Assembly: GCA_900318995.1 (NCBI GenBank)
Contig: ONMR01000004.1
Span: 1 to 64,000 of the forward strand
Length of the DNA stretch: 64,000 bases
DNA from: an uncultured Prevotellaceae bacterium
GTDB taxonomy: Bacteria; Bacteroidota; Bacteroidia; Bacteroidales; Bacteroidaceae
Direction: 5' to 3'
The first letter of the stretch is position 1; every line of letters begins with the position of its first letter. Both the position numbers and the translations under genes were made by a program. Positions 1-64,000 of this stretch are shown piece after piece. Below the pieces are notes generated by a model, which saw only the letters and a list, made by a program, of their open reading frames with translations, made no database searches and had not been told where the DNA came from.

Positions 1-24
1 TTAAATAAACCGTTACGGAATAAG

Positions 25-61
25 ACAGAACGGGCTGGACCTGAAGGTCAGCCCGCTCTGT
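25..61 (-). terminator. Hairpin downstream of the GH10 xylanase
   Basis: An imperfect stem (ACAGA/TCTGT closing CGGGCTG/CAGCCCG, one bulged G, loop TGAA) lies 20 bp past the xylanase stop. The U-run expected on the minus strand is weak, so termination is inferred from the stem and its position. Bases 1-24 show nothing I can name. Confidence 0.55.
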
Positions 62-80
62 TCATGAAAGGTAATATGTA

Positions 81-2714
81 TTATCTCTGCAGAACCTTCT
101 TGCCGTCTATTATTACTATTCCTTTATAGCCACTGCCTACCACGGAGCCACCTATGTTATATCTGGTTCCATTGGCTTTGTAGTCATCGGGAGTGACATA
201 TCGGACAGATGTGGGATCAAGTGACAGTTCAATGTTGTCTATGTTGAAATAGGCTCCGTCAACCGATACGCGCAATACCTGGAGTCCGGCTTCAAGATAA
301 CCTAAAGTGCCTTCTACAGGCACGTAGTTGCTCCAACTGTTATCACCTGTCTGGGGAACACTGACTTTGCACAGGTTCCTGACATTGCCGTTGGAGACTA
401 CTCCAATCTGGTATCCGCTGTTGGTGACTCCCGAACTTACTACGGTTGAGTAAAGGTACTTGCCGGCTTGCTCTACATTGACGGTGTACTCAAGCCATTC
501 TCCGTCAGCAGTATTGCCTATCACTATCCTTCCGCTTCGGGACTTTATGTCAACACCTCCGTTGTCTGTGCGGTAGTTTGCATCACCTTCGTCATCGGAA
601 TCAGAATCATGGAATGAGAATCCGTCGCCGCCCTTGTCAAAGTTCTCAATCTCTATTATACCAGGAATGATTATGGGAGTGCCGCTGAATGGCGCAGTGA
701 CTTTAAGCGTATATGTAACTATGTCGGACTGGGCTCCATTGACATCGGTGGCTACCGCCTGGAACGTGAAGGTTCCTCTTTGGGACGGTCTGTAATTAAC
801 CTGATAGGGTGTTTGCGTGGCGGTTCCGAGCAGTTTCTCACCCTGATAGAACTTTACGTTGGCTATTTCAACCGGGCTGCTTACATCAACCCTGACAACG
901 GTATTCATGTTGGCGATAGCGGGATCGGCACTGATGCTCAGCCTGATGTTTCCGTTGTATTCTATCTTGCTGAATACTATCTTGTCGATATTGCAGCTGC
1001 TTCCGTTAATGTTGAGACGGATAATGTTCTTGCCCTCCTTGAGTGCCACTTTGAGTCTGCCGCTCATGGTGGTATAGTTGCTCCAGTTATTATCGCCAGT
1101 CTGTGGGACGTTGAGCGTTCCTGTCAGGTCTGTCAGGGTGCCGTTATTGCTCAAGGAGAGACTGAATGAGGAACTGTTTACTCCGGAAGACACGTATGCT
1201 GTGTAGGTGTAAACGCCCGCCTCATTGACATTGACGGTATATTCCATCCATTCTCCATTGCTGGTGTAACCGATTGCGTATCCGCCGTTACCCTGTACTA
1301 TGTCAACTCCGCTGCCGTCAGAGCGGTAGCCTGAAGCATCACCCTCACTGTCGGAATTGCTGTCGTGATATGCTATACCTTCCGGTCCCTCGTCAAAATC
1401 CTCAGCCTGGATGGTGCCGGGCAGGTTCATGGTCTTGTGCGGCTTGCGGGGATTGTAGGCGGTAAAGCCTGCCAAGCGCTCGTATCTGGTGCCGTCATTG
1501 GCATATACCACCGCTTTCAGGTTATATTTTCCTGTGGTCTTGGGCACATATCTGGTCACATAGGGAGTGGTTGTCATCGTCTCTGTCAGCTTGTTGTTTA
1601 CATACAGCTTAATACTGTCAATGGACTTGGTCCTCATGCTGGCGCGTACCGTAATAGGAACGGTGTCAAGCTTGGTTACCCTTATTGAAGCGGGTTTGAT
1701 ATAGATGGAGGCCTCCTTTTTCATACCAGGGAACGGACTCTTGGCATTCCGGGCCTCATCGGTGCTCATATATTCACGCAGCCAGGTCATGGCCGGACGG
1801 TCAACGTTCTGATTGTTTTCTACCCTTATTATGCCGGAATTGCCGTCTGTGGTCCAGGTCTTGCCGTAGATGTAACCCCAAAGAGTGATGCCTGCGCAGT
1901 AGTCAGACTCCCACATGTACTTGATCTGGTCTTTGTACTGCTGGTACTGCTTGTCATCATCGGTGGTGCCGATGTCATATTCGGTACTGTACATGGGCAT
2001 CTTGAGCTCGTTCTGGATTTCGGTCATAGCGGACTTGAAATCATTGAAGTTCATGTCTGTAAGGTCATGTGACTGGCATCCGTAGGCATCGATTGGGGCA
2101 CCGGCATCGCGCAGCGTGCGGACCAGGTCTATGAACTGTGTCTTCTGCCACTGGAATGTATTGTAGTCATTGTAGATGAGAATGGCATCGGGCCAGCGCT
2201 CATAAGCCAGTTCAAAGGCCTCTATGATCCAGTCATAACCGGTCACTCCGTCGCCGCCCAAGGCGTTCTTGTAGGGCGCAGGAGCATGTCCGGGTACAGC
2301 CTCATTGACCACATCGATTATCTCCAGGTCCGGATAGTGTCTCTTGGCCTCATCAAACCACTCGACGATGGCGTCATACTGGTCTTCCGGGGAGAGGTTG
2401 TCCATCCATCCGGGGTACTGTGAGCCCCATACGAGAGTGTGGAACTTGAATGGGAAATTATGTGACTTGGCATATTTGTATGCGGCGTCATTCCAATTGA
2501 ACGAACCGCGGCGTGAACCTTCCACCGAGCCCCATTTGGTCTCATTCTCGCAGGTAATCTGATTCCAGAGCGTGTAGTACTTTTCACTTCCGTAATCAAC
2601 GTTGTAGCTTGTGGTTATGTTACCCAGGAACTTGTCCGGGTTAGATGAAAGCTGAGCGTTGACCAGGCTTGCCGTAAACAGGAAAAGTGACAAAAATGCT
2701 GTAATCCTTCTCAT
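81..2714 (-). CDS. Secreted GH10 endo-1,4-beta-xylanase with two CBM6-like modules
   Basis: Hydrolyses internal beta-1,4 bonds of xylan outside the cell. An N-terminal signal peptide (about residues 1-20, ending VNA/Q) precedes a GH10 barrel (about 25-320). The acid/base is E138 in DVVNEA and the nucleophile is E245 in YSTEYDIG. Next come an Ig-like region (about 340-420), a CBM6-like module opening with PGTIQAEDFDEG (about 433-565), a second Ig-like linker and a second CBM6-like module opening with PGIIEIENFDKG (about 680-820). The C-terminus ends GIVIIDGKKVLQR, like the short sorting or anchoring tails of Bacteroidota secreted enzymes; that role is inferred. It lies 25 bp after mltG on the same strand and is divergent from the GH51 gene. 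CBM6 versus CBM35 is not settled. Confidence 0.93.
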   Translation of the reverse strand: MRRITAFLSLFLFTASLVNAQLSSNPDKFLGNITTSYNVDYGSEKYYTLWNQITCENETKWGSVEGSRRGSFNWNDAAYKYAKSHNFPFKFHTLVWGSQYPGWMDNLSPEDQYDAIVEWFDEAKRHYPDLEIIDVVNEAVPGHAPAPYKNALGGDGVTGYDWIIEAFELAYERWPDAILIYNDYNTFQWQKTQFIDLVRTLRDAGAPIDAYGCQSHDLTDMNFNDFKSAMTEIQNELKMPMYSTEYDIGTTDDDKQYQQYKDQIKYMWESDYCAGITLWGYIYGKTWTTDGNSGIIRVENNQNVDRPAMTWLREYMSTDEARNAKSPFPGMKKEASIYIKPASIRVTKLDTVPITVRASMRTKSIDSIKLYVNNKLTETMTTTPYVTRYVPKTTGKYNLKAVVYANDGTRYERLAGFTAYNPRKPHKTMNLPGTIQAEDFDEGPEGIAYHDSNSDSEGDASGYRSDGSGVDIVQGNGGYAIGYTSNGEWMEYTVNVNEAGVYTYTAYVSSGVNSSSFSLSLSNNGTLTDLTGTLNVPQTGDNNWSNYTTMSGRLKVALKEGKNIIRLNINGSSCNIDKIVFSKIEYNGNIRLSISADPAIANMNTVVRVDVSSPVEIANVKFYQGEKLLGTATQTPYQVNYRPSQRGTFTFQAVATDVNGAQSDIVTYTLKVTAPFSGTPIIIPGIIEIENFDKGGDGFSFHDSDSDDEGDANYRTDNGGVDIKSRSGRIVIGNTADGEWLEYTVNVEQAGKYLYSTVVSSGVTNSGYQIGVVSNGNVRNLCKVSVPQTGDNSWSNYVPVEGTLGYLEAGLQVLRVSVDGAYFNIDNIELSLDPTSVRYVTPDDYKANGTRYNIGGSVVGSGYKGIVIIDGKKVLQR

Positions 2715-2739
2715 AAGCTGGCTTTTATGATTTGTTTGT

Positions 2740-3735
2740 TTATTTTATTCCGGCTTTGCTCAATGCACGCTGGTAACGGGCGGCGTTGGCATTGTGCTGT
2801 GAAAGCGACGAGGTAAAGTTATGATAGCCGCTGAAGTCCTCTTTGGCGCACATATAGAGATAGTTATGTTTGCTGTAATTCAAGACGGCATCTATCGAAC
2901 GGGTGCTCACGAACCTGATAGGTGCAGGGGGAAGTCCGGGATACCTGTATGTGTTATAAGGGGAGTCCACCTCCAGATGAACCTTGAGCACGCGTTTGGG
3001 CCTCTCTCCTCCAAGAGCGAAAACTACCGTCGGATCAGCTTGTAGCGGCATGTTCCTGTGCAGGCGGTTCATGTACAGTCCGGCCACGATAGGCAGTTCA
3101 TCGTTTTTGGCGGTCTCCTCTTCTATTATTGATGCAAGTGTTGTGACCTGCTGGGGCGTGAGCCCTATGCTTCCGGCCTTGTCTTGCCTTTCCCGGTTCC
3201 AGAAACGGTCACGTTCCCTGACAAGACGTGATATCAGGGCATCGGCCGATATGTTCCAGTAAACCTCATAGGTATTGGGGATGATCATGCAGTATACATT
3301 GGCTGGAGTGTAGCCGATGGAATCCAGAAATACCGGATCGCTGAGGCGGTTTACGATTGAGGCTGAGTCAATCATGACCTGACCGGCTATTGCCCTGGCC
3401 ATCTGACCTACGGTCCGGGTACTGTTAATGGTCAGTCTTACGGGAGTCTGCATCCCTCCTGTCAGCATATCGGCCACCTGCTTGGGCAGTGCACCGCTCT
3501 TGACCGTGTAGCATCCGGTGCGGATGTGGCTGTCATAGTCACGACGGTCCAGAATGAATTTCAAAGCTTTGGTCTTGGCCAGAGGGTCAGACTGTATGAT
3601 TGATCGGAGAACGCTGTCGGCGGTATCATCGGGACGGATGAAAATCCTGTAGTCGGGGCAATCCGATACAGGCTTGTTGAACATGCATGCCGAAAAGAGC
3701 AGCAATGTGGCTATCAGCGATAATCCTTTTTTCAT
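2740..3735 (-). CDS. mltG: Endolytic murein transglycosylase MltG (YceG-like)
   Basis: Cleaves nascent peptidoglycan glycan strands at the membrane and so limits strand length. The YceG signature is clear: ASIIEEET contains E205, matching the catalytic Glu of E. coli MltG by motif position, followed by AGLYMNRL and the conserved MPLQADPT stretch. The 331-residue length is typical. Family members usually have a plain N-terminal membrane anchor. Here the leader ends in LLLFSAC, a plausible lipobox with Cys17, so it may be a lipoprotein. It sits 25 bp upstream of the xylanase on the same strand, which suggests read-through rather than shared function. A TATCTTTGC motif lies just upstream of the start. 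Confidence 0.93.
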   Translation of the reverse strand: MKKGLSLIATLLLFSACMFNKPVSDCPDYRIFIRPDDTADSVLRSIIQSDPLAKTKALKFILDRRDYDSHIRTGCYTVKSGALPKQVADMLTGGMQTPVRLTINSTRTVGQMARAIAGQVMIDSASIVNRLSDPVFLDSIGYTPANVYCMIIPNTYEVYWNISADALISRLVRERDRFWNRERQDKAGSIGLTPQQVTTLASIIEEETAKNDELPIVAGLYMNRLHRNMPLQADPTVVFALGGERPKRVLKVHLEVDSPYNTYRYPGLPPAPIRFVSTRSIDAVLNYSKHNYLYMCAKEDFSGYHNFTSSLSQHNANAARYQRALSKAGIK

Positions 3736-3753
3736 TGTATCTTACGTGTGTTT

Positions 3754-3774
3754 GCAAAGATAATATTATCTTTA
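3754..3774. promoter_or_regulatory. Overlapping divergent -7 elements (mltG / GH51)
   Basis: The minus strand has TATCTTTGC (3754-3762) facing mltG and the plus strand has TATCTTTA (3767-3774) facing the GH51 gene. Both match the Bacteroidota -7 consensus TAnnTTTG closely. Neither has a clear TTTG box at 19-21 nt. The two cores are 4 bp apart, so polymerase binding may be mutually exclusive. Confidence 0.55.
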
Positions 3775-3802
3775 CAACTCTGAATCGACAAAAACTACAA
3801 TA

Positions 3803-5368
3803 ATGAGAAAGGTGTTTTTCCTGCTTTCACTGGCAGCAGCTTTGTCAGTAAGCGCCAAGAATGAGGTAACGGTCAATGTCCATGCCGACAAACCGGGTGC
3901 AACAATCAACAAGAATATCTACGGACAGTTCTCGGAGCATCTGGGAACCTGCATATACGGCGGTCTGTGGGTTGGTCCTGAATCATCAATCCCCAATACC
4001 AATGGTTACCGCAATGATGTGCTGGCCGCACTCAAGGAACTGGAGGTTCCGGTAATGCGCTGGCCGGGCGGCTGCTATGCTGATGAGTACCACTGGATGG
4101 ACGGCATCGGCCCAAAGGAGAACCGTCCCGTTATGGTAAACAACAACTGGGGTGGCATTGTCGAGGACAACAGCTTCGGTACCCATGAGTTTCTGAACCT
4201 GTGCGAGCTTATCGGCTGCGAACCTTACATATCACTCAACGTAGGCAGCGGATCGGTAGAGGAGGCTGCCAAGTGGATTGAGTATATGAACGCCGCCGAC
4301 GGTCCGATGGCCAAGCTTCGCAAGCAGAACGGTCGTGAGGAGCCCTGGCACGTTAAATATATAGGTATAGGTAATGAGGCTTGGGGTTGCGGCGGTAACA
4401 TGCTGCCCGAGTACTATTCGGACATTTTCCGCCGTTACCAGACCTACTGCCGCGACTACAACGGCACACAGCTCTTTAAGATTGCCAGCGGCGCCACCGA
4501 TTATGACTATGAGTGGACCGACGTTCTTATGAAGAAGATCGGCTCCATGATGAACGCCGTCTCCCTGCACTACTATACCGTATCAGGTTGGGTCGGTGCC
4601 AAGAAGCCCGCTCTGGACTTTACCGATGAGGATTTCTACTGGTGCCTGGGCAAATGTCTTGGTATAGAGCCCGTTATCCAGAAGCATCTGGCCATAATGA
4701 GCAAGTATGACCCCGAGCACAAGACTCCGCTGCTGGTCGATGAGTGGGGTACATGGTGGGAGCCCGAGCCAGGCACACAGCTCTATCAGCAGAGCACCAT
4801 GCGTGACGCTCTTGTAGCTTCACTGTCACTGGATGTGTTCCACAAGTACTGCGACCGCATCCAGATGACCAACATAGCCCAGGTGGCCAACGTGCTCCAG
4901 TCCATGATCCTGACCAAGGATGATAAGATGGTGCTTACTCCCACATACTGGATATTTGATATGTACAAGCCTCACATGGACGCAACCTATATCCCCACAG
5001 ACCTGGAGGGCGTAGAGGTTAAGCTTACTCCCAATGAGCGCTATGCCGCCAATCCCGATGAGACCGCCACACGTCCGCTGCCTCTGTTCAGCTCGACCGC
5101 ATCAAAGAAGGACGGCAAGCTGCACATCTCAATGTCAAACGTAAAGCTCAACGAGGCTCAGAGTGTAGTGGTAAAGCTGGACGGCATCAAGGCCAAGAGC
5201 GTGACCGGTAAGATACTTACCAGCGACAAGGCCAGCAACTACAACACCTTTGAGAACCCCGACAAGATAAAGCTGGCCGATTTCAAGGGCGCCAAGATTG
5301 ACAGGAAGACCGGTGATATCACCCTGGAGATTCCTGCTGCCAGCATAGTTACTCTGGAGGTGGAATGA
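3803..5368 (+). CDS. GH51 alpha-L-arabinofuranosidase
   Basis: Removes alpha-L-arabinofuranosyl side groups from arabinoxylan or arabinan. The leader is about residues 1-18 (VSA/K). The barrel has the GH51 landmarks RWPGGC, acid/base E192 in GIGNEAWGCGG, NAVSLHYYT, and nucleophile E314 in LLVDEWGTWWEPEPG. A C-terminal beta-sandwich follows. The 521-residue length is normal. It is divergent from mltG and the GH10 xylanase, and the pairing of xylanase and arabinofuranosidase fits joint arabinoxylan breakdown. The stop codon TGA lies in the AATGATAC opening of a palindromic element, so the 3' end seems to be set by that repeat. Exact substrate is not readable from sequence. Confidence 0.93.
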   Translation: MRKVFFLLSLAAALSVSAKNEVTVNVHADKPGATINKNIYGQFSEHLGTCIYGGLWVGPESSIPNTNGYRNDVLAALKELEVPVMRWPGGCYADEYHWMDGIGPKENRPVMVNNNWGGIVEDNSFGTHEFLNLCELIGCEPYISLNVGSGSVEEAAKWIEYMNAADGPMAKLRKQNGREEPWHVKYIGIGNEAWGCGGNMLPEYYSDIFRRYQTYCRDYNGTQLFKIASGATDYDYEWTDVLMKKIGSMMNAVSLHYYTVSGWVGAKKPALDFTDEDFYWCLGKCLGIEPVIQKHLAIMSKYDPEHKTPLLVDEWGTWWEPEPGTQLYQQSTMRDALVASLSLDVFHKYCDRIQMTNIAQVANVLQSMILTKDDKMVLTPTYWIFDMYKPHMDATYIPTDLEGVEVKLTPNERYAANPDETATRPLPLFSSTASKKDGKLHISMSNVKLNEAQSVVVKLDGIKAKSVTGKILTSDKASNYNTFENPDKIKLADFKGAKIDRKTGDITLEIPAASIVTLEVE

Positions 5369-5371
5369 TAC

Positions 5372-5409
5372 AAATAGTACAAAAGGGGACAGGCCCTTTT
5401 GTACTATTT
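5372..5409. repeat. Palindromic 3'-end element, copy A (single form)
   Basis: A perfect 16-bp stem (AAATAGTACAAAAGGG against its complement, loop GACAGG) starts 4 bp after the GH51 stop and is followed by a T-run, so it should terminate the GH51 transcript. The AATGATAC prefix, AGTAC and GGGGACAGG core relate it to the copies near 48.0, 52.9, 54.8 and 58.3 kb. The rightward TTTTG of its arm serves as the -33 box of the tRNA-Gly promoter. Confidence 0.8.
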
Positions 5410-5429
5410 TTTAAAAATGATTATCTTTG
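5398..5429 (+). promoter_or_regulatory. tRNA-Gly promoter (TTTG-N20-TATCTTTG)
   Basis: TTTG (5398-5401) and TATCTTTG (5422-5429) are separated by exactly 20 nt, matching the Bacteroidota sigma-ABfr consensus, with the tRNA beginning 10 nt further on. The -33 box lies inside the right arm of palindrome A. Confidence 0.75.
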
Positions 5430-5439
5430 TGGCCGATTT

Positions 5440-5512
5440 GCGATAGTAGCTCAGTTGGTAGAGCGTTGGCTTCCCAAGCCGAAGGTCGCGGGATCGTGCC
5501 CCGTCTATCGCT
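5440..5512 (+). tRNA. tRNA-Gly(CCC)
   Basis: It folds as a full cloverleaf: acceptor GCGATAG/CTATCGC, D-stem GCTC/GAGC, anticodon stem TTGGC/GCCGA with loop TTCCCAA (anticodon CCC at 5473-5475), variable AGGTC, and T-stem GCGGG/CCCGT. The T-loop reads ATCGTGC rather than the usual TTCGANN, so it lacks a canonical T54. CCA is not encoded. Confidence 0.9.
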
Positions 5513-5515
5513 CAT

Positions 5516-5554
5516 GGAAAGGGTTCCAGAAAATTGGAGCTCTTTCCCTTTTTA
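5516..5554 (+). terminator. tRNA-Gly terminator
   Basis: GGAAAGGGTTCCA pairs with TGGAGCTCTTTCC (13 bp with two G-T pairs) around a GAAAAT loop and is followed by CTTTTTAT. It begins 4 nt after the tRNA. Confidence 0.75.
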
Positions 5555-5556
5555 TT

Positions 5557-5571
5557 GGCTTGGGAAGCCAA
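5557..5571 (-). repeat. Inverted copy of the tRNA-Gly anticodon arm
   Basis: GGCTTGGGAAGCCAA is the exact reverse complement of 5466-5480, the anticodon stem-loop of the tRNA upstream. It lies immediately before the tRNA-like remnant and indicates local inversion or duplication. Confidence 0.7.
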
Positions 5572-5580
5572 AGGCTTGTC

Positions 5581-5649
5581 CGATAGCTCGCTACCCGCTC
5601 GCTAGAGCCGAAGGTCGCGGGATCGTGCCCCGTCTATCGCTCATGGAAA
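5581..5649 (+). pseudogene. tRNA-Gly-derived tRNA-like remnant without an anticodon arm
   Basis: Bases 5606-5649 repeat 5477-5520 exactly (44 bp: tRNA 3' half plus flank). Upstream, CGATAG (5581-5586) can still pair with CTATCG (5634-5639), and GCTC (5586-5589) with GAGC (5605-5608). The intact T-arm follows. The anticodon arm is missing and replaced by a short CTCGCTA direct repeat. It could be a dead duplicate or a transcribed tRNA-like fold; no promoter motif of its own is visible. Confidence 0.7.
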
Positions 5650-5672
5650 AAGGCTCCGAACGGAGCCTTTTT
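5647..5672. terminator. Bidirectional terminator between the tRNA remnant and the DUF4301 gene
   Basis: A perfect 12-bp stem AAAAAGGCTCCG/CGGAGCCTTTTT with a 2-nt spacer has T-runs on both strands. It can stop rightward tRNA-region transcripts and the leftward DUF4301 gene ending at 5694. Confidence 0.85.
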
Positions 5673-5693
5673 CAATTCTTAATTCCCAATTCA

Positions 5694-7220
5694 TTAAGCG
5701 GGTTGATGCTGTGGTCGAAGCAGGTCGTTGACTGTCTTGACTGGGTTGAAGGTGCTTAGGGGAACTTCGACAAAGATTGTGTTCCAGTCACTCATGGCAC
5801 CGTTCCAGAGTCCAGGCAGTTCAAGAGCTTTCAACTCACGTCCGTTCTTGGATTTGCTTGAGATGAAACCGGTTGACTTGTCAACGTATTGGGGCAGGTT
5901 GAAAGGTGTTCCTTTATAGTTACGGACAGCGCAAACCAAATCGACAGGATTGAAGTGCGTGCCTTTGGTGAACATCTCCTTCTTACGCTCATCATTCAGG
6001 TCAATCTGCGAGCTCTCGAGAATCTGTGGAGATACAGTACCATCGCTGTTATATGCCAGGAACGGACCTCCTCCGGGCTCGCCTACATTCTTGACCATGC
6101 CGCAAACGCGGATAGGACGGTTGAGCTTGCTGTGGAGCCATTCTGCCAGATGCTTGCCTTGTAGTGTGCCGATATCCTTCCGGCGGCAGCAGAGCGTCTT
6201 GCTCATAAAGTCTGAAATCTGCTTAAGCTGTGCGTCTGTGTATTTGCCGCTGTCCAGAAGGCGTAGATAATCAAATACTTTGTTCTGTATGGTGACCAGA
6301 ATGCCGGCCAGCAGTTTCTTGTTGGTGATGGTGTCGGCCTTGAGGTGATCGGGCACCACGTTGTCAATATTTTTTATGAATACTATGTCTGTGTCAAGGT
6401 CGTTCAGATTCTCAATAAGTGCTCCGTGCCCTCCAGGACGGAAAAGTATGGATCCGTCACTGTTGCGGAAAGGAGTACCGTCGGACGCAGCGGCAACTGT
6501 ATCCGTGCTGGGTTTCTGCTCAGAGAAAGAGATGCTGTATGCAGTGCCGAAACGCTTGGAGAGAGTCTTGGCACAGTTGTCGGACAATGACTTGAACAGT
6601 TCCCTGTGTTCCGGTGATACGGTAAAGTGGATGTGCACGGTACCATCGGCCCCGGATGCGTACATTGCACCCTCTGCCATGTGCTCTTCGAGCGGGGTGC
6701 GTGAGGTTGTGCTGTAGCTGTGGAACTTAAGCAGTCCTTTGGGGAGCGAGCCGTAATTCAGGCCTTTGGCTTCAAGCAGATTGGACACTACAGCCTTGTA
6801 TTGACCCGAAGCAATGAGTTCTTTAATGGATTTGCCGTCATTCTTGAGGCAGGCGTCATTCAGGTCATTGTAGAATGCAAATTTTTCTATCCCGTTAAAG
6901 AAGGCGTTCTCAAACGGAGTGGCAGGAGCGCTGTTGCTGCTTTCAAGAAATGCAAAAAGATCCTTGAACATTCGGCTGGCAGCTCCCGATGCAGGCACGA
7001 ATTTGGTGATACTGTGCCCGCTTGAGCAGTATGTATCCCATGTCTTGATGTAATCACTGCATTGGCTCTCTTCTACAGCCATTATACCATTGCCGACCGA
7101 TGCGGCTGACTCCAACTCCAGAAATGGAAAACCGTTTCTGATAAGTTCCAACTGTTCTTTTACAATATCAGCGTTGGTTCCTTTCTTTTTAAACTGTTCA
7201 AGGTCTTTTTCGTCAAACAT
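5694..7220 (-). CDS. DUF4301 family protein, nucleotidyltransferase-like
   Basis: A cytoplasmic protein of about 508 residues matching the Bacteroidota DUF4301 family; its function is not established. I chose the ATG giving MFDEKDLEQF rather than one nine codons upstream, because family members start at that block. FVPASGAASRMFKDL resembles the glycine-rich N-terminal signature of sugar-nucleotide pyrophosphorylases. FRPGGHGALIENLN and FIKNIDNVVPD resemble the PGGHG and N-x-D-N motifs of the UDP-sugar pyrophosphorylase fold. I infer a nucleotidyltransferase-like fold, but substrate and activity are unknown. There is no signal peptide. It is convergent with the tRNA region and divergent from the DUF1573 gene. 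Confidence 0.8.
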   Translation of the reverse strand: MFDEKDLEQFKKKGTNADIVKEQLELIRNGFPFLELESAASVGNGIMAVEESQCSDYIKTWDTYCSSGHSITKFVPASGAASRMFKDLFAFLESSNSAPATPFENAFFNGIEKFAFYNDLNDACLKNDGKSIKELIASGQYKAVVSNLLEAKGLNYGSLPKGLLKFHSYSTTSRTPLEEHMAEGAMYASGADGTVHIHFTVSPEHRELFKSLSDNCAKTLSKRFGTAYSISFSEQKPSTDTVAAASDGTPFRNSDGSILFRPGGHGALIENLNDLDTDIVFIKNIDNVVPDHLKADTITNKKLLAGILVTIQNKVFDYLRLLDSGKYTDAQLKQISDFMSKTLCCRRKDIGTLQGKHLAEWLHSKLNRPIRVCGMVKNVGEPGGGPFLAYNSDGTVSPQILESSQIDLNDERKKEMFTKGTHFNPVDLVCAVRNYKGTPFNLPQYVDKSTGFISSKSKNGRELKALELPGLWNGAMSDWNTIFVEVPLSTFNPVKTVNDLLRPQHQPA

Positions 7221-7324
7221 ATATATACTAGTCCTTATGGACATCAAATTTAGTATTGTTTTTTCAAATTGGCAAAGAAACGATTTTTTTTAATAACTTA
7301 GCAGCGTTTTAAACAAATCAAACT

Positions 7325-7777
7325 ATGAGATATCTTAAAAACCTGTTTTTATCATTGTTCTGCCTTAGTGCTGTTTACGCATGGGGCGGAAATGCAAATG
7401 ATATGGAGGATGAGGCGTACCCTGAGATAACATTCGAGAAGACTACGCATGATTTCGGCCTGTTTGACAGAGAGCATGGTGATAAGGTGTGCTGGTTTGT
7501 GTTCAAGAACACAGGTAAAAAGGAACTGCTGATACTGTCGGCTGGTTCGTCTTGCGGATGTACCGTTCCGGAGTATCCTAAGACAGCCATCCTGCCGGGT
7601 ATGAAAGACTCCATCAAGGTTTCATACAGCGGTTCGACCAAGAGGGTGGGCGTGGTTAGAAAGACCATTAGCCTGACCACCAACTGCAAGATAAACACAT
7701 CTTACCTGTATATTACGGGCGAGATGGTTGAGGAACTTGTAGCGGACAGGGTAAAACCTGAAGAAGAGAAAAAGTAA
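7325..7777 (+). CDS. DUF1573 domain secreted protein
   Basis: A small exported protein (150 residues) with a signal peptide of about 20 residues ending near AWGGN. The core ITFEKTTHDFGLFDREHGDKVCWFVFKNTGKKELLI is split by nothing and matches the DUF1573 Ig-like fold, including the C-G-C turn in SSCGCTVPEYPK and the late SGSTKRVGVVRKTI strand. The family is common in Bacteroidota envelopes and its role is unknown. It converges on trmO with only 6 bp between the stops and no visible terminator. Confidence 0.85.
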   Translation: MRYLKNLFLSLFCLSAVYAWGGNANDMEDEAYPEITFEKTTHDFGLFDREHGDKVCWFVFKNTGKKELLILSAGSSCGCTVPEYPKTAILPGMKDSIKVSYSGSTKRVGVVRKTISLTTNCKINTSYLYITGEMVEELVADRVKPEEEKK

Positions 7778-7783
7778 GAGAGA

Positions 7784-8458
7784 TCAACGGCATGGTCTGA
7801 TGTCAATGACAGTCAGTGTTCCTGCCGTGACTTTGAATTTTACGGAGTAACCGTCAAAATCCAAACCGTATTGGCGGTCAGGATCATCCTGATACCTGGG
7901 ACGCGGATCTTCGGCCAGAATACCCCGGAGCGCCTGGAGCGTTCCGGGTTTTATATTTGCTGCAAATGATTCCGGTATTATCACATCCAGACGGTTCATG
8001 CAGAAGTTACCCGTGAATCCGGGAGTGGCATCGGGCTGACAGTCCGTATAGGGAATATAAGGTTTGATGTCATAGATGGGCGTACCATCCATCAGGTCGG
8101 CTCCGCTTACATGCAGCACCGGACCTTGAGGGGTACAGGTCTCTATGGATTCAAGCCTTACGCACGAGAGACCGATAGGGTTTGGACGGAATGGCGAACG
8201 GGTGGCGAAAACTCCGATGCGGGTGTTGCCTCCAAGACGTGGAGGACGTACCGTGGGTGACCACTCCTGACGTACTGCTTCCGAGAACTCCCAGATCAGC
8301 CAAATGTGGCTGAACCCTTCAAGTCCACGCAGGGCGTCGGCATTACGGTACAGGGGCTCAAATACTATAGTTGCCTTGAGCTCGGGAACCAGACCACTCT
8401 GTCTTGGTATGCCGAACTTGGTCGGAAAACCTGTATGTATGGTAGCTATCGGTTTCAT
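7784..8458 (-). CDS. trmO: tRNA m6t6A37 methyltransferase TrmO
   Basis: Methylates N6 of t6A37 in threonine-decoding tRNAs using SAM. The 224-residue length and the motifs GFPTKFGIPRQSGL, FSHIWLIWEFS, GVFATRSPFRPNPIGLS and DLMDGTPIYDIKPYIPYTD are diagnostic of the TsaA/YaeB family, including the small C-terminal domain (DPRPRYQDDP). A TACCTTCG motif lies upstream on the minus strand. Neighbours have no evident link. Confidence 0.94.
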   Translation of the reverse strand: MKPIATIHTGFPTKFGIPRQSGLVPELKATIVFEPLYRNADALRGLEGFSHIWLIWEFSEAVRQEWSPTVRPPRLGGNTRIGVFATRSPFRPNPIGLSCVRLESIETCTPQGPVLHVSGADLMDGTPIYDIKPYIPYTDCQPDATPGFTGNFCMNRLDVIIPESFAANIKPGTLQALRGILAEDPRPRYQDDPDRQYGLDFDGYSVKFKVTAGTLTVIDIRPCR

Positions 8459-8475
8459 TTTAGGCTATGCAGGAA

Positions 8476-8504
8476 CGAAGGTACAAAAAAAAGGATTAGA
8501 TTTG
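8476..8504. promoter_or_regulatory. Divergent -7 motifs (trmO / sensor operon)
   Basis: Minus-strand TACCTTCG (8476-8483) faces trmO. Plus-strand TAGATTTG (8497-8504) is 18 bp before the first gene of the kinase operon. Both fit TAnnTTTG/TAnnTTCG. No convincing -33 box is present. Confidence 0.5.
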
Positions 8505-8522
8505 TAGGTTACAGTTGTCGAT

Positions 8523-9284
8523 ATGCACTATATAAGAGTATTAATGATGTCCATACTGATAGGCCCGGGTTGTCTGGGCGGCTTGTCAGCACAGGTGCTT
8601 CCGGTGCTGAACAGTTTCAGTAACCGGAATTTCAAGGGAACGGTCGATGTGTCATGGCCGGTCTTGTTTGAAAGGTGCACTTTTACGACAGACAGCATCG
8701 TTCTGCGTCATTCATACGGAGCGGTGTTCAGGAACTGCAAATTTGAATGCACAGACGGAGTGCTGTTTATCGCGGAGAGCGGAGACGGTATCATTCTGGC
8801 CGATTGTGACATTGATGGATGTAAGGCTTTCAGGTTCAGTAGGACACCCGGTCTGTCAGACCGGAATTATGTTACAGATGTGAGACTGGACGGCGAAGAG
8901 TATTCTGTGCCTGATGACCAGGAGACTATAACGGAAATCGACGGACTTGAATTGGGGGAGAGAGTTACAGGCGGTTTGTCCGGGCCTCTGGTAATGATGA
9001 TGAGCGCCGACAGAAACATTCTGAAACACGGCGAGAGTACAGAACTGAGAGTGAGAGGCCTTGAACAAGGGATGTTCGTAGGATGGCGTTCATCTGAATC
9101 GGATGTACGCATCGTTGTGGAAGGTGACGGATACAGTTGCCGGGTTTATGCTCCCGATTCCATCGGCAAACAGGAAAACGTTATTATATCAGCATATACC
9201 GAATACGGACTGGAGGCTGCATGCCAGCTCCAATTGATGCCTGATACGCAATCGGTTAATGTGAGAAAGAAGAGGAAAGGATGA
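8523..9284 (+). CDS. Secreted beta-helix/Ig-like protein of the kinase operon, function unknown
   Basis: I do not recognise a named family. It has a signal peptide of about 23 residues (SILIGPGCLGGLSA/Q). About residues 30-110 show short repeated strands with buried Cys/Phe residues (FERCTFTT, FRNCKFEC, LADCDIDG), which resemble right-handed beta-helix coils. About 150-240 read as an Ig-like domain (ILKHGESTELRVRGLE, YSCRVYAPDS). The C-terminus is basic (VRKKRKG). Its last codon and stop overlap the kinase start by 4 bp (ATGA), so the two are translationally coupled. An extracytoplasmic ligand-binding or accessory role for the kinase is inferred from that coupling only. Confidence 0.7.
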   Translation: MHYIRVLMMSILIGPGCLGGLSAQVLPVLNSFSNRNFKGTVDVSWPVLFERCTFTTDSIVLRHSYGAVFRNCKFECTDGVLFIAESGDGIILADCDIDGCKAFRFSRTPGLSDRNYVTDVRLDGEEYSVPDDQETITEIDGLELGERVTGGLSGPLVMMMSADRNILKHGESTELRVRGLEQGMFVGWRSSESDVRIVVEGDGYSCRVYAPDSIGKQENVIISAYTEYGLEAACQLQLMPDTQSVNVRKKRKG

Positions 9285-12200
9285 GGCACTGTAAGATAAG
9301 GTATGTGGTTTTGACTGTGCTGTGCTGCATTGCGGTTAGCAGACAGGCTGCGGCAAAGAGCTCCGGGGGCATGGCGTTTGACCTGAATGAGAGAGCCATT
9401 TCTTATCTTTGGAATAACCTGGATTCGGCCGAGCAGTATGCCAGGTATGCCCTTGAGGTGTCGGGCCGCCATTCTGATGAGCGTGCCAAAGCGGTCAATA
9501 CTCTGGCCCGTATAGCTTTCATGAGGATGGACTTTACCCGTTCATGGGAACTTTACAGTTCAGTGCCCGCTATCACCAGAAATATGCTTGAGGTAGTGGC
9601 ATCGGAGATAGGCTTGATGCGCATATGCCAGCGTACATCGGACAATGTGTCTTTCTACGAATACAGGAACAGGATCCTGTTGGACCTGCGGGCATTGCAT
9701 GAGGAGCAGGAGACTCTGAATGATGCCCAGACTGAACGTTTGCTGTCATTGGAACGGTCGTTCAGGATGGAATCGGCACGATACTGGTTTGAGTTGGAGC
9801 AGTTGGGTCTGGCAGGGCATGAGATGTCTTATGTGGTTGCCGATAATCTTCTGCGTGACGACCATGACCGGTACCTTACATATACTTATATGCGGGGCCT
9901 CGGTATCGGGTTGGATTCTTATGGCAGCGAGGATCTGCTGTCCCAAAGGCTGCGCAGCCTTGACAACTGTCTGCGTGGTGCAGTCAGATACAATAATGTG
10001 AGGATGCAGGCTCTGAGCATAAGCGCCATCTGCTCCCTGTTGCTGGAATATGGACCGGCCAATGTGCTGTCGGGTGTGAGCGATGAGATGCTTTCACGCC
10101 TGAACGCGTCCGATGTGCAGCCTGAACTGCTCCCTACACAGCTTGCTCTTAAGGCCTTGCAGCTTTCGGCATCATATGGAGGACAGTATGAAATAATAGA
10201 GAGTGAGAGACTGCTGGCATCATGTTATATAGAGCGCGGATTGTACGGGGAGGCTCTCGGGGTATTGTCCAAGGCTCTTGAGATGCTCAATGACAATCTG
10301 CGGCTTAACAGCGCCGGACAGGTTAGCCTTGAACCCCTGGCGATGTTCAGGGATGATGATCTGATAGCTGAAGAGGAGTGGATGGCAGCGATGCCGCACG
10401 GGGTTGTGCCGGAGTGTCTCTCTTCATTGCGCGAGCAGATGAGCCTTACCTATTCGGGTCTTGACAATAAGCGTGCCTCGGATTATAACAGGACAGTCTA
10501 TCTGGAAATACAGAAAACAATCCGTCTGGACCGAAGATATGAGGCTCGCAATATCCTTCTGCGACGCTCCAATATGCGCCTGACCGGTATGCTTTATGCT
10601 GTGGCAGCGGCCATCCTGCTGTTCGTCATTTTCATCCTGTTGTTCCACAAACGTATCAATGCGGCTAACAACAGGTATGTCGAGATGATAAAGAGGACTG
10701 TAGGGCTATGCGAGACTATATTGCGACCGGTCCCGGCGGGCACCGATATCATTGAGTGGCTGAACAGCGTGGCGGCTCCCGAGTTGAAAGATATGACGGG
10801 GGCTGAATCAGTAACTATTGATGAGAATGCAGGGATATCGGCATCATGGGGCGTAAAACGGGCAAGTAGGGATGACAGGGCATTCCTTAACACAGTGGTT
10901 CCGTACCTGAAGGCCGCCCTCCGTAACGCCGATGAGCTGGTGGGACAGGCGGACCGTCTCAAACAGGCGGAGAAACAGCATTATCTGTATAGCCTGCATG
11001 CAGAGAACAATAAACGCGAGAATCTGGCGCGTAAGACATGCTGCCAAGTGGTTGCAGAGTGTCTGCCATATATAGACCGCATGCGCTCGGAGATAGACCA
11101 CTTGGCCGATATGCCTGCAGACAGCGATCAGTATGCCCAGAGTCTTGAGTACGTACGTGAACTGGCTGAGCGCATCAATCAGTACAACGAGCTGCTCTCC
11201 GGATGGATTCGCATCCGTCAGGGTGTCGTTGCATTGAACATTGAGTCTTTTCCTGTGCAGGAGCTGTTTGATATTGTCGGTCACAGCAGCCGAAGTTTCA
11301 TGCAGAAGGGTTTGGAACTGAATGTAAAGGAGACTGACGCCGTAGTCCGCGCGGACCGTGTGCTTACGCTGTTTATGATCAATACATTGGCAGACAATGC
11401 CAGAAAATTCACTCCTGCCGGCGGTAGTGTGGTGGTTGAAGCCCTTGAGGGTGATGATTATGTGGAACTGGCTGTCGAGGATACAGGGTTCGGAATGAGT
11501 GCGGATGATGTGCGTATGATACGGGATGAAAAGGTATTGGATCCGGACAGAATTGGACAGGGACAACAAAAGGGTAAAGGCAGCGGATTCGGACTCATGA
11601 GCTGCAAAGGTATAATCGATAAATACCGGAAGACTGATGACCTGTTCAATGTGTGCAGTTTCAATGTGGAGAGCACACCAGGTAAGGGAAGCCGGTTCTC
11701 ATTCCGCCTGCCTAAAGGAATAAGACGTATACTTGCCGTGCTGACAGTGCTGTGTTCGGGTCTGACTGGCCTGGCTCAGGAGACCGAAGGTAACAGGGAC
11801 AGCCTGCTGGTGAAAGCTTATGATTATGCTCATCAGACATATCTTTGCAATACGGAGGGACGCTTTGAGGAGGCTCTGTTATATGCTGATTCGGCTTTTG
11901 ATGCCCTGAACAAGGATTATCTGCAGCACAACGGATCGGAAGATATGCTGCTGTCGGTAATTGATGTCCTTGCTCCGGCCGAGACATATTGGCTTGAGGA
12001 GGGATTCGCAACTGATTACGAAACCGTATTGTGGTTGCGCAATGAGATAGCAGTTTCGGCCCTGGCCACTCGTGACTGGGATATCTACCGTTATAATGAT
12101 GACGCTTACCTGAAGCTGTTCAAACTCTATTTCGGCGAGTGGAAGATAGAGGATGATTGCAGGAAACTCCAACATACCAACAGCAACCTGTCTATTGCCG

Positions 12201-13468
12201 TGATTCTGTTTGTGATTGTTTTTCTTATTGTTCTGCTGACAAGATATGTCATGCACTCGCGCCATTGGCTGAAATTCAGAAGTGACTTGCAGCAGACTAT
12301 ACGTGTGGTAAACAGTATATCACGTATAACCGCCGTGACGGACCTTGAAAAATTCAATGCCGATGAGGTGGTGAAACGCCTGGCAGAAGGAATATTCATG
12401 GAACTGGATCACCTTACCGATATGCGTACATTGACTATTACGCTCAATAATGAAGGACGTGTGATCACGGCAACCCATAACGAAGGTGCTGCCGATGAGC
12501 GTCTTGAGGACAGGGTGAATGCATGCCTGGCACAAGGTACCGAACAGAGTTCATCGGACGGCTTGTGCCACGCCCTGCCGTTAGCCCTTTCTGTAGATGA
12601 TGAGGAGCGAATGATAGGCGTGGTCGGATTACGTCTGGAACATGAACCTGACGAAACCTGGACAATAGTGAAGGGAATGGTGGTAAGATATCTGGCAACG
12701 GCTCTATACAGTTGTGTCATACGCTTTGAGGCCGGATTCCATGACATTGAACAGATTGAGGAGGAATCAGAGCGTATCAGGTATGAGGAGAACCGCCTTC
12801 ATGTGAGTAACCTGGTGCTGGACAACAGCCTGTCTACACTGAAACATGAAACCGTATGGTATCCCAACAGGATAGTCCAGATGGTAGAGGGGATTGAATC
12901 CACGCCTGTTTCCGAACGGGTTGCCGGTCAGGTGTCCGATATGAAGGAGTTGGTGGATTATTACAGGGAGATATTCGGTATTCTCAGCCAATACGCATTG
13001 TCACAGACAACCGGACAACTTGTGCACAGGGACGTTTTCACAACCGGTCAACTTGTTGAACGGATATCGGCTTTTGCCAGGAAGGCGCAGCAACGCAACC
13101 GATATGACGGAGAACTGACTGTTGATGTCGGCGACCTGTCTGTGGCGGCTGACCGTGTAATGCTGGATTATCTTATTGAGAGTCTTGTGGGAAAAGGTAT
13201 GGAAGGCGGCGGCAATATGACCCTGAATGCTCTTGACGGAGGACGTTTTGTCAGGTTTGAGTTGCACCGTAAGTGCCAGGCACCGGAGCCCGAGGTTGTG
13301 GACACCCTGTTTACACCACTTCAGAACCGGGAGGACATGGCGTATGTGGTATGCCGTCAGATAATACGCGAGCATGATGAGGCGTTCGGACATCCCGGCT
13401 GCCGTATCAATGCGGAGATTGAACAGGATGGTATTCTTATATGGTTTACTCTGCCTAAAGCGGATTGA
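9281..13468 (+). CDS. Giant double sensor kinase (DUF5112/DUF5113-like)
   Basis: A 1395-residue protein built from two sensor-kinase-like halves. The first half has a signal peptide, a periplasmic TPR-like helical region (about 30-430), a membrane span (about 437-457) and a cytoplasmic ATPase domain with N-box N706, G1 DTGFGM (734-739) and G2 GKGSGFGL (about 765-772). Its expected H-box helix reads RKTCCQVVAECLP and has no phosphoacceptor His. The second half begins at about 813 with a hydrophobic LAVLTVLCSGLTGLAQ stretch, then a periplasmic helical part, a span (about 968-991) and a cytoplasmic part with a plausible H-box, LKHETVWYP (H1189). Its ATPase-like tail lacks N- and G-boxes. Catalysis therefore appears divided between the halves (inference). 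It is followed 14 bp later by its likely response regulator. Family names are from memory. Confidence 0.8.
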   Translation: MRHCKIRYVVLTVLCCIAVSRQAAAKSSGGMAFDLNERAISYLWNNLDSAEQYARYALEVSGRHSDERAKAVNTLARIAFMRMDFTRSWELYSSVPAITRNMLEVVASEIGLMRICQRTSDNVSFYEYRNRILLDLRALHEEQETLNDAQTERLLSLERSFRMESARYWFELEQLGLAGHEMSYVVADNLLRDDHDRYLTYTYMRGLGIGLDSYGSEDLLSQRLRSLDNCLRGAVRYNNVRMQALSISAICSLLLEYGPANVLSGVSDEMLSRLNASDVQPELLPTQLALKALQLSASYGGQYEIIESERLLASCYIERGLYGEALGVLSKALEMLNDNLRLNSAGQVSLEPLAMFRDDDLIAEEEWMAAMPHGVVPECLSSLREQMSLTYSGLDNKRASDYNRTVYLEIQKTIRLDRRYEARNILLRRSNMRLTGMLYAVAAAILLFVIFILLFHKRINAANNRYVEMIKRTVGLCETILRPVPAGTDIIEWLNSVAAPELKDMTGAESVTIDENAGISASWGVKRASRDDRAFLNTVVPYLKAALRNADELVGQADRLKQAEKQHYLYSLHAENNKRENLARKTCCQVVAECLPYIDRMRSEIDHLADMPADSDQYAQSLEYVRELAERINQYNELLSGWIRIRQGVVALNIESFPVQELFDIVGHSSRSFMQKGLELNVKETDAVVRADRVLTLFMINTLADNARKFTPAGGSVVVEALEGDDYVELAVEDTGFGMSADDVRMIRDEKVLDPDRIGQGQQKGKGSGFGLMSCKGIIDKYRKTDDLFNVCSFNVESTPGKGSRFSFRLPKGIRRILAVLTVLCSGLTGLAQETEGNRDSLLVKAYDYAHQTYLCNTEGRFEEALLYADSAFDALNKDYLQHNGSEDMLLSVIDVLAPAETYWLEEGFATDYETVLWLRNEIAVSALATRDWDIYRYNDDAYLKLFKLYFGEWKIEDDCRKLQHTNSNLSIAVILFVIVFLIVLLTRYVMHSRHWLKFRSDLQQTIRVVNSISRITAVTDLEKFNADEVVKRLAEGIFMELDHLTDMRTLTITLNNEGRVITATHNEGAADERLEDRVNACLAQGTEQSSSDGLCHALPLALSVDDEERMIGVVGLRLEHEPDETWTIVKGMVVRYLATALYSCVIRFEAGFHDIEQIEEESERIRYEENRLHVSNLVLDNSLSTLKHETVWYPNRIVQMVEGIESTPVSERVAGQVSDMKELVDYYREIFGILSQYALSQTTGQLVHRDVFTTGQLVERISAFARKAQQRNRYDGELTVDVGDLSVAADRVMLDYLIESLVGKGMEGGGNMTLNALDGGRFVRFELHRKCQAPEPEVVDTLFTPLQNREDMAYVVCRQIIREHDEAFGHPGCRINAEIEQDGILIWFTLPKAD

Positions 13469-13482
13469 AATAGTTACAGTAT

Positions 13483-14202
13483 ATGGAAAGTATCAAGACA
13501 ATTGTAGTCGAGGACGTGTCGCTTGAACTGAAAGGGACACTGTCCATTATCAGAAACGAGATTCCTGAGGTTGAGGTGATAGGAACGGCTCAGACCGAAA
13601 GGGAGTTTTGGACACTGATTGAAGGTGGTGCCAAGCCTGACCTGGTGTTGCTGGACCTGGGATTGGGAGGCTCTACTACCGTAGGCGTTGATATTTGCCG
13701 TAAGCTTGCTGAGATGGGCAGCTGCAAGGTTCTGGTGTTTACAGGTGAGCTGTTGAATGAGAAACTGTGGGCCGATGTGCTTGATGCGGGTGCCCATGGC
13801 ATAGTGCTCAAAACCGGAGAGCTGTTGACACGTACTGAGGTTATGGATGTCATGGCAGGCAAACGTTATGTATTCAACGAGCCTGTCCTTGAGAAACTGG
13901 TGGAACGTTTCCGCAAAGCCGTGAATGATGAGAAACTGCATCGCAGTGCAAGTATCGAATATGAGATTGATGAGTATGATGAAAGGTTCCTGCGCCATCT
14001 GGCATTGGGATATACCAAGGATATGATAAGTGAATTGCGCACCATGCCGTTCAGCAGCAAATCATTGGAGAAAAGACAGGCAGACCTGGTGTCACGCCTA
14101 TTCCCGGAGGGTGAACAGCGCGGAGTCAATGTGACACGCCTTGTGGTTCGTGCCATAGAACTGCATATCATCGATCCGTCAAATCTTGAGCCCGATGAGT
14201 AA
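13483..14202 (+). CDS. Response regulator paired with the double kinase
   Basis: The N-terminal receiver has the acidic pair E10/D11, phosphoacceptor D58 in LVLLDLGLGG, T87 in VFTGE and K110 in GIVLKTGE. The C-terminal part (about 155-235) is helical, with YTKDMISELRTMPFSSKSLEKRQADL where a LuxR-type recognition region would sit, but it diverges from canonical GerE. DNA binding is likely and not certain. It starts 14 bp after the kinase stop, and its own end overlaps the next gene by 8 bp, so it belongs to one operon with both. Confidence 0.85.
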   Translation: MESIKTIVVEDVSLELKGTLSIIRNEIPEVEVIGTAQTEREFWTLIEGGAKPDLVLLDLGLGGSTTVGVDICRKLAEMGSCKVLVFTGELLNEKLWADVLDAGAHGIVLKTGELLTRTEVMDVMAGKRYVFNEPVLEKLVERFRKAVNDEKLHRSASIEYEIDEYDERFLRHLALGYTKDMISELRTMPFSSKSLEKRQADLVSRLFPEGEQRGVNVTRLVVRAIELHIIDPSNLEPDE

Positions 14203-14926
14203 AACGTGGTGGTGGCATCCGGTCATAGTATATCTGCTGCTTCTGACAGTGGTGATACTGGCATCATGGATAGGGAGCATCATGGAGATAAGCATGGTGG
14301 GCGGCAACAGCGAGCTGGCACTTCGAAGCGTGCTGGGCGTACCTGGCATACGCTGGGTAGTAAGATCGGCAGCTTCGTCTCTGGGCACTGCTCCCATAGG
14401 CAATGCACTGATGCTCTTCATGGCATATGGCGCAGCCAAGGGGAGTGGCTTGTTCCGTGCATTCTCCCGGGTGAGGAGCCTGTCACCAAAAGAAACTGTA
14501 GCTTTCTATACCAGTCTCGTGGTACTGACTATATATATTCTACTTATAGTGCTGGGCGTATTTGCGGGAAGCCATCTGCTGTTGGGCGTAACAGGTACTC
14601 TTAAGGGCAGTCCTCTCTATGAGGGACTGATGTTCCTGCTGATGCTTGCGGTATGTCTGCCTTCGCTTGTTTACGGACTCTCTACTGAGACTTTCCGTAC
14701 TGCATATGACTGCGTCAGGGCTTTCAGTACCATCATTGCTCCGTTTGCAGAGTTTCTGGTCACTATGTTGGTGGCTTCACAGTTGCTGCAGACGCTGGTG
14801 TATACTCATATCGACGCTATGTTGGGATTGACCGATGGTACAATGCGTGTTGCTTCTTTCCTGATTTATTGGATACCACTGCCTATTATTCTACTGTTGT
14901 GGCAAAAATCGGGAAAAGAGGTTTGA
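14195..14926 (+). CDS. Miniature AbgT-like membrane protein
   Basis: About 243 residues with roughly six or seven membrane spans. I prefer the ATG at 14195, which overlaps the regulator stop as ATGAGTAA; an ATG at 14186 is the alternative. By eye, LRSVLGVPGIRWVVRSA followed by TAPIGNALMLFMAYGAA matches the N-terminal scaffold of AbgT p-aminobenzoyl-glutamate transporters. LSPKETVAFYTSLVV and the later LVYGLSTETFR and IIAPFAEFLVTMLVASQ match the middle scaffold. The two re-entrant hairpin regions of AbgT that carry the serine-rich binding motifs appear to be absent, so ordinary transport is doubtful. A signalling partner of the adjacent kinase is an inference from synteny. Confidence 0.65.
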   Translation: MSKTWWWHPVIVYLLLLTVVILASWIGSIMEISMVGGNSELALRSVLGVPGIRWVVRSAASSLGTAPIGNALMLFMAYGAAKGSGLFRAFSRVRSLSPKETVAFYTSLVVLTIYILLIVLGVFAGSHLLLGVTGTLKGSPLYEGLMFLLMLAVCLPSLVYGLSTETFRTAYDCVRAFSTIIAPFAEFLVTMLVASQLLQTLVYTHIDAMLGLTDGTMRVASFLIYWIPLPIILLLWQKSGKEV

Positions 14927-14952
14927 AATGTTGAAATAATGCGCTAATTTTG
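14922..14952 (+). promoter_or_regulatory. Promoter TTTG-N19-TAATTTTG ahead of the tRNA-Arg leader
   Basis: TTTG (14922-14925) overlaps the stop of the mini-AbgT gene, and TAATTTTG (14945-14952) follows at a 19-nt spacing. This is a full Bacteroidota consensus. The only downstream gene on this strand is tRNA-Arg, about 240 nt away. Confidence 0.7.
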
Positions 14953-14990
14953 CGGGCGCAAATGGCTCGGTTAACTTCGTTATACCTATT

Positions 14991-15070
14991 GGTTAACTTT
15001 GTTGACCTCACCACGCCACGACAAAGCGTGACTCGGTTAACTTCGTTGACCTCGCCACGCCACGACAAAG
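14991..15070 (+). repeat. Two 36-bp direct repeats in the tRNA-Arg leader
   Basis: Units at 14991-15026 and 15035-15070 differ at two positions (GGTTAACTTYGTTGACCTCR, then CCACGCCACGACAAAG). A third partial unit, CTCGGTTAACTTCGTT, lies at 14966-14981. The period is 44 bp. CACGC and GCGTG around the unit junction can pair. Confidence 0.8.
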
Positions 15071-15173
15071 TAAGCTTGCGCTTACTTGATTCCTTTGGAC
15101 CAACAGAAAAAATGAACGAGTTCCTTTTTTCTGTTAATCCAAATGAATACAAAGAAAACGGTGTTTTCTTTGT
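15068..15173 (+). repeat. Three consecutive hairpins in the tRNA-Arg leader
   Basis: Hairpin 1 (15068-15087) is AAGTAAGC-TTGC-GCTTACTT. Hairpin 2 (15094-15143) pairs TTTGGA..AACAGAAAAAA with TTTTTTCTGTT..TCCAAA, with CC/AA unpaired. Hairpin 3 (15149-15173) is a perfect ACAAAGAAAAC-GGT-GTTTTCTTTGT. The 14927-15191 stretch holds no convincing gene. With the direct repeats it looks like an extragenic palindromic cluster. Confidence 0.8.
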
Positions 15174-15191
15174 TCGTCTGGCTTAAGGCTC

Positions 15192-15265
15192 GGTTCCGTA
15201 GCTCAGCTGGATAGAGCAACAGCCTTCTAAGCTGTGGGTCTTGGGTTCGAATCCCAACGGAATCA
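15192..15265 (+). tRNA. tRNA-Arg(TCT)
   Basis: Cloverleaf: acceptor GGTTCCG/CGGAATC (one G-T pair), D-arm GCTC/GAGC, anticodon stem ACAGC/GCTGT with loop CTTCTAA (anticodon TCT at 15226-15228), T-arm TTGGG-TTCGAAT-CCCAA and discriminator A. CCA is not encoded. Confidence 0.95.
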
Positions 15266-15321
15266 CGAAACCAAAAAAGAGAGGATGACCGTCCGGCCAT
15301 CCTCTCTTTTTTGGTTTCGTG
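15264..15321. terminator. Bidirectional terminator, tRNA-Arg / GH10
   Basis: A perfect 24-bp stem opens CACGAAACCAAAAAAGAGAG and has a 10-nt loop, with A/T-rich runs inside both arms. It starts on the last two bases of the tRNA and ends 9 bp before the xylanase stop, so it should terminate both converging transcripts. Confidence 0.92.
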
Positions 15322-15329
15322 GGTTATGA

Positions 15330-16640
15330 TTACTTCTTGAAGTCACGAACGGTGTAGTAAACCGGCTTGCGCTGGTACTGACCGTCGAACAGCAGCGGGA
15401 AGTTGTTGGCACCCAGCCATGAATCACGGTCGCCAAGGTTCCAGAAGGTTACGCATGAGAAGTTCTTCTTGTACTTGCGCAGAACCTTGAAGAGCTCATC
15501 ATACTTGGCCATCTGCATCTGAGCGATAGAGTCGGTGAGAGTCTGGCCCTCGCCGCGGCTGAACTGGAGCTGACCGCCGGCCTCGTGGTTGATACGAACG
15601 TCGAACTCGGTGATCTGGATATCGTCAACCAGCTCAAGGTACATCTGGATAGCCTTCTCAAAGTCCTCGATGGTGGGGTTATCATAGATGTTGTAGTGAC
15701 CCTGCATACCGATACCGGTGATAGGAGCACCTTCGCTCTGAAGCTTCTTGACCATGTTGTAGATGTAAGTTCTCTTGGCGGGAGTCCATGCACTGTAGTC
15801 GTTATAGAACAGACCGGCAGTGGGATCTGCCTCGTGAGCAAACTGGAAAGCCTTGAGAATGAATTCGTCACCGCAGAGACGATAGGCGGTTGACTGACGG
15901 AAAGACTGCTCATAAGGAGCATCGGGGTTGTTGGCATCGCTCATAGCCTCGTTTACAACATCCCAGCAGTAAACTACATCCTTATAACGGTTGACAATTA
16001 CCTGGATGTGAGCGCGAAGTGAATCATAGAACTCTTCCTTTGTAGCCTTGGCATACTTGGGAACCTTGATTGTCTGAGGAGCCTGAGCCTGACCCTGCTG
16101 GCCGGGACGCTGACCCTGACGCTGGCCCTGGGGAGCACCCTGAGGACGCTGGCCCTGGGGAGCACCCTGAGGACGCTGGCCACCGAAGCCTCCAAAGCCA
16201 CCGAAGCCTCCGAAACCTCCACGGGCTGTCTGCTCTACCCAAATGGTATCACCTTTCTCGTCACGCTCAACAACCTGATTGCCGTTCTCATCATACTTGT
16301 TGAACATCCAGTCAGCAAACTGGCTGTGCCAAACCAGGCAGTGACCACGCATCTTGATACCGTTGGCACGGCAGAAGTTTGCGATAGCATCGGCCTGAGT
16401 GAAGTTCCATACACCGGGACGCGGATGAATCTCACCCGGTTTCATGCAGTTTTCAGCAGTAATGCTGTTGAACTCCTTGAGAATGATTGATGCCTGAAGT
16501 GAGTCAGTCACGTTACGGGGAGTAACGGCTACACCAATCTTGAAGTAGTTTTTGTAGGCATCCTTAAGACCAGGATCCTTTTGACCACATGCGCTCAATA
16601 CTATTGTAGCAATGAGAGCGATAACGGAAAGTTTTTTCAT
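15330..16640 (-). CDS. GH10 xylanase lipoprotein with low-complexity insert
   Basis: A second endo-1,4-beta-xylanase. I chose the ATG at 16640 because it gives a clean lipoprotein leader, IATIVLSAC (Cys18, then GQKD), so it is probably anchored in the outer membrane. The barrel motifs are GHCLVWHSQ, acid/base E231 in DVVNEAMSD and nucleophile E345 in QITEFDVRI. About residues 141-189 form a Gly/Phe stretch (GGFGGFGG) followed by RPQGAPQGQ repeats, inserted between strand 3 and strand 4 of the barrel. In some Bacteroidota GH10 enzymes CBM domains are inserted in this part; here it holds disordered-looking sequence. It is convergent with tRNA-Arg. Confidence 0.93.
   Translation of the reverse strand: MKKLSVIALIATIVLSACGQKDPGLKDAYKNYFKIGVAVTPRNVTDSLQASIILKEFNSITAENCMKPGEIHPRPGVWNFTQADAIANFCRANGIKMRGHCLVWHSQFADWMFNKYDENGNQVVERDEKGDTIWVEQTARGGFGGFGGFGGFGGQRPQGAPQGQRPQGAPQGQRQGQRPGQQGQAQAPQTIKVPKYAKATKEEFYDSLRAHIQVIVNRYKDVVYCWDVVNEAMSDANNPDAPYEQSFRQSTAYRLCGDEFILKAFQFAHEADPTAGLFYNDYSAWTPAKRTYIYNMVKKLQSEGAPITGIGMQGHYNIYDNPTIEDFEKAIQMYLELVDDIQITEFDVRINHEAGGQLQFSRGEGQTLTDSIAQMQMAKYDELFKVLRKYKKNFSCVTFWNLGDRDSWLGANNFPLLFDGQYQRKPVYYTVRDFKK
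16074..16220 (-). repeat. Low-complexity coding repeat inside the GH10 gene
   Basis: Tandem codons encode GGFGGF units and then QRPQGAPQG and QGQR units. The DNA is strongly periodic on both strands and opens long spurious frames. Such tracts can change length by slippage. Confidence 0.85.
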
Positions 16641-16751
16641 TAACTGATAAATTGTAATTAATAATTGTTGTTTGTCTTTTTGTGGGTTCAAAATTAAGCA
16701 TTTTATTTAATTATGTACCAATTGATAATATAAAACAATGTAAAAGTCAGG

Positions 16752-18815
16752 TCATTTGACGGCGCAATTGTCATAGAAGAAACGGAATACACGTCTGGTA
16801 ATGTAGTTGCTGCCCAGGTCATGTGTGTGGCCGGGCAGGTAGAGCTGCTCAAAGTCCTTGTCGTGCCTGACCAGTTCGGACACTACCTGAAGGGTTGAAG
16901 CTGGGTCTACGTTGTCATCCATCTCTCCGTTAATCAGGAACAGCTTGCCTTCCATGCGCCATGCGTTGTCCACGTTGGAGTTTTCGGAGTACCATGGTCC
17001 GACAGGCCATCCCATCCACTGCTCGTTCCACCATATCTTGTCCATCCGGTTGTCATGGCAGCCGCACAATGCTACTGACACCTTATAGAAATCATTGAAG
17101 AACAGCAAGGCGGAGAGTGCGTTCTGGCCACCTGCAGAATAGCCGTAGATACCCATGTTTGATGTGTCCATGTAAGGATACTTTTTCTGGGCGGCTTTTA
17201 TCCAGAGTATCCGGTCGGGGAATCCGGCATCCTTCAGGTTGCGGTATGCCACATCCTGAAAGCTCTTGGAGCGGTTGTCTGTGCCCATGCCGTCAATGTA
17301 AACCACTATGAATCCCATTTCAACGAGGCGGCTGAAACGGTTGCTGACCAGGAAGTTCTTATCCACGTATGAGTCATGCGGGCCGGAATAGATATATTCC
17401 ACAACCGGGTATTTTTTCTTTGAATCAAAGTTGGCGGGACGGAAAATCGTTCCCCAGATGTCGGTCTTTCCGTCGCGTCCCTTGGCATGGAATACCTCGG
17501 GCATGGTATAGCCGGATTCCAGCAGGGCGGAGGCATCGGACTCCTGGAGTTTAAGGATAACGGTACCGTCCGAAGTCCTGCGTACTACACTCTTGTAAGG
17601 CTGGTCGGGGCGTGACCAGTTGTCGACAAATGCAGTATGACGGCTGTTCATGATTATCTCGTGGTGTCCGTTCTCGGGAGTGAGGTCTTTCACCTTCCCG
17701 CTGTTAAGGTCCAGACGCAGGAGATGTTTGTTGTAAGGGTCTTCTCCCTTTGAGGCGTTGAAGCCGTTTGCATAGAACAGTATGAATCCGTCATTCTCAT
17801 CTATGAACTGTATTTCACGCACGTTCCACTGTCCTTTGGTGAGTTGGCGTATGCTGCCGTCCGATGTGTCAATCATATAGAGATGACGCCAGTCATCACG
17901 CTCGGATATCCAGAGTATGTGGCGTCCGTCTTTCATCCAGTGGCGGTAGAGGTCATTGTAATAGACGAATGTTGCAGATTTCTCCTGGGCAAGTATGCGT
18001 GGGGTTCCGTCGGTTTCTATGGCGACAAGCTGGTATAACTGATGTCCGCGCTGATTGTATTCGAACGTGAAGAATCTTGAGTCCGGTGACCACCTGCCGA
18101 GTGTCAGGTCAAACTGGTTCTGCCATGGGGTGGGGTCAACCGGTATCTGCTTTAACTGACCGATGCTGAACAGGGCGGGTGCTGCCTGTGGCAAAGGGTC
18201 GCCGGGCTTGTCATAGTCAAGCCAGCGGTATGTGGGCTGTACCTGGTCGTCGGGGTGGGAATTACGTAACAGTATCTGACGCTGCTCGTGCTCCTGCTTT
18301 CGCAAGGCCGATATATACCTGGAGTCCGGCGACCATTGGATCTGAGAGTAGCCGTCATGTTCATTGCCGTCAAAACTCAATTGTGTCAGTTCTCCGCTCT
18401 CCCTGTTCCTGACCCATACGTTGTGATCGCGGATAATGCACTCCCAAAGGTTGTCAGGAGACCTTAGCCCTGTATCGCTACGACCTCCGAAAGCTCCGTT
18501 CCAGCCTGTGAAATCCCCCCGTACCATACGCTGCTGGCGGGCTCGCATATAAGAATCGGCAGTGTCACGCGGAACTACGGTTTTTGTGACGGCATTTATG
18601 TCGACTCGGTAGTAGATAAAGTCCTTGCCATCCCATGCGTAGTAAAAGAACGTTGTTGAATCAGTCCAGGTGGGATTGACCGAACCGAATGTCACCAGAT
18701 TGGTGTATGAAGCCACCCTATTGGAAGATTCCTCATACAGTCTGTCAAAATCACCGGCCCGAACGCTGACTGTCAGGATTGATGCGGCAATCAGCAAAAT
18801 GGCTTTTCTGTTCAT
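16752..18815 (-). CDS. S9 family dipeptidyl peptidase (DPP IV-like)
   Basis: A serine exopeptidase that probably releases dipeptides (Xaa-Pro type) in the periplasm. I start it at 18815 ([14 protein letters not shown]), which gives a signal peptide ending VRA/G; the open frame extends 57 codons further with no leader. An N-terminal beta-propeller (DPPIV_N-like) with SPDSRYIS and SPDSRFFT repeats is followed by an alpha/beta hydrolase domain. The nucleophile Ser is in [10 protein letters not shown], the Asp in NGEMDDNVD and the His in PGHTHD. The 687-residue length is typical. It is divergent from the glutamate dehydrogenase gene, and a second S9 peptidase lies at 27.2 kb. Confidence 0.92.
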
Positions 18816-19026
18816 CTCTCTGAAGTTTTTATCGTGTTTCAAAGGTAGTAATATTTTTATAGATGTAAAAGGTGTAGTTATTCTGACAAAATGATAGGTG
18901 TTAATGTGCTTTTTTACTCGTTTTTTCTGTGTTTTTCCTGAGTTTAGGGCCGGGGCAAATTGAATAAATATCAAAATGTTATTCAAAAAAGACGGGTAAG
19001 CCGGTACAATGTAAAAAAAATAGTTT

Positions 19027-19034
19027 TACCTTCG
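19027..19034 (+). promoter_or_regulatory. -7 motif of the glutamate dehydrogenase gene
   Basis: TACCTTCG fits TAnnTTYG and lies 28 bp before the ATG at 19062. It also argues against the more upstream start at 18960. No TTTG box is present at the right spacing. Confidence 0.5.
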
Positions 19035-19061
19035 CTTCAGGAACCAATTAATGCATCACAT

Positions 19062-20399
19062 ATGAATATCAATAACATTATGGCTGACCTTGAGCGTCGG
19101 CATCCTGGTGAAAGAGAGTATCTGCAGGCTGTACGTGAAGTGCTGACAAGTGTAGAACCTGTCTATAATCAGCATCCGGAATTTGAGGCAGCCAAGATAG
19201 TTGAGAGAATGGTTGAACCTGACCGTATCTTTACGTTCAAGGTGCCATGGACCGATGACAACGGAGAGATTCATGTCAATACCGGTTACCGTGTCCAGTT
19301 CAATAATGCCATAGGCCCGTATAAGGGCGGTTTGAGATTTCATTCGTCCGTAAACCTCTCTATACTTAAATTCCTGGGCTTTGAGCAGACTTTCAAGAAT
19401 GCACTTACCACATTGCCGATGGGCGGCGGAAAAGGCGGTTCGGACTTTTCGGCACGCGGACGTTCGGCGGCCGAGATAGAGCGCTTCTGTCACAGTTTCA
19501 TGCTTGAGCTTTGGCGTAACATCGGTCCGGATACCGATGTGCCGGCCGGCGATATCGGTGTGGGTGCCCGTGAGATCGGTTATCTGTACGGCATGTATAA
19601 GAAACTGGCTCGCGAAAATACAGGCGTGCTGACAGGAAAGGGGCTTACATTCGGGGGCTCTAAGATTCGTCCTGAGGCAACAGGATTCGGTGCCCTCTAT
19701 TTCCTCAGGCAGATGCTTGAGGATAGGGGCGATACGCTTGACGGCAAGACGATTGCGATAAGCGGCTTCGGCAATGTGGCCTGGGGTGCAGCCAAGAAGG
19801 CGACGGAGTTGGGCGCAAAGGTGGTCACACTGTCCGGCCCGGATGGCTATGTGTATGATAAGGATGGCCTTAATGATGAGAAGATTGCATATATGCTCCA
19901 GCTGAGAGCCACAAACAATGATGTCATTGCGCCGTACGCACAGAAATACGGAGCAGAGTTCTATGCCGGCCGCAAGCCTTGGGAATGTAAGGTGGATATC
20001 GCCATGCCCTGCGCGACTCAGAATGAACTTAACGGCGAAGACGCCGCAATGCTTATCAGGAACGGTGTCAGGTATGTGGCTGAGGTTTCCAACATGGGCT
20101 GTACTCCAGAGGCTATAGATGCATTCATCGGAGCACATATACTATATGGACCGGGTAAGGCGGTGAACGCCGGTGGAGTAGCCACATCAGGCCTGGAAAT
20201 GACCCAGAACGCAATGCATATCTCATGGTCGGCCCAGGAGGTTGATGCACGTCTGCACACAATCATGTCAGACATCCACGAGCAATGCGTCAAGTACGGA
20301 ACTGAGCCCGACGGTTATGTGAACTATATGAAAGGTGCCAATATCGCCGGATTCATGAAAGTTGCCCAGGCGATGCTTGAACAGGGATTCTTGGGATAA
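19062..20399 (+). CDS. gdhA: NADP-type glutamate dehydrogenase
   Basis: Interconverts 2-oxoglutarate plus ammonium and glutamate, the main ammonia assimilation route in many Bacteroidales. Starting at 19062 (MNINNIMADLERRHPG) it is 445 residues, the normal length for the hexameric class. Diagnostic stretches are YKGGLRFHSSVNLSILKFLGFEQ cut short as YKGGLRFHSSV, the catalytic-lysine motif PMGGGKGGSDF, PAGDIGVGAREIGYLYG and the Rossmann motif SGFGNVAWG. The cofactor is inferred from the family type. The gene runs 1 bp from the next aminopeptidase, suggesting an operon for peptide and amino-acid turnover. Confidence 0.95.
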   Translation: MNINNIMADLERRHPGEREYLQAVREVLTSVEPVYNQHPEFEAAKIVERMVEPDRIFTFKVPWTDDNGEIHVNTGYRVQFNNAIGPYKGGLRFHSSVNLSILKFLGFEQTFKNALTTLPMGGGKGGSDFSARGRSAAEIERFCHSFMLELWRNIGPDTDVPAGDIGVGAREIGYLYGMYKKLARENTGVLTGKGLTFGGSKIRPEATGFGALYFLRQMLEDRGDTLDGKTIAISGFGNVAWGAAKKATELGAKVVTLSGPDGYVYDKDGLNDEKIAYMLQLRATNNDVIAPYAQKYGAEFYAGRKPWECKVDIAMPCATQNELNGEDAAMLIRNGVRYVAEVSNMGCTPEAIDAFIGAHILYGPGKAVNAGGVATSGLEMTQNAMHISWSAQEVDARLHTIMSDIHEQCVKYGTEPDGYVNYMKGANIAGFMKVAQAMLEQGFLG

Positions 20400-20400
20400 T

Positions 20401-22197
20401 ATGATAAAGGAGAGAATAGAAGCACTCCGTCACTGCATGGCGGAGTGGGGATGGAATGCTGCGGTTACAGTGGGCGAAGATCCCCATAACAGTGAGTATA
20501 CTCCCAAACGTTGGTGCCAACGCGAGTTTATAAGCGGTTTTACAGGCTCTGCCGGTGTGGTGATCGTAACTGAAAGTCACGCCGGTCTCTGGACTGATTC
20601 CCGATACTGGATACAGGCAGCTGCAGAACTTGAAGGCACAGGCATAGAACTCCACAAGATGGTGTCGGTCGAAGACAAGGACTGGATATCCTGGATAGCC
20701 GATAATATTCCTGCTGGAGGCAAGGTTGGCATTGACGGGCTATGTATGAGCATGAATGAGGCGACGCAGCTGAATAATGCGCTCGTCCCGAAGGGTGCAT
20801 CTGTGATTTCCAAACCGGATTATCTGGAAGCGCTTTGGCCCGACAGGGCATTGCTTCCTCAGGGGAAGGTCCGGGTTCATGAAGAAATATATGCCGGCCG
20901 CAGCAGGGCGGACAAGATCTGCTGGCTGCGTGGTGAACTGGAACGGAAAGGCTGCCGGTATATGTTCCTTAACTGTCTGGACCAGATTGCCTGGCTGCTC
21001 AATATACGATCCAATGATGTTGAGTATTGTCCGTTTGTAATATCATTTGCATTGGTCGGTCCCGAACAGGTTTGGCTGTTCGCTGAGATTTCAAAATTCG
21101 AGACAGATGTTATATCCGACCTTGAAAAAGACAATGTCAGGGTGATGCCGTATTCGGAATGCGGAAAGTTTATCGGAACCTTAAAGGCTTCCGGTAAGGT
21201 CCTGATAGATTCCGGGTCTCTCAATTATGAGACAGGCAGAGCGATTGCCGTTTGTTTCGGCCAGGATAATACCGTGTCCGGTGATTCTCCTGTAGAAGTG
21301 GCTAAATCAGTCAAGAATGAAGTTGAAATAGAGGGCTTCCGCAAGGCATATATCCAGGACGGAATAGTACAGACGCGTTTTTTCAAGTGGCTTGAGGAGG
21401 AAGTGACGGCAGGACACCGTATAACTGAATCCGATGCTTCCGACAAACTGCATCAGCTACGTGCCGCTATGCCTGATTTTCTTGATGAAAGTTTTGAAAC
21501 GATTTCCGCATACGGCCGTAATGCGGCACTTCCACATTATACGACGGTCAGGGGCAGGGATGCAGTCATAGAGCCTCACGGCTTATACCTTAATGACAGC
21601 GGTGCCCATTATAAATATGGTACAACCGATATTACCCGCACTGTACCGATGGGGCCTCTTACCGATCTGGAACGCGAGGATTATACCCTTGATATGATGG
21701 CCATGATTGACCTGGCAATGGCAATATTTCCTGAAGGGACACCCGGATGCAGGATCGACGCTATTGCCAGACGTCCGCTGTGGCAGGCTATGCGTAATTT
21801 CGGGCATGGAACCGGACATGGAGTGGGCAATGTGTTGTCAGTACATGAGGGCCCGCAGAGTATCCGCCAAAATCTAAAGAGCCAGCCTTTGCTGCCCGGA
21901 ATGATCACGTCCGATGAACCTGGCATTTACAGGGAAGGTTTTCATGGCGTGCGTCATGAGAATATGATTCTATGTGTCCCTGCCGGTGAAAACGAATTCG
22001 GGCGCTGGTTGTCGTTCGAGACACTGACGCTGACATATCTGGATGTGACTCCTCTTGTGATTCCGTTAATGGAGCGCAGGGAACTGGAGTGGCTTAATCA
22101 ATTCAATAATAATGTTTTCAACACCTTGAAACCATATCTGGATGATTCCGAGACGGAGTGGCTGGCTTCAAAGACAAAAGCGATAAATATCGGTTAA
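20401..22197 (+). CDS. Xaa-Pro aminopeptidase (M24B)
   Basis: A metallo-aminopeptidase that removes N-terminal residues preceding proline. The start at 20401 is 1 bp after the gdhA stop and gives 598 residues, the long cytosolic aminopeptidase-P form with two creatinase-like N-terminal domains. Metal ligands are visible in LNDSGAHYKYGTTDITRT (two Asp), GHGTGHGVG (His), TSDEPGIY (Glu) and VRHENM (Glu). There is no signal peptide. Its position after gdhA suggests co-expression. Confidence 0.94.
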   Translation: MIKERIEALRHCMAEWGWNAAVTVGEDPHNSEYTPKRWCQREFISGFTGSAGVVIVTESHAGLWTDSRYWIQAAAELEGTGIELHKMVSVEDKDWISWIADNIPAGGKVGIDGLCMSMNEATQLNNALVPKGASVISKPDYLEALWPDRALLPQGKVRVHEEIYAGRSRADKICWLRGELERKGCRYMFLNCLDQIAWLLNIRSNDVEYCPFVISFALVGPEQVWLFAEISKFETDVISDLEKDNVRVMPYSECGKFIGTLKASGKVLIDSGSLNYETGRAIAVCFGQDNTVSGDSPVEVAKSVKNEVEIEGFRKAYIQDGIVQTRFFKWLEEEVTAGHRITESDASDKLHQLRAAMPDFLDESFETISAYGRNAALPHYTTVRGRDAVIEPHGLYLNDSGAHYKYGTTDITRTVPMGPLTDLEREDYTLDMMAMIDLAMAIFPEGTPGCRIDAIARRPLWQAMRNFGHGTGHGVGNVLSVHEGPQSIRQNLKSQPLLPGMITSDEPGIYREGFHGVRHENMILCVPAGENEFGRWLSFETLTLTYLDVTPLVIPLMERRELEWLNQFNNNVFNTLKPYLDDSETEWLASKTKAINIG

Positions 22198-22253
22198 TAG
22201 GGCATTTTAATGTTTTATCTATTTTGTTAAAAGAATTAAACTATAGCATTGCT

Positions 22254-22261
22254 TACCTTTG
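22254..22261 (+). promoter_or_regulatory. -7 motif of the orphan 7TM gene
   Basis: TACCTTTG matches the consensus exactly and lies 24 bp before the ATG at 22285. It rules against a start at 22249, which would lie upstream of the promoter core. Confidence 0.55.
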
Positions 22262-22284
22262 TAAACGTTTTTAATACATTTCTA

Positions 22285-23097
22285 ATGCGTTATCAACTGT
22301 ATTTTTTGCTCTTACCTGTAATTGTAGGCTATATATGGCTGTTCGTCTATACGGTACGTTCGCCAAGGAATGATTATTATAGGAAATTGAAGCGCTTTGT
22401 CGCTGTGTTGTCTTCCTTCTTCCTGTTTGCTTTCCTTTCGTCATTTACTCAGCATAAGCTCATGCTTCACTTTGTGCTGTTTGAACAGGTTTGCGCCCTG
22501 GCTCTTGTGCCCTCATTGGTTTCATTGACCGAGGAGTTCGGTGCCCCAAAGCCAAAAGGCCTTTTTTACAGACTGTGCTGCATGATTCCGCTGATACATC
22601 TGGTTTTAGGTATTGAAACTGTTTTTGTGGCCGGTTTTGAATCAAGCGTCGGTATCTATCTGGAAGCGGTTTCTTTTAACGGACCAATGTTCCCATATCT
22701 GAACGATAATGCACAGATTGTATTCTATGCCAGTTATACTTATGTGTTCAAGACGTTCTTATTGCTTGGATTCCTGTTCTTTGCAATAAAGATTATGACA
22801 TGTGCCATCGGCGGTTCCTGCAGTCTGGGTAATGTAATGGGGTTCCTGTTCAAAGGTCGTAAGAGTCAGACTGTTCCAGTTCTTTATTTCCTGTCCCTGG
22901 TAGGATTCCTTATCATAATACCTGCTGTTGTGGTAGGAAAAGACAGCTATTCGGATAAGGTCATATTGACAGCCTTAGCCTGCATCATTCTGGCTTACGT
23001 GGTAATGATGATCTCCTTGATAGGGGCGGGCGGTCCTGTCAATCCCCAGTCGCTTGGAGTAATTATCAGGTCATTAAAAAATAAAGGGAATTCCTGA
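22285..23097 (+). CDS. Orphan multi-pass membrane protein, sensor-like
   Basis: About 270 residues with seven probable membrane spans and no soluble domain. I do not recognise a named family. The layout (PRNDYYRKLKR after span 1, short loops, a cytoplasmic stub SLGVIIRSLKNKGNS) resembles the membrane halves of the AraC-type regulators at 29.3 and 61.1 kb, but no helix-turn-helix follows. The next 570 bp contain no downstream frame that could restore one. It might be a reduced sensor or simply an unrelated membrane protein. Confidence 0.6.
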   Translation: MRYQLYFLLLPVIVGYIWLFVYTVRSPRNDYYRKLKRFVAVLSSFFLFAFLSSFTQHKLMLHFVLFEQVCALALVPSLVSLTEEFGAPKPKGLFYRLCCMIPLIHLVLGIETVFVAGFESSVGIYLEAVSFNGPMFPYLNDNAQIVFYASYTYVFKTFLLLGFLFFAIKIMTCAIGGSCSLGNVMGFLFKGRKSQTVPVLYFLSLVGFLIIIPAVVVGKDSYSDKVILTALACIILAYVVMMISLIGAGGPVNPQSLGVIIRSLKNKGNS

Positions 23098-23154
23098 TGC
23101 CGGTATTCCCCCCAATCAGGGGATTGCCGCAAAAACAGCCATTTACAAATCGTA

Positions 23155-23267
23155 TAAACAAAACAAGAGACTCGCTGCACAGCGGGTCTCTCGTTCTCAA
23201 TAGTCCTTTTCCAATAATTGAAATTTAGATGAACCGGTTTCACAACCAATCTTCTCTCCTTGTTTGC
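23155..23267 (-). ncRNA. Predicted small RNA 1 (about 110 nt)
   Basis: On the minus strand TATATTTG (23272-23279) is a good -7 motif. About 75-100 nt downstream is an 11-bp hairpin, AGAGACYCGCT type (23166-23191, loop GTGC on this strand), followed by TTGTTTTGTTT. The segment is a free-standing promoter-terminator unit antisense to nothing annotated. It contains AAGGAGAG followed 10 nt later by GTG, so a short peptide cannot be excluded. Confidence 0.45.
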
Positions 23268-23518
23268 GATACAAATATATGTGCTAATTGTGATTTGTCG
23301 CATTTTTTTCAGTGTTAAATACATGCATATATTACAATTTTTTTAATTTGGGAATCGAAATTGTAAAAATGACAATAAAAACGGAGATGTTTTGAAAATA
23401 AATGGGACGAATTCTAATGGTTTTTGGCGTATTCCCGTTTTTACATATTCCGGTTTTTACGTTTCATTGATTCTGTCTTCGCGAAACATTAATGAGTGTT
23501 AATGGTTTGCGGGGGTAT

Positions 23519-23587
23519 AAAAAAGCAGAGAAGCGGGACTTCACAGTTCCGCTTCCCTTAAAATAAAATCTAATACCATGAAAAACA
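23519..23587 (-). ncRNA. Predicted small RNA 2 (about 70 nt) with micro-ORF
   Basis: On the minus strand TATCTTTGC (23592-23600) is followed by a short transcript ending in a 10-bp hairpin, GAAGCGGAAC/GTCCCGCTTC (23530-23555), and then TCTGCTTTTTT. A 12-codon frame (23541-23579, MVLDFILREAEL) ends within the hairpin, as in attenuator leaders, but no gene follows on this strand. The remainder of the 23098-23673 gap is A/T-rich with no gene I can support. Confidence 0.5.
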
Positions 23588-23642
23588 CGTAGCAAAGATA
23601 TGCTTCAAATTTTTCATTTCCAAGAATTATGCTGATTTTTTA

Positions 23643-23650
23643 TAATTTTG
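23643..23650 (+). promoter_or_regulatory. -7 motif of the pseudouridine synthase gene
   Basis: TAATTTTG lies 24 bp before the ATG at 23674, which supports that start over the one at 23629. Confidence 0.5.
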
Positions 23651-23673
23651 TGGCACAAAAACCATTCAGATAC

Positions 23674-24594
23674 ATGTACGGTACACAGAACGGCAAAAGA
23701 AAACTATATACTGCCGATAATATCAAATCATATACGGTTACAGCGGAGACTACACTACTACCATTTCTTATGGAAAGTCTGTCCGGTCTCAGCCGCACTG
23801 AAATCAAATCCATGCTCAAATACAAGCATGTTGCCATAAAAGGTTCGGCTGTAACACAATTCGACACTCCGCTTATGCCGGGAGACATTGTCGAAGTTAA
23901 TTTCGGCCGTTCATTCTTTAAGTTCAATAATCCTCAGGTCAAGATATTGTATGAGGATAAGTGGATGGTTGTAATTGAGAAGTCTTCCGGACTGCTTTCA
24001 GTTGCCAATGACCGATCACGTGAGAATAACGCATTCAATATTGTCCGTGATTATGTGCGTCATGAAGATCCAAATGCTGATTTATACGTATGTCACAGGC
24101 TCGACCAATACACTTCGGGTATACTGTTATTTTCAAAGAATCAGGATATGATGCTTGAGATGCGCTCCAACTGGGATTATTACGTTAAGGAACGCAGGTA
24201 CATCTGCGTCACTGAAAATATCCCGGCCAAGAGTGAGGATACCATTGAGAGTATGCTGGCTCAGAATGACAGGATGCAGGTTTTTTCGACAACCGACACA
24301 GAGAGAGGACAATTGGCTGTCACGCACTACAAAGTATTAAGGACCCGTGGCAGATATGCTCTCGTCGACGTGGAGATATTCACCGGCAAAAAGAACCAGA
24401 TCAGGGTTCATATGTCCGAAATGGGTTGTCCTATTGCAGGAGATATGAAATACGGAGCCGAGACCAATCCGGCCCGAAGGCTTATGCTTCATAACTACCG
24501 TCTCTCGTTCATTCATCCCGTGTCCGGTGAACTTATGAGATTCTCTTTGCCCACTCCACCGGTATTCCGTAAACTGACATCATCGGACAAATGA
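23674..24594 (+). CDS. RluA-family 23S rRNA/tRNA pseudouridine synthase
   Basis: Isomerises uridine to pseudouridine in structured RNA. The start at 23674 (MYGTQNGKRK) lies just after a promoter-like motif. An N-terminal S4-like RNA-binding domain (about 30-90: SGLSRTEIKSMLKYKHVAIKG) is followed by the catalytic domain with the motif VCHRLDQYTSGILLFSK, in which the Asp is catalytic. Later KKNQIRVHMSEMGCPIAGD matches the family end. The target site cannot be assigned from sequence alone. It overlaps the next gene by 4 bp (ATGA). Confidence 0.93.
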   Translation: MYGTQNGKRKLYTADNIKSYTVTAETTLLPFLMESLSGLSRTEIKSMLKYKHVAIKGSAVTQFDTPLMPGDIVEVNFGRSFFKFNNPQVKILYEDKWMVVIEKSSGLLSVANDRSRENNAFNIVRDYVRHEDPNADLYVCHRLDQYTSGILLFSKNQDMMLEMRSNWDYYVKERRYICVTENIPAKSEDTIESMLAQNDRMQVFSTTDTERGQLAVTHYKVLRTRGRYALVDVEIFTGKKNQIRVHMSEMGCPIAGDMKYGAETNPARRLMLHNYRLSFIHPVSGELMRFSLPTPPVFRKLTSSDK

Positions 24595-25175
24595 AAAAAA
24601 GTTTCAAACCGGGTACTATGATTTACCCGTTGCCCGCTGTGCTGGTCAGCTGCGGGTCTACCCCTGAGGAGTATAATCTGCTTACCGTAGCGTGGACAGG
24701 TACAGTCTGCAGCAACCCTCCGATGTGTTATGTATCCATCCGTCCCGAACGTTATTCGTATGATATAATAAAGCGTAACGGATGTTTCGTAATTAACCTG
24801 ACGACAAAACGTCTTGCCCGTGCCACCGATTTCTGCGGCGTCCGTTCCGGTCGTAACATTGATAAGTTTCATGAAGCCGGTCTGACTCCCGGAAAGGCCG
24901 AGGTGGTGAACGCTCCTACCGTTCAGGAATCGCCGGTGTCCATAGAATGCAGGGTGGTGGATGTCAGGCCACTCGGATCACACGACATGTTCCTGGCCGA
25001 AGTGGTCAACGTGCTGGTGGATGATCAATTCATCGATGAAAACGATAAAATTGACATGGCTGCCATGGATCTGATAGCCTATACCCATGGTGAGTATTTT
25101 GATGTAAACAATCCCAAAGGTTTTTTTGGCTGGTCTGTCCGCAGAAAGAAGGTAATCAAGCGCGAGAGGAAGTAA
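24591..25175 (+). CDS. Flavin reductase family protein (FMN-binding split barrel)
   Basis: A 194-residue FMN-binding protein of the flavin-reductase-like family. PGTMIYPLPAVLVSCGS, NLLTVAWTGTVCSNPPM and YVSIRPERYSY match the FMN-binding barrel, and GCFVINL precedes the dimer region. Partner and electron acceptor are unknown. It is translationally coupled to the pseudouridine synthase and converges on dsbD with 6 bp between stops. Confidence 0.9.
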   Translation: MKKSFKPGTMIYPLPAVLVSCGSTPEEYNLLTVAWTGTVCSNPPMCYVSIRPERYSYDIIKRNGCFVINLTTKRLARATDFCGVRSGRNIDKFHEAGLTPGKAEVVNAPTVQESPVSIECRVVDVRPLGSHDMFLAEVVNVLVDDQFIDENDKIDMAAMDLIAYTHGEYFDVNNPKGFFGWSVRRKKVIKRERK

Positions 25176-25181
25176 TCTGTC

Positions 25182-27092
25182 TCAATTGCCGGCTTTTCTC
25201 AGGAAGTTGTAGAAACGGTCAGGATCCGGGTCGAAAGTATAAGGTACTGACAGAAGATTTCCTTGGGAATCCGTTATTACATAGAACGGCTGGGCATTTG
25301 CTCCGAACTTGTATCGTTGCAGCAGACTCCATTTGTCACCCACTGTCCGGATTTTGATTTTTGTGCCGTTTTCAACGATGGATACGGCTTTTTTTAGTGG
25401 TGTCTTGTCATCGACGAACAGTGATACGAGTATAAACTCACCGTTAATGATTTCTGATACCTTGGGATCGGTCCATACTGATGCCTCCATCTTGCGGCAG
25501 TTGACACAACCATATCCGGTAAAATCTATCAGAACCGGTTTGCCGCTGGCGGATGATGCTTTCAAAGCCTCGTTATAGTCAGTGAACTGCGGCTCAACGG
25601 TATTTGTATTGCTGCCGAATATTTGTGTGCTCATGGGAGGCGTAAAGGCGCTGATGGCTTTCAGCGGTGCACCCCAAAGCCCCGGAATGAGCCAAACCAT
25701 GAATGCCAGCGATGCCACACCGGTAACTATACCTGCTATGCCTGGCTTATGTCCGTCTTTTCTGAATTTTCCAAGTATTCCGGTCAGATACAGACCAAGG
25801 AAGAGAGCCATCAGGATCCAAAGCAATATAAAAAGGTCTCTCGGCAATATACCCCAACCGTATGCCATATCTGCCACTGAGAGGAATTTCAGAGAGAAAG
25901 CCAGTTCTATGACTCCGAGCGTAACCTTGACACGATCCATCCATCCGCCTGATTTGGGCATAGACTTGAGCCATCCGGGAAACATGGCGAACAGGGTGAA
26001 CGGAATTGCCATGGCAACCGAGAATCCCAGCATTCCGATGGTGGGTGCCAGTATGCTGCCGGTTGATGCGGCATCCACCAACAGGAACCCAATTATCGGA
26101 CCGGTACATGAAAACGATACTATGGTCAGGGTGAGTGCCATGAAGAAAATGCCTCCCAATCCTCCGGCTGACGATTTGCGGTCCGTGCCGGTACTCCAGC
26201 GGGAAGGTAAGCTTATTTCAAACAGTCCGAAAAATGAGAGAGCGAACACCACCAGCATCAGGAAGAATACGATATTCACGATTGCGTTTGTAGCCAGTGC
26301 ATTCAGTGCATTTGCTCCAAATGCCAGCGTAATTATCAGGCCTAGGGCTACATATACAGCTACTATGGAGAGACCGTAGAGTACTGCATCCCTGATAGCT
26401 TTGCTGCGGGTAGAGGTGCGTTTCAGGAAGAAACTGACAGTCATGGGGATAACCGGCCATACGCATGGTGTGAACAGGGCAATCAGACCGCCCAGGAAAC
26501 TGGTAATAAACAATCCCCACAGGCTTCCGCCGGGGTTCATGGTATCCCGGGCACTGTAGTTTGCAGGAGCCCAATACCCGGCATCAAAGCCTTCAACCTG
26601 TTCTATTCCCGATATATCGTTGGCGTCATCTGTGCCGGAACTGTCAGAACCGGTTCCTTGATGACTGAACTCTACGTGCTGTGGAGGCAGGCAGCTCTCA
26701 TCATCGCATGCGCCGAATGTGAACGCACCCTCCATGAGCCAATTCCGGTCATTTATTACGAAATCCTGAAAGAAAGTGACACTGTTCTCAAAATATCTCA
26801 CCCTCATTCCGAATACGGGGTCATTGACTTCCTTCTCATGACCGATGAACGATACGGGTGATGCCGGACTGATACCGTAAATTGTGTCAAATGCCAACGA
26901 AGCGCTGGTCGGTCCTCCAGAAGGCAATGATAATGAATATACATGCCAACCCTTGGCTATATTCATGTCGAATGAGAGCCGTATAGTATCTGAAGACAGC
27001 TGTTCCAGACGTTCCGTAGTACGGACTGGTTGCTGGAGCTGGTTGAAAGGAGCGGCTAACAGTAATGACAATATACAATATAAAAGTGCCAT
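25182..27092 (-). CDS. dsbD: Thiol:disulfide interchange protein DsbD
   Basis: Passes electrons from cytoplasmic thioredoxin across the inner membrane to periplasmic thiol proteins. The N-terminal periplasmic domain (about 20-150) has the Cys pair in ACDDESCLPP. A CcdA-like membrane region of about eight spans carries Cys in LFTPCVWPVIP and SFSCTGPIIG. The C-terminal thioredoxin domain has the active site GYGCVNCRKME. All three redox pairs are intact and the 636-residue length is usual. It has a TATCTTCGC motif upstream and is divergent from an S9 peptidase. Confidence 0.95.
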   Translation of the reverse strand: MALLYCILSLLLAAPFNQLQQPVRTTERLEQLSSDTIRLSFDMNIAKGWHVYSLSLPSGGPTSASLAFDTIYGISPASPVSFIGHEKEVNDPVFGMRVRYFENSVTFFQDFVINDRNWLMEGAFTFGACDDESCLPPQHVEFSHQGTGSDSSGTDDANDISGIEQVEGFDAGYWAPANYSARDTMNPGGSLWGLFITSFLGGLIALFTPCVWPVIPMTVSFFLKRTSTRSKAIRDAVLYGLSIVAVYVALGLIITLAFGANALNALATNAIVNIVFFLMLVVFALSFFGLFEISLPSRWSTGTDRKSSAGGLGGIFFMALTLTIVSFSCTGPIIGFLLVDAASTGSILAPTIGMLGFSVAMAIPFTLFAMFPGWLKSMPKSGGWMDRVKVTLGVIELAFSLKFLSVADMAYGWGILPRDLFILLWILMALFLGLYLTGILGKFRKDGHKPGIAGIVTGVASLAFMVWLIPGLWGAPLKAISAFTPPMSTQIFGSNTNTVEPQFTDYNEALKASSASGKPVLIDFTGYGCVNCRKMEASVWTDPKVSEIINGEFILVSLFVDDKTPLKKAVSIVENGTKIKIRTVGDKWSLLQRYKFGANAQPFYVITDSQGNLLSVPYTFDPDPDRFYNFLRKAGN

Positions 27093-27106
27093 TTCATCAA
27101 TTTTGT

Positions 27107-27160
27107 GCGAAGATAATCAAAAAACACGTTTCAGTTTGTCAATAATAAATGATATATTCG
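27107..27160. promoter_or_regulatory. Divergent -7 motifs (dsbD / S9 peptidase)
   Basis: Minus-strand TATCTTCGC (27107-27115) lies 15 bp upstream of dsbD. Plus-strand TATATTCG (27153-27160) lies 22 bp upstream of the peptidase. Proper -33 boxes are not visible. Confidence 0.5.
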
Positions 27161-27182
27161 CAATTCAAATGGTAATACAGAA

Positions 27183-29300
27183 ATGGATAAAAGACGTTTT
27201 ATCGCACTTGGTGCACTGATAGTTGCGGCTATTGCATTTACATTGTTTTTTATGAAAACAGGAAAAGAAGACAATAAGGTATTCATAGGCAAGAGTAATA
27301 TCAAGGTGGAGGACGGACGTCTTACGCCCGAAGTGTTATGGGCTATGGGGCGCATAGGAGGAGTGGCGGTATCACCCGATGGTTCCAGAATCGCGTACCA
27401 GGTGTCATATTACAGTGTCAAGGAAAACTCCAGCCACACGGTTATATATATAATGAACGATGACGGCAGTGATGTCAGGCTCCTGACAAAGAAAGCTGCA
27501 TCGGAGCACAGCCCGGCATGGATAGACAATGATCATATAGCTTTCCTTACCGTCAGTGCCGGGGTCCAGCAGATTTTCAGCGTGGATGCATCAGGTAAGC
27601 ACCGTAAACAGCTTTCATTCATGGAAAAGGATGTGGAGGGATTTGTATTCTCGCCCGACATGAAGAACGTCCTTATGGTAATGAGCGTGCCCAACCCGCT
27701 GGTCAGGGAGACCCAGTATGAGGATCTGCCAAAATCAACCGGTATGATTGCCGACGACCTTATGTTCAGGCACTGGGATACATGGGTTACGGAACTGCCT
27801 CACCCTTATATAGCTGCTTTTGACGGAGGCAAGGTGTCAGATAAAGCTGTAGACCTGCTTGAAGGTGAACCGTTTGAAAGCCCGATGCTGCCCTTTGGCG
27901 GAACAGAGCAGTTTGCTTGGAGTCCTGATGGCGGATCATTGGCTTACACTTGCCGCAAGAAATCCGGACTTGAATATGCCAAGAGCACAGATTCGGATAT
28001 ATTCCTCTACAACCTGGAGAGCGGCAGGACAGTCAATTTGTGTAAGACAGACGGCGATGAGGACAGGAACATGGGTTATGACATTAATCCCAAGTTCAGC
28101 GCCGACGGAAAATACATAGCATGGCAAAGCATGGAGCGTGACGGCTACGAGAGTGATATCAACCGCCTCTATGTCATGGATATGGAAAATCACCGCAAGT
28201 GGTCTGTCTCTGAAAGTTTTGATAGCAACGTGGATGATTTCATATGGGATCCCGAAAAGGATTATTTCTATTTCATAGGCTCCTGGCAGGGATGCATGTC
28301 GCTCTTTACGGTTGACCTGAACGGTAACGTGCTGCCTCTCAATACCGATGCATGTGACTACAACTCGCTGGCCTGGTCCAGGAACAGGCGTCTTATTGTT
28401 ACACGTCAGTCAATGAGGAACGCTACCGAGATATTCTCAGTCGACATCCGACGCGGACTTGCCGAGAAACTGTCCCATGAGAATGACCATATTTTCGGAC
28501 AGTTGGATAACATGAAGGTTGAGGCAAGGGCTGTCAAGACTACTGACGGCAAGGATATGCTGACCTGGGTGGCTTATCCCCCAAACTTTGACCCGTCAAA
28601 GAAATATCCGACCATATTGTTCTGTGAGGGCGGTCCTCAGAGTATGGTGTCACAGTTCTGGAGTTATCGCTGGAATTTCAGGATAATGGCTGCCCAGGGC
28701 TACATCGTTGTTGCGCCAAACCGCCGCGGACTGCCCGGATTCGGAAAGAAATGGCTTGAGGATATCAGCGGAGATTACGGCGGGCAGTGTATGAAAGACC
28801 TTCTTTCGGCCATTGATGATATCTGCACGGAGCCATATGTTGACAAAGACCGTCTGGGATGTGTAGGCGCAAGTTTCGGTGGCTATTCGGTTTATTGGCT
28901 TGCCGGACATCACGAGGGGCGTTTCAAGTGCTTCATAGCACATGACGGAATATTCAATCTGGAGCAGCAGTATGTTGAAACGGAGGAGATGTGGTTCCCG
29001 CAGTGGGATCTGGGTGGTCCTTACTGGGAAAAAAACAATGTTACAGAGAGCACTTACGCAACCTCTCCGCATCTTTTTGCAGATAAATGGGATACACCGA
29101 TACTCTGTATACACGGAGAGAAGGATTACAGGATTCTCTATTCACAGGCAGTATCTGCGTTCCAGGCAGCCAGACTAAGGGGAGTTCCGGCTGAGTTGCT
29201 ACTGTTCCCGGATGAGAACCATTGGGTGCTTAAGCCTCAGAACGGAATACTTTGGCAAAGGACATATTTCAATTGGCTGGATAAATGGCTCAAACGATAA
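27183..29300 (+). CDS. S9 family peptidase (acylaminoacyl/DPP5-like)
   Basis: A 705-residue serine peptidase with an N-terminal membrane anchor or uncleaved signal (IALGALIVAAIAFTLFF). The beta-propeller carries repeated SPDGSRIAY and SPDGGSLAY motifs. The hydrolase domain has the nucleophile in GCVGASFGGYS, Asp in HGEKDYRI and His in FPDENHWVL, so the triad is intact. It resembles S9C-type oligopeptidases more than DPP IV. Its last 16 bp overlap the following AraC-type gene, which suggests coupled expression. Confidence 0.92.
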   Translation: MDKRRFIALGALIVAAIAFTLFFMKTGKEDNKVFIGKSNIKVEDGRLTPEVLWAMGRIGGVAVSPDGSRIAYQVSYYSVKENSSHTVIYIMNDDGSDVRLLTKKAASEHSPAWIDNDHIAFLTVSAGVQQIFSVDASGKHRKQLSFMEKDVEGFVFSPDMKNVLMVMSVPNPLVRETQYEDLPKSTGMIADDLMFRHWDTWVTELPHPYIAAFDGGKVSDKAVDLLEGEPFESPMLPFGGTEQFAWSPDGGSLAYTCRKKSGLEYAKSTDSDIFLYNLESGRTVNLCKTDGDEDRNMGYDINPKFSADGKYIAWQSMERDGYESDINRLYVMDMENHRKWSVSESFDSNVDDFIWDPEKDYFYFIGSWQGCMSLFTVDLNGNVLPLNTDACDYNSLAWSRNRRLIVTRQSMRNATEIFSVDIRRGLAEKLSHENDHIFGQLDNMKVEARAVKTTDGKDMLTWVAYPPNFDPSKKYPTILFCEGGPQSMVSQFWSYRWNFRIMAAQGYIVVAPNRRGLPGFGKKWLEDISGDYGGQCMKDLLSAIDDICTEPYVDKDRLGCVGASFGGYSVYWLAGHHEGRFKCFIAHDGIFNLEQQYVETEEMWFPQWDLGGPYWEKNNVTESTYATSPHLFADKWDTPILCIHGEKDYRILYSQAVSAFQAARLRGVPAELLLFPDENHWVLKPQNGILWQRTYFNWLDKWLKR

Positions 29301-30535
29301 TATACATACTGTTCTCGCTTCCGGCGCTGACGATCGTAATATCTTCAATCCTGCTGGCCATACGCGGTAAAGGCGCACCCAGAATCAGGTATTCCATGAT
29401 AAATATGATGATTGTCGTAGCGTTGAGCCTGCTGTTCTATGCCCAATACTTCAATCCATATCTGGCAGCAAGGTACTCGTGGGGATTCGATTTCCTGTAC
29501 TGTCTCATAACTCCTTTCTGCGCCCCTGCCTATTATCTGTTTGTAAATTGTCTGACGGATATAAGGCGGCGTCCGGTCGTTAATGTCCTGGTTTTTCTTC
29601 CAACTGTCATCTACACGGTGCTTCTTATATCGGCACAGCTGTTGATGGACAGCTCCGAAAGGCATGCGTACATATGCAACGAGATATTGGGACAGAATAT
29701 TCAGATGGAGGCATCGGTGGCTTATAACTGGATGCTTATGATAGGAAAGAAACTGTTTAGCGTCTTTATGCCGGCACAGGGCATTCTGGTGATGATTTAC
29801 GGAGAATTGAGGCTTAATACCTATCTGAGCATGCTGGAGAATTACAATTCGGTCTATCAGCCAGAAAAGAAGATCAAGATCCGAGGCATTCATGTCCTTA
29901 CCATACTTACAATACTGACCGGCTTGATAATGTCATCAATCCCGGTATTTGAGAGCACTGAACATATTCCGCTTGTGGCAATTGCCGTAGCCGGCCAGAT
30001 AGTGCTGGTTATTCTGATGGTACATAATGTATTGCAGTTGGATCTTTCGGCCGAGGATATTCATGGAATTAAAGACAATTCCGACTATCAGGAGGAAACA
30101 TCCCCGTTAAGGCCTGTTGCCGCACCTGTGCATCAGCCTGTACGCAATCAGCCTATGCCTGTCAATCAGGTGTCAGTAGAACCTGCTGAACCGTCTCCGT
30201 CTACTCTTATGGAAAGGATTGACTACGTTATGATGAATGAAAACCTTTTCCTTCAGCCCGATCTGTCTCTTACGGTGTTGTGTGAGAAGGTTGGAACAAA
30301 CCGCACTTATGCATCCAAGGCGATAAAGGATACAAAAGGATGTAATTTCCCTGATTATGTTAACCGCTTCAGACTTGATTATGCAATTGATCTGATGAAA
30401 CAGACTCCAAAGGAGAAGATCATTATCCAGAACATTGCAATGCAGTGCGGATGCGGTTCAATCCAATCCTTTTACCGCTATTTCAAGCTGTTCTTCAACG
30501 AGACTCCAACTCAGTGGATGGAGAGGAACAAATAA
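29285..30535 (+). CDS. AraC-family regulator with membrane sensor half
   Basis: About residues 1-245 hold seven membrane spans. A proline-rich linker (about 265-305, HQPVRNQPMPVNQV) follows, then a C-terminal AraC DNA-binding domain (LSLTVLCEKVGTNRTYASK and IAMQCGCGSIQSFYRYFK, ending PTQWMERN). Such membrane-anchored AraC proteins occur in Bacteroidota; the signal is unknown. It overlaps the S9 peptidase by 16 bp, so the regulator may respond to peptides or envelope state, though that is inference. It converges on yidC. Confidence 0.88.
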   Translation: MAQTIIYILFSLPALTIVISSILLAIRGKGAPRIRYSMINMMIVVALSLLFYAQYFNPYLAARYSWGFDFLYCLITPFCAPAYYLFVNCLTDIRRRPVVNVLVFLPTVIYTVLLISAQLLMDSSERHAYICNEILGQNIQMEASVAYNWMLMIGKKLFSVFMPAQGILVMIYGELRLNTYLSMLENYNSVYQPEKKIKIRGIHVLTILTILTGLIMSSIPVFESTEHIPLVAIAVAGQIVLVILMVHNVLQLDLSAEDIHGIKDNSDYQEETSPLRPVAAPVHQPVRNQPMPVNQVSVEPAEPSPSTLMERIDYVMMNENLFLQPDLSLTVLCEKVGTNRTYASKAIKDTKGCNFPDYVNRFRLDYAIDLMKQTPKEKIIIQNIAMQCGCGSIQSFYRYFKLFFNETPTQWMERNK

Positions 30536-30552
30536 GGTAATCCTCTGATCCT

Positions 30553-32448
30553 CTATTTTTTCTGTTGCTTCTGGAGACGCTCCTGCTCTTTCTGGAGAGC
30601 TTCCAGGCGGGCCATCATGCTGCTGCCGCCGGCCTTGCGCTTGCCAGGGTCATTTCGGCTTGCCTCATAATCGGCTTCCAGCTTGGCCAGGATAGCTTTG
30701 TCATCGGTCGAGCGACGGAGCCATATCATCGTAATGATACCGACCAGGCCTGAAATGAAGTAGTAGTAGCAGAGTCCAGAAGAATAGTTGTTGAATGAGA
30801 AGAAGAATATCACAGGCATGGCATACATCATCCAGCGCATCATCTTCATGCTGTCCTCCTGTCCGGGAGCCATCTGCTGCTGTTGCATTGAGTAGATAGT
30901 GTTGATTATGTTGGTGACGCAGAACAGAAGGCAGAATATACTAAGGTGATTGCCGATAAGAGGTATGTTGGTGTTCCACCTGATGAGCTCGTCAAATCCC
31001 GTAAGGTCCGTAGCCCAGAGGAAACTCTGCTGACGCAGCTCTATGGCGTTGGGCACAAAGAAGAAGAACGCCATCCATACAGGCATCTGTATGAGTGAGG
31101 GAAGGCATCCTCCCATGGGACTTACTCCGTATTTACTGTATACGGCCATGGTTTCCTGCTGTTTTTTCATGGCGTCCTCAGGCTTGGGGTACTTGGCGTT
31201 CACTTCATCCACGTATGGCTTGAGGGCACGCATCTTGGCCGATGACATATAACTCTTGACCTGCGCGGGGAATACCAACACCTTTACGATAAGTGTCATA
31301 AGCAGGATCACGATACCCATATTCAGGTTCCACTTGGAGAGGAGCGTAAACAGAGGTATTATGAGGAAACGGTTGACTTCACGTACTACCGGCCATCCTA
31401 AATCCATAACACGGTTGAGACGAATCTTGTGGTCGCCGTGAGCCAGCTTGCTGTTCTGCTTGAGGATCTTGTAGTCATTAGGACCGAAGTAGAACTGGAA
31501 CTTTGTGGGCTCGTTTCCATTGGGGTCAAAGGCGGTATGTGTCTTGGACATGAGTTTCTTCATGTATCCCTTGCCCTTAAGATATGAGTTTCCGGAGAGT
31601 TGGGTGCCGCCGGCATAGGTATCGGTGGCAATCATTATGCATGAGAAGAACTGGTTCTTGTATGCTACCCAGTCAAGCTGCTCCTCGACGGTTTTTGAAG
31701 TGGCTCCGTTGGATTTCCTGGAGGCGGGAGCTATGCCGAACACCTTGGCCTTCACTTTGTCATTGCGCTTGTAGGTGAGGGTGGTGTATCGCTGCTCGAA
31801 CTCGAATCCCTTCTCCTGCTGGCGAAGGTTCTGAATCCAGTCAACGGCAAGAGTGTTGAGGTCTGATGAGAAGAAATTGCCCATACCGGTAGCCTTTATG
31901 TCCAGATTGAGCATGTAGCTCTCAGGAAGGAGAGTGTATATGAAATCCATATAACCGTATCCGTTGGTATTGAGACGCATGGTTACCGAGGCGGCATCTT
32001 TCTTTACGGTCTCAAAGAACAGTTCCTTACTCTGTATGTTCTGGTTCTTGCCGTCTATCTTGAAGTTGAGACTGATCTCATCCTGACTGAACAGAATCAC
32101 ATTATCGCCTTTCTGGTCTTTGTATCCGCTGAGTTGTGCGAAACAGGGTGCAGCACCTTTTGATGAGATTCCGATTCTGACAGAGCCGTTATCCAGGAAT
32201 ACGACGTTTTCTGTGCCGTTCATGGCTGGAAACAGCGCTGAGAGAGAGTCCTGCCGGGTTGCCGTTGCAGAATAGGCGTCCTGCTGTGCATGTCGTATCG
32301 AATCTTCTGCGGTTCTTGCGGAGTCCAATTTCTGCTCATACCGGGCCTTGGCCGGTGCGTTTTTCTTCTGGTTGTTTCCAGACCAGAGCAGTACCAGGAA
32401 AATGATCACGCTAATCAGGGCTAAACCGATAAAACTTCTTCTGTCCAC
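30553..32448 (-). CDS. yidC: Membrane protein insertase YidC
   Basis: Inserts and folds inner-membrane proteins, alone or with SecYEG. The 631-residue protein has an N-terminal span, a large periplasmic beta-sandwich (about 50-360) and the conserved core of five spans. Core motifs include NRFLIIPLFTLLSKWNLNMG, KSYMSSAKMRALKPYV and GGCLPSLIQMPVWMAFFFF. The C-terminus is basic and Gln/Lys-rich (KEQERLQKQQKK). It is divergent from the DUF3078 gene and has a TACCTTCG motif upstream. Confidence 0.97.
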   Translation of the reverse strand: MDRRSFIGLALISVIIFLVLLWSGNNQKKNAPAKARYEQKLDSARTAEDSIRHAQQDAYSATATRQDSLSALFPAMNGTENVVFLDNGSVRIGISSKGAAPCFAQLSGYKDQKGDNVILFSQDEISLNFKIDGKNQNIQSKELFFETVKKDAASVTMRLNTNGYGYMDFIYTLLPESYMLNLDIKATGMGNFFSSDLNTLAVDWIQNLRQQEKGFEFEQRYTTLTYKRNDKVKAKVFGIAPASRKSNGATSKTVEEQLDWVAYKNQFFSCIMIATDTYAGGTQLSGNSYLKGKGYMKKLMSKTHTAFDPNGNEPTKFQFYFGPNDYKILKQNSKLAHGDHKIRLNRVMDLGWPVVREVNRFLIIPLFTLLSKWNLNMGIVILLMTLIVKVLVFPAQVKSYMSSAKMRALKPYVDEVNAKYPKPEDAMKKQQETMAVYSKYGVSPMGGCLPSLIQMPVWMAFFFFVPNAIELRQQSFLWATDLTGFDELIRWNTNIPLIGNHLSIFCLLFCVTNIINTIYSMQQQQMAPGQEDSMKMMRWMMYAMPVIFFFSFNNYSSGLCYYYFISGLVGIITMIWLRRSTDDKAILAKLEADYEASRNDPGKRKAGGSSMMARLEALQKEQERLQKQQKK

Positions 32449-32481
32449 TGTATTATGACTGTTATTATTTGTTACGAGCTG

Positions 32482-32552
32482 CGAAGGTATAAAAAAAACA
32501 CGACTATAGTAACCATCCGTTGTATGCCGTCATTTTTTTTATTGTATTTTTG
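32482..32552. promoter_or_regulatory. Divergent -7 motifs (yidC / DUF3078)
   Basis: Minus-strand TACCTTCG (32482-32489) faces yidC and plus-strand TATTTTTG (32545-32552) lies 23 bp before the DUF3078 start. Confidence 0.5.
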
Positions 32553-32575
32553 CAGTTGACAATGCATGAAGACGT

Positions 32576-33892
32576 ATGAATAGAAGTATAGCGATTATTG
32601 CATCTCTATTTATGTCAGTTACAGCCAAAGCTCAGGAAATTCCGGAAATGACAGATTCGGTTTCGGCTTTCCCGGATTCAATTTTCTACCCGCTGGATAA
32701 AGGCTCAGACATTTCATCCGGAGATATATCGGATAATCCGATGTATTTCAAGTTGTTCATGCCGCTTGTCCTATATGGGTCCGCAGTGTCCGAGGCCATT
32801 ACTCCGGACAACATCATAGACGAGGAGAATGACAGTCTGCTCAAGATTGAGCCGATAGACAACGGCTACGATCCGGAACTGGCCAAGATGATAGACGAGA
32901 CTCTTGTCAGGGTGTACCTGGAACATCCGGAACTGGTCAAGATGACAGAGGAGGAACTCAGGGGCGTGCCGGGGATTATACCTATTTCATCAGATATGCT
33001 GAGCGGAATAAACCTCAAGGAGATTAAACCCGGAGAGAGCAGGCCGTCTGAAGACAAGAATCCGGATAGGGTAAAGATCAAACCTCATTACTGGAAGGTA
33101 TTCGGTAATTTCCAAGGCAAATATACGCAGAGCTACTATTCGGAAAACTGGTATAAAGGAGGTGAGAGCAACCACTCCATCCTGGGACAGATCAATACGG
33201 AAGCGAATTTTGCCAAGAATCATACAACCTTTGACAACAAACTTGAACTGAAGTTGGGATATCATACCACAGAGATAAACGGCAAGAATACTTTCCGTAC
33301 CAACGATGACCTTATCCGTTTTACATCAAAATATGGTCTCAGGGCCATAGAGGGGTGGTATTATTCGGCTCAGTTCCAGGGGTATACACAGTTCATGCCG
33401 GTGTTTGACACAAAGGTTACCACCAAGCTCAAGTCAAAATTCTTTTCGCCAGCCTACGGCAACGTTTCGGTAGGTATGGACTATAAGCCAAAATTCAAGA
33501 ATAAGAACATCACGCTGTCCGTGCTTCTGTCACCATTGTCTTACAACTGCAGGTACGTGAGTGTTGACAGTATCGCCACCAATTTCGGTATCGAAGCCGG
33601 CAAGAACTTCAAGTACACCATCGGTTCCAGATTTGACGGCAATGTCAAATGGAAATTCCTGAATGATTTTACATGGACATCAAAGACCCAGTACTATACC
33701 AGTTATGAGAGCGTCGAGGTTAACCTTGAGAATACCCTTGATTATAAACTGTCAAAATATTTCTCACTGCAGTTTTTCTGCCACTGGCGTTTTGACGACA
33801 GTGTCAAGAGAAAGAAAGACAAGGAAGGTAACCTGATGGGTTACGGTCAGTTCAAGGAGTTCTTTACGCTCAATTTCAATTATCAGTGGTGA
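32576..33892 (+). CDS. DUF3078 outer-membrane beta-barrel protein
   Basis: A 438-residue exported protein with a signal peptide ending TAKA/Q. About residues 20-155 are acidic and divergent. About 165-438 match DUF3078: YWKVFGNFQGKYTQSYYSENW, trimmed as GKYTQSYYSENWYKGGES, then alternating amphipathic strands (WYYSAQFQGYTQF, CHWRFDD). It ends in an aromatic residue (NFNYQW), the usual last strand of an outer-membrane barrel. Function unknown. Its stop overlaps the convergent SDR gene by 10 bp. Confidence 0.85.
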   Translation: MNRSIAIIASLFMSVTAKAQEIPEMTDSVSAFPDSIFYPLDKGSDISSGDISDNPMYFKLFMPLVLYGSAVSEAITPDNIIDEENDSLLKIEPIDNGYDPELAKMIDETLVRVYLEHPELVKMTEEELRGVPGIIPISSDMLSGINLKEIKPGESRPSEDKNPDRVKIKPHYWKVFGNFQGKYTQSYYSENWYKGGESNHSILGQINTEANFAKNHTTFDNKLELKLGYHTTEINGKNTFRTNDDLIRFTSKYGLRAIEGWYYSAQFQGYTQFMPVFDTKVTTKLKSKFFSPAYGNVSVGMDYKPKFKNKNITLSVLLSPLSYNCRYVSVDSIATNFGIEAGKNFKYTIGSRFDGNVKWKFLNDFTWTSKTQYYTSYESVEVNLENTLDYKLSKYFSLQFFCHWRFDDSVKRKKDKEGNLMGYGQFKEFFTLNFNYQW

Positions 33893-34743
33893 TTGCGGCG
33901 TTCCTTCATTATCTCGGAACGGCGCTTGAATGGTGAATCCGGCTCTCTGGCCATGTACCAGTATTCCATGTGGTCGGTAATGGTAGGGAAGAGTCTGGTC
34001 AGCACCAGCAGAAGTTTTCCTGTAAATGTAAGGGTCGCGCGTCGGGAACGCTTGCGGATATGGTTGAGCATGATTTCGCCGACACGCTCCGAGGTCATCA
34101 TCTTGCCTTCCTCACGCGGTGTGTCACCCTGGATGCTGCCATCGGCCATAAGGGCGGTCTTGCGGATATTTGAAGCGGTGAATCCCGGAGCATATATCAT
34201 TACATGCAGCCCGTCATACAGGTGTTCGGAACGCAGGGTGTCAAGGAAGCCGTTTATGGCAAACTTGGACGCCGAATAGCCGGTGCGACCGGGAAGTCCT
34301 TTGTATCCTGCGGTGGAGATTACTCCAACTACGGAACCTTTTGATTCAAGCAGATACGGGAGAGCATATTTGGTGCAATAGACCGTGCCCCAGAAATTGA
34401 CGTCCATAAGGCGATGTATGACGCTGAGGTCCAGATCTTTGAACATTGCCCGCATGGATATGCCGGCATTATTGATCAGAATGTCTATCCTTCCGAATTT
34501 CTGTATGGTTTTTTCTATCAGTCTCCTGCATTCTTCCTGATTGGAGACATCGGTCTTTACGCTAATGACCTCAGAGTATTGTGACAGCTGGCGGCTCAGT
34601 TCATTGAGCTTGTCTTCTGAACGTGCTGCCAGGACCACCTTTGCCTGATACTTGGCCAGAAGGGTGGCTGTGGCAAGACCGATGCCCGAACTGGCGCCGG
34701 TTACTATTGCTACTTTATCTTTGAAATATATTTTATTGTTCAT
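33883..34743 (-). CDS. SDR family oxidoreductase
   Basis: A classical short-chain dehydrogenase/reductase of 286 residues. The cofactor motif is TGASSGIG (residues about 15-22), NNAGIS follows, and the catalytic YSASK has Tyr and Lys in place with Ser in GVISTAGYKG. A hydrophobic C-terminal stretch (LTFTGKLLLVLTRLF) suggests membrane association. The substrate is unknown. It is convergent with the DUF3078 gene and overlaps its 3' end. Confidence 0.92.
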   Translation of the reverse strand: MNNKIYFKDKVAIVTGASSGIGLATATLLAKYQAKVVLAARSEDKLNELSRQLSQYSEVISVKTDVSNQEECRRLIEKTIQKFGRIDILINNAGISMRAMFKDLDLSVIHRLMDVNFWGTVYCTKYALPYLLESKGSVVGVISTAGYKGLPGRTGYSASKFAINGFLDTLRSEHLYDGLHVMIYAPGFTASNIRKTALMADGSIQGDTPREEGKMMTSERVGEIMLNHIRKRSRRATLTFTGKLLLVLTRLFPTITDHMEYWYMAREPDSPFKRRSEIMKERRNHH

Positions 34744-34847
34744 CTGATTCTACCTGATATATGCTGTAAAGTTAACTCTTTTTTGTCATTCGGTGTAACT
34801 GATTGCGTTTTCGTATCCATTTAGGACAAAAATTGCTCCATTTTATG

Positions 34848-34855
34848 TATTTTCG
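34848..34855 (+). promoter_or_regulatory. -7 motif of purU
   Basis: TATTTTCG lies 21 bp before the ATG and fits TAnnTTYG. Confidence 0.5.
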
Positions 34856-34876
34856 CGCCTTGAAAAACAAATAGCT

Positions 34877-35728
34877 ATGACTGTAACACTTCTATTGCAC
34901 TGCCCCGACAGACCGGGAATCATTGCTGATATAACCAATTTCATAACTGAGAACCGCGGAAACGTTGTTTATCTGGCGCAGTTCGTCGATCACGTGGAGA
35001 ATGTGTTCAATATGCGCATTGAGTGGAATATTGATGAGTTCCTGATCCCTAAGGAAAAGATATCCGACTATTTCGGCACGCTTTATGCCAAGAAGTATGA
35101 CATGAATTTCCGTCTTTATTTCAGCGATAACAAGCCCCGTATGGCCATATTCGTCTCCAAGATGTCACATTGCCTGTTTGACCTGCTGGCACGTTACAGC
35201 GCAGGTGAATGGAACGTGGAGATACCGCTCATAGTGAGCAACCACCCGGACATGAAGCATGTGGCCGATATGTTCGGCATACCTTATTATGTTTACCCCA
35301 TCACAAAGGACAACAAGCTGGAGCAGGAGACCGCAATGCTGGAACTGCTTAAGGAGAATGATATCGATTTCATCGTGCTGGCGCGTTACATGCAGATCAT
35401 TGGCGACCGCATGATTGCCGCTTATCCCAATAAGATAATCAACATACATCACTCGTTCCTGCCGGCATTCGTAGGCGCCAAGCCTTATCAGGCCGCATTT
35501 GACCGTGGCGTTAAGATTATCGGCGCCACCAGCCACTATGTTACGGCCGAACTGGATGCAGGTCCTATCATCTGTCAGGATGTGGTCCGCATATCACACA
35601 AGGATATGCCTAAGGATCTGGCAAACAAGGGAAAGGATCTGGAGAAGATCGTTCTCTCACACGCCGTCCAGAAACACATCGAGCACAAGATCCTGGTCTA
35701 CAAAAACAAAACGGTGGTTTTTAGCTAA
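34877..35728 (+). CDS. purU: Formyltetrahydrofolate deformylase
   Basis: Hydrolyses 10-formyl-THF to THF and formate, feeding one-carbon balance and purine synthesis. An N-terminal ACT domain (about 1-85, LLHCPDRPGIIADITNFI) precedes the formyltransferase-like catalytic domain with IINIHHSFLPAF (Asn/His) and TAELDAGPII (Asp). The 283-residue length is normal. The TAA stop falls inside the terminator stem that follows. Confidence 0.95.
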   Translation: MTVTLLLHCPDRPGIIADITNFITENRGNVVYLAQFVDHVENVFNMRIEWNIDEFLIPKEKISDYFGTLYAKKYDMNFRLYFSDNKPRMAIFVSKMSHCLFDLLARYSAGEWNVEIPLIVSNHPDMKHVADMFGIPYYVYPITKDNKLEQETAMLELLKENDIDFIVLARYMQIIGDRMIAAYPNKIINIHHSFLPAFVGAKPYQAAFDRGVKIIGATSHYVTAELDAGPIICQDVVRISHKDMPKDLANKGKDLEKIVLSHAVQKHIEHKILVYKNKTVVFS

Positions 35729-35742
35729 CCACCGTTTCGTTT
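35709..35742 (+). terminator. purU terminator
   Basis: A perfect 11-bp stem AAACGGTGGTT/AACCACCGTTT with loop TTTAGCT is followed by CGTTTT. The last codons and the stop of purU form part of it. Confidence 0.88.
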
Positions 35743-35755
35743 TACGTTGGCTATT

Positions 35756-35835
35756 GGCTGTTGGCTATTGGCCCAATACGAATAGAGCGGGCCATGGGCC
35801 CGAAAGCCAACAGCCAAAGTAGGGGCTTTAGCCCC
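35756..35835. repeat. Nested inverted-repeat cluster between purU and uvrB
   Basis: GGCTGTTGGCT (35756-35766) pairs with AGCCAACAGCC (35805-35815). Inside lies the hairpin GGGCC-ATG-GGCCC (35789-35801), and just after it GGGGC-TTTA-GCCCC (35822-35835). It is preceded by a GGCTATT/GGCTGTT tandem. No gene fits here, and it looks like an extragenic palindromic element. Confidence 0.7.
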
Positions 35836-35849
35836 GAAAAAGCCAAAGT

Positions 35850-35883
35850 CTTGAAAATCTCAGGAAAACCTGAGATTTTCAAG
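35850..35883. terminator. uvrB 3' hairpin
   Basis: A perfect 15-bp stem CTTGAAAATCTCAGG/CCTGAGATTTTCAAG with an AAAA loop contains the uvrB stop codon and last residues. It can act on both strands. Confidence 0.85.
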
Positions 35884-37872
35884 TTTGAACATCTCGTCGC
35901 GGTACTGGGCTGCCTCCATGAAATCCATTCGGGAGGCGGCTTCGTTCATGAGGCGGCGTACTCTGGCTATGGCTTTGTTCAGTTGTTGAGGCGTCATGGT
36001 GGCTATTACGGGGTCGGCAACAGCTCTTGTGCGGTCCTCAATATTGTATGTCTTGGGTTCGGTCTCCTGCTGGGTGTTTGGTACCAGCAGTGAGGTGTTG
36101 AGCGCTTTCTCTATCTGTTTCGGGGTGATTCCGTGTTTTGTGTTGTAGCGCATCTGCTTTTCGCGGCGGCGGGTGGTCTCGGCTATGGTCAGACGCATGC
36201 TCTCAGTAATCTTGTCGGCATAAAGTATCACTTTTCCGTTTACGTTGCGGGCGGCGCGGCCAGCGGTCTGGGTCAGTGAGCGGTGGTCACGCAGGAAACC
36301 CTCCTTGTCGGCATCGATTATGGCTACCAGCGACACTTCCGGCAGGTCAAGGCCCTCACGCAGCAGGTTCACGCCTACAAGTACATCGTAAAGGCCTTTG
36401 CGCAGGTCGGTCATGATCTGGATGCGCTCCAGGGTATCGACATCACTGTGAATGTAGTTGCAACGGACTCCGTTCTTGAGCAGGTAGTCATTCAGTTCCT
36501 CCGCCATGCGCTTGGTCAGGGTGGTTACCAGTACACGCTCGTCACGTTCGGCGCGGACTGCAATCTCCTCCAGCAGGTCGTCAATCTGGTTCTTGCTGGG
36601 ACGCACCTCTATCTCCGGGTCCAGCAGTCCGGTGGGGCGAATCACCTGATCCACTACAACGCCTTCACTTTCAGCCAGTTCATAATCGGCAGGGGTGGCG
36701 CTTACGTAGATGGTCTGACCTGTCAGCTCCTTGAACTCCTCAAACTTGAGCGGGCGGTTGTCAAGTGCGGCAGGAAGACGGAATCCGTACTCTACAAGAT
36801 TGATCTTGCGGGCGCGGTCTCCTCCGTACATGGCATGAAGCTGAGGGACGCTTACGTGACTCTCATCAATCACCATCAGAAAATCCTTGGGGAAGAAATC
36901 CAGCAGGCAGTAGGGACGGGTGCCGGCGGCACGGCCGTCAAAGTATCTGGAGTAGTTCTCTATGCCGCTGCAGTGGCCCAGCTCGCGTATCATCTCAATG
37001 TCATATTCCACGCGCTCCTTGAGACGTTTTGCCTCCAGGGGCTTGCCTATCTCCTGAAAATATTCCACGCGCTCCACAAGGTCGTCCTGTATGGCTCGTA
37101 TGGCACGTTCCTGGCTCTCCTTGGTGGTCATGAACAGATTAGCCGGGTAGATGCGGTAGAAATCATACGTGTCTATGCGCTCTCCGGTGAGTACATCGAA
37201 CTCTTCTATGGAGTCTATCTCATCATCCCAGAACTGGATGCGGACGGCAGTATCGTTATATGCAAGATTGATATCCACGTTCTCACCCTTGACGCGGAAA
37301 CAGCCGCGGGCAAGTTCGATGTCATTACGGGTGTAGAGTGAGTCAACCAGCTTGCGCAACAATATGTTACGGTCAAGACGGTCACCTTTCTTCAGTTCTA
37401 TGACGTTGTTGTAGAAATCGGCCGGATTGCCCATGCCGTAGATGCAGGATACCGATGATACTACTATCACGTCATTCCTGCCGGAGAGTAGTGCCGAAGT
37501 GGCCGAAAGACGCAGCTTGTCAATCTCGTCATTGATGGCAAGATCCTTTTCGATATACGTATCGGTGGATGGAATGTATGCCTCAGGCTGATAGTAGTCA
37601 TAATAAGAAACGTAGTATTCTACCGCATTCTGGGGAAAGAATGACTTGAATTCACTGTACAGCTGAGCCGCCAGGGTCTTGTTGTGGCTGAGAACCAGAG
37701 TGGGGCGGCCTATGTTCTTTATGACATTGGCTATGGTAAAGGTCTTTCCTGAGCCGGTTACACCCAGCAATGTCTGGGCGCGGGCACCGTTGAGCAGTCC
37801 ATCTGTAAGTTGCTGTATGGCCTGCGGCTGGTCTCCTGTCGGCTTGAAAGGTGAAACTAATTTGAATTCCAT
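35860..37872 (-). CDS. uvrB: Excinuclease ABC subunit B
   Basis: The damage-verifying helicase-like subunit of nucleotide excision repair. The start at 37872 (MEFKLVSPFKPTGDQ) gives 670 residues, the usual size; ten further upstream codons are not conserved in type. Visible features are Walker A GVTGSGKTF, the beta-hairpin region YYDYYQPEAYIPSTDTY, the DEAD-like motif VIDESHVS, helicase motifs VGVNLLREGLDLPEV and QTAGRAARN, and a C-terminal UVR domain (RVRRLMNEAASRMDFMEAA). uvrA is 9 kb away on the other strand. Confidence 0.97.
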   Translation of the reverse strand: MEFKLVSPFKPTGDQPQAIQQLTDGLLNGARAQTLLGVTGSGKTFTIANVIKNIGRPTLVLSHNKTLAAQLYSEFKSFFPQNAVEYYVSYYDYYQPEAYIPSTDTYIEKDLAINDEIDKLRLSATSALLSGRNDVIVVSSVSCIYGMGNPADFYNNVIELKKGDRLDRNILLRKLVDSLYTRNDIELARGCFRVKGENVDINLAYNDTAVRIQFWDDEIDSIEEFDVLTGERIDTYDFYRIYPANLFMTTKESQERAIRAIQDDLVERVEYFQEIGKPLEAKRLKERVEYDIEMIRELGHCSGIENYSRYFDGRAAGTRPYCLLDFFPKDFLMVIDESHVSVPQLHAMYGGDRARKINLVEYGFRLPAALDNRPLKFEEFKELTGQTIYVSATPADYELAESEGVVVDQVIRPTGLLDPEIEVRPSKNQIDDLLEEIAVRAERDERVLVTTLTKRMAEELNDYLLKNGVRCNYIHSDVDTLERIQIMTDLRKGLYDVLVGVNLLREGLDLPEVSLVAIIDADKEGFLRDHRSLTQTAGRAARNVNGKVILYADKITESMRLTIAETTRRREKQMRYNTKHGITPKQIEKALNTSLLVPNTQQETEPKTYNIEDRTRAVADPVIATMTPQQLNKAIARVRRLMNEAASRMDFMEAAQYRDEMFKLENLRFS

Positions 37873-37898
37873 CAGCTGAATCTGAAAAATCGGGAAAT

Positions 37899-37935
37899 GC
37901 AAAGATAGGGTATTTGCAGCTTTTTTGTACTTTTG
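37899..37935. promoter_or_regulatory. Divergent -7 motifs (uvrB / C_GCAxxG_C_C gene)
   Basis: Minus-strand TATCTTTGC (37899-37907) is 27 bp upstream of uvrB. Plus-strand TACTTTTG (37928-37935) is 20 bp before the ATG at 37956 and overlaps the earlier possible start, so the later start is preferred. Confidence 0.55.
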
Positions 37936-37955
37936 AAAACTTATTCTTTACAGAC

Positions 37956-38411
37956 ATGACCGTAGAAGAAAGAGAAAACAGGGCGCGTGAATTGTTCAGT
38001 TCCGGATACAACTGCTGTCAGGCGGTGGCAATGACTTTTGCCGATGTGATAGGACTTCCTGAAAATGAGGTGGCAAAGCTTGCAAGCGGTTTCGGCGGCG
38101 GAATGGGCAGAATGCGTGAGGTGTGCGGTACAGTGTCGGCCATGACTATGGTTGCAGGTGCAATGATTCCTGCTGATGATGTCTCCGATAAGGCTGCCAA
38201 GACCGCCAACTATGCACTGGTGCAGGAAATGGCGGCCGAGTTCAGACAGATTAACGGCAGCATTATCTGCCGTGAACTGCTGGGACTTGGCAAGCCGGAG
38301 GGTACTCCCGTTCCTTCGGACCGTACCCCGGAATACTATAAGAAACGGCCTTGCGGTGAATTGTGTTCAATTGCTGCGGGGATTGTGGCCAGGAAATTGA
38401 AAAATGAATAA
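37956..38411 (+). CDS. C_GCAxxG_C_C family protein
   Basis: A 151-residue cytoplasmic protein with the split-cysteine pattern of the C-GCAxxG-C-C family: SGYNCCQAV near the N-terminus, REVCGTVSAMTM, SIICRELLG and RPCGELCSIAA. The family is thought to be redox or metal linked, but no reaction is established. I start it at MTVEERENRA because the promoter core lies immediately upstream. It is followed 6 bp later by a dipeptidase gene. Confidence 0.88.
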   Translation: MTVEERENRARELFSSGYNCCQAVAMTFADVIGLPENEVAKLASGFGGGMGRMREVCGTVSAMTMVAGAMIPADDVSDKAAKTANYALVQEMAAEFRQINGSIICRELLGLGKPEGTPVPSDRTPEYYKKRPCGELCSIAAGIVARKLKNE

Positions 38412-38417
38412 TAAATA

Positions 38418-40043
38418 ATGAAGAAACTGATTCTTACAATTGCAGCAGTGCTCGGAACTGCCGGTTCTTTTGCCTGCACCAACCTGATAGTTACCAAAGG
38501 GGCTTCGGCCAACGGCTCGAACATGTGCACATATGCGGCCGACTCCCACCAGTTGTACGGAACCCTGCATTACAGTCCGGCTGCCGATTATCCGGCAGGC
38601 GCGATGCGTGAGATCGTTGATTGGGACAGCGGAAAGAGGCTGGGGGCTATTCCGCAGGCCGCGCACGTTTACTCTGTGATAGGAAACATGAACGAGCATC
38701 AGCTTGTAATAGGTGAAACCACTTACGGCGGACGCGAGTTCATCGACACTACCGCTATACTGGATTACGGCTCGCTCATTTACATAGCTCTGGAGCGATG
38801 TAAGACGGCTCGTGAGGCTATATTGTTGATCGATAAGCTTATGCAGGAGTACGGATATGCTTCGGAGGGAGAGTCGTTCACTCTTTGCGACCCCAATGAA
38901 ATCTGGATTATGGAAATCATAGGCAAGAACCCCAAGTTTGACAAGAAGGGACGTAATGTGAACCGTGGCGCCGTATGGGTGGCCAAGCGCATTCCAGACG
39001 GCTACATCTCCGGTCATGCCAACCAGTCACGCATAACCACAATAGACTTCAATGATCCCGAAAACTGCCTTTATGCCAAGGATGTCATCAAGCATGCCAG
39101 GGAACAGGGTATTTTCAGCGGTAAGGATGAGGAGTTCAGTTTCTGTGACGTATATAATCCTTTGGATTTCGGCGCTGCCCGCGGATGTGAAGCCAGGGTT
39201 TGGTCTTTCTTCAACCGTTTTGCCGACGGTATGGATGAATATCTGGATTACGCAATGGGTTATGACCTTGAGAAACATATGCCGCTGTATATTAAGCCGA
39301 ATAAAAAAATCTCAACAAAAGATCTTGCAGACATGATGCGCGACCACTTTGAGGGTACTCCAATGGACATGACAACCGATATTGGTGCCGGCGGCAGCCA
39401 TCTGCCTTACCGCTGGCGTCCCATGGAGTTTGAGTATCAGGGTTGGGAGTACGTTAATGAACGTGCTATCGCAACCCAGCAGACCGGTTGGTGGTATGTG
39501 GCACAGTCGCGCCCCGGCAAGAAAAACGGTATATTCTGGTTTGGCGTGGACGATGCGGCAACATCTCCGCTTATGCCATTTTTCAGTTGTACAAATGGCG
39601 TTCCGGAATGTCTTAGGGAAGGAAACGGGTCGCTCATTGAGTACTCTGAGACCTCTATGTACTGGGCTGTAAGCCGGATAGCCCAATTCGCTTATCTCCG
39701 TTATGACAGGATTGGTGCCGAGGTGCGTGATGTCATTGACAGGTATGAAACAGATCTGATGGCAAAGGCGGAAGGTATGAGTGACTCGCAACCGGTCGAG
39801 TCCTTGTCATCGTTCGGAATAGACAATGCCAACGCCCTGTTTGGGAAATGGAAGGATCTGGATAAGTATCTTCTGGTAAAATATATTGACGGAAATATAA
39901 AACGTCAGAATGATGACGGGTCATTCAGGGATAACGGTTTTGACAAGTCTATACCGGAATTCCCCATTCAGGAGGACTATTCCGAAAAGTGGAAGGAGAA
40001 TGTTGTCCGTGATCACGGAGATGTGCTCCGCATACGTAAATAA
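38418..40043 (+). CDS. C69 family dipeptidase
   Basis: An N-terminal-nucleophile cysteine dipeptidase. The leader MKKLILTIAAVLGTAGSFA is directly followed by C20-TNLIVTKGAS, so signal-peptide removal would expose the catalytic Cys without a separate propeptide. Family stretches include GETTYGGREFID, EGESFTLCDPNEIWIMEIIG, FCDVYNPLDFG and GAGGSHLPYRW. The 541-residue length is usual. A periplasmic role in using small peptides fits the other peptidases in the window. Confidence 0.92.
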   Translation: MKKLILTIAAVLGTAGSFACTNLIVTKGASANGSNMCTYAADSHQLYGTLHYSPAADYPAGAMREIVDWDSGKRLGAIPQAAHVYSVIGNMNEHQLVIGETTYGGREFIDTTAILDYGSLIYIALERCKTAREAILLIDKLMQEYGYASEGESFTLCDPNEIWIMEIIGKNPKFDKKGRNVNRGAVWVAKRIPDGYISGHANQSRITTIDFNDPENCLYAKDVIKHAREQGIFSGKDEEFSFCDVYNPLDFGAARGCEARVWSFFNRFADGMDEYLDYAMGYDLEKHMPLYIKPNKKISTKDLADMMRDHFEGTPMDMTTDIGAGGSHLPYRWRPMEFEYQGWEYVNERAIATQQTGWWYVAQSRPGKKNGIFWFGVDDAATSPLMPFFSCTNGVPECLREGNGSLIEYSETSMYWAVSRIAQFAYLRYDRIGAEVRDVIDRYETDLMAKAEGMSDSQPVESLSSFGIDNANALFGKWKDLDKYLLVKYIDGNIKRQNDDGSFRDNGFDKSIPEFPIQEDYSEKWKENVVRDHGDVLRIRK

Positions 40044-40063
40044 TATTAAATATCAAAGGCAAG

Positions 40064-40095
40064 TTTGCTTGATTCGTTCAAAATAGGTACTTTTG
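40064..40095 (+). promoter_or_regulatory. bamD promoter (TTTG-N20-TACTTTTG)
   Basis: TTTG (40064-40067) and TACTTTTG (40088-40095) have the ideal 20-nt spacing. The implied start of transcription favours the bamD ATG at 40115. Confidence 0.75.
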
Positions 40096-40114
40096 CGGGT
40101 TGAAATCTCACAGT

Positions 40115-40951
40115 ATGCGTAAGACTGCATCTATAGTATTGTCATTGGTGCTTGCATCGGCTGTCCTGTCAGGCTGTTCAGGATACAACAAGATCATGAA
40201 GGCGTCTGACTACAACACCAAGTACAGCTTGGCCAAGGCCTATTTCATGGAGGGCCACTATACTACATGCAGTTCGATACTGGAGGAGTGTGTCGCATTT
40301 CTGCGCGGCACTTCAAAGGCGGAAGAGGCGATGTATCTGCTGGCAACATGTTATTATAATCTTGATGACTATCTCTCTGCCTCGCAGTATTACATGGCAT
40401 GTTACAGGTCTTTCCCCAACAGCACGTATTCCGAAAACTGTCTTTACTGGTCCGGCAAGAGCCTGTTCCTGGATACCCCGGATCCACGTCTGGATGCAAC
40501 GAGCACAAACAATGCCATCATTCAGCTGCAGCGTTTTGTGGAGACGTATCCCGCGAGCAAGTACCGTTCTGATGCCGAGAAGATGATCTACACAATGTAT
40601 GACCGTCTGGTGGAGAAAGAGATAGGTACGGCCGAACTGTACTACAATATGGGCAATTATCTGGGTAATAACTACCGTTCCAGCATTATTGTAGCTCAGA
40701 ATGCGCTTAGGGACTATCCTTACACAAAATATCGTGAAAAGCTCTCATTGCTGGTGCTGAAGGCCAAGTTCCAGATGGCTCAGGAGAGTGTGCTGGAAAA
40801 GAGGGATGACCGCTATCGCGACGCCATTGATGAGTATTACGCTTTCAAGAACGAATTTCCTGAGAGTGAGCATATGAAGGAGGCTGACAGGATTTTCCGC
40901 ATCTCCACTAAAAATTTGGGAAACAAGAATCAAATAATAGAAGAAGACTAA
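40115..40951 (+). CDS. bamD: Outer-membrane assembly lipoprotein BamD
   Basis: A TPR lipoprotein of the BAM complex that inserts outer-membrane barrels. The leader with lipobox AVLSGC is followed by GYNKIMKASDYNTKYSLAKAYF, a BamD-type opening seen here as YNKIMKASDYNTKY, then tandem TPR-like helices through residue about 260. The length of about 278 residues is normal. It starts an operon with rpoZ (1 bp gap) and the DUF4293 gene (adjacent). Confidence 0.93.
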   Translation: MRKTASIVLSLVLASAVLSGCSGYNKIMKASDYNTKYSLAKAYFMEGHYTTCSSILEECVAFLRGTSKAEEAMYLLATCYYNLDDYLSASQYYMACYRSFPNSTYSENCLYWSGKSLFLDTPDPRLDATSTNNAIIQLQRFVETYPASKYRSDAEKMIYTMYDRLVEKEIGTAELYYNMGNYLGNNYRSSIIVAQNALRDYPYTKYREKLSLLVLKAKFQMAQESVLEKRDDRYRDAIDEYYAFKNEFPESEHMKEADRIFRISTKNLGNKNQIIEED

Positions 40952-40952
40952 C

Positions 40953-41285
40953 ATGGATTTCAAGAAGACAAATGCTCCGACCAACACCGTAACCCGTGAC
41001 CTGGTCGATTTCGTAAAGGACACCAACAACATCTATGAGAGCGTTGCCATTATGGGTAAGCGCGCCAATCAGATTTCAGTTGAGATGAAGGAAGAGCTCA
41101 AGTCAAAGCTTGAGGAGTTCAGTTCATCAACCGATAATCTTGAGGAGATGTTCGAGAACAGGGAGCAGATTGAGATTTCACGCTACTATGAGCGTCTTCC
41201 CAAACCCACATTGATCGCAGCTCAGGAGTTTGAGGAGGGTAAGATTTATTTCCGTAATCCCGCCAAGGAGAAGGAGAATTTCTGA
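40953..41285 (+). CDS. rpoZ: RNA polymerase omega subunit-like protein
   Basis: A 110-residue Rpb6/omega family protein that helps assemble RNA polymerase. NIYESVAIMGKRANQISVEMKEEL is the omega core, cited as NIYESVAIMGKRANQI, and the Bacteroidota-type C-terminal extension (YYERLPKPTLIAAQEFEEGKI) is present. It sits between bamD and the DUF4293 gene, an order familiar in Bacteroidota. Confidence 0.93.
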   Translation: MDFKKTNAPTNTVTRDLVDFVKDTNNIYESVAIMGKRANQISVEMKEELKSKLEEFSSSTDNLEEMFENREQIEISRYYERLPKPTLIAAQEFEEGKIYFRNPAKEKENF

Positions 41286-41759
41286 ATGAAGATAGAATTC
41301 TACCTGCATCAAATATGGCTGGCTCTCATCTGTGTACTGATGTTTGCCGGCCTTCTTCTTCCAATCGGCCAGCTTGTGGACGCAGAGGGCGCATCGGCCG
41401 AGTTAACTAATTTCCGCCTTAATTTCATTGAGGGTGACAGCAGCAGTGCTATGTGGGCTCTCGGGCTGATTCTGATTGTAATACTGGCAGTAGGAGTTTT
41501 TGAACTGCTGCTGTCCGGGTTCCGCAATTTTGTGCTTCAGAAACGTCTGCTTGTATTCATGATGCTGCTTACAGTCGGTTATTACATCCTTTTTGCGGTG
41601 TATGTGCTTCTGCTCAAGGGAGAGTCTGCGTTTGGCCCCAGGATCGGTGCAGCCTTACCGCTTATTTCACTGGTACTGGAGTATATGGCAATAAACGGCG
41701 TGTCCAAAGCGGAGGCCGCAATCATAGCACGCGCTTCGGGATTCAGGCTCAGGGACTGA
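41286..41759 (+). CDS. DUF4293 family membrane protein
   Basis: A 157-residue protein with four membrane spans. It starts directly after the rpoZ stop. Length, topology and position match DUF4293, a Bacteroidota family of unknown function. The C-terminus is short and cytoplasmic (AIIARASGFRLRD). Confidence 0.85.
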   Translation: MKIEFYLHQIWLALICVLMFAGLLLPIGQLVDAEGASAELTNFRLNFIEGDSSSAMWALGLILIVILAVGVFELLLSGFRNFVLQKRLLVFMMLLTVGYYILFAVYVLLLKGESAFGPRIGAALPLISLVLEYMAINGVSKAEAAIIARASGFRLRD

Positions 41760-41769
41760 TAGAAAGACT

Positions 41770-42465
41770 TTATCTGATAAGGTTGAAGGAGTAGGTGGCG
41801 CGAACGGATATGGTGCTGTTTGCGCATCGGGCGAAAAAGTCCTTCTTGGTTATACCGTAGATATTTCCAAGCCCGAAGTAGTATCGGCCTTCTATTCCGA
41901 AATTACCGGAACCGGTACGCATCTCCAATCCAAGACTGGCGGTTATGCCATAGTCAAGTTTATTCTCTATGCTTTTTCCGTATTGCTCCGTTACCTGATT
42001 TGGACGGTTTGAGGTGTCCCAGGGAGTTTTTCCTCCGTATATCTCTTTTTCATTCAAAAGATAGCTTACCTGAGGTCCAAGATTCAGGTGACCCTGAAAG
42101 CCTCGGTACTCGCGGCCGAATCCTATGTGGGCAAGGAATGGGACCTCTATGTAGTTTGCGACCCTGGTGTATTCATTCTCAGAACCGTCTTCGATGAGTT
42201 CAGTCCAGCCGCGTGTGGCAAAGTTGCATTCAAGCTGGGTTCCGCATATCAGAAAGAAGTATTTCTCTGAAACGTGTCTGACGGAAACTCCGAACGTGGG
42301 CCCCAGACTGAGCTGCTGTTTTATTGAAGGTATGAATGAGACACTGCTTGTACCCATGCCACCACTCACGCCTAATGATATGGTGTTACGCTGTTCGCCT
42401 ACCTGTGCCGATACGGTCAGTGTGAAAACAGCAGCTGAAAGGATGGTGGTAAGGAGACGTCTCAT
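41770..42465 (-). CDS. PorT-like outer-membrane beta-barrel protein
   Basis: A 231-residue exported protein with a leader ending VSA/Q and amphipathic strands that end in an aromatic-rich strand (ISVRATYSFNLIR). It resembles the small PorT/OMP_b-brl_2 family, with conserved LSLGPTFGVSVRH and VPFLAHIGFGREYRGF stretches. The specific function is unknown. Its ATG overlaps the stop of the upstream LysM gene by 4 bp, so the two are coupled. Confidence 0.82.
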   Translation of the reverse strand: MRRLLTTILSAAVFTLTVSAQVGEQRNTISLGVSGGMGTSSVSFIPSIKQQLSLGPTFGVSVRHVSEKYFFLICGTQLECNFATRGWTELIEDGSENEYTRVANYIEVPFLAHIGFGREYRGFQGHLNLGPQVSYLLNEKEIYGGKTPWDTSNRPNQVTEQYGKSIENKLDYGITASLGLEMRTGSGNFGIEGRYYFGLGNIYGITKKDFFARCANSTISVRATYSFNLIR

Positions 42466-44282
42466 TTGTCAAAGTCAACCTTTAATACCTTATAGTCATT
42501 AGAGAAGTGTACAAAGAAAACCTTGCGGTTGATGTATCCTCCCCAATTGTTTACACGCTCAAACTTGAATCCCATCTGAACAGGCTCAGTATCCAGATCA
42601 TTCAGATGATTACCAAAATCCTTGCCGTAAGTGGCCAGCTCCTTGAGGAAAAAATACCCTGTGTCATAACCGTATGAGGCATAACTGGGGTAGCTTATCA
42701 TCATCTGCCTACTGAAGGCACGACGGAATGCGGCGTTGAAATCAACTGCCTCACGAAGCATATTGTTGGTATAGAACCAACTGTAGAACCATGTGTCAAC
42801 CTCATACATCTCATTCAGATGGTCAGATGCATAGTACTGGTACTGGGGATAGCCGAAAAGGTGAGTCTCAATCTCCGGAGCCTTATTGCGGGTAACCAGC
42901 TGAAGCACAGGAAGCATTGTGTTGAGAGGTTCGCTGTTGGGCGTATTGATTATGAAAAGGTTCTGTTTACCTGGAACCAATGCATTCATTATCTGTTGAT
43001 AGGCTGTGTCTATCATAACAGTGGTGTACGTCTGGTGGCGGTCAGCCAGGGCAGTCTTGAGTCCGTCTATGAAAGAATTCCGGTTGTACTCATCGGCATC
43101 AAGAATAATCACGTTTGGATTGGGGAACTGCCTGAAGAAATGACTGAATATCTCCTGATGGAAATAGGATTGAGGAGTATTGATCTGAAATACGTACGGG
43201 TTGTTGTAGACATCATCCATATTTGTGCTGATCGGCAGCGGAACCAACGGGACCTGATGTTCGGTAGACCATTTTGCGGCAGCTGTTATGTGGTTGGGGT
43301 GTCTGGTGCCGAAAACTATATCAACATCGTCCAACTTTCCGCTCTGCAACAGAGGCTCAATGGAACTGTTTTCTCCCTTGGAGTCATACAGTTTAAGATT
43401 GACTGAAACATTCTCGTTCTTAAGTTTTTCCAGAGCCAGCAGCATACCCTGATAGAACTCCACCATCCTCTTTTGCTCCAATGATGTAGTGTCATCGAGT
43501 GAGAACGGCAGTATCAGCGCTGCATTGATTGTTCCGTCATACTTTTCATTCCTGCGCCCGTTCATGTTGAACAGAGTACTGTCCGGTATGGATTCTATCC
43601 TGGATATAGCCTGATCGCGCCTCATGCGTCTTTGGGCAAGTTCCTCGGCGGAATACGGGATGTTTACAATGGCACCGCGACGCAGTTTCTTGTACTTGTA
43701 CTCGGGGTTGGCTTCCAGGAATTCCTCCTGGGTTATGCCGTAGTTGCGGCTTATCCTGTAAATGGTCTCCCTGCGTTTCACTTCGTGAGTTCCTTTGAAT
43801 CCGGCGGTATCGGACAGAATGGTTTCCGTATCGTCGAGTATCTCCTGGGGAGCCTCATCGCCGGCATTCTCGATTGATGATGCGAGCGGGTCTTCATCGG
43901 AGGGAGCGGGGATGGTTATTACCTGTCCGATCTTGAAATTCTGTGCCGACAGTCCCGGGTTGGCATCGCAGATCTCTTTTACCGATACGCGGTTCTCGAC
44001 TGACAGACGATACAGTGTCTCACCCTTCTGTATTGTGTGGAACTTGCCCGATGAGGTGCTTTTTCTGACGGGAATCCTGAGTGACTCGCCGGCACGTATC
44101 ACTTTCTCGCTTCCGGGATTGAGTTTTATGATGTCATCCTCAGTAACTCCGTACATTCTGGATATGGAGTAAAGCCCCTGTCCCTGAGTGACTGTATGCA
44201 TGAAATAATCCTGGGCACCAGCCTGTATGCTGAAAAACAGGACGAACAGGAGAGCCGGTATAATCTGTTTGAGTCTGGTCAT
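42462..44282 (-). CDS. LysM protein with periplasmic-binding-protein-like domain
   Basis: A 606-residue exported protein. After the leader (IQAGA/Q) come three LysM domains (about 26-75, 80-130 and 165-210), each with the G-x-x-L/I-Y-x-I/L-S pattern (GQGLYSIS, GETLYRLS, RETIYRIS), which bind peptidoglycan. About 250-600 resemble a type-1 periplasmic binding fold of ABC or LpoA-like proteins (INAALILPFSLDD, DIVFGTRHPNHITAAAKW). I infer a wall-bound periplasmic ligand or partner binder. It is coupled to the downstream PorT-like barrel. Confidence 0.87.
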   Translation of the reverse strand: MTRLKQIIPALLFVLFFSIQAGAQDYFMHTVTQGQGLYSISRMYGVTEDDIIKLNPGSEKVIRAGESLRIPVRKSTSSGKFHTIQKGETLYRLSVENRVSVKEICDANPGLSAQNFKIGQVITIPAPSDEDPLASSIENAGDEAPQEILDDTETILSDTAGFKGTHEVKRRETIYRISRNYGITQEEFLEANPEYKYKKLRRGAIVNIPYSAEELAQRRMRRDQAISRIESIPDSTLFNMNGRRNEKYDGTINAALILPFSLDDTTSLEQKRMVEFYQGMLLALEKLKNENVSVNLKLYDSKGENSSIEPLLQSGKLDDVDIVFGTRHPNHITAAAKWSTEHQVPLVPLPISTNMDDVYNNPYVFQINTPQSYFHQEIFSHFFRQFPNPNVIILDADEYNRNSFIDGLKTALADRHQTYTTVMIDTAYQQIMNALVPGKQNLFIINTPNSEPLNTMLPVLQLVTRNKAPEIETHLFGYPQYQYYASDHLNEMYEVDTWFYSWFYTNNMLREAVDFNAAFRRAFSRQMMISYPSYASYGYDTGYFFLKELATYGKDFGNHLNDLDTEPVQMGFKFERVNNWGGYINRKVFFVHFSNDYKVLKVDFDK

Positions 44283-44299
44283 GATTGATTATTTGCCTA

Positions 44300-44362
44300 C
44301 AAAAATACAAAAAAGCATTAAGTCTACGTTTTTTGAATGAAAGGTTATTTTGAGTACTTTTG
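44300..44362. promoter_or_regulatory. Divergent promoters (LysM gene / CHU_C gene)
   Basis: Plus strand: TTTG (44332-44335), 19 nt, TACTTTTG (44355-44362), a full consensus 20 bp before the ATG at 44382. Minus strand: TATTTTTG (44300-44307) 18 bp upstream of the LysM gene. Confidence 0.7.
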
Positions 44363-44381
44363 CGTTTTGAAACCAGACTAT

Positions 44382-45170
44382 ATGAATAAGAGGTTTTTTA
44401 TTAGTCTTTTGTGGAGCGTCATTGCGGTATTTGCTGCTTGTCAGGCCGTTTTGGCCGGTATTCCTCAGGTGCAGGTTAAGGTAATTCTGATATCTGTATC
44501 GGGCGACTCGACCGTTATCGTCCCGGGCGAGTCATCTCCGACTGTCCTTAACGTTCCTCTGAAAGCCGAATTCATATCGGAACTGGTAGTCGATGACGGC
44601 AAGGAATACTTACTGTTTCCGCAGTGGACCGTAACAAGGACAACAACCGACGGGGAGACTTCAAAGACGGATGATTTTCTTAAACGTCAGGAGGCGGTGA
44701 CACAGTATGAATTCACGGACTATGGCAAGTTCCAGGTCAAATATGCGTGGTCATATAGGGAAAAGGACTCCTCCGGGACAATCCAGGGAGCCGAAGTCCA
44801 GCCTATGGATTTTACGATCGATGATTCTGAATTAAAGCTGTATAATGCATTTTCGCCCAACGGTGACGGAATAAATGACACTTATAAGATATATGCGCGT
44901 TCCATTGTGAGCATGAAGATAGCCATATTCAACAGGTGGGGCCAGACTGTCAGGACCATAGCGGGCAAAATGAACGATCTGCTACCGTCTGACGCCGAGC
45001 CGGACAATGACGGAGGTTATCTGTTTGAGATATGGGACGGACGTTTTAACGGTGATGTAGTTAACGACGGAGTCTATTTCATTAACGTTCAGGCTGTCGG
45101 TGCCGGCGGAGAGCAGTATGACAAGAGAGCTGATATCAACGTGCTGAAAGGACTGGGAACAGGGAATTGA
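44382..45170 (+). CDS. Secreted protein with gliding-motility-type (CHU_C) C-terminal domain
   Basis: About 262 residues. I start it at [11 protein letters not shown], 20 bp after a full promoter; the upstream in-frame ATG overlaps that promoter. The leader reads [11 protein letters not shown], either a signal peptide or a lipobox. About residues 165-260 match the type B sorting or CHU_C domain: [47 protein letters not shown]. Such domains are type IX secretion cargo signals in other Bacteroidota; no T9SS gene is visible here. It ends 6 bp before uvrA. Confidence 0.85.
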
Positions 45171-45176
45171 TGTGTG

Positions 45177-48038
45177 ATGGATAAATCTGGAATTAAAGTT
45201 ACCGGAGCCAGGTCCAATAACCTGAAAAACATAGATGTGGAGATTCCGCACAAGTCACTTACCGTGGTGACCGGTCTGAGCGGAAGCGGTAAGTCATCAC
45301 TGGCCTTTGATACGATTTATGCCGAGGGGCAGCGTCGTTACATAGAGACATTTTCGGCCTATGCCCGCAATTTCCTGGGTAACCTGCAGCGTCCCGATGT
45401 GGACCGTATCACGGGACTGAGCCCTGTTATTTCAATTGAACAGAAAACCACCAACCGCAATCCGCGTTCTACAGTTGGAACCGTGACCGAAGTCTATGAT
45501 TATCTGAGACTTTTGTTTGCGCGTGCGGGTGAGGCTTTTTCTTACCTGAGCGGCGAGAAGATGGTCAAGTTCACCGAGGAGCAGATAGTGGAGCGCATCG
45601 TATCGGACTATGAGGGACAGCGTATCTACGTGCTGGCTCCGCTGGTGCGCAACCGCAAGGGCCATTACAAGGAGCTGTTTGAGAGCATACGCCGCAAGGG
45701 ATATATCAATGTCCGTGTGGACGGTGAGATGCGTGAGGTAAAGCCCGGCATGAAACTGGACCGTTACCGCAACCATGATATAGAGGTGGTGATTGAGAAA
45801 CTGGTGGTGAATGAGAAATACCGCCACCGTCTGAGTGACAGCGTGGCACTGGCCATGAAACAGGGCGACGGCATGATGATGGTGCTCTCCATGCCTCAGG
45901 AGACCATTCCGGGCCGTGCGGAGCAGGGCGTGCTCAAACACTACAGCAAGCGGCTGATGTGTCCCACTACGGGTATATCGTACCGCGATCCCGCGCCCCA
46001 TAACTTCTCGTTCAACTCTCCGCAGGGATTCTGCCCCAAGTGCAAGGGATTGGGATATATATCGGCCGTGGATGAGGACAAGGTGCTTCCGGACCGTTCG
46101 CTTTCGGTTAAGAAAGGTGCTATAGCTCCCCTCGGACCGTTTAAGAATACGCTTATATTCAGGCAGATAACCGCTCTGCTGGCCAAATATGACTATACGC
46201 TCGATACTCCAATTTCGGAGATGACCAATGATGTGGTCGATGAGTTGCTGAACGGATGCGACGAGCGCATTAAGGTTCAGATTACCGGTATTAACAGTGA
46301 GGCTGATGCCGTTTTCATGGAGTACGAGGGCGTGGTCAAATACGTGCGCTCGCTCCAGCAGCAGACAGACCTGTCGGCTGCCGAGCAGAAGTGGGCCGAT
46401 CAGTTCGCTGTTACGCGCGTGTGCCCCGAGTGCGGCGGTGCGCGTCTTAATAAGGAGGCCCTGAACTTCCGCATTGACGGCAAGAACATATACGAGCTGG
46501 CATCGATGGATATACAGGACCTCTACGAGTGGTGCTGCACTGTTGAGCCACGCCTGAGTGAGCGCCAGCGTACCATTGCATCCGAGATTCTCAAGGAGAT
46601 TCGTACCCGTCTGGGCTTTATGCTTGAGGTGGGGCTGGATTATCTGTCGCTCAACCGTCCGGCCGAATCGCTTTCGGGCGGCGAGGAGCAGCGTATCCGT
46701 CTGGCTACGCAGATAGGCTCCAAGCTGGTCAATGTGCTTTATATCCTTGACGAGCCCAGCATCGGACTCCATCAGCGTGACAACGTGCGTCTGATTGAGT
46801 CCCTCAAACAGTTGCGTGACGGCGGCAACACCGTTCTTGTGGTGGAGCATGACCGCGATATGATGCTGGCGGCCGACTGGATAATAGATCTTGGGCCGCG
46901 TGCCGGACGCAAGGGTGGTGAAGTGGTGTTCCAGGGTACTGTTGAAGATATGCTCAAGACCGGGACCCTAACCGCAGGATACCTGAACGGCAAGCTGGAT
47001 ACTTTTGAGGGCGTGTTGTCGGACCGCCGTGCCGGCAACGGACAGAGCATTGTGCTGCGTGGCTGCCGGGGCAATAACTTAAAGGGCATCGATGTGGAGT
47101 TCCCGCTGGGCAAGCTCATCTGCGTGACGGGTGTATCGGGCAGCGGCAAGTCAACGCTGGTAAACGAGACGCTTCAGCCCATACTGTCGCAGAAGTTCTA
47201 CAGGTCCCTGAAAGAACCTCTGGCATATGACTCGATTGATGGTATTGACCTGATAGACAAGGTGGTGGATGTGGACCAATCGCCCATAGGACGTTCTCCG
47301 CGTTCCAATCCTGCCACATATACGGGGGTGTTCAGCGATATCCGTCAGCTCTTTGTGGAGTTGCCTGAATCCAAGATACGTGCATACAAGCCGGGCCGGT
47401 TCTCGTTTAATGTCTCCGGCGGCCGGTGCGAGGCCTGCGGCGGAAACGGCTACAAGACCATCGAGATGAATTTCCTGCCCGACGTGATGGTGCCCTGCGA
47501 GGTCTGTCACGGCAAGCGTTACAACCGCGAGACCCTGGAGGTGCGTTACAAGGGCAAGTCCATTGCCGATATCCTGGACATGACCATCAATATGGCAGTG
47601 GAGTTTTTTGAGAACGTTCCCACCATACTTAACAAGATAAAGGTGCTGCAGGATGTGGGCCTGGGTTATCTCAAACTGGGCCAGCCCTCAACTACCATAT
47701 CGGGCGGCGAGAGCCAGCGCGTCAAACTGGCCACCGAACTTGCCAAACGTGATACCGGCAAGACTCTCTACATACTGGACGAGCCTACCACTGGCCTGCA
47801 CTTTGAGGATATCCGCGTCCTGATGGGTGTGCTCAACCGCCTGGTTGACAAGGGCAACACAGTTATCGTGATTGAGCACAACATGGACGTGATCAAGCAG
47901 GCCGACTGGATCATCGACATCGGCCCCGAAGGCGGTCGCGGCGGCGGCATGATTGTGGCTCAGGGCACCCCCGAGCAGGTAGCCGCCTCCGGCAAGGGCT
48001 ACACCTCGCGCTTCCTCTCCGAGGAGCTCTCCCGCTAA
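45177..48038 (+). CDS. uvrA: Excinuclease ABC subunit A
   Basis: The damage-recognition ATPase of nucleotide excision repair, 953 residues from the ATG (a GTG three bases earlier is possible). Two ABC modules are present: Walker [13 protein letters not shown] and [11 protein letters not shown], signatures LSGGEEQRI and [12 protein letters not shown], and Walker [12 protein letters not shown] and [12 protein letters not shown]. Zinc modules are [18 protein letters not shown] and [10 protein letters not shown]...CEVCHGKRY. The stop TAA uses the first two A of the palindromic element B. Confidence 0.97.
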
Positions 48039-48121
48039 AATGATACCAAAGGGGTCAGGCCCCAATGGTATCATTTTTGAAAAATAGTACCATTGGGGCC
48101 TGACCCCTTTGGTATCATTTT
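48037..48121. repeat. Palindromic 3'-end element, copy B (double form)
   Basis: A perfect 34-bp inverted repeat (48037-48070 against 48088-48121, arms beginning AAAATGATACCAAAGGGG) surrounds a 17-nt centre, TCATTTTTGAAAAATAG. Each arm is itself nearly palindromic (ATACCAAAGGGG..CCCCAATGGTAT). It completes the uvrA stop (TAA) and supplies the TGA of the converging gene at 48115. It should act as a bidirectional terminator. Copy D is identical but inverted. Confidence 0.93.
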
Positions 48122-49116
48122 ACCTTGATGGTTTGGGTTCCGTCGGGGCTTTGGAGAGTGATGTTGTAGATGGCGGAGCCGGAATCGGGCCGGGGGAAGG
48201 AGAGGAATTCCGATGCCTGGGCAGTGCCGATAAGACGGCCGTCCATACCTGTAACCGATACTTTCTCACCGGATTTTGCATCGGACACCATTACGTTGAT
48301 TGTCTGGTCCGTGCTGCTGACACTCATGCGTGTGCTTACTCTGCCGATTGCCTGAACCGAGCTTGTCTTGGGATTGATAAGGTACATACCGCAATGATAT
48401 TCCGTGCGGTAATCATCTTTGCGCCCAATCTTTTCCAGGGTTGACATGTAGAGCATTCCATCTATTTTGGCAATGTAATATCCTGTTAGTTCCATAGTAA
48501 ACTGGCCGTGTTGCTCACTGTCCGGCATTTTGCAATAAGCCAGTTCTGTTCCGTCCTGATTCATGATCTTGAATCCCTTGATGACCTTGATCCTTGTAAT
48601 ATGGCGATAGGTCATATCGTCTTTAGTAGATTCCGAACCCTGGTCCGGAGTATCAAGGAAGTCCACATCGGCCACAATGTACTCCCACTTGTCATCCGTG
48701 TTGAACAGGTTCTGGCTTATCATAACCTTTGATGTGGGGTAATATGAGTTGTCCACGTCCCGATATTCAAAACTGAGCAGGGTGGGCTCATATCCGGAAT
48801 CGGAATTATCGGAGAAATCAAACTCCCAGTCGGTGCCGTTTGCGGATTTCTGCCAGTAGTTGCTGGCTATCTCAGAGTTGTCTATTTTTACCGATGCTTT
48901 CACTTCCGATTGGCTCCGGGCAACCATAAGTTCGGCCTGAGTCCTTTCGTCGTGAAAATCATATACAGCCATATAGGCCACGCCGTCATTTGCCAGTTGC
49001 TTGGGAATGGGCTCAAATCCGCCACTGCTCATACGGTCAGTCATAATCACGTTTTGTGAACGGGCCGGCATGCATAATGCCAGCAAGGCCATAACAGTCA
49101 AAGTAGTTTTTCTCAT
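48115..49116 (-). CDS. Secreted protein with Por-secretion-like C-terminal tail
   Basis: 333 residues with a signal peptide ending ARS/Q. I do not recognise the body (about 25-260), which is rich in beta-strands and acidic. The final 75 residues (INVMVSDAKSGEKVSVTGMDG, cited as SGEKVSVTGMDGRLIGTA, to IYNITLQSPDGTQTIKVK) look like the type A sorting fold of type IX secretion cargo. The last Lys codon and TGA stop come from palindrome B, so the original C-terminus may have been altered. A TACTTTTG motif lies upstream. Confidence 0.72.
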   Translation of the reverse strand: MRKTTLTVMALLALCMPARSQNVIMTDRMSSGGFEPIPKQLANDGVAYMAVYDFHDERTQAELMVARSQSEVKASVKIDNSEIASNYWQKSANGTDWEFDFSDNSDSGYEPTLLSFEYRDVDNSYYPTSKVMISQNLFNTDDKWEYIVADVDFLDTPDQGSESTKDDMTYRHITRIKVIKGFKIMNQDGTELAYCKMPDSEQHGQFTMELTGYYIAKIDGMLYMSTLEKIGRKDDYRTEYHCGMYLINPKTSSVQAIGRVSTRMSVSSTDQTINVMVSDAKSGEKVSVTGMDGRLIGTAQASEFLSFPRPDSGSAIYNITLQSPDGTQTIKVK

Positions 49117-49137
49117 AATTCAAATTATTGGTTGCAG

Positions 49138-49145
49138 CAAAAGTA
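49138..49145 (-). promoter_or_regulatory. -7 motif of the 48.1-49.1 kb secreted protein gene
   Basis: TACTTTTG on the minus strand, 21 bp upstream of the start. Confidence 0.5.
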
Positions 49146-49252
49146 TCCATATGTCTGATTTGGGGTGTGGTGGAATCCGCCACATCGCGTGAGGTGAAGT
49201 TATGGTTGTCCTGTAAAAATCATTGATTATCTTAGCAGACTCTAATGTGTAT

Positions 49253-52228
49253 ATGCGCAGATTTATTTTGACATTCCTGATATTGCTATTTTCCTGCGGT
49301 ATGATGCCGGTCAGGGGTGCTGCGCCGCGCTTTATGAATTATACATCGGCCGATGGCCTGAGTTCCAACACCGTGCTCTCCATGCTTCAGGACCGTGACG
49401 GCTTGATATGGATAGGTACCACCAACGGTCTGAACAGGTTTGACGGCTGTACATTCAAGGTTTACAAACGGTCCGATGGCTTATCGGACAACCAGATCAA
49501 CGCCCTGGAAGCGGATAATGACGGCAGGCTGTGGATAGGTACTTCCAAAGGACTTTGCCTGATGGAGGGGCAGGAGATAAACGTGTGCCGCGCGGACGGT
49601 TATGTAAGGGCGCTTCTTTGTGATAATGAAGGTTTTCTGTGGGTGACATACAATGACTGGAGAATAGAGAAGATTGACATTTCCAATGAAACATTCCCGG
49701 TTGTGGCCCGGTCATCATACGGCACTGGTCTGGTTGAAGGGGATTACTATTACAACCAGTTGTATGCCGATGCTCAGGGTGATATCTGGATAGGCGGGCG
49801 TCTGGTAGCCGGAAAGAAGGTTGTTGACCGACAGACGGCGCAGTTGCAGGAATATGAAGGGAGCGGGTGTATAGGCAGCTTTGCTCCCGGCAGGAACGGT
49901 GGGCTGATAGGGTTCAATGACTTTACCACGATGCTGATGACGTTTGACGGCACCAGGTTCGTGAACATCGGCCCTATGCTTGTGGCCCACTGTCGCCTTA
50001 TCAGAGACAGTCATGGGCGTCTTTGGGCTGCGGGATACAGCGGAATTATGATAGTTGATGAGGATGATCCCATAAGAAGTGAGGTGTTCCGGCATGATTC
50101 ATCAGATCCATATTCACCCGGTCCGTCGGAGTTTTACTGCGTGCTTGAGGACAGGCAGGGAAACTTGTGGTTCGGCGGCGACAAAGGTGTGGCGGTATAT
50201 ACGCGTATTACAAATATGGTTAAGAACCACCGTCAGGGCGATAACATAACCGCATTGCTGGAGGCACGTGACGGCCGGATGTGGGTAGGCACCAAAGAGG
50301 ACAACATAACAAGCCTGTATGAGGACAGCCAGGGGTGTATCTACACCGGATACTGGGAATTCGGCAAGGGGTTTGACCGGTATGATCCCGCCACCGGAGT
50401 TACGCGCCGGTATGTGCTGCGTGGTGATATACTGCCTCTGCAGGATAAGGTGTATTCCGGTGACCTTATAGGCGCCAACTGGTACAACGGGTTCCTGGAG
50501 GACAGCCGGGGCAACCTGTGGTGTATTACCTGGGAAGGTTACGGACTGAACCTGTTTGACCGCAGTAAAGGGGAGTTCATGCCTCCCCTGTGGCTCAGTC
50601 CTTTCAAAAGACCAACTCCCGATGTGGACAAACCGGAGTATGTAAGTTCCCGTCTGGGCAGTTGCGCCATCGAGGACAGCAAGGGCCGGATCTATTACGG
50701 CACCACCTTTGCCGGACTGAACATAATAGACCCCGATACCAGGTTAGTAAGGAAATTCATTACCGATGACAACATAACTGATCTGGCCCTTGTGACCGAT
50801 GACCGCGTGTATGCAGGCACCCATCGCGGACTGTTCGTGCTCAGTGACGGTGACAGCACGGGCTGGATGGCCGAAGGCATGAAGATAAACAGCGTCGAGG
50901 CAGACCGTAACGGACGCATCTGGGCCGGTACTGATGAGGGCCTGATATTTATTGATACCGACTCTACCTGCGGAAAGGTTCCGTCGTGGATAGGTATATC
51001 GCAGGATATATTCAGCGAGAGGGTTTCATGCCCGCTTCATGACGGCTGCCTTGCATTCGGCGGCAGTTCTGGGTATGACACATTCAACCCCGATACGCTG
51101 ATTGCCGCATCCTCCGGTATGCATCTCAGTGTCTGTGATTTTACTCTTGAAGGCGGGCATCTGCAACTGTCATTCTCAGTCACGGATATTCCGGTGGCCC
51201 GACATGTTGAATACAGGTACAAGCTTGAAGGATACGATACCGAGTGGATTCCAACCACCTGGCAGCAGGCCAAGGTCAACTATTCCGGACTTGCTCCCGG
51301 CCGATACACGCTCAGGGTGGGGTGTACGGATATTTTTGGCCGATGGGAGCACGGAGACGAACTCTTGATTCCCATAGTAATCCGGCCTCCGTTGCTTCTC
51401 AGATGGCCGTTCATCATACTCTATCTGTTGGTTGCTGGCACCCTTCTGTGGCTGTTCGTATGGCTCAGGGAGCGTAATCTGAGGATTGAGAAGGCAAGAC
51501 TTGAAGATGCCGTGAACATCAAGACATCGGAACTTAGGGCCGAGATAGAGACCCGAAACCGTTTTTTCTCAATCATATCGCATGACCTCAAAAATCCTGT
51601 GACAGGGGTTGCACAGCTGGCTTCGCAGTTATCGGCCCATATTGATACATTGGATCATGAATCGCTAAAAAGCGGAGTGGATACCCTGCGTGACGTCTCC
51701 AACAGCACGCGGGATATGCTTGAGGACCTGCTGCTTTGGGCTGTCAGTCAGAATGATATGATCAAGGCCGAGATCCGGCAGGTTCCGCTGGATGAGATAA
51801 TAGACCGTTCGCTGTCCAATGTCAGTGACCGTGCTAAAACTAAAGGTGTTGGCATAGAGAAACAGATGCCGGACGGTCTGATGGTGTCGTGTGACCGCCA
51901 GTTGCTGGTAACGGTACTCAGGAATATTCTTGAGAATGCTGTCAAGTACTCGTATCCGGGCGGAACGGTAACGGTTATGGCGGTTGATACTGAACGGGCA
52001 ACGGAGATATCGGTCAATGACCAGGGGCCCGGAATCAGTCAGGATAAGCTGGATGACCTGTTCAGGATAGACAAGATGCACTCAACCGAAGGTACCCAGG
52101 GCGAGAAAGGCACTGGATTGGGACTGATTATCTCACGTGAACTCTTGCTCAGGATGGGTGCGGGGATATCGGTCAGGAATCTTCCGCAAGGGGGATGCTC
52201 GTTTACTGTAACACTTAATAAACAATGA
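49253..52228 (+). CDS. Two-component sensor kinase with beta-propeller sensor
   Basis: About 991 residues from MRRFILTFLILLFSC. The periplasmic part has regulator-propeller repeats (DGLSSNTVLSMLQDRDGLIW, GLIWIGTTNGLNRFD, GRLWIGTSKGL and so on) and a Y_Y_Y Ig-like domain (VEYRYKLEGYDTEWIPTTW, then PGRYTLRVGC). A span (about 720-740) follows. The kinase core has H-box IISHDLKNPV, N-box ILENAVKYS, G1 VNDQGPGIS and G2 GEKGTGLGLIIS, all intact. This is the sensor layout of hybrid two-component systems, but receiver and AraC output are absent and a separate regulator follows 1 bp later. Confidence 0.93.
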   Translation: MRRFILTFLILLFSCGMMPVRGAAPRFMNYTSADGLSSNTVLSMLQDRDGLIWIGTTNGLNRFDGCTFKVYKRSDGLSDNQINALEADNDGRLWIGTSKGLCLMEGQEINVCRADGYVRALLCDNEGFLWVTYNDWRIEKIDISNETFPVVARSSYGTGLVEGDYYYNQLYADAQGDIWIGGRLVAGKKVVDRQTAQLQEYEGSGCIGSFAPGRNGGLIGFNDFTTMLMTFDGTRFVNIGPMLVAHCRLIRDSHGRLWAAGYSGIMIVDEDDPIRSEVFRHDSSDPYSPGPSEFYCVLEDRQGNLWFGGDKGVAVYTRITNMVKNHRQGDNITALLEARDGRMWVGTKEDNITSLYEDSQGCIYTGYWEFGKGFDRYDPATGVTRRYVLRGDILPLQDKVYSGDLIGANWYNGFLEDSRGNLWCITWEGYGLNLFDRSKGEFMPPLWLSPFKRPTPDVDKPEYVSSRLGSCAIEDSKGRIYYGTTFAGLNIIDPDTRLVRKFITDDNITDLALVTDDRVYAGTHRGLFVLSDGDSTGWMAEGMKINSVEADRNGRIWAGTDEGLIFIDTDSTCGKVPSWIGISQDIFSERVSCPLHDGCLAFGGSSGYDTFNPDTLIAASSGMHLSVCDFTLEGGHLQLSFSVTDIPVARHVEYRYKLEGYDTEWIPTTWQQAKVNYSGLAPGRYTLRVGCTDIFGRWEHGDELLIPIVIRPPLLLRWPFIILYLLVAGTLLWLFVWLRERNLRIEKARLEDAVNIKTSELRAEIETRNRFFSIISHDLKNPVTGVAQLASQLSAHIDTLDHESLKSGVDTLRDVSNSTRDMLEDLLLWAVSQNDMIKAEIRQVPLDEIIDRSLSNVSDRAKTKGVGIEKQMPDGLMVSCDRQLLVTVLRNILENAVKYSYPGGTVTVMAVDTERATEISVNDQGPGISQDKLDDLFRIDKMHSTEGTQGEKGTGLGLIISRELLLRMGAGISVRNLPQGGCSFTVTLNKQ

Positions 52229-52229
52229 T

Positions 52230-52898
52230 ATGGCTCAGACAAAGAAGATACTTCTGGTAGATGACTCGCAGATTTTCCTGATGGGACTCAGGATGGCGTT
52301 CCAGGCTGCGGATTGGGTGGACGGGATTTATGAGGCGCGCAATCAGGACCAGGCGCTCAAGATGCTGGAGTCTCATGATGACATTAGCCTGGCAATAATT
52401 GACGTCTGCCTTGAAAAGAGAGCCGACGGACTGGAGCTGATACGTCAGATCAAGGATAAACATCCGGCTGTAAAGACGCTTGTGCTGTCACAGTACAAGA
52501 ATCCGGATTTTATCTGCAGGGCCATTGTATCGGGTGCATATGCGTATATCGCCAAGGATTCTGAGGCAGATGTCATTGTATCTGCATCAAAGAATGTGGC
52601 CGATGGCTGCTGCATATTCTTTGGTGACACTATCTCAAAGGACCTGCTTACCCGTCTGTTCGGGAATGCCGATAACATCAGGAACGGAAAGCCACATCAG
52701 CTCTCGGTCCAGGAACTGGCTGTACTGCAATATGCGGCATCGGGCTACGGCAACGCGCAGATAGCCGCCGTCATGAGCATATCATCAAATACCGTTGAGA
52801 GCTATAAGGAGCGCATCAAGAACAAACTGGGCTATGATACTATAATTGAGTGCGTTGCGTTCGCTGTCAGCAACGGCCTAATCGGCTTCAAGGACTAG
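52230..52898 (+). CDS. NarL/LuxR-type response regulator
   Basis: A receiver (about 5-120) with D11/D12, phosphoacceptor D58 in AIIDVCLE, S87 in LVLSQYK and K109 in YIAKDSE, then a GerE-type helix-turn-helix (LSVQELAVLQYAASGYGNAQ and SSNTVESYKERIKNKLG). It starts 1 bp after the propeller kinase and is surely its partner. Targets are unknown; adjacent glycan genes are candidates only by position. Its TAG stop abuts palindrome C. Confidence 0.93.
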   Translation: MAQTKKILLVDDSQIFLMGLRMAFQAADWVDGIYEARNQDQALKMLESHDDISLAIIDVCLEKRADGLELIRQIKDKHPAVKTLVLSQYKNPDFICRAIVSGAYAYIAKDSEADVIVSASKNVADGCCIFFGDTISKDLLTRLFGNADNIRNGKPHQLSVQELAVLQYAASGYGNAQIAAVMSISSNTVESYKERIKNKLGYDTIIECVAFAVSNGLIGFKD

Positions 52899-52981
52899 AA
52901 TGATACAATTGGGGACAGACCCCTTTTGTATCATTTTTGGAAAATAGTACAAAAGGGGTCTGTCCCCAATTGTATCATTTT
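52899..52981. repeat. Palindromic 3'-end element, copy C (double form, variant core)
   Basis: A perfect 32-bp inverted repeat (52899-52930 against 52948-52979, arms beginning AATGATACAATTGGGGACAG) with centre TCATTTTTGGAAAATAG, one base different from B. The core uses GGGGACAGACCCC instead of GGGGTCAGGCCCC. It supplies the TGA of the converging GH2 gene and abuts the stop of the response regulator. Confidence 0.92.
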
Positions 52982-54768
52982 GTGCTGTACCAGGATTGGA
53001 GGATGTAGAAGGCTTTCTTTTTCTCGCCCTTGTCAGAGTAGAGGCCTTTGCGGTTGTAGTAGTCCTGGATGCCGTCCAGTACGCGGCGCGGTGAGCGGAA
53101 ATCCTTCATGATCCAGGGGGTGGTGCCTACCAGACCCTCTATCTTATCCAGCATGGCCAGGTTCTCTATGTAGAGGTTCTCCTGGAACTCCTCGGTCCAG
53201 CGTTCGTTCTTATCTCCGTGCAGGCCGTATCGGGCGCCTCCTCCAAACTCGCTTACTATGACCGGTTTGTCATACGGGATTTCCCATTCCATCTTGGGCG
53301 CGTCATTGACATCCCTGTACCAGCCGATGTACTGGTTGAACGATATCACATCTACGTATTCGTTCATGTTGTCCTGCAGGCGGTTCTTGTAGTTGGAGGC
53401 CGATGTCACCTCCATTGCCATCGATATGAGACGGGTGTCGTCCAGGCTGCGTGCGGTCTTGGCCAGGCTGCTCAGGAACTTGTCGCGCTCGGGGCTGTGG
53501 GGAGTCTCATTGGCTACGCTCCAGATGATTACGTTGGCACGGTTCTGGTCGCGGCGAATCATATCGGTAAGTTGACGCTCGGCGTTTGCGTAGGTATCGG
53601 GATTGGTCCAGGTAATTGTCCAATAGACCGGAATTTCTGACCAGACCAGGATGCCCATCTTCTCGGCCTCGCGTACCATATACTCGTTGTGGGGGTAGTG
53701 GGCCAGACGTACGTAGTTGCAGCCCAGTTCCCTGGCCCAGGAGAGTAGGGTGCGGGCATCTTCAACGCTGTTGGTGCGGCCTCCGCCGTTGGGCTTCTCG
53801 TCATGGATGCTTATACCTTTCAGGAATATGGGCTTGCCGTTCAGCAGCAGCTGCTTGCCTTTGGTCTCGATGGTGCGGAAACCAATCCGGTCCTTCAGGG
53901 TCTCATCTGCCAGCGTAATCTCCACATCATAGAGCTTGGGGTTATCGGGTGACCATAGTTGCAGCTTTTTGGCCTTGAACTGTACCTGGGCGGTTCCGTT
54001 GTCATCGGTCACAAGTTTTTTGGTAATCTTGAGTTCGGGGATGCTCAGCGTTATCTGCCGGCCGGCCAGCTTCTCATTCAGATTGACGTTGAAACTGATC
54101 TGGTCCGGGGCCGATTTGTCCAGACTGAGTTTGTAGTTCTCAATATAGACTGGTGCCACATCGATAAGCAAAACGTCACGTGTTATGCCGCCGTAGTTCC
54201 ACCAGTCAAATATCTGGGTGGGGACATTTTCGGCCTTGCGCTTGTTGTCCACCTTGACAATCACAAAGTTATCGCCATCGGTGAGCAGGTCCGTAATGTC
54301 CATGTTGAACGGGGTGAATCCGCCCACATGATAGCCGGCATTCCTGCCGTTCACCCACACGCGGGCCTCGTAATTGACTGCACCAAAGTAGAGTATGGTC
54401 CTGTGGTCATCGGCCTTACTGTGCCACTCAAACGAGCGCTTGAACCAGACGGTTCCTTCATAGAAGAACAGCTGCTCATTCTGGGTGTTCCAGTCGCCGG
54501 GTATGTTCATCACCGCGGCCTTGTCAAAGTCATATTCTATAAGGTCCTCGGGTCGCTGGGGCTTGGCGTTCCTGAAGAATCCCCATGCGGTGGGGTTCAT
54601 GCGGTAATCATAGTAGCCTTCCTCCTGTACATCGATTATGTAATTCCACTCTCCGTTGAGCGATGTGATGTTACGGGCCTGGACGTTGGCCAGTTGCGGC
54701 ACCTCTACAGCCGTTGCGTTGGCGGCTGCCAGGCAGATGGTCAGTAATGTGATAATTCCCTTTTTCAT
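52975..54768 (-). CDS. GH2 family beta-glycosidase (beta-glucuronidase/galactosidase type)
   Basis: 597 residues from MKKGIITLLTICLAAANATA, a signal peptide; the frame opens further upstream but inside palindrome D. It has the sugar-binding sandwich, Ig-like domain and barrel of GH2: FKRSFEWHSKADDHRT then YFGAVNYEARVWVNGRNAGYH in part, GVSIHDE-like GISIHDEKP, acid/base Glu in WSVANETPHS and nucleophile Glu in VIVSEFGGG. The short length favours the beta-glucuronidase-like subgroup, and the exact sugar is open. The final Lys codon and TGA stop come from palindrome C. Confidence 0.9.
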   Translation of the reverse strand: MKKGIITLLTICLAAANATAVEVPQLANVQARNITSLNGEWNYIIDVQEEGYYDYRMNPTAWGFFRNAKPQRPEDLIEYDFDKAAVMNIPGDWNTQNEQLFFYEGTVWFKRSFEWHSKADDHRTILYFGAVNYEARVWVNGRNAGYHVGGFTPFNMDITDLLTDGDNFVIVKVDNKRKAENVPTQIFDWWNYGGITRDVLLIDVAPVYIENYKLSLDKSAPDQISFNVNLNEKLAGRQITLSIPELKITKKLVTDDNGTAQVQFKAKKLQLWSPDNPKLYDVEITLADETLKDRIGFRTIETKGKQLLLNGKPIFLKGISIHDEKPNGGGRTNSVEDARTLLSWARELGCNYVRLAHYPHNEYMVREAEKMGILVWSEIPVYWTITWTNPDTYANAERQLTDMIRRDQNRANVIIWSVANETPHSPERDKFLSSLAKTARSLDDTRLISMAMEVTSASNYKNRLQDNMNEYVDVISFNQYIGWYRDVNDAPKMEWEIPYDKPVIVSEFGGGARYGLHGDKNERWTEEFQENLYIENLAMLDKIEGLVGTTPWIMKDFRSPRRVLDGIQDYYNRKGLYSDKGEKKKAFYILQSWYSTK

Positions 54769-54784
54769 TTGAGCAAAGTTTTTT

Positions 54785-54793
54785 GCAAACATA
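54785..54793 (-). promoter_or_regulatory. -7 motif of the GH2 gene
   Basis: TATGTTTGC on the minus strand, 17 bp upstream of the ATG at 54768. This supports that start and places the promoter just downstream of palindrome D. Confidence 0.6.
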
Positions 54794-54805
54794 CAAATAA
54801 TTGGC

Positions 54806-54890
54806 AAAATGATACCAAAGGGGTCAGGCCCCAATGGTACTATTTTTCAAAAATGATACCATTGGGGCCTGACCCCTTTGGTATCATTTT
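54806..54890. repeat. Palindromic 3'-end element, copy D (double form, B inverted)
   Basis: Arms 54806-54839 and 54857-54890 are identical to those of copy B. The 17-nt centre CTATTTTTCAAAAATGA is the exact reverse complement of B's, so the whole 85-bp element is B in the opposite orientation. It supplies the AAA-TGA end of the EamA gene and separates it from the GH2 promoter. Confidence 0.93.
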
Positions 54891-55774
54891 GCTGGGCGGT
54901 GGACGGACATGAAGAGGACGGCGGCAAGGCAGAGGGTTATGCCGATGACCATGCGCGGGGTGATGGGCTCCAGAAAGAGCAGTGTGCCGATGAGGATGGC
55001 TGTTATGGGCTCAAACACTCCCAGAATGGCAGTGCGGGTGGGGCCGATGATACGGGTGGCTATGGCCAGGGTGAGCAGGGAAATCATGGTGGGGAATATG
55101 GCCAGGCCGGTCAGGTTGAGTGCTGATTTCCAAGAGTTTACTCCATTTATGAATGGTACATGGCTGGTGTACTGATAGCACAGGAACAATACGGTCCCCA
55201 CTGCTAATGCATAGAATGTGAGCGTGTGATTGGATATGTGGCGGATGCGTGTGGATCGGTTTACGATTACCAGATAGAAAGCGTAACTCAAGGCCGACAG
55301 AGCAGCCAGAATCATTCCTCCTGCATGGAGCGACAGTTTGCCGGACGGCAGGCTGAGCAGAATCACGCCTACAAATGTTACGGCAATGGCAATCCAGGTC
55401 TGCCAGTTGGGGTAAGACTTGAGCGCCACCATTATCAGCGCCACAAAAATGGGGTAGAGATAAACCAGGGTGGTGGCCAATCCGGACGGGATGAACCTGT
55501 AGGATTCAAACAGGAACAGACTGCTCAGGGAGAACAGCAGGCCCAGCACCACCAGCAGCCTGAACTCATCGGCCTTGACGCGGAAGGATTCACCCTTAAG
55601 TTTCATCCACACCGCCATAATGATGACCGATATCGCGTATCGGAAAAAAAGCATTGTGGGTATGGAGACACCATCGGCCAGCAAGGGCTTGGCAAACAGC
55701 GGGTTCATTCCGTAAGACACTCCGGCCGCTATTCCGGCAGCCAAACCAATCAGACTGTTATGCTCTTGTTTCAT
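54884..55774 (-). CDS. EamA/DMT family transporter
   Basis: A drug/metabolite-transporter superfamily permease with ten membrane spans in two EamA repeats (about 5-140 and 150-290), 296 residues from MKQEHNSLIG. Typical stretches are GVSYGMNPLFAKPLL, LATTLVYLYPIFVALIM and FEPITAILIGTLLFLEPI. The substrate is not predictable. A TATCTTTGC motif is 7 bp upstream. Its final Lys codon and TGA come from palindrome D. Confidence 0.92.
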   Translation of the reverse strand: MKQEHNSLIGLAAGIAAGVSYGMNPLFAKPLLADGVSIPTMLFFRYAISVIIMAVWMKLKGESFRVKADEFRLLVVLGLLFSLSSLFLFESYRFIPSGLATTLVYLYPIFVALIMVALKSYPNWQTWIAIAVTFVGVILLSLPSGKLSLHAGGMILAALSALSYAFYLVIVNRSTRIRHISNHTLTFYALAVGTVLFLCYQYTSHVPFINGVNSWKSALNLTGLAIFPTMISLLTLAIATRIIGPTRTAILGVFEPITAILIGTLLFLEPITPRMVIGITLCLAAVLFMSVHRPAK

Positions 55775-55780
55775 CGGGGT

Positions 55781-55789
55781 GCAAAGATA
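55781..55789 (-). promoter_or_regulatory. -7 motif of the EamA gene
   Basis: TATCTTTGC on the minus strand just upstream of the start. It implies a very short leader or a leaderless message. Confidence 0.5.
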
Positions 55790-55800
55790 CAACAGTTTTT

Positions 55801-55939
55801 GCCAAAGTGTCCCACAACGACCCCGCTCACAGCGCTTGTGGGGCGCATCGGTGTGTTACATACCCTCTGTATGATGGTGTGTTCCACAACGAGGGACGCC
55901 AGGAGGCTCACAAGGCCGATTGGTGTGGGACACTTTGGC
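55801..55939. repeat. MITE-like 139-bp element with 16-bp terminal inverted repeats
   Basis: GCCAAAGTGTCCCACA (55801-55816) and its exact complement (55924-55939) flank 107 bp with no gene. The interior has small palindromes (CCCCGCTCACAGCGCTTGTGGGG region and CATAC..GTATG). No target-site duplication is obvious (TTTTT left, GGATT right). Its right end provides the -33 box of the GH95 promoter. It could instead be a structured RNA leader. Confidence 0.6.
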
Positions 55940-55965
55940 GGATTAGGAAAGTTTCCCTAAGTTTG
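55934..55965 (+). promoter_or_regulatory. GH95 gene promoter (TTTG-N20-TAAGTTTG)
   Basis: TTTG (55934-55937) inside the right terminal repeat of the MITE-like element and TAAGTTTG (55958-55965) have the ideal 20-nt spacing. The ATG follows 17 bp later. Confidence 0.75.
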
Positions 55966-55982
55966 CGGTAAATTATATGCTT

Positions 55983-58304
55983 ATGAGATACGTTCCGATA
56001 TTGGCGATGTTTGTGCTTACTGCATGTGCAGCACCGCGGCAGGGAGAGATGAAACTGCATTATGACAGGCCTGCTGATTACTTTGAGGAGGCGCTACCTA
56101 TAGGAAACGGACGGCTGGGCGCGATGGTTTACGGCGGTACAGCCGCTGATAAGCTGTCATTGAACGATATAACCCTGTGGACCGGGGAGCCGGAAAGCAA
56201 GGCGGACCATGTGGATATGGAGTTGTATCCCGGTCTTACCCGATGGGGTGAGGCTGCCCGATACATTGACTCCATCCGTATGGCGCTTGATGCCGAGGAT
56301 TACCGCAAGGCAGAGCGTCTGCAGCGCAAGGTCCAGGGGCATTACAGTGAGAATTACCAGCCGCTGGGTACGCTCACTATCCGCTATCCGGAGGCTGAGA
56401 TATCGGAATACAACAGGGAACTGGACATATCGGAGGCAGTAGCCAGAGTCTCTTATCTTCGTGACGGAAAGAGTTTCAGCACGGAGTATTTTGCATCGGC
56501 TCCGGATTCTGTGATCGTGGTGAGGATCAAGAGCGCCCAACCTGTTGATGCAGAGCTGGTTCTGGATTATCCTCATCCGCATGAGGCGGTTTATGACGAT
56601 GGCCGCATTACGGTTGATGGCTATGTGGCATACCATTCTTATCCCAACTATTTCCGGACCAGGCATGAGCGATTCATGTACTCTCCGGACAGGGGAATCC
56701 ATTACCGCACCATACTGCTTGCGGAGTGTGACGGCCGGACTGAGACCGATGGTAAGTCACTGTCCCTTAAAGGAGTAAAGGAGGCTGTCATCAGGATAGT
56801 AAACTCCACATCGTTCAACGGTTTTGACCATGATCCGGTGAAAGAAGGGCTACCTTACCGTGAACTGGCCGATGCCAACGCGGCGCGTGTATGCGGCAAA
56901 AACTTCGATGAAATCCGGAAAAAACATGTTGCTGACTACAAAAGTTTCTTTGACCGTCTGACAATAAACCTTGGCAAGACCGATCCCGGAATAAAGGCAT
57001 TGCCTACCGATGAGCAACTCAAGCTCTACTCGGATGAGAATCAGGCCAATCCGGAGCTTGAGGCTCTTTATTTCCAGTATGGCAGGTATCTGCTAATTTC
57101 CAGTTCGCGCACTCCCGGCGTGCCGGCCAACCTGCAGGGACTCTGGAACGAGAGCATTGAACCGCCCTGGAGCGGAAACTACACCATAAACATCAACCTG
57201 CAGGAAAACTACTGGCCGGCCGAGCCTGCAGCATTGCCCGAGATGCATGAGGTGATGCTGGACTATGTGAACAATATGTCCATATCGGGAATTGAAACGG
57301 CCCGTAATTACCTGGGTGTGGATCAGGGCTGGGCATCGGGCCACAATAGCGATATCTGGGCAACAGCCAATCCGGTGGGCTTGGGGTCAGGTGATCCCAA
57401 CTGGGCCAACTGGTATATGTCCGGTCCGTGGCTGGCTACGCATATCTGGGAACATTATCTGTTTACCCGTGACCTGGAGCGCCTTAAGAAGGATTATTCT
57501 GCATTGAAAGGTGCTGCTGAATTCTGTATGGCCTGGCTGGTTGAGAAAGACGGAGAGCTGATAACATCGCCCTCTACATCGCCCGAGAACAAATACATTA
57601 CCGACAAGGGATTTCATGGCGCGACACTTTACGGCGGAACTGCTGATATCGCGATGATACGGGAATGCCTCATGGATGCACGGGCGGCATCACTTGAATT
57701 GTCGGAGCCGGTTTTTGCCGAAAGATGTGATTCTTACATCGGCAGGCTGCGTCCCTATCATATAGGTGCTGACGGTCATCTACAGGAGTGGTACTATGAC
57801 TGGGCCGATGAGGATCCGCAACACCGCCACCAGTCACATCTGTTCGGAGTATATCCGGGTCATCAGATAAGTGGAGGAGAATATGCCGATGCTGCACTCA
57901 AGTCTCTTGAAATAAAGGGGTTTGAGACTACCGGCTGGAGCTGCGGCTGGCGCATAAACCTCTATGCCCGACTCAGGGACGCCGACAACGCATACCGTAT
58001 GTATAGGCGTTTGTTACGGTATATCAGCCCCGACAATTACCGCGGTCCCGATGCTCGCCGTGGCGGCGGCACTTACCCCAATCTGCTGGATGCCCATTCG
58101 CCGTTCCAGATAGACGGCAATTTTGGAGGCTGTGCCGGAGTGATGGAGATGCTGTTGCGCTCTGAGGAGCATCTGGTGGACCCATTGCCTGCACTGCCTG
58201 CTGCCTGGCCCGACGGCTACATCCGCGGCATCCGCACCCGCACCGGCCAGGCCGTTGACCTAGTCTGGAAGAACGGCCAGGTCAGGAAACTTAAAGTAAA
58301 ATGA
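55983..58304 (+). CDS. GH95 family alpha-L-fucosidase/galactosidase lipoprotein
   Basis: A glycosidase of the GH95 family (alpha-1,2-L-fucosidase or alpha-L-galactosidase), about 773 residues. The ATG at 55983 gives a lipobox FVLTAC (Cys15); an ATG six bases upstream is equivalent. The N-terminal domain has EEALPIGNGRLGAMVYGG and NDITLWTGEPE. The (alpha/alpha)6 barrel has LQGLWNESIEPPWSGNY, NINLQENYWPAEPA and HQSHLFGVYPG, which match conserved active-site regions. It targets fucosylated or galactosylated side chains of plant or host glycans. Its last Lys codon and TGA stop come from palindrome E. Confidence 0.93.
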   Translation: MRYVPILAMFVLTACAAPRQGEMKLHYDRPADYFEEALPIGNGRLGAMVYGGTAADKLSLNDITLWTGEPESKADHVDMELYPGLTRWGEAARYIDSIRMALDAEDYRKAERLQRKVQGHYSENYQPLGTLTIRYPEAEISEYNRELDISEAVARVSYLRDGKSFSTEYFASAPDSVIVVRIKSAQPVDAELVLDYPHPHEAVYDDGRITVDGYVAYHSYPNYFRTRHERFMYSPDRGIHYRTILLAECDGRTETDGKSLSLKGVKEAVIRIVNSTSFNGFDHDPVKEGLPYRELADANAARVCGKNFDEIRKKHVADYKSFFDRLTINLGKTDPGIKALPTDEQLKLYSDENQANPELEALYFQYGRYLLISSSRTPGVPANLQGLWNESIEPPWSGNYTININLQENYWPAEPAALPEMHEVMLDYVNNMSISGIETARNYLGVDQGWASGHNSDIWATANPVGLGSGDPNWANWYMSGPWLATHIWEHYLFTRDLERLKKDYSALKGAAEFCMAWLVEKDGELITSPSTSPENKYITDKGFHGATLYGGTADIAMIRECLMDARAASLELSEPVFAERCDSYIGRLRPYHIGADGHLQEWYYDWADEDPQHRHQSHLFGVYPGHQISGGEYADAALKSLEIKGFETTGWSCGWRINLYARLRDADNAYRMYRRLLRYISPDNYRGPDARRGGGTYPNLLDAHSPFQIDGNFGGCAGVMEMLLRSEEHLVDPLPALPAAWPDGYIRGIRTRTGQAVDLVWKNGQVRKLKVK

Positions 58305-58338
58305 TACAAAAGGGGTCAGGCCCCTTTGGTATCATTTT
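58298..58338. repeat. Palindromic 3'-end element, copy E (single form)
   Basis: An 18-bp stem AAAATGATACAAAAGGGG with one A-G mismatch against CCCCTTTGGTATCATTTT and loop TCAGG. It provides AAA-TGA to both converging genes (GH95 and the methyltransferase), so two stop codons are in one 41-bp repeat. Confidence 0.92.
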
Positions 58339-59534
58339 TTGAGGTCAAGAAGGATGCGGCGTGAGTCGGAGAGTGTAGTGGCTATCAGGTAGCGGGGGCC
58401 TCCGTCGCGGAGTTTGAGGCGCTGTTGCAGCGCTGGGGCAGATTCGGGGAAGTTCCTTACTGAGAGGTTGGCTTGAGTCTTGACCAATGCAGACAGGGAT
58501 CTTTTGTCGAAGGGGATGATTCCTTTTACCATGAATGTGCGGCCGGGGAAGTTCTCCGGTTTTTCTTTGCTCCAGAACAGGTGGGTGTCCGGGTGGAGCA
58601 GGGAAGTATTAGTCCGGGCAGCTATGGTGCGGAACAGGGCACTTTTCATGTAGGGGGCCGATGGTTCGCTGATGTAGGTGCCGGGCTGCAACTGCTGAGG
58701 GTCTGTAATGGGCAGAGGCAGAGCGTTTTCATTGCTTTTGGCCGATGAAACCGCCATTTCCGGAGTTCCGTTTGAGTTTATGTCCACTGCGGTAATTGTG
58801 GGCTCGGCATCAAAATCGCGCTGCATGAGCAGGGTGATCTCCTTGCATTCTCCTTCCAGACCTATTACCATTACGCGGCTTACGTGCCTTAGTTCCGTGA
58901 GTGCGCGGCTTATGTCCAGCATAGGTGAGAGCTTGACCATCACTTTAGGGGCTATATGCAGCAGGTCATCCTGCAGGGCTACGGTATCAGGTTGGCAGTC
59001 GCTGATGGATAACAGTTTGCGGCCGGCATCGCCTCGACGGGCGGGATCCAGGTAGATAAGGTCAAGGCTGTCAGGGGTTAGGCTTACAATATAATCCTCT
59101 GCTGTACTGCAACTTATCTCAATCTCCGGCCGTCCCAGAGCCTTGAAGTTTGCACGGGCGCAGTCGCAGAGTTCGGCCGACATTTCATTGTAATAAACCT
59201 TAGAGCCTGAACGGGAGATGAAGAAGCAATCTACGCCCATTCCTCCGGTGATATCGGCCATTTTGAATCCGGAGCCCAGAATGCTCTCTATGAAAGAAGC
59301 CTTATACTGAGCGATGTACTGTGATGTGCACTGCTCAAGCGACAGATGACGTGGATAGACAATACCCTCAGTGGCAGCCCAAAGCGGTACTTTCAAGCGT
59401 GCTGCCTGCCATCCTGATATCTGAGTGAGGGCATACTGCATATCCACTCCGTCGGGGCGGGCGGATAGCGCAAGGGTGCGGACATCGGCCGTAAGATGCT
59501 CAAGTATAAACTGTTCAGTGAGGTTGTTTGCCAT
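58332..59534 (-). CDS. Class I SAM-dependent methyltransferase with THUMP-like domain
   Basis: A 400-residue cytoplasmic protein. The SAM-binding region includes MADITGGMGVDCFF and the acidic VYYNEMSAELCDCA. DLIYLDPARRG is a DPAR-type catalytic motif of nucleic-acid or protein methylases. A THUMP-like C-terminal domain follows (FPGRTFMVKGIIPFDKRSL). The family is common in Bacteroidota and an RNA target is likely but unproven. It ends KK-TGA within palindrome E and diverges from the carboxylesterase gene. Confidence 0.85.
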   Translation of the reverse strand: MANNLTEQFILEHLTADVRTLALSARPDGVDMQYALTQISGWQAARLKVPLWAATEGIVYPRHLSLEQCTSQYIAQYKASFIESILGSGFKMADITGGMGVDCFFISRSGSKVYYNEMSAELCDCARANFKALGRPEIEISCSTAEDYIVSLTPDSLDLIYLDPARRGDAGRKLLSISDCQPDTVALQDDLLHIAPKVMVKLSPMLDISRALTELRHVSRVMVIGLEGECKEITLLMQRDFDAEPTITAVDINSNGTPEMAVSSAKSNENALPLPITDPQQLQPGTYISEPSAPYMKSALFRTIAARTNTSLLHPDTHLFWSKEKPENFPGRTFMVKGIIPFDKRSLSALVKTQANLSVRNFPESAPALQQRLKLRDGGPRYLIATTLSDSRRILLDLKK

Positions 59535-59591
59535 ATTCAGTTCAAAATTAGAAAGTTTTTATTACTTTCACGTCATCAAACCAAATGCTTT

Positions 59592-61088
59592 ATGAAGAAA
59601 CTGTTTTTTGCTTTGGCTGGCATGCTGGCTTTTGTGGCATGCGGCACTCAGGACGGCGGCCCTATACTGACCATTGAGGGTGGACAGATTCAGGGCGTTC
59701 CTACCGATATCAAGGGAGTTACCGTTTATCGCGGAATCCCGTTTGCTGCACCTCCTACGGGGCAGAACCGCTGGAAGGCTCCGCAGCCCGTTATTCCATG
59801 GGAGGGAGTCAGACTCTGTGACAAATTTGGTCATCCGCCATTCCAGGCAGCCCATTATCCCGGTGGTTACACTACTGAGTGGGGTTACGGCGATGAGGCT
59901 CCCTACAGCGAGGATTGCCTCTATCTGAACGTATGGACCAAGAAACCCGGCAAGCCCGATGCCAAGTTGCCAGTAGCTATCTGGATATTCGGAGGCGGCA
60001 TGCGTGAGGGCTGGGGCTCTGAGCCCGAGTTTGACGGCCAGGAGTGGGCTAACAAGGATGTTGTGCTGGTATCATTCAACTACCGCGTAGGTCCGTTCGG
60101 ATTCTTTGCACATCCTGAACTTTCGGCTGAGGATCCCGAGCATGCAACCGGCAACTGGGGTACTCTGGACCAGATTGAGGCCATGAAGTGGGTCAAGAAG
60201 AACATCGCCCAGTTTGGCGGTGATCCCGATAACGTGATGATATTCGGACAGAGCGCCGGATCACGCAGCGTCAAGTTCCTTAGCGCATCACCTCTTACCA
60301 AGGGCCTGTTCAACAAGGCCGTGATAATGAGCGGAAGCGGACTTGTCAAGCCCCGCCCGCAGAGTGCTACTGCTCCTGCAGGTCGCGGAATGGGTATGGG
60401 TATGGGAATGCCCCATCAGGGTATGACCACACTGGCCGAGGCCGAGGCATCTACCAAGGAGGTATGTGACTGGGCCAACCTGACCACACTGCGTCAGCTG
60501 CGCGGTGCCAGCACCGAGACCATATTCGCTCTGGGCGGCCTCTACACCAACGTAACCGGAAAGCGCAGCATACTTACCGCATCACCCATATCACCTTATA
60601 TTGATGGATATGTGCTGACTGAGTCATTCGATGATGCCTGCCTGGACGGATCGCTGGCTCAGGTTCCTTACCTGATTGGCTATACCCTGAACGATGCAGG
60701 CAATATGGGCACACAGATCGTGGATTTCTGCCTTAACCGTGAGGAGATGGGCGGCAAGGCATACGCCTATCAGTTTGCCCGTCCGCTGCCCGATGACGGC
60801 AACCATCCCGAGGTGACACAGCGCCTTAGAGGTGCTTTCCACTCATCGGACCTGTGGTTTGTATTCAAGTCACTCAAGCACTGCTGGCGCCCCTGGACCC
60901 AGGGTGACTGGGACCTGTCGGAGAAGATGCTTACCGCTTGGTCCAACTTTGCCAAGTACGGTGATCCCTGTGGTCCCGACGGTGGTGACTGGAAACCTCT
61001 CACCAAGGACAACCAGCAGTTCATGATATTCAAGCTGGACGAGAATGACGTGGAGGCATCGGAGCTGGGTAATCCGCTTGCAAGATAA
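59592..61088 (+). CDS. Type B carboxylesterase lipoprotein
   Basis: An alpha/beta-hydrolase esterase of about 498 residues starting at 59592 with lipobox MLAFVAC (Cys17, then GTQDGG), so it is probably surface or outer-membrane bound. Family landmarks are YRGIPFAAPPTGQNRWKAP, YSEDCLYLNVW and the nucleophile elbow IFGQSAGSRS (S221), where the usual Glu is Gln. The likely His is in GAFHSSDLWFVF. An unusual MGMGMGMGMP loop occupies residues about 266-274. Family relatives act on esterified polysaccharides or xenobiotics; a xylan side-chain ester substrate would fit the neighbourhood and is inferred. Confidence 0.9.
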   Translation: MKKLFFALAGMLAFVACGTQDGGPILTIEGGQIQGVPTDIKGVTVYRGIPFAAPPTGQNRWKAPQPVIPWEGVRLCDKFGHPPFQAAHYPGGYTTEWGYGDEAPYSEDCLYLNVWTKKPGKPDAKLPVAIWIFGGGMREGWGSEPEFDGQEWANKDVVLVSFNYRVGPFGFFAHPELSAEDPEHATGNWGTLDQIEAMKWVKKNIAQFGGDPDNVMIFGQSAGSRSVKFLSASPLTKGLFNKAVIMSGSGLVKPRPQSATAPAGRGMGMGMGMPHQGMTTLAEAEASTKEVCDWANLTTLRQLRGASTETIFALGGLYTNVTGKRSILTASPISPYIDGYVLTESFDDACLDGSLAQVPYLIGYTLNDAGNMGTQIVDFCLNREEMGGKAYAYQFARPLPDDGNHPEVTQRLRGAFHSSDLWFVFKSLKHCWRPWTQGDWDLSEKMLTAWSNFAKYGDPCGPDGGDWKPLTKDNQQFMIFKLDENDVEASELGNPLAR

Positions 61089-61122
61089 GATAAGGTTGAT
61101 AAAAGCCTGATTATTGTAAAGA

Positions 61123-62199
61123 TTAAAGACGGACTGGTCCTGTCCAGTCGGATGGGGATTTGCCGGTGATGTTCCTGAAGTTTCGGCGGAAGGATTCCTC
61201 GCTGGCAAATCCAGACATCTCGGCCACCTGGGCAATGGACAGTTTTCCGTCTTTTTCCATTATTGTCTTGGCGTACTCCACTCTGTAGGTATTGACGAAC
61301 AGGGCGAATGACTTACCGCTGTGGGTGTTGATGCTGGTGGATACATAAGTGCGGTTGCTGCCTATTGATTTGGCCAGGTCCACAACCGATAAGCCCGGCT
61401 GCAGGAACACCATCTCTTTTTCCATTTTTTCCACAATGGTATTGAAAAGGGATGAGTCTTCGGCTTCTTTGTCGGTGGGCACGATATCCTCCTTAAGCTC
61501 ATTCTCCATCTGGAATGCCCCGAACCTGTATCGGAATCCCACGTATGCTATTGCATAAATGGTACCCGCAAACAATACGGACGGCACTGCAAGCACGGTT
61601 TTTCCTGTAAAATAACGCTGCCCCAGAAAACTCAGCACCACGGTACAGATTGCTGCTGTAAACTGTACGCCAACCAGAATCATTACAGGTTTTGCAGTCT
61701 TTCCTTCAACCTCTGAATATGAGTCATAGACGCTCCGGTCAAATGCCTTGAGCTTTATCAGACTCATCACGGACACTAAGATGGCCTGTATGGGGCGGAT
61801 TATTGAGATGAAAAGATCCGGAATGTCCTGCCTGATTCCGAATATGAGCACGGAAACACTTGCAGCAGCGGCTATAATGCCTGGGATGAACAACAAGGCA
61901 ATCAGGCCTTTGCCAGGTTTGTGATTGTCTGTTATAGCTTTGATATAGAGGTAATATAACGGATATGTGGTTAATGTGGCCCAAGAGTATATTACGTTCA
62001 AAACGTTATATTTATCTGCCGCAGAGTTGTTACTGTAATAAACTGCATGATAGAGAAACAGTAACATTGAAACAAGCAGGAACTGGCCAAGATAACGCTG
62101 TGCCCTGTTCAACTCTCTGAAACTGAATCCGGCATGGACCGTCCAGAACAGACAGACCATGAAAGGAAGCATAGGAATGAGGTTTTCTATAAATACCAT
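61123..62199 (-). CDS. AraC-family regulator with membrane sensor half
   Basis: 358 residues from MVFIENLIPMLPF; a longer in-frame start lies upstream of the -7 motif and is rejected. About residues 1-215 form seven spans. The C-terminal AraC domain has LSVVDLAKSIGSNRTYVSTSIN and SIAQVAEMSGFASEESFRRNFR, ending SPSDWTGPVRL. The same architecture occurs at 29.3 kb. The signal is unknown. It converges on the carboxylesterase and diverges from the lipoprotein cluster, so either could be a target. Confidence 0.88.
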   Translation of the reverse strand: MVFIENLIPMLPFMVCLFWTVHAGFSFRELNRAQRYLGQFLLVSMLLFLYHAVYYSNNSAADKYNVLNVIYSWATLTTYPLYYLYIKAITDNHKPGKGLIALLFIPGIIAAAASVSVLIFGIRQDIPDLFISIIRPIQAILVSVMSLIKLKAFDRSVYDSYSEVEGKTAKPVMILVGVQFTAAICTVVLSFLGQRYFTGKTVLAVPSVLFAGTIYAIAYVGFRYRFGAFQMENELKEDIVPTDKEAEDSSLFNTIVEKMEKEMVFLQPGLSVVDLAKSIGSNRTYVSTSINTHSGKSFALFVNTYRVEYAKTIMEKDGKLSIAQVAEMSGFASEESFRRNFRNITGKSPSDWTGPVRL

Positions 62200-62209
62200 A
62201 ATTTGGGGG

Positions 62210-62218
62210 GCAAATATA
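62210..62218 (-). promoter_or_regulatory. -7 motif of the AraC-type gene
   Basis: TATATTTGC on the minus strand, 11 bp before the ATG at 62199. It lies downstream of the alternative start at 62283. Confidence 0.5.
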
Positions 62219-62311
62219 GTATTTTGTACGATATGACCGATTAATTTCTGTTTTGAATGCTTATTAAGCAGTAAAAATATCACCTTAGCAAATCAATCAA
62301 AAAATAAGAAA

Positions 62312-62830
62312 ATGAGAAAAATCCTGTTTTTTGCCATTGCTTCAGCTATGCTGGGCTTGACATTCACATCATGTGAAAAAGAGAAAGATGATGATTCCAA
62401 TAAGACCATCTCACTTGACGGAAGGTGGGACGGCGTGCCTGAAGGTACGCAAGTGGGGATAGGTGAGCAACGCATTACTCTCATCATCAGCGGCAACAAA
62501 GTGGATGTTTATATCGTTGCCTGGGGAGATCACCTTAAAGGAACATACACTTATGAGAACGACAAACTTAATTTCTCATTCAAGAATGAAGACGCTTTTG
62601 ATGCACTTATTGTAGAAGATACCTATAAGGGCTGGAGTATGTCTGACGGAGCGTTGGATCCCGAGACATTCGAACTCAAATATACCGATGAACTGCCATA
62701 TCGCTGGTATCAGATGGATCCGGAGCAGTTTGAAATGGATGTTAACTTCCTTAAAGACTTTACTTTCAAGATAGTTGACGGAAAGAAAGCCGTAGGCGGC
62801 CCGATGAATCTGGAATTCATAAAGAGGTAA
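62312..62830 (+). CDS. Small surface-type lipoprotein 1, lipocalin-like size
   Basis: 172 residues with lipobox FTSC followed by EKEKDDDSN. The acidic stretch right after Cys matches the Bacteroidota lipoprotein export signal, so surface exposure is likely. The body (LDGRWDGVP, VDVYIVAWGDHLKGTYTYEN) suggests a small beta-barrel or lipocalin-like fold. I recognise no named family. It is first of three tandem lipoprotein genes (20-bp and 18-bp gaps). Confidence 0.8.
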   Translation: MRKILFFAIASAMLGLTFTSCEKEKDDDSNKTISLDGRWDGVPEGTQVGIGEQRITLIISGNKVDVYIVAWGDHLKGTYTYENDKLNFSFKNEDAFDALIVEDTYKGWSMSDGALDPETFELKYTDELPYRWYQMDPEQFEMDVNFLKDFTFKIVDGKKAVGGPMNLEFIKR

Positions 62831-62850
62831 ATCATAAACAAAACCATAAT

Positions 62851-63357
62851 ATGAAATCAATTATTCGTTTTATCTGTGCCGCTGTTGCAATCAGCCTGGC
62901 ATTTACATCCTGCGATAAGGATGACAATGAAACCAATGGTGAAAAAACCGCCCTGGAGGGTAAGTGGGTACATTCCGAAAGGTATGAATATGACAACAAC
63001 GGTTATGCTGACCGCGTGGAGAGTTTTACCTTTAAGGGTAATACATACATTCTTGAGTGCTCAGAAACCGGTAGGAATCCACAGGGAGGATTATGGGGAT
63101 ACGGTCATAAATTGACTGGTACCTTTACCTGTACAGGATCTACATTCACAATCAAGGTTGAAAAGTTCTACGGTTTCAACAACGGAGATGTTCAATTTGA
63201 CTGGCATGAGTATGATGATGGAACAGAAGGTAAGAGCTTTACTTTCAGTTATCAGATAGAGGACGGACATTCATTGGGTGTTACCGCACCGGATGAATTT
63301 GCACTAGGCGCCGGTTCATATCTGGGTGTAGACCAGGCCTGGTATGCAAAAGAATAA
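62851..63357 (+). CDS. Small surface-type lipoprotein 2
   Basis: 168 residues with lipobox FTSC followed by DKDDNETN, again an export-signal type N-terminus. LEGKWVHSERYEYD and GHKLTGTFTCTGSTF parallel the first gene (LDGRW.., LKGTYTYEN..), so the two probably share a fold and arose by duplication. Function unknown. Confidence 0.8.
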   Translation: MKSIIRFICAAVAISLAFTSCDKDDNETNGEKTALEGKWVHSERYEYDNNGYADRVESFTFKGNTYILECSETGRNPQGGLWGYGHKLTGTFTCTGSTFTIKVEKFYGFNNGDVQFDWHEYDDGTEGKSFTFSYQIEDGHSLGVTAPDEFALGAGSYLGVDQAWYAKE

Positions 63358-63375
63358 CCTTAACTATATATGACA

Positions 63376-63891
63376 ATGAAGACAAAGACTTTCTTTTTGG
63401 CCCTTGTGGCCATGACTGCGCTATTCTGCGCCTGTGACGATGAAAAGGAATCAACCGATGAGGTTGATCTTAAAGTGAATCAGTTTTACTATGACGGAAA
63501 GGTGTTTGATGTAAAGACTGGTGGAAGTTGGGATGAAAGAATGGGCTGGCTTGACGTTGTTTGTGAATCTGCAGGTTTTGGTACTACTATAGACCATCAT
63601 TGGCAATTATGGGAGTCTGGAAAGACCATTGACCTGGCAAAAGAAGGTTATCCTGAGAGCTTTTCCATAATGGGAATTAACGATCAACTGCCTTCATCAC
63701 TTCCTTCCATTCAATTCTTTGGAAAGGATGGTGAAATAGACGGTGTTCAATATGAGAATATGTTTAAGAGCGGAACTGTAAAATATACAGGAGGTATCTC
63801 AGCCGACAAACTGACTTTCAAGTTCAATGCCACTCTGGCTAACGGTAAGGTCATGAAATTCTGGTTTGAGTTCAAGCAGTCTTACCAATAA
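63376..63891 (+). CDS. Small surface-type lipoprotein 3
   Basis: About 171 residues from MKTKTFFLALVAM (an ATG six bases upstream is possible). The lipobox LFCAC is followed by DDEKESTDE. The body is strand-rich (VNQFYYDGKVFDVK, VKYTGGISADKLTFKFNA) with no recognised family and less similarity to the first two. It is followed by a strong terminator, which closes the cluster. Confidence 0.78.
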   Translation: MKTKTFFLALVAMTALFCACDDEKESTDEVDLKVNQFYYDGKVFDVKTGGSWDERMGWLDVVCESAGFGTTIDHHWQLWESGKTIDLAKEGYPESFSIMGINDQLPSSLPSIQFFGKDGEIDGVQYENMFKSGTVKYTGGISADKLTFKFNATLANGKVMKFWFEFKQSYQ

Positions 63892-63905
63892 TAAACAGAA
63901 TAACA

Positions 63906-64000
63906 TTAATTCCTGCCGCACAGTTGACTGAAGTCACAGTTGCGGCAGGTTTCTTTATCGTCGGTGGGACTGAACGGGATGGCGGGGTTGAATATCCCGG
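63906..64000 (-). CDS. C-terminal end of a PD-(D/E)XK nuclease family protein (partial)
   Basis: The minus strand reads a frame ending FNPAIPFSPTDDKETC, RNCDFSQLCGRN, stop, and runs off the window edge. The C-x2-C-x6-C spacing after a PxxPF/TDD stretch is the Fe-S cluster tail of Bacteroidota AddB-like PD-(D/E)XK nucleases. Only 31 codons are visible, so identity is inferred from this tail. It converges on the lipoprotein cluster. Confidence 0.6.
   Translation of the reverse strand, partial: GIFNPAIPFSPTDDKETCRNCDFSQLCGRN
63912..63956 (+). terminator. Terminator of the lipoprotein cluster, inside the nuclease 3' end
   Basis: CCTGCCGCA (63912-63920) pairs with TGCGGCAGG (63941-63949), and an inner TGACT-GA-AGTCA extends the stem. 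TTTCTTTAT follows on the plus strand. It overlaps the last codons of the converging nuclease gene, including its Cys tail. Confidence 0.75.

Follow-up and report, generated by a model that had tools for sequence, protein, structure and literature searches.

A stop-docked palindromic repeat of the REP/REPIN class in an uncultured gut-type bacterium

Introduction

The described systems closest to the element reported here are the REP and REPIN repeats that occur with RAYT genes. Passages of PMC2817692 describe REPs very near, or immediately behind, the stop codon of rayt, and passages of PMC3733652 (Di Nocera et al. 2013) place the GTAG- and CGTC-tagged REPs of convergent genes mostly less than 20 bp from both 3′ ends. 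Those passages also record REPs that give TAG stops or lie in frame, intragenic REPs, and the Rickettsia palindromic elements (RPE), palindromes in frame in likely functional genes.

The present element resembles REP/REPIN repeats with RAYT in its short palindromes, its more than 100 copies, its inverted doublets, its single flanked RAYT-like gene and its gene-end location. It differs in carrying no GTAG or CGTC tag, in its one dominant register at the stop codon and in that some copies are coding. Compared with the REPs of Di Nocera et al., TGA is here commoner than TAG (37 to 16), protein length was set against element-free orthologues, and in-frame copies in ManC co-vary within genomes. In-frame palindromes in genes are shared with RPE, but here only 5 of 91 blocks are intragenic, the majority is docked at stops and a RAYT is present. 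The element is a variant of the REP/REPIN-RAYT class without the tag, and its stop-docked form is an unusually precise one for this known class of bacterial repeats.

IS200/IS605 elements insert next to a short target sequence, which the end of the element repeats. They share the HuH/Y1 nuclease class with the system described here, whereas the element itself is a non-coding unit of 41-44 nt with a putative target motif. How RAYTs choose their sites, and whether the gene-end bias of REPs reflects targeting or selection, are to our knowledge open questions; the 37 genomes of this genus, with their comparable empty and filled sites and a single prevailing register, bring targeting versus selection within reach of a test.

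Results

The window, the whole stretch of 64,000 nt that was analysed, comes from the genome of an uncultured gut-type bacterium (G000). It holds five copies of the element, two singles and three inverted doubles, where a sequence-only reading had placed them, and all five lie at gene 3′ ends, even if the 54.8-kb copy has the GH2 5′ end on its left. At up to two mismatches, GGGGWCAGRCCCC has 18 matches in the 64-kb window against 4.8 (sd 2.2) in shuffled sequences, and none of 100 shuffles reached 18.

The first copy, a degenerate single (5371-5411; one core mismatch, degenerate right arm), stands behind the stop of a GH51-type arabinofuranosidase gene that ends in TGA followed directly by TAC (5366-5371), the TGA (5366-5368) belonging to an extra arm piece ahead of the hairpin. 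A tRNA-Gly gene lies downstream (5440-5513). An inverted double (48037-48121) separates uvrA, whose TAA (48036-48038) has two bases in common with the element arm, from the 48.1-kb gene (A48), whose TGA, at its low end at 48115, forms bases 5-7 of the arm (AAAATGA). A second double (52897-52981) lies between a response-regulator gene, the TAG of which (52896-52898) likewise has two bases in common with the arm, and GH2, whose TGA at 52975 also occupies arm bases 5-7 (AAAATGA); the same bases serve the EamA transporter gene (TGA at 54884, AAAATGA) at the third double (54806-54890), between the GH2 5′ end and the EamA 3′ end. The last copy is a single (58298-58338) that bridges GH95 and a THUMP-like methyltransferase gene where they converge, with both stops (TGA 58302-58304 and TGA at 58332) inside its arms as AAAATGA. 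Because this one element serves two convergent stops, it did not arise by one simple insertion, unless the genes had overlapped. The seven stop contacts listed by the sequence-only reading are all borne out, and the response-regulator TAG, absent from that list, makes an eighth.

Four RNA folds gave hairpins with z between −5.9 and −16.9: −22.4 kcal/mol (z −7.0) for 5371-5411, −69.4 kcal/mol (z −16.9) for 48037-48121, −65.7 kcal/mol (z −14.3) for 52897-52981 and −24.8 kcal/mol (z −5.9) for 58298-58338. These predicted structures support the terminator-like folding proposed earlier, and the element may function as a terminator. Of the four copies within 44-64 kb, a pattern scan for terminators flagged the one at 58.3 kb, on both strands; in all it returned 22 sites, where shuffled sequences gave 17.0 (sd 3.7).

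Across the genome, 118 exact cores were found and none with a reversed-pattern control; all 118 sites were taken with their flanks for analysis, and degenerate copies are under-counted in all counts. The unit is a short palindrome of 41 nt with many similar copies, as expected of a REP, and 28 of 91 blocks are doubles (25 ‘+-’, 2 ‘++’ and 1 ‘-+’), most of them the inverted REP pairs of a REPIN, as had been suspected. Singles are commoner than doubles and may be the moving unit. A GTAG or CGTC tetranucleotide is absent from the hairpin foot, where the consensus, read by eye, is AAAATGATAC or AAAATAGTAC. Outside called genes lie 86 of the 91 blocks; the other five are inside four genes, and 54 gene ends extend to base seven of the arm.

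The distances to stop codons reveal one dominant register at 3′ ends. TAC directly follows the stop (AAAATGA or AAAATAG, then TAC) in 54 of the 122 gene 3′ ends of G000 that face an element (54/113 in another count). The same register recurs in 9 of 17 3′ flanks of another species, G021, and in 8 of 28 of a family with a different core in G011, counted from 30 loci in each genome (185 and 77 cores, respectively). Gene ends in AAAATGA or AAAATAG make up 39/97 near elements versus 8/216 elsewhere, a contrast inflated by the element's own arm. Among element-free orthologous ends, a final lysine is found in 19 of 40, against 56 of 216 G000 ends away from elements (p 0.008). TGA/TAG is not enriched in these orthologues (24/40 versus 108/216, p 0.30), which leaves TGA/TAG alone unsupported as an insertion target.

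The genome contains one RAYT-like gene, the sole Y1_Tnp match in an assembly that is 86.8% complete, such that a second could be missed. It lies outside the window (contig C6, 9047-9841; 9044-9841 at locus L034), its own stop abuts an element, and copies flank it at 8966-9050 and 9896-9989; the search for a RAYT transposase that the sequence-only reading proposed found this candidate. The protein scores 45 bits against Pfam Y1_Tnp (cut-off 23) over residues 59-132, and carries the motifs NHVH and YVHQNP, which read as the HuH and Y of a Y1 domain. Its 56.1 bits fall below the curated cut-off of 80 for NCBIfam REP_Tyr_transpos, and phmmer against the PDB returned no relative, the one match being an acyltransferase (E 0.28). 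According to passages of PMC6006769, NHVH, FQ (our own reading) and the length of 265 aa resemble subclass 2.1, YVHQNP is nearer to 2.6, and subclass 2.1 is not flanked by REP-like structures.

Core number varies from 0 to 185 across the 37 genus genomes. Core counts are 44-185 in all ten genomes whose RAYT is at least 80% identical, compared with 0-83 in the other 27 (p 1e-5, a value that ignores kinship); G007, G009, G010, G020 and G026 have 39-83 cores yet no RAYT match at E 1e-12. The RAYT loci displayed were 50 of 80. The doubles support a dispersed REPIN-like family, and the register supports a niche at gene ends.

Protein ends were compared with orthologues by reducing 89 gene ends to 60 C-terminal segments, 46 of which entered one comparison and all 60 two others. 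From 62 orthologue ends, 22 apparently holding a repeat were removed, leaving 40 element-free ends; a set of 79 ends entered without one-by-one repeat screening. Length is identical in 24 of the 40 and within one residue in 34 (+1 in 8, −1 in 2), in keeping with the small coding loss predicted earlier, and this peak at 0 disfavours plain truncation as the main process. The sequence-only reading had expected element-free orthologues to have other C-termini: in length they are the same, but the final residue (no lysine in 21/40) or the type of stop (TAA in 16/40) is often different.

A few empty/filled junction pairs were picked by eye from 44 comparisons at 18 of the 91 blocks, among pairs without an intact core and with gaps of at most 60. 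Against G029, the junction at L065 is GGCGAAAAATAG followed by TCTGATT (+44 nt, stop unchanged), and at L069 GGAAAATGA followed by ACTT (about +45, TGA kept). At PMI (CCGAAAAAT, +44 nt) the native stop persists downstream and the used stop is on the element side; at L061 (UvrA2; CTCAAAAAA) the element is a double, the native TTGA is left behind it and the protein is one residue shorter. A run of at least 4 A marks each of the four junctions, and a second element-free relative backs the polarity of insertion at L065 (where G011 also has no element) and PMI. At a fifth site, L038, the gene lost six residues. The claim that the element supplies stop codons therefore fares unevenly. As read from the alignments, it appears right at L061, L038 and PMI (by G029, not by G011), and these sites contradict a stop that is native in every case. 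Neither the sequence nor the position of the stop at L065 and L069 depends on whether the element is present, so that either nothing was supplied or the case is undecidable. With a native stop behind the element at L061 and PMI, and six residues lost at L038, the element does not always dock behind a stop that was already there.

These pairs bear on the model of the sequence-only reading, random insertion followed by purifying selection, in which either end of the element offers, within its first seven bases, a stop in one of the three frames, and in-frame cuts of the last codons, being near neutral, survive. It accords with the use of the element's stop at L061, the loss at L038, the often new final lysine and the arms themselves, where TGA or TAG occurs in just one frame; genes entering in other frames read through, as in ManC, FeoAB, CobB/CobQ-like and PARG-like genes and the L057 pair. 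A spread of losses would be expected, however, instead of a peak at 0, the stop is unchanged at L065 and L069, and a 3′ spacer should offer more harmless sites (element-free convergent spacers have a median of 26 bp, with 3/27 at or below 0). We consider this model possible but somewhat unlikely.

With an element, the residual convergent spacer is ≤0 in 27 of 34 cases versus 3 of 27 without (p 9e-8), the 27 being too high because blocks with a native stretch between two REPs were counted as element. Such a contrast would follow if recombination or gene conversion put the element in place of a gene's own 3′ hairpin or spacer, element and native sequence both being palindromes bounded by A and T runs, with no targeting by a transposase. 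At the Wzz junction, between two TAA stops, a native hairpin in G036 corresponds to the element in G000; in the L085 pair a short G011 spacer has been replaced, and the two ManC copies homogenise. Yet a native-looking terminator (by eye) persists behind the docked element at L048 and L071, and four pairs are net additions. We regard replacement as quite improbable.

ManC contains two copies in frame. In eight comparable genomes these copies are alike within a genome and different between species, identical in five and differing by 1-2 in three; this set left out G002, G006, G010 (state as in G000), G013 (a double at either site, the two almost alike), G029 (two sites that differ, contrary to the claim), G008 and G011 (single site) and element-free genomes. 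The homogenisation of copies suggested earlier gains support from this likeness, for which gene conversion could account. Since element-free ManC loops are nearly as long as element-bearing ones, the ManC copies look like replacements. In ManC, a mobile repeat sets the sequences of protein segments in step within one genome. A purely extragenic REP fails for this gene as it does for the FeoA-FeoB, CobB/CobQ-like and PARG-like genes.

Discussion

The reading we prefer, which we judge about equally likely to be right or wrong, is a REP/REPIN-class palindrome moved by RAYT and settling at gene 3′ ends by way of an A run and T. The RAYT-like Y1 (HuH) nuclease would probably move the element, perhaps by single-strand insertion, to the extreme 3′ end of a gene, beside an A run then T, typically a lysine codon and the stop. 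Its arms would recreate AAAAT(GA or AG), so that a stop would coincide with the native one or lie no more than about one residue from it. The outcome would vary, the stop being unchanged at some sites and the element's TGA or TAG used at others with the native stop behind. By analogy with IS200/IS605, the A run with T(GA or AG) may act as a cleavage/target sequence, which would also explain the doubles, each copy ending in the same motif. Purifying selection would then clear most other insertions. What the comparisons show directly is the register, a protein length that hardly changes, the plain additions, the association with RAYT, the likeness of the two ManC copies inside a genome and the gene blocks bounded by elements. 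A stricter version, in which the RAYT-driven palindrome targets lysine-stop gene ends, recognising the A run with T(GA or AG), docking and rebuilding the stop in place, is tentative and, in our view, unlikely.

If this stricter version is true, the element would spread through gene 3′ ends with next to no loss of coding sequence and give them a standard stop-hairpin end, an in-frame copy would make part of a protein, as in ManC, follow the concerted evolution of the repeat, and recombination between the standard ends would let genes be swapped. Two gene blocks of the window are bounded by elements on both sides. The 48.1-kb gene, a propeller histidine kinase and the response regulator (48115-52898) were not found in five relatives, where uvrA, element and GH2 are joined, and the GH2 gene (52975-54792, minus strand) was not found at this place in G015, G018 and G033. 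Misjoining of metagenome-assembled genomes at repeats is a highly improbable source of such patterns: the compared genomes are in many contigs, the named relatives are mostly MAGs and repeats are natural misjoin points, but uvrA-element-GH2 and the pair of in-frame copies in ManC are seen again in several relatives, where the element sequences are specific to the species. The element-bounded blocks suggest that standard 3′ ends allow clean gene gain or loss; gene blocks of the window are present or absent by species, and their junctions mostly carry the element.

A REP/REPIN-like family throughout the genome

The window comprises bases 1-64000 of contig C22 of G000, a genome of 2.50 Mb in 42 contigs (86.8% complete). 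The five palindromes named by the sequence-only reading, at 5.37, 48.04, 52.90, 54.81 and 58.30 kb, are all real. Each 41-nt unit consists of AAAATGATAC or AAAATAGTAC, four bases, the core GGGG-N-CAG-N-CCCC, four more bases and the reverse-complementary arm. Exact cores number 118 in the whole genome, split 61 to 57 between the strands, and the reversed control pattern gave no match; one core, at locus L084, lacks recognisable arms and is probably a chance match. A looser scan of G000 grouped 119 REPs into 91 blocks, 28 of them double, with '+-' orientation in 25 of these 28, and near-matches in the window number 18 against 4.8 expected. The pattern is real and unusual, and much of its original interpretation is upheld. 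The best reading of the element is a REP/REPIN-RAYT variant whose docking site is the lysine-stop end of genes, where a stop then remains close to its former position and is sometimes the element's own.

Docking at stop codons

A hexamer-based caller predicted 352 genes over 389 kb of sequence, 90% of it coding. By gene context, 35 of the 91 blocks are convergent, 40 tandem, 8 divergent and 5 intragenic, and 3 have no neighbour on one side. Among the 113 gene 3' ends that face a block at any distance, 54 stop at base seven of an arm (37 TGA, 16 TAG, 1 TAA), typically as AAAATGA or AAAATAG directly before TAC, the register termed docked here; stop and arm have two bases in common at a further 12 ends (11 TAA, 1 TAG) and one base at 9. 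A second counting script placed TAC directly after the stop in 54/122 cases in G000, in 9/17 in G021 (30 loci representing 17 distinct blocks; lysine is the last residue in all nine), and in 8/28 for the GGGGACGGTTC family of G011. This sister family (L375-L404), with core GGGGACGGTTC(N)GTTTGG and 77 exact matches, docks in the same register, and G011 carries a RAYT (71% identical). Repeats with different arms lie close behind stop codons in G008 (L215, GTGGAAAAGGGG type) and G016 (L200, ACATTAGGGACGG type).

No residual spacer is left (length zero or below) at 27 of 34 convergent junctions with the element versus 3 of 27 without it; the first count is somewhat too high, since a native stretch retained between the two REPs of a block is scored as element. 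By eye, the helicase and ACH genes of L048 are each docked to a separate REP and a terminator of native appearance lies between the two, and AspS in L071 also retains such a terminator behind its REP. At 58298-58338 and some other sites, both stops are served by one 41-nt element. A single insertion is insufficient for this unless the genes overlapped, which they seem to do in G015, or recombination joined two element ends.

The predicted RNA folds have energies of -24.8 kcal/mol (z -5.9) for the single copy at 58.3 kb, -22.4 kcal/mol (z -7.0) for the 5.4 kb copy, and -69.4 and -65.7 kcal/mol (z -16.9 and -14.3) for two doubles. On either strand the stem is followed by a run of T. A terminator scan of 44-64 kb flagged only one of the four copies there, its 22 sites being hardly above the 17.0 (sd 3.7) in shuffles. 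The element may plausibly terminate transcription, as first proposed.

Origin of the stop codon

Twelve stop-docked genes were sought in 16 element-poor members of the genus. Ten of them yielded 79 gene ends, unscreened for repeats, of which 65 differed from the G000 length by one residue at most. A second set comprised 62 orthologous ends of docked genes from G011 and G029, a close relative (UvrA 98% identical) with 18 cores; 40 ends, from 30 genes, were apparently repeat-free. Of these, 24 equalled the G000 length, 10 were off by one residue and 4 by two, while both repeat-free orthologues at L038 were longer than the G000 gene by 6-7. Lysine was the final residue in 19 of the 40, compared with 56 of 216 element-distant G000 gene ends (p 0.008), as a preference for lysine-stop ends would predict; the other 21 ended in another residue. 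Stop types (18 TGA, 6 TAG, 16 TAA) did not differ clearly from the 216 ends (p 0.30).

Junctions were aligned at five sites, picked from 44 listed comparisons (18 of the 91 blocks) and from the comparison of docked-gene ends. At L065 the G000 sequence exceeds that of G029 (GGCGAAAAATAG|TCTGATT) by 44 nt, with TAG as the stop in both and the final two bases assignable to either side; G011 likewise lacks the element. At L069 (GGAAAATGA|ACTT in G029), G000 has about 45 nt more after the retained TGA. The PMI gene of G000 has 44 nt more than that of G029, whose sequence GAAAAATGATG is intact behind the element, placing the used TAG on the element's side; G011 has TAG at the same place without an element. 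At L061, the gene for UvrA2 (contig C24, 33262-36078), a double element was added within CTCAAAAAA; behind it comes the native TTGACTA, and the protein has one residue fewer than its G029 counterpart. UvrA2 is a second UvrA, 46% identical, whose gene ends in this double element in the same register. The L038 gene stops six residues early, and the sequence behind the element looks like what is left of the native end. All four plain additions have their junction at four or more consecutive A. The proposal that the element makes the stop codon therefore holds clearly at L061 and L038 and possibly at PMI; at L065 and L069 the stop is unchanged.

In-frame copies within genes

The five intragenic blocks are in frame and occupy four called genes: ManC (L034 6804-7865, contig C6), with two copies 198 bp apart, a FeoA-FeoB linker (L035 2603-4414), a CobB/CobQ-like glutamine amidotransferase (L062 2363-2953) and a microbial PARG-like protein (L080 13138-14097). 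Across 25 aligned genomes of the genus, both ManC sites hold recognisable copies of matching type in 12; the types differ between the two sites in G029, only one site is filled in G008 and G011, and the rest have none. In eight genomes the two 28-nt cores differ on average by 0.6 within a genome (identical in five) and by 3.4-4.2 between genomes at the same site (permutation p 0.0003, kinship ignored). Element-free loops measure 45-54 nt at site 1 (G012 much longer) versus 54 with the element, and mostly 36 versus 48 nt at site 2. These gains are smaller than plain insertion requires, so replacement or compensation took place.

Element-bounded gene blocks

Downstream of uvrA, the order in G000 is uvrA, element, A48, a propeller histidine kinase and a response regulator, element, GH2, element, EamA and GH95, element, and a THUMP-like methyltransferase. 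Among hits above 60% identity, uvrA, element and GH2 follow each other without A48, kinase and regulator in G002, G005, G008, G021 and G025; in G010 an element separates uvrA from EamA, and in G015, G018 and G033 GH2 was not found at this place. G015 and G033 carry degenerate elements that can be seen in one comparison of the locus and went unmatched in the block scan, and certain relatives' stretches stop early at contig ends. Element-flanked gene blocks are thus present or absent between genomes, with an element at most junctions, and recombination between elements may underlie their gain and loss. A48 (48115-49071, 318 aa), the gene adjoining the uvrA element, matched no Pfam family at E 1e-5; its presence and absence follow those of the kinase and regulator genes.

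Relation to known systems

REPINs have been defined previously (PMC3116915). Di Nocera et al. 2013 (PMC3733652) describe convergent REPs that for the most part lie less than 20 bp from the ends of both genes, GTAG REPs as a frequent source of the TAG stop, and REPs inside genes; another paper discusses translation and E. coli REPs at most 15 nt from stop codons (PMC12306157). The open-access literature searched held no closer precedent than Di Nocera et al. To that extent the following are new: one register dominates, with TGA or TAG; protein ends were compared with those of element-free orthologues; the in-frame ManC copies co-vary; and gene blocks are bounded by elements.

Distribution and the associated transposase

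At least one core occurs in 54 of the 120 genomes searched, G000 included. Within its genus these are 30 of 37 genomes (0 to 185 cores each); outside it, 24 of 83 genomes have 1 to 5 cores, where the reversed control reaches 4. The RAYT transposase suggested as a check is represented in G000 by one RAYT-like gene, its only Y1_Tnp match (Pfam; 265 aa), which matches the NCBIfam RAYT model below threshold. Elements flank it on both sides, and its stop abuts one of them; REPs near or immediately behind the rayt stop have been reported (Nunvar et al. 2010, PMC2817692). Ten of the 37 genus genomes carry a RAYT with at least 80% identity (partial in G012) and have 44-185 cores, versus 0-83 in the remaining 27 (Mann-Whitney p 1e-5, kinship ignored). 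A simple dependence of cores on RAYT is opposed by 5 of these 27, which have 39-83 cores without a RAYT hit, although they are draft genomes. RAYTs have been sorted into subclasses, and genes of subclass 2.1 reportedly lack flanking REP-like structures (PMC6006769); the G000 protein mixes 2.1-like (NHVH, FQ, long) and 2.6-like (YVHQNP) features.

In G036 and G022 (L203, L206) the RAYT gene runs into a truncated element and ends at a core-internal TGA, gaining a short tail. Among distant RAYT relatives (L088-L149; Prevotella, other Bacteroidales and at least one Clostridia locus), 50 of 80 loci were judged by eye, and in a number of them a repeat of the GGGACGGTTC or GGGGACAGG type touches or overlaps the RAYT stop codon.
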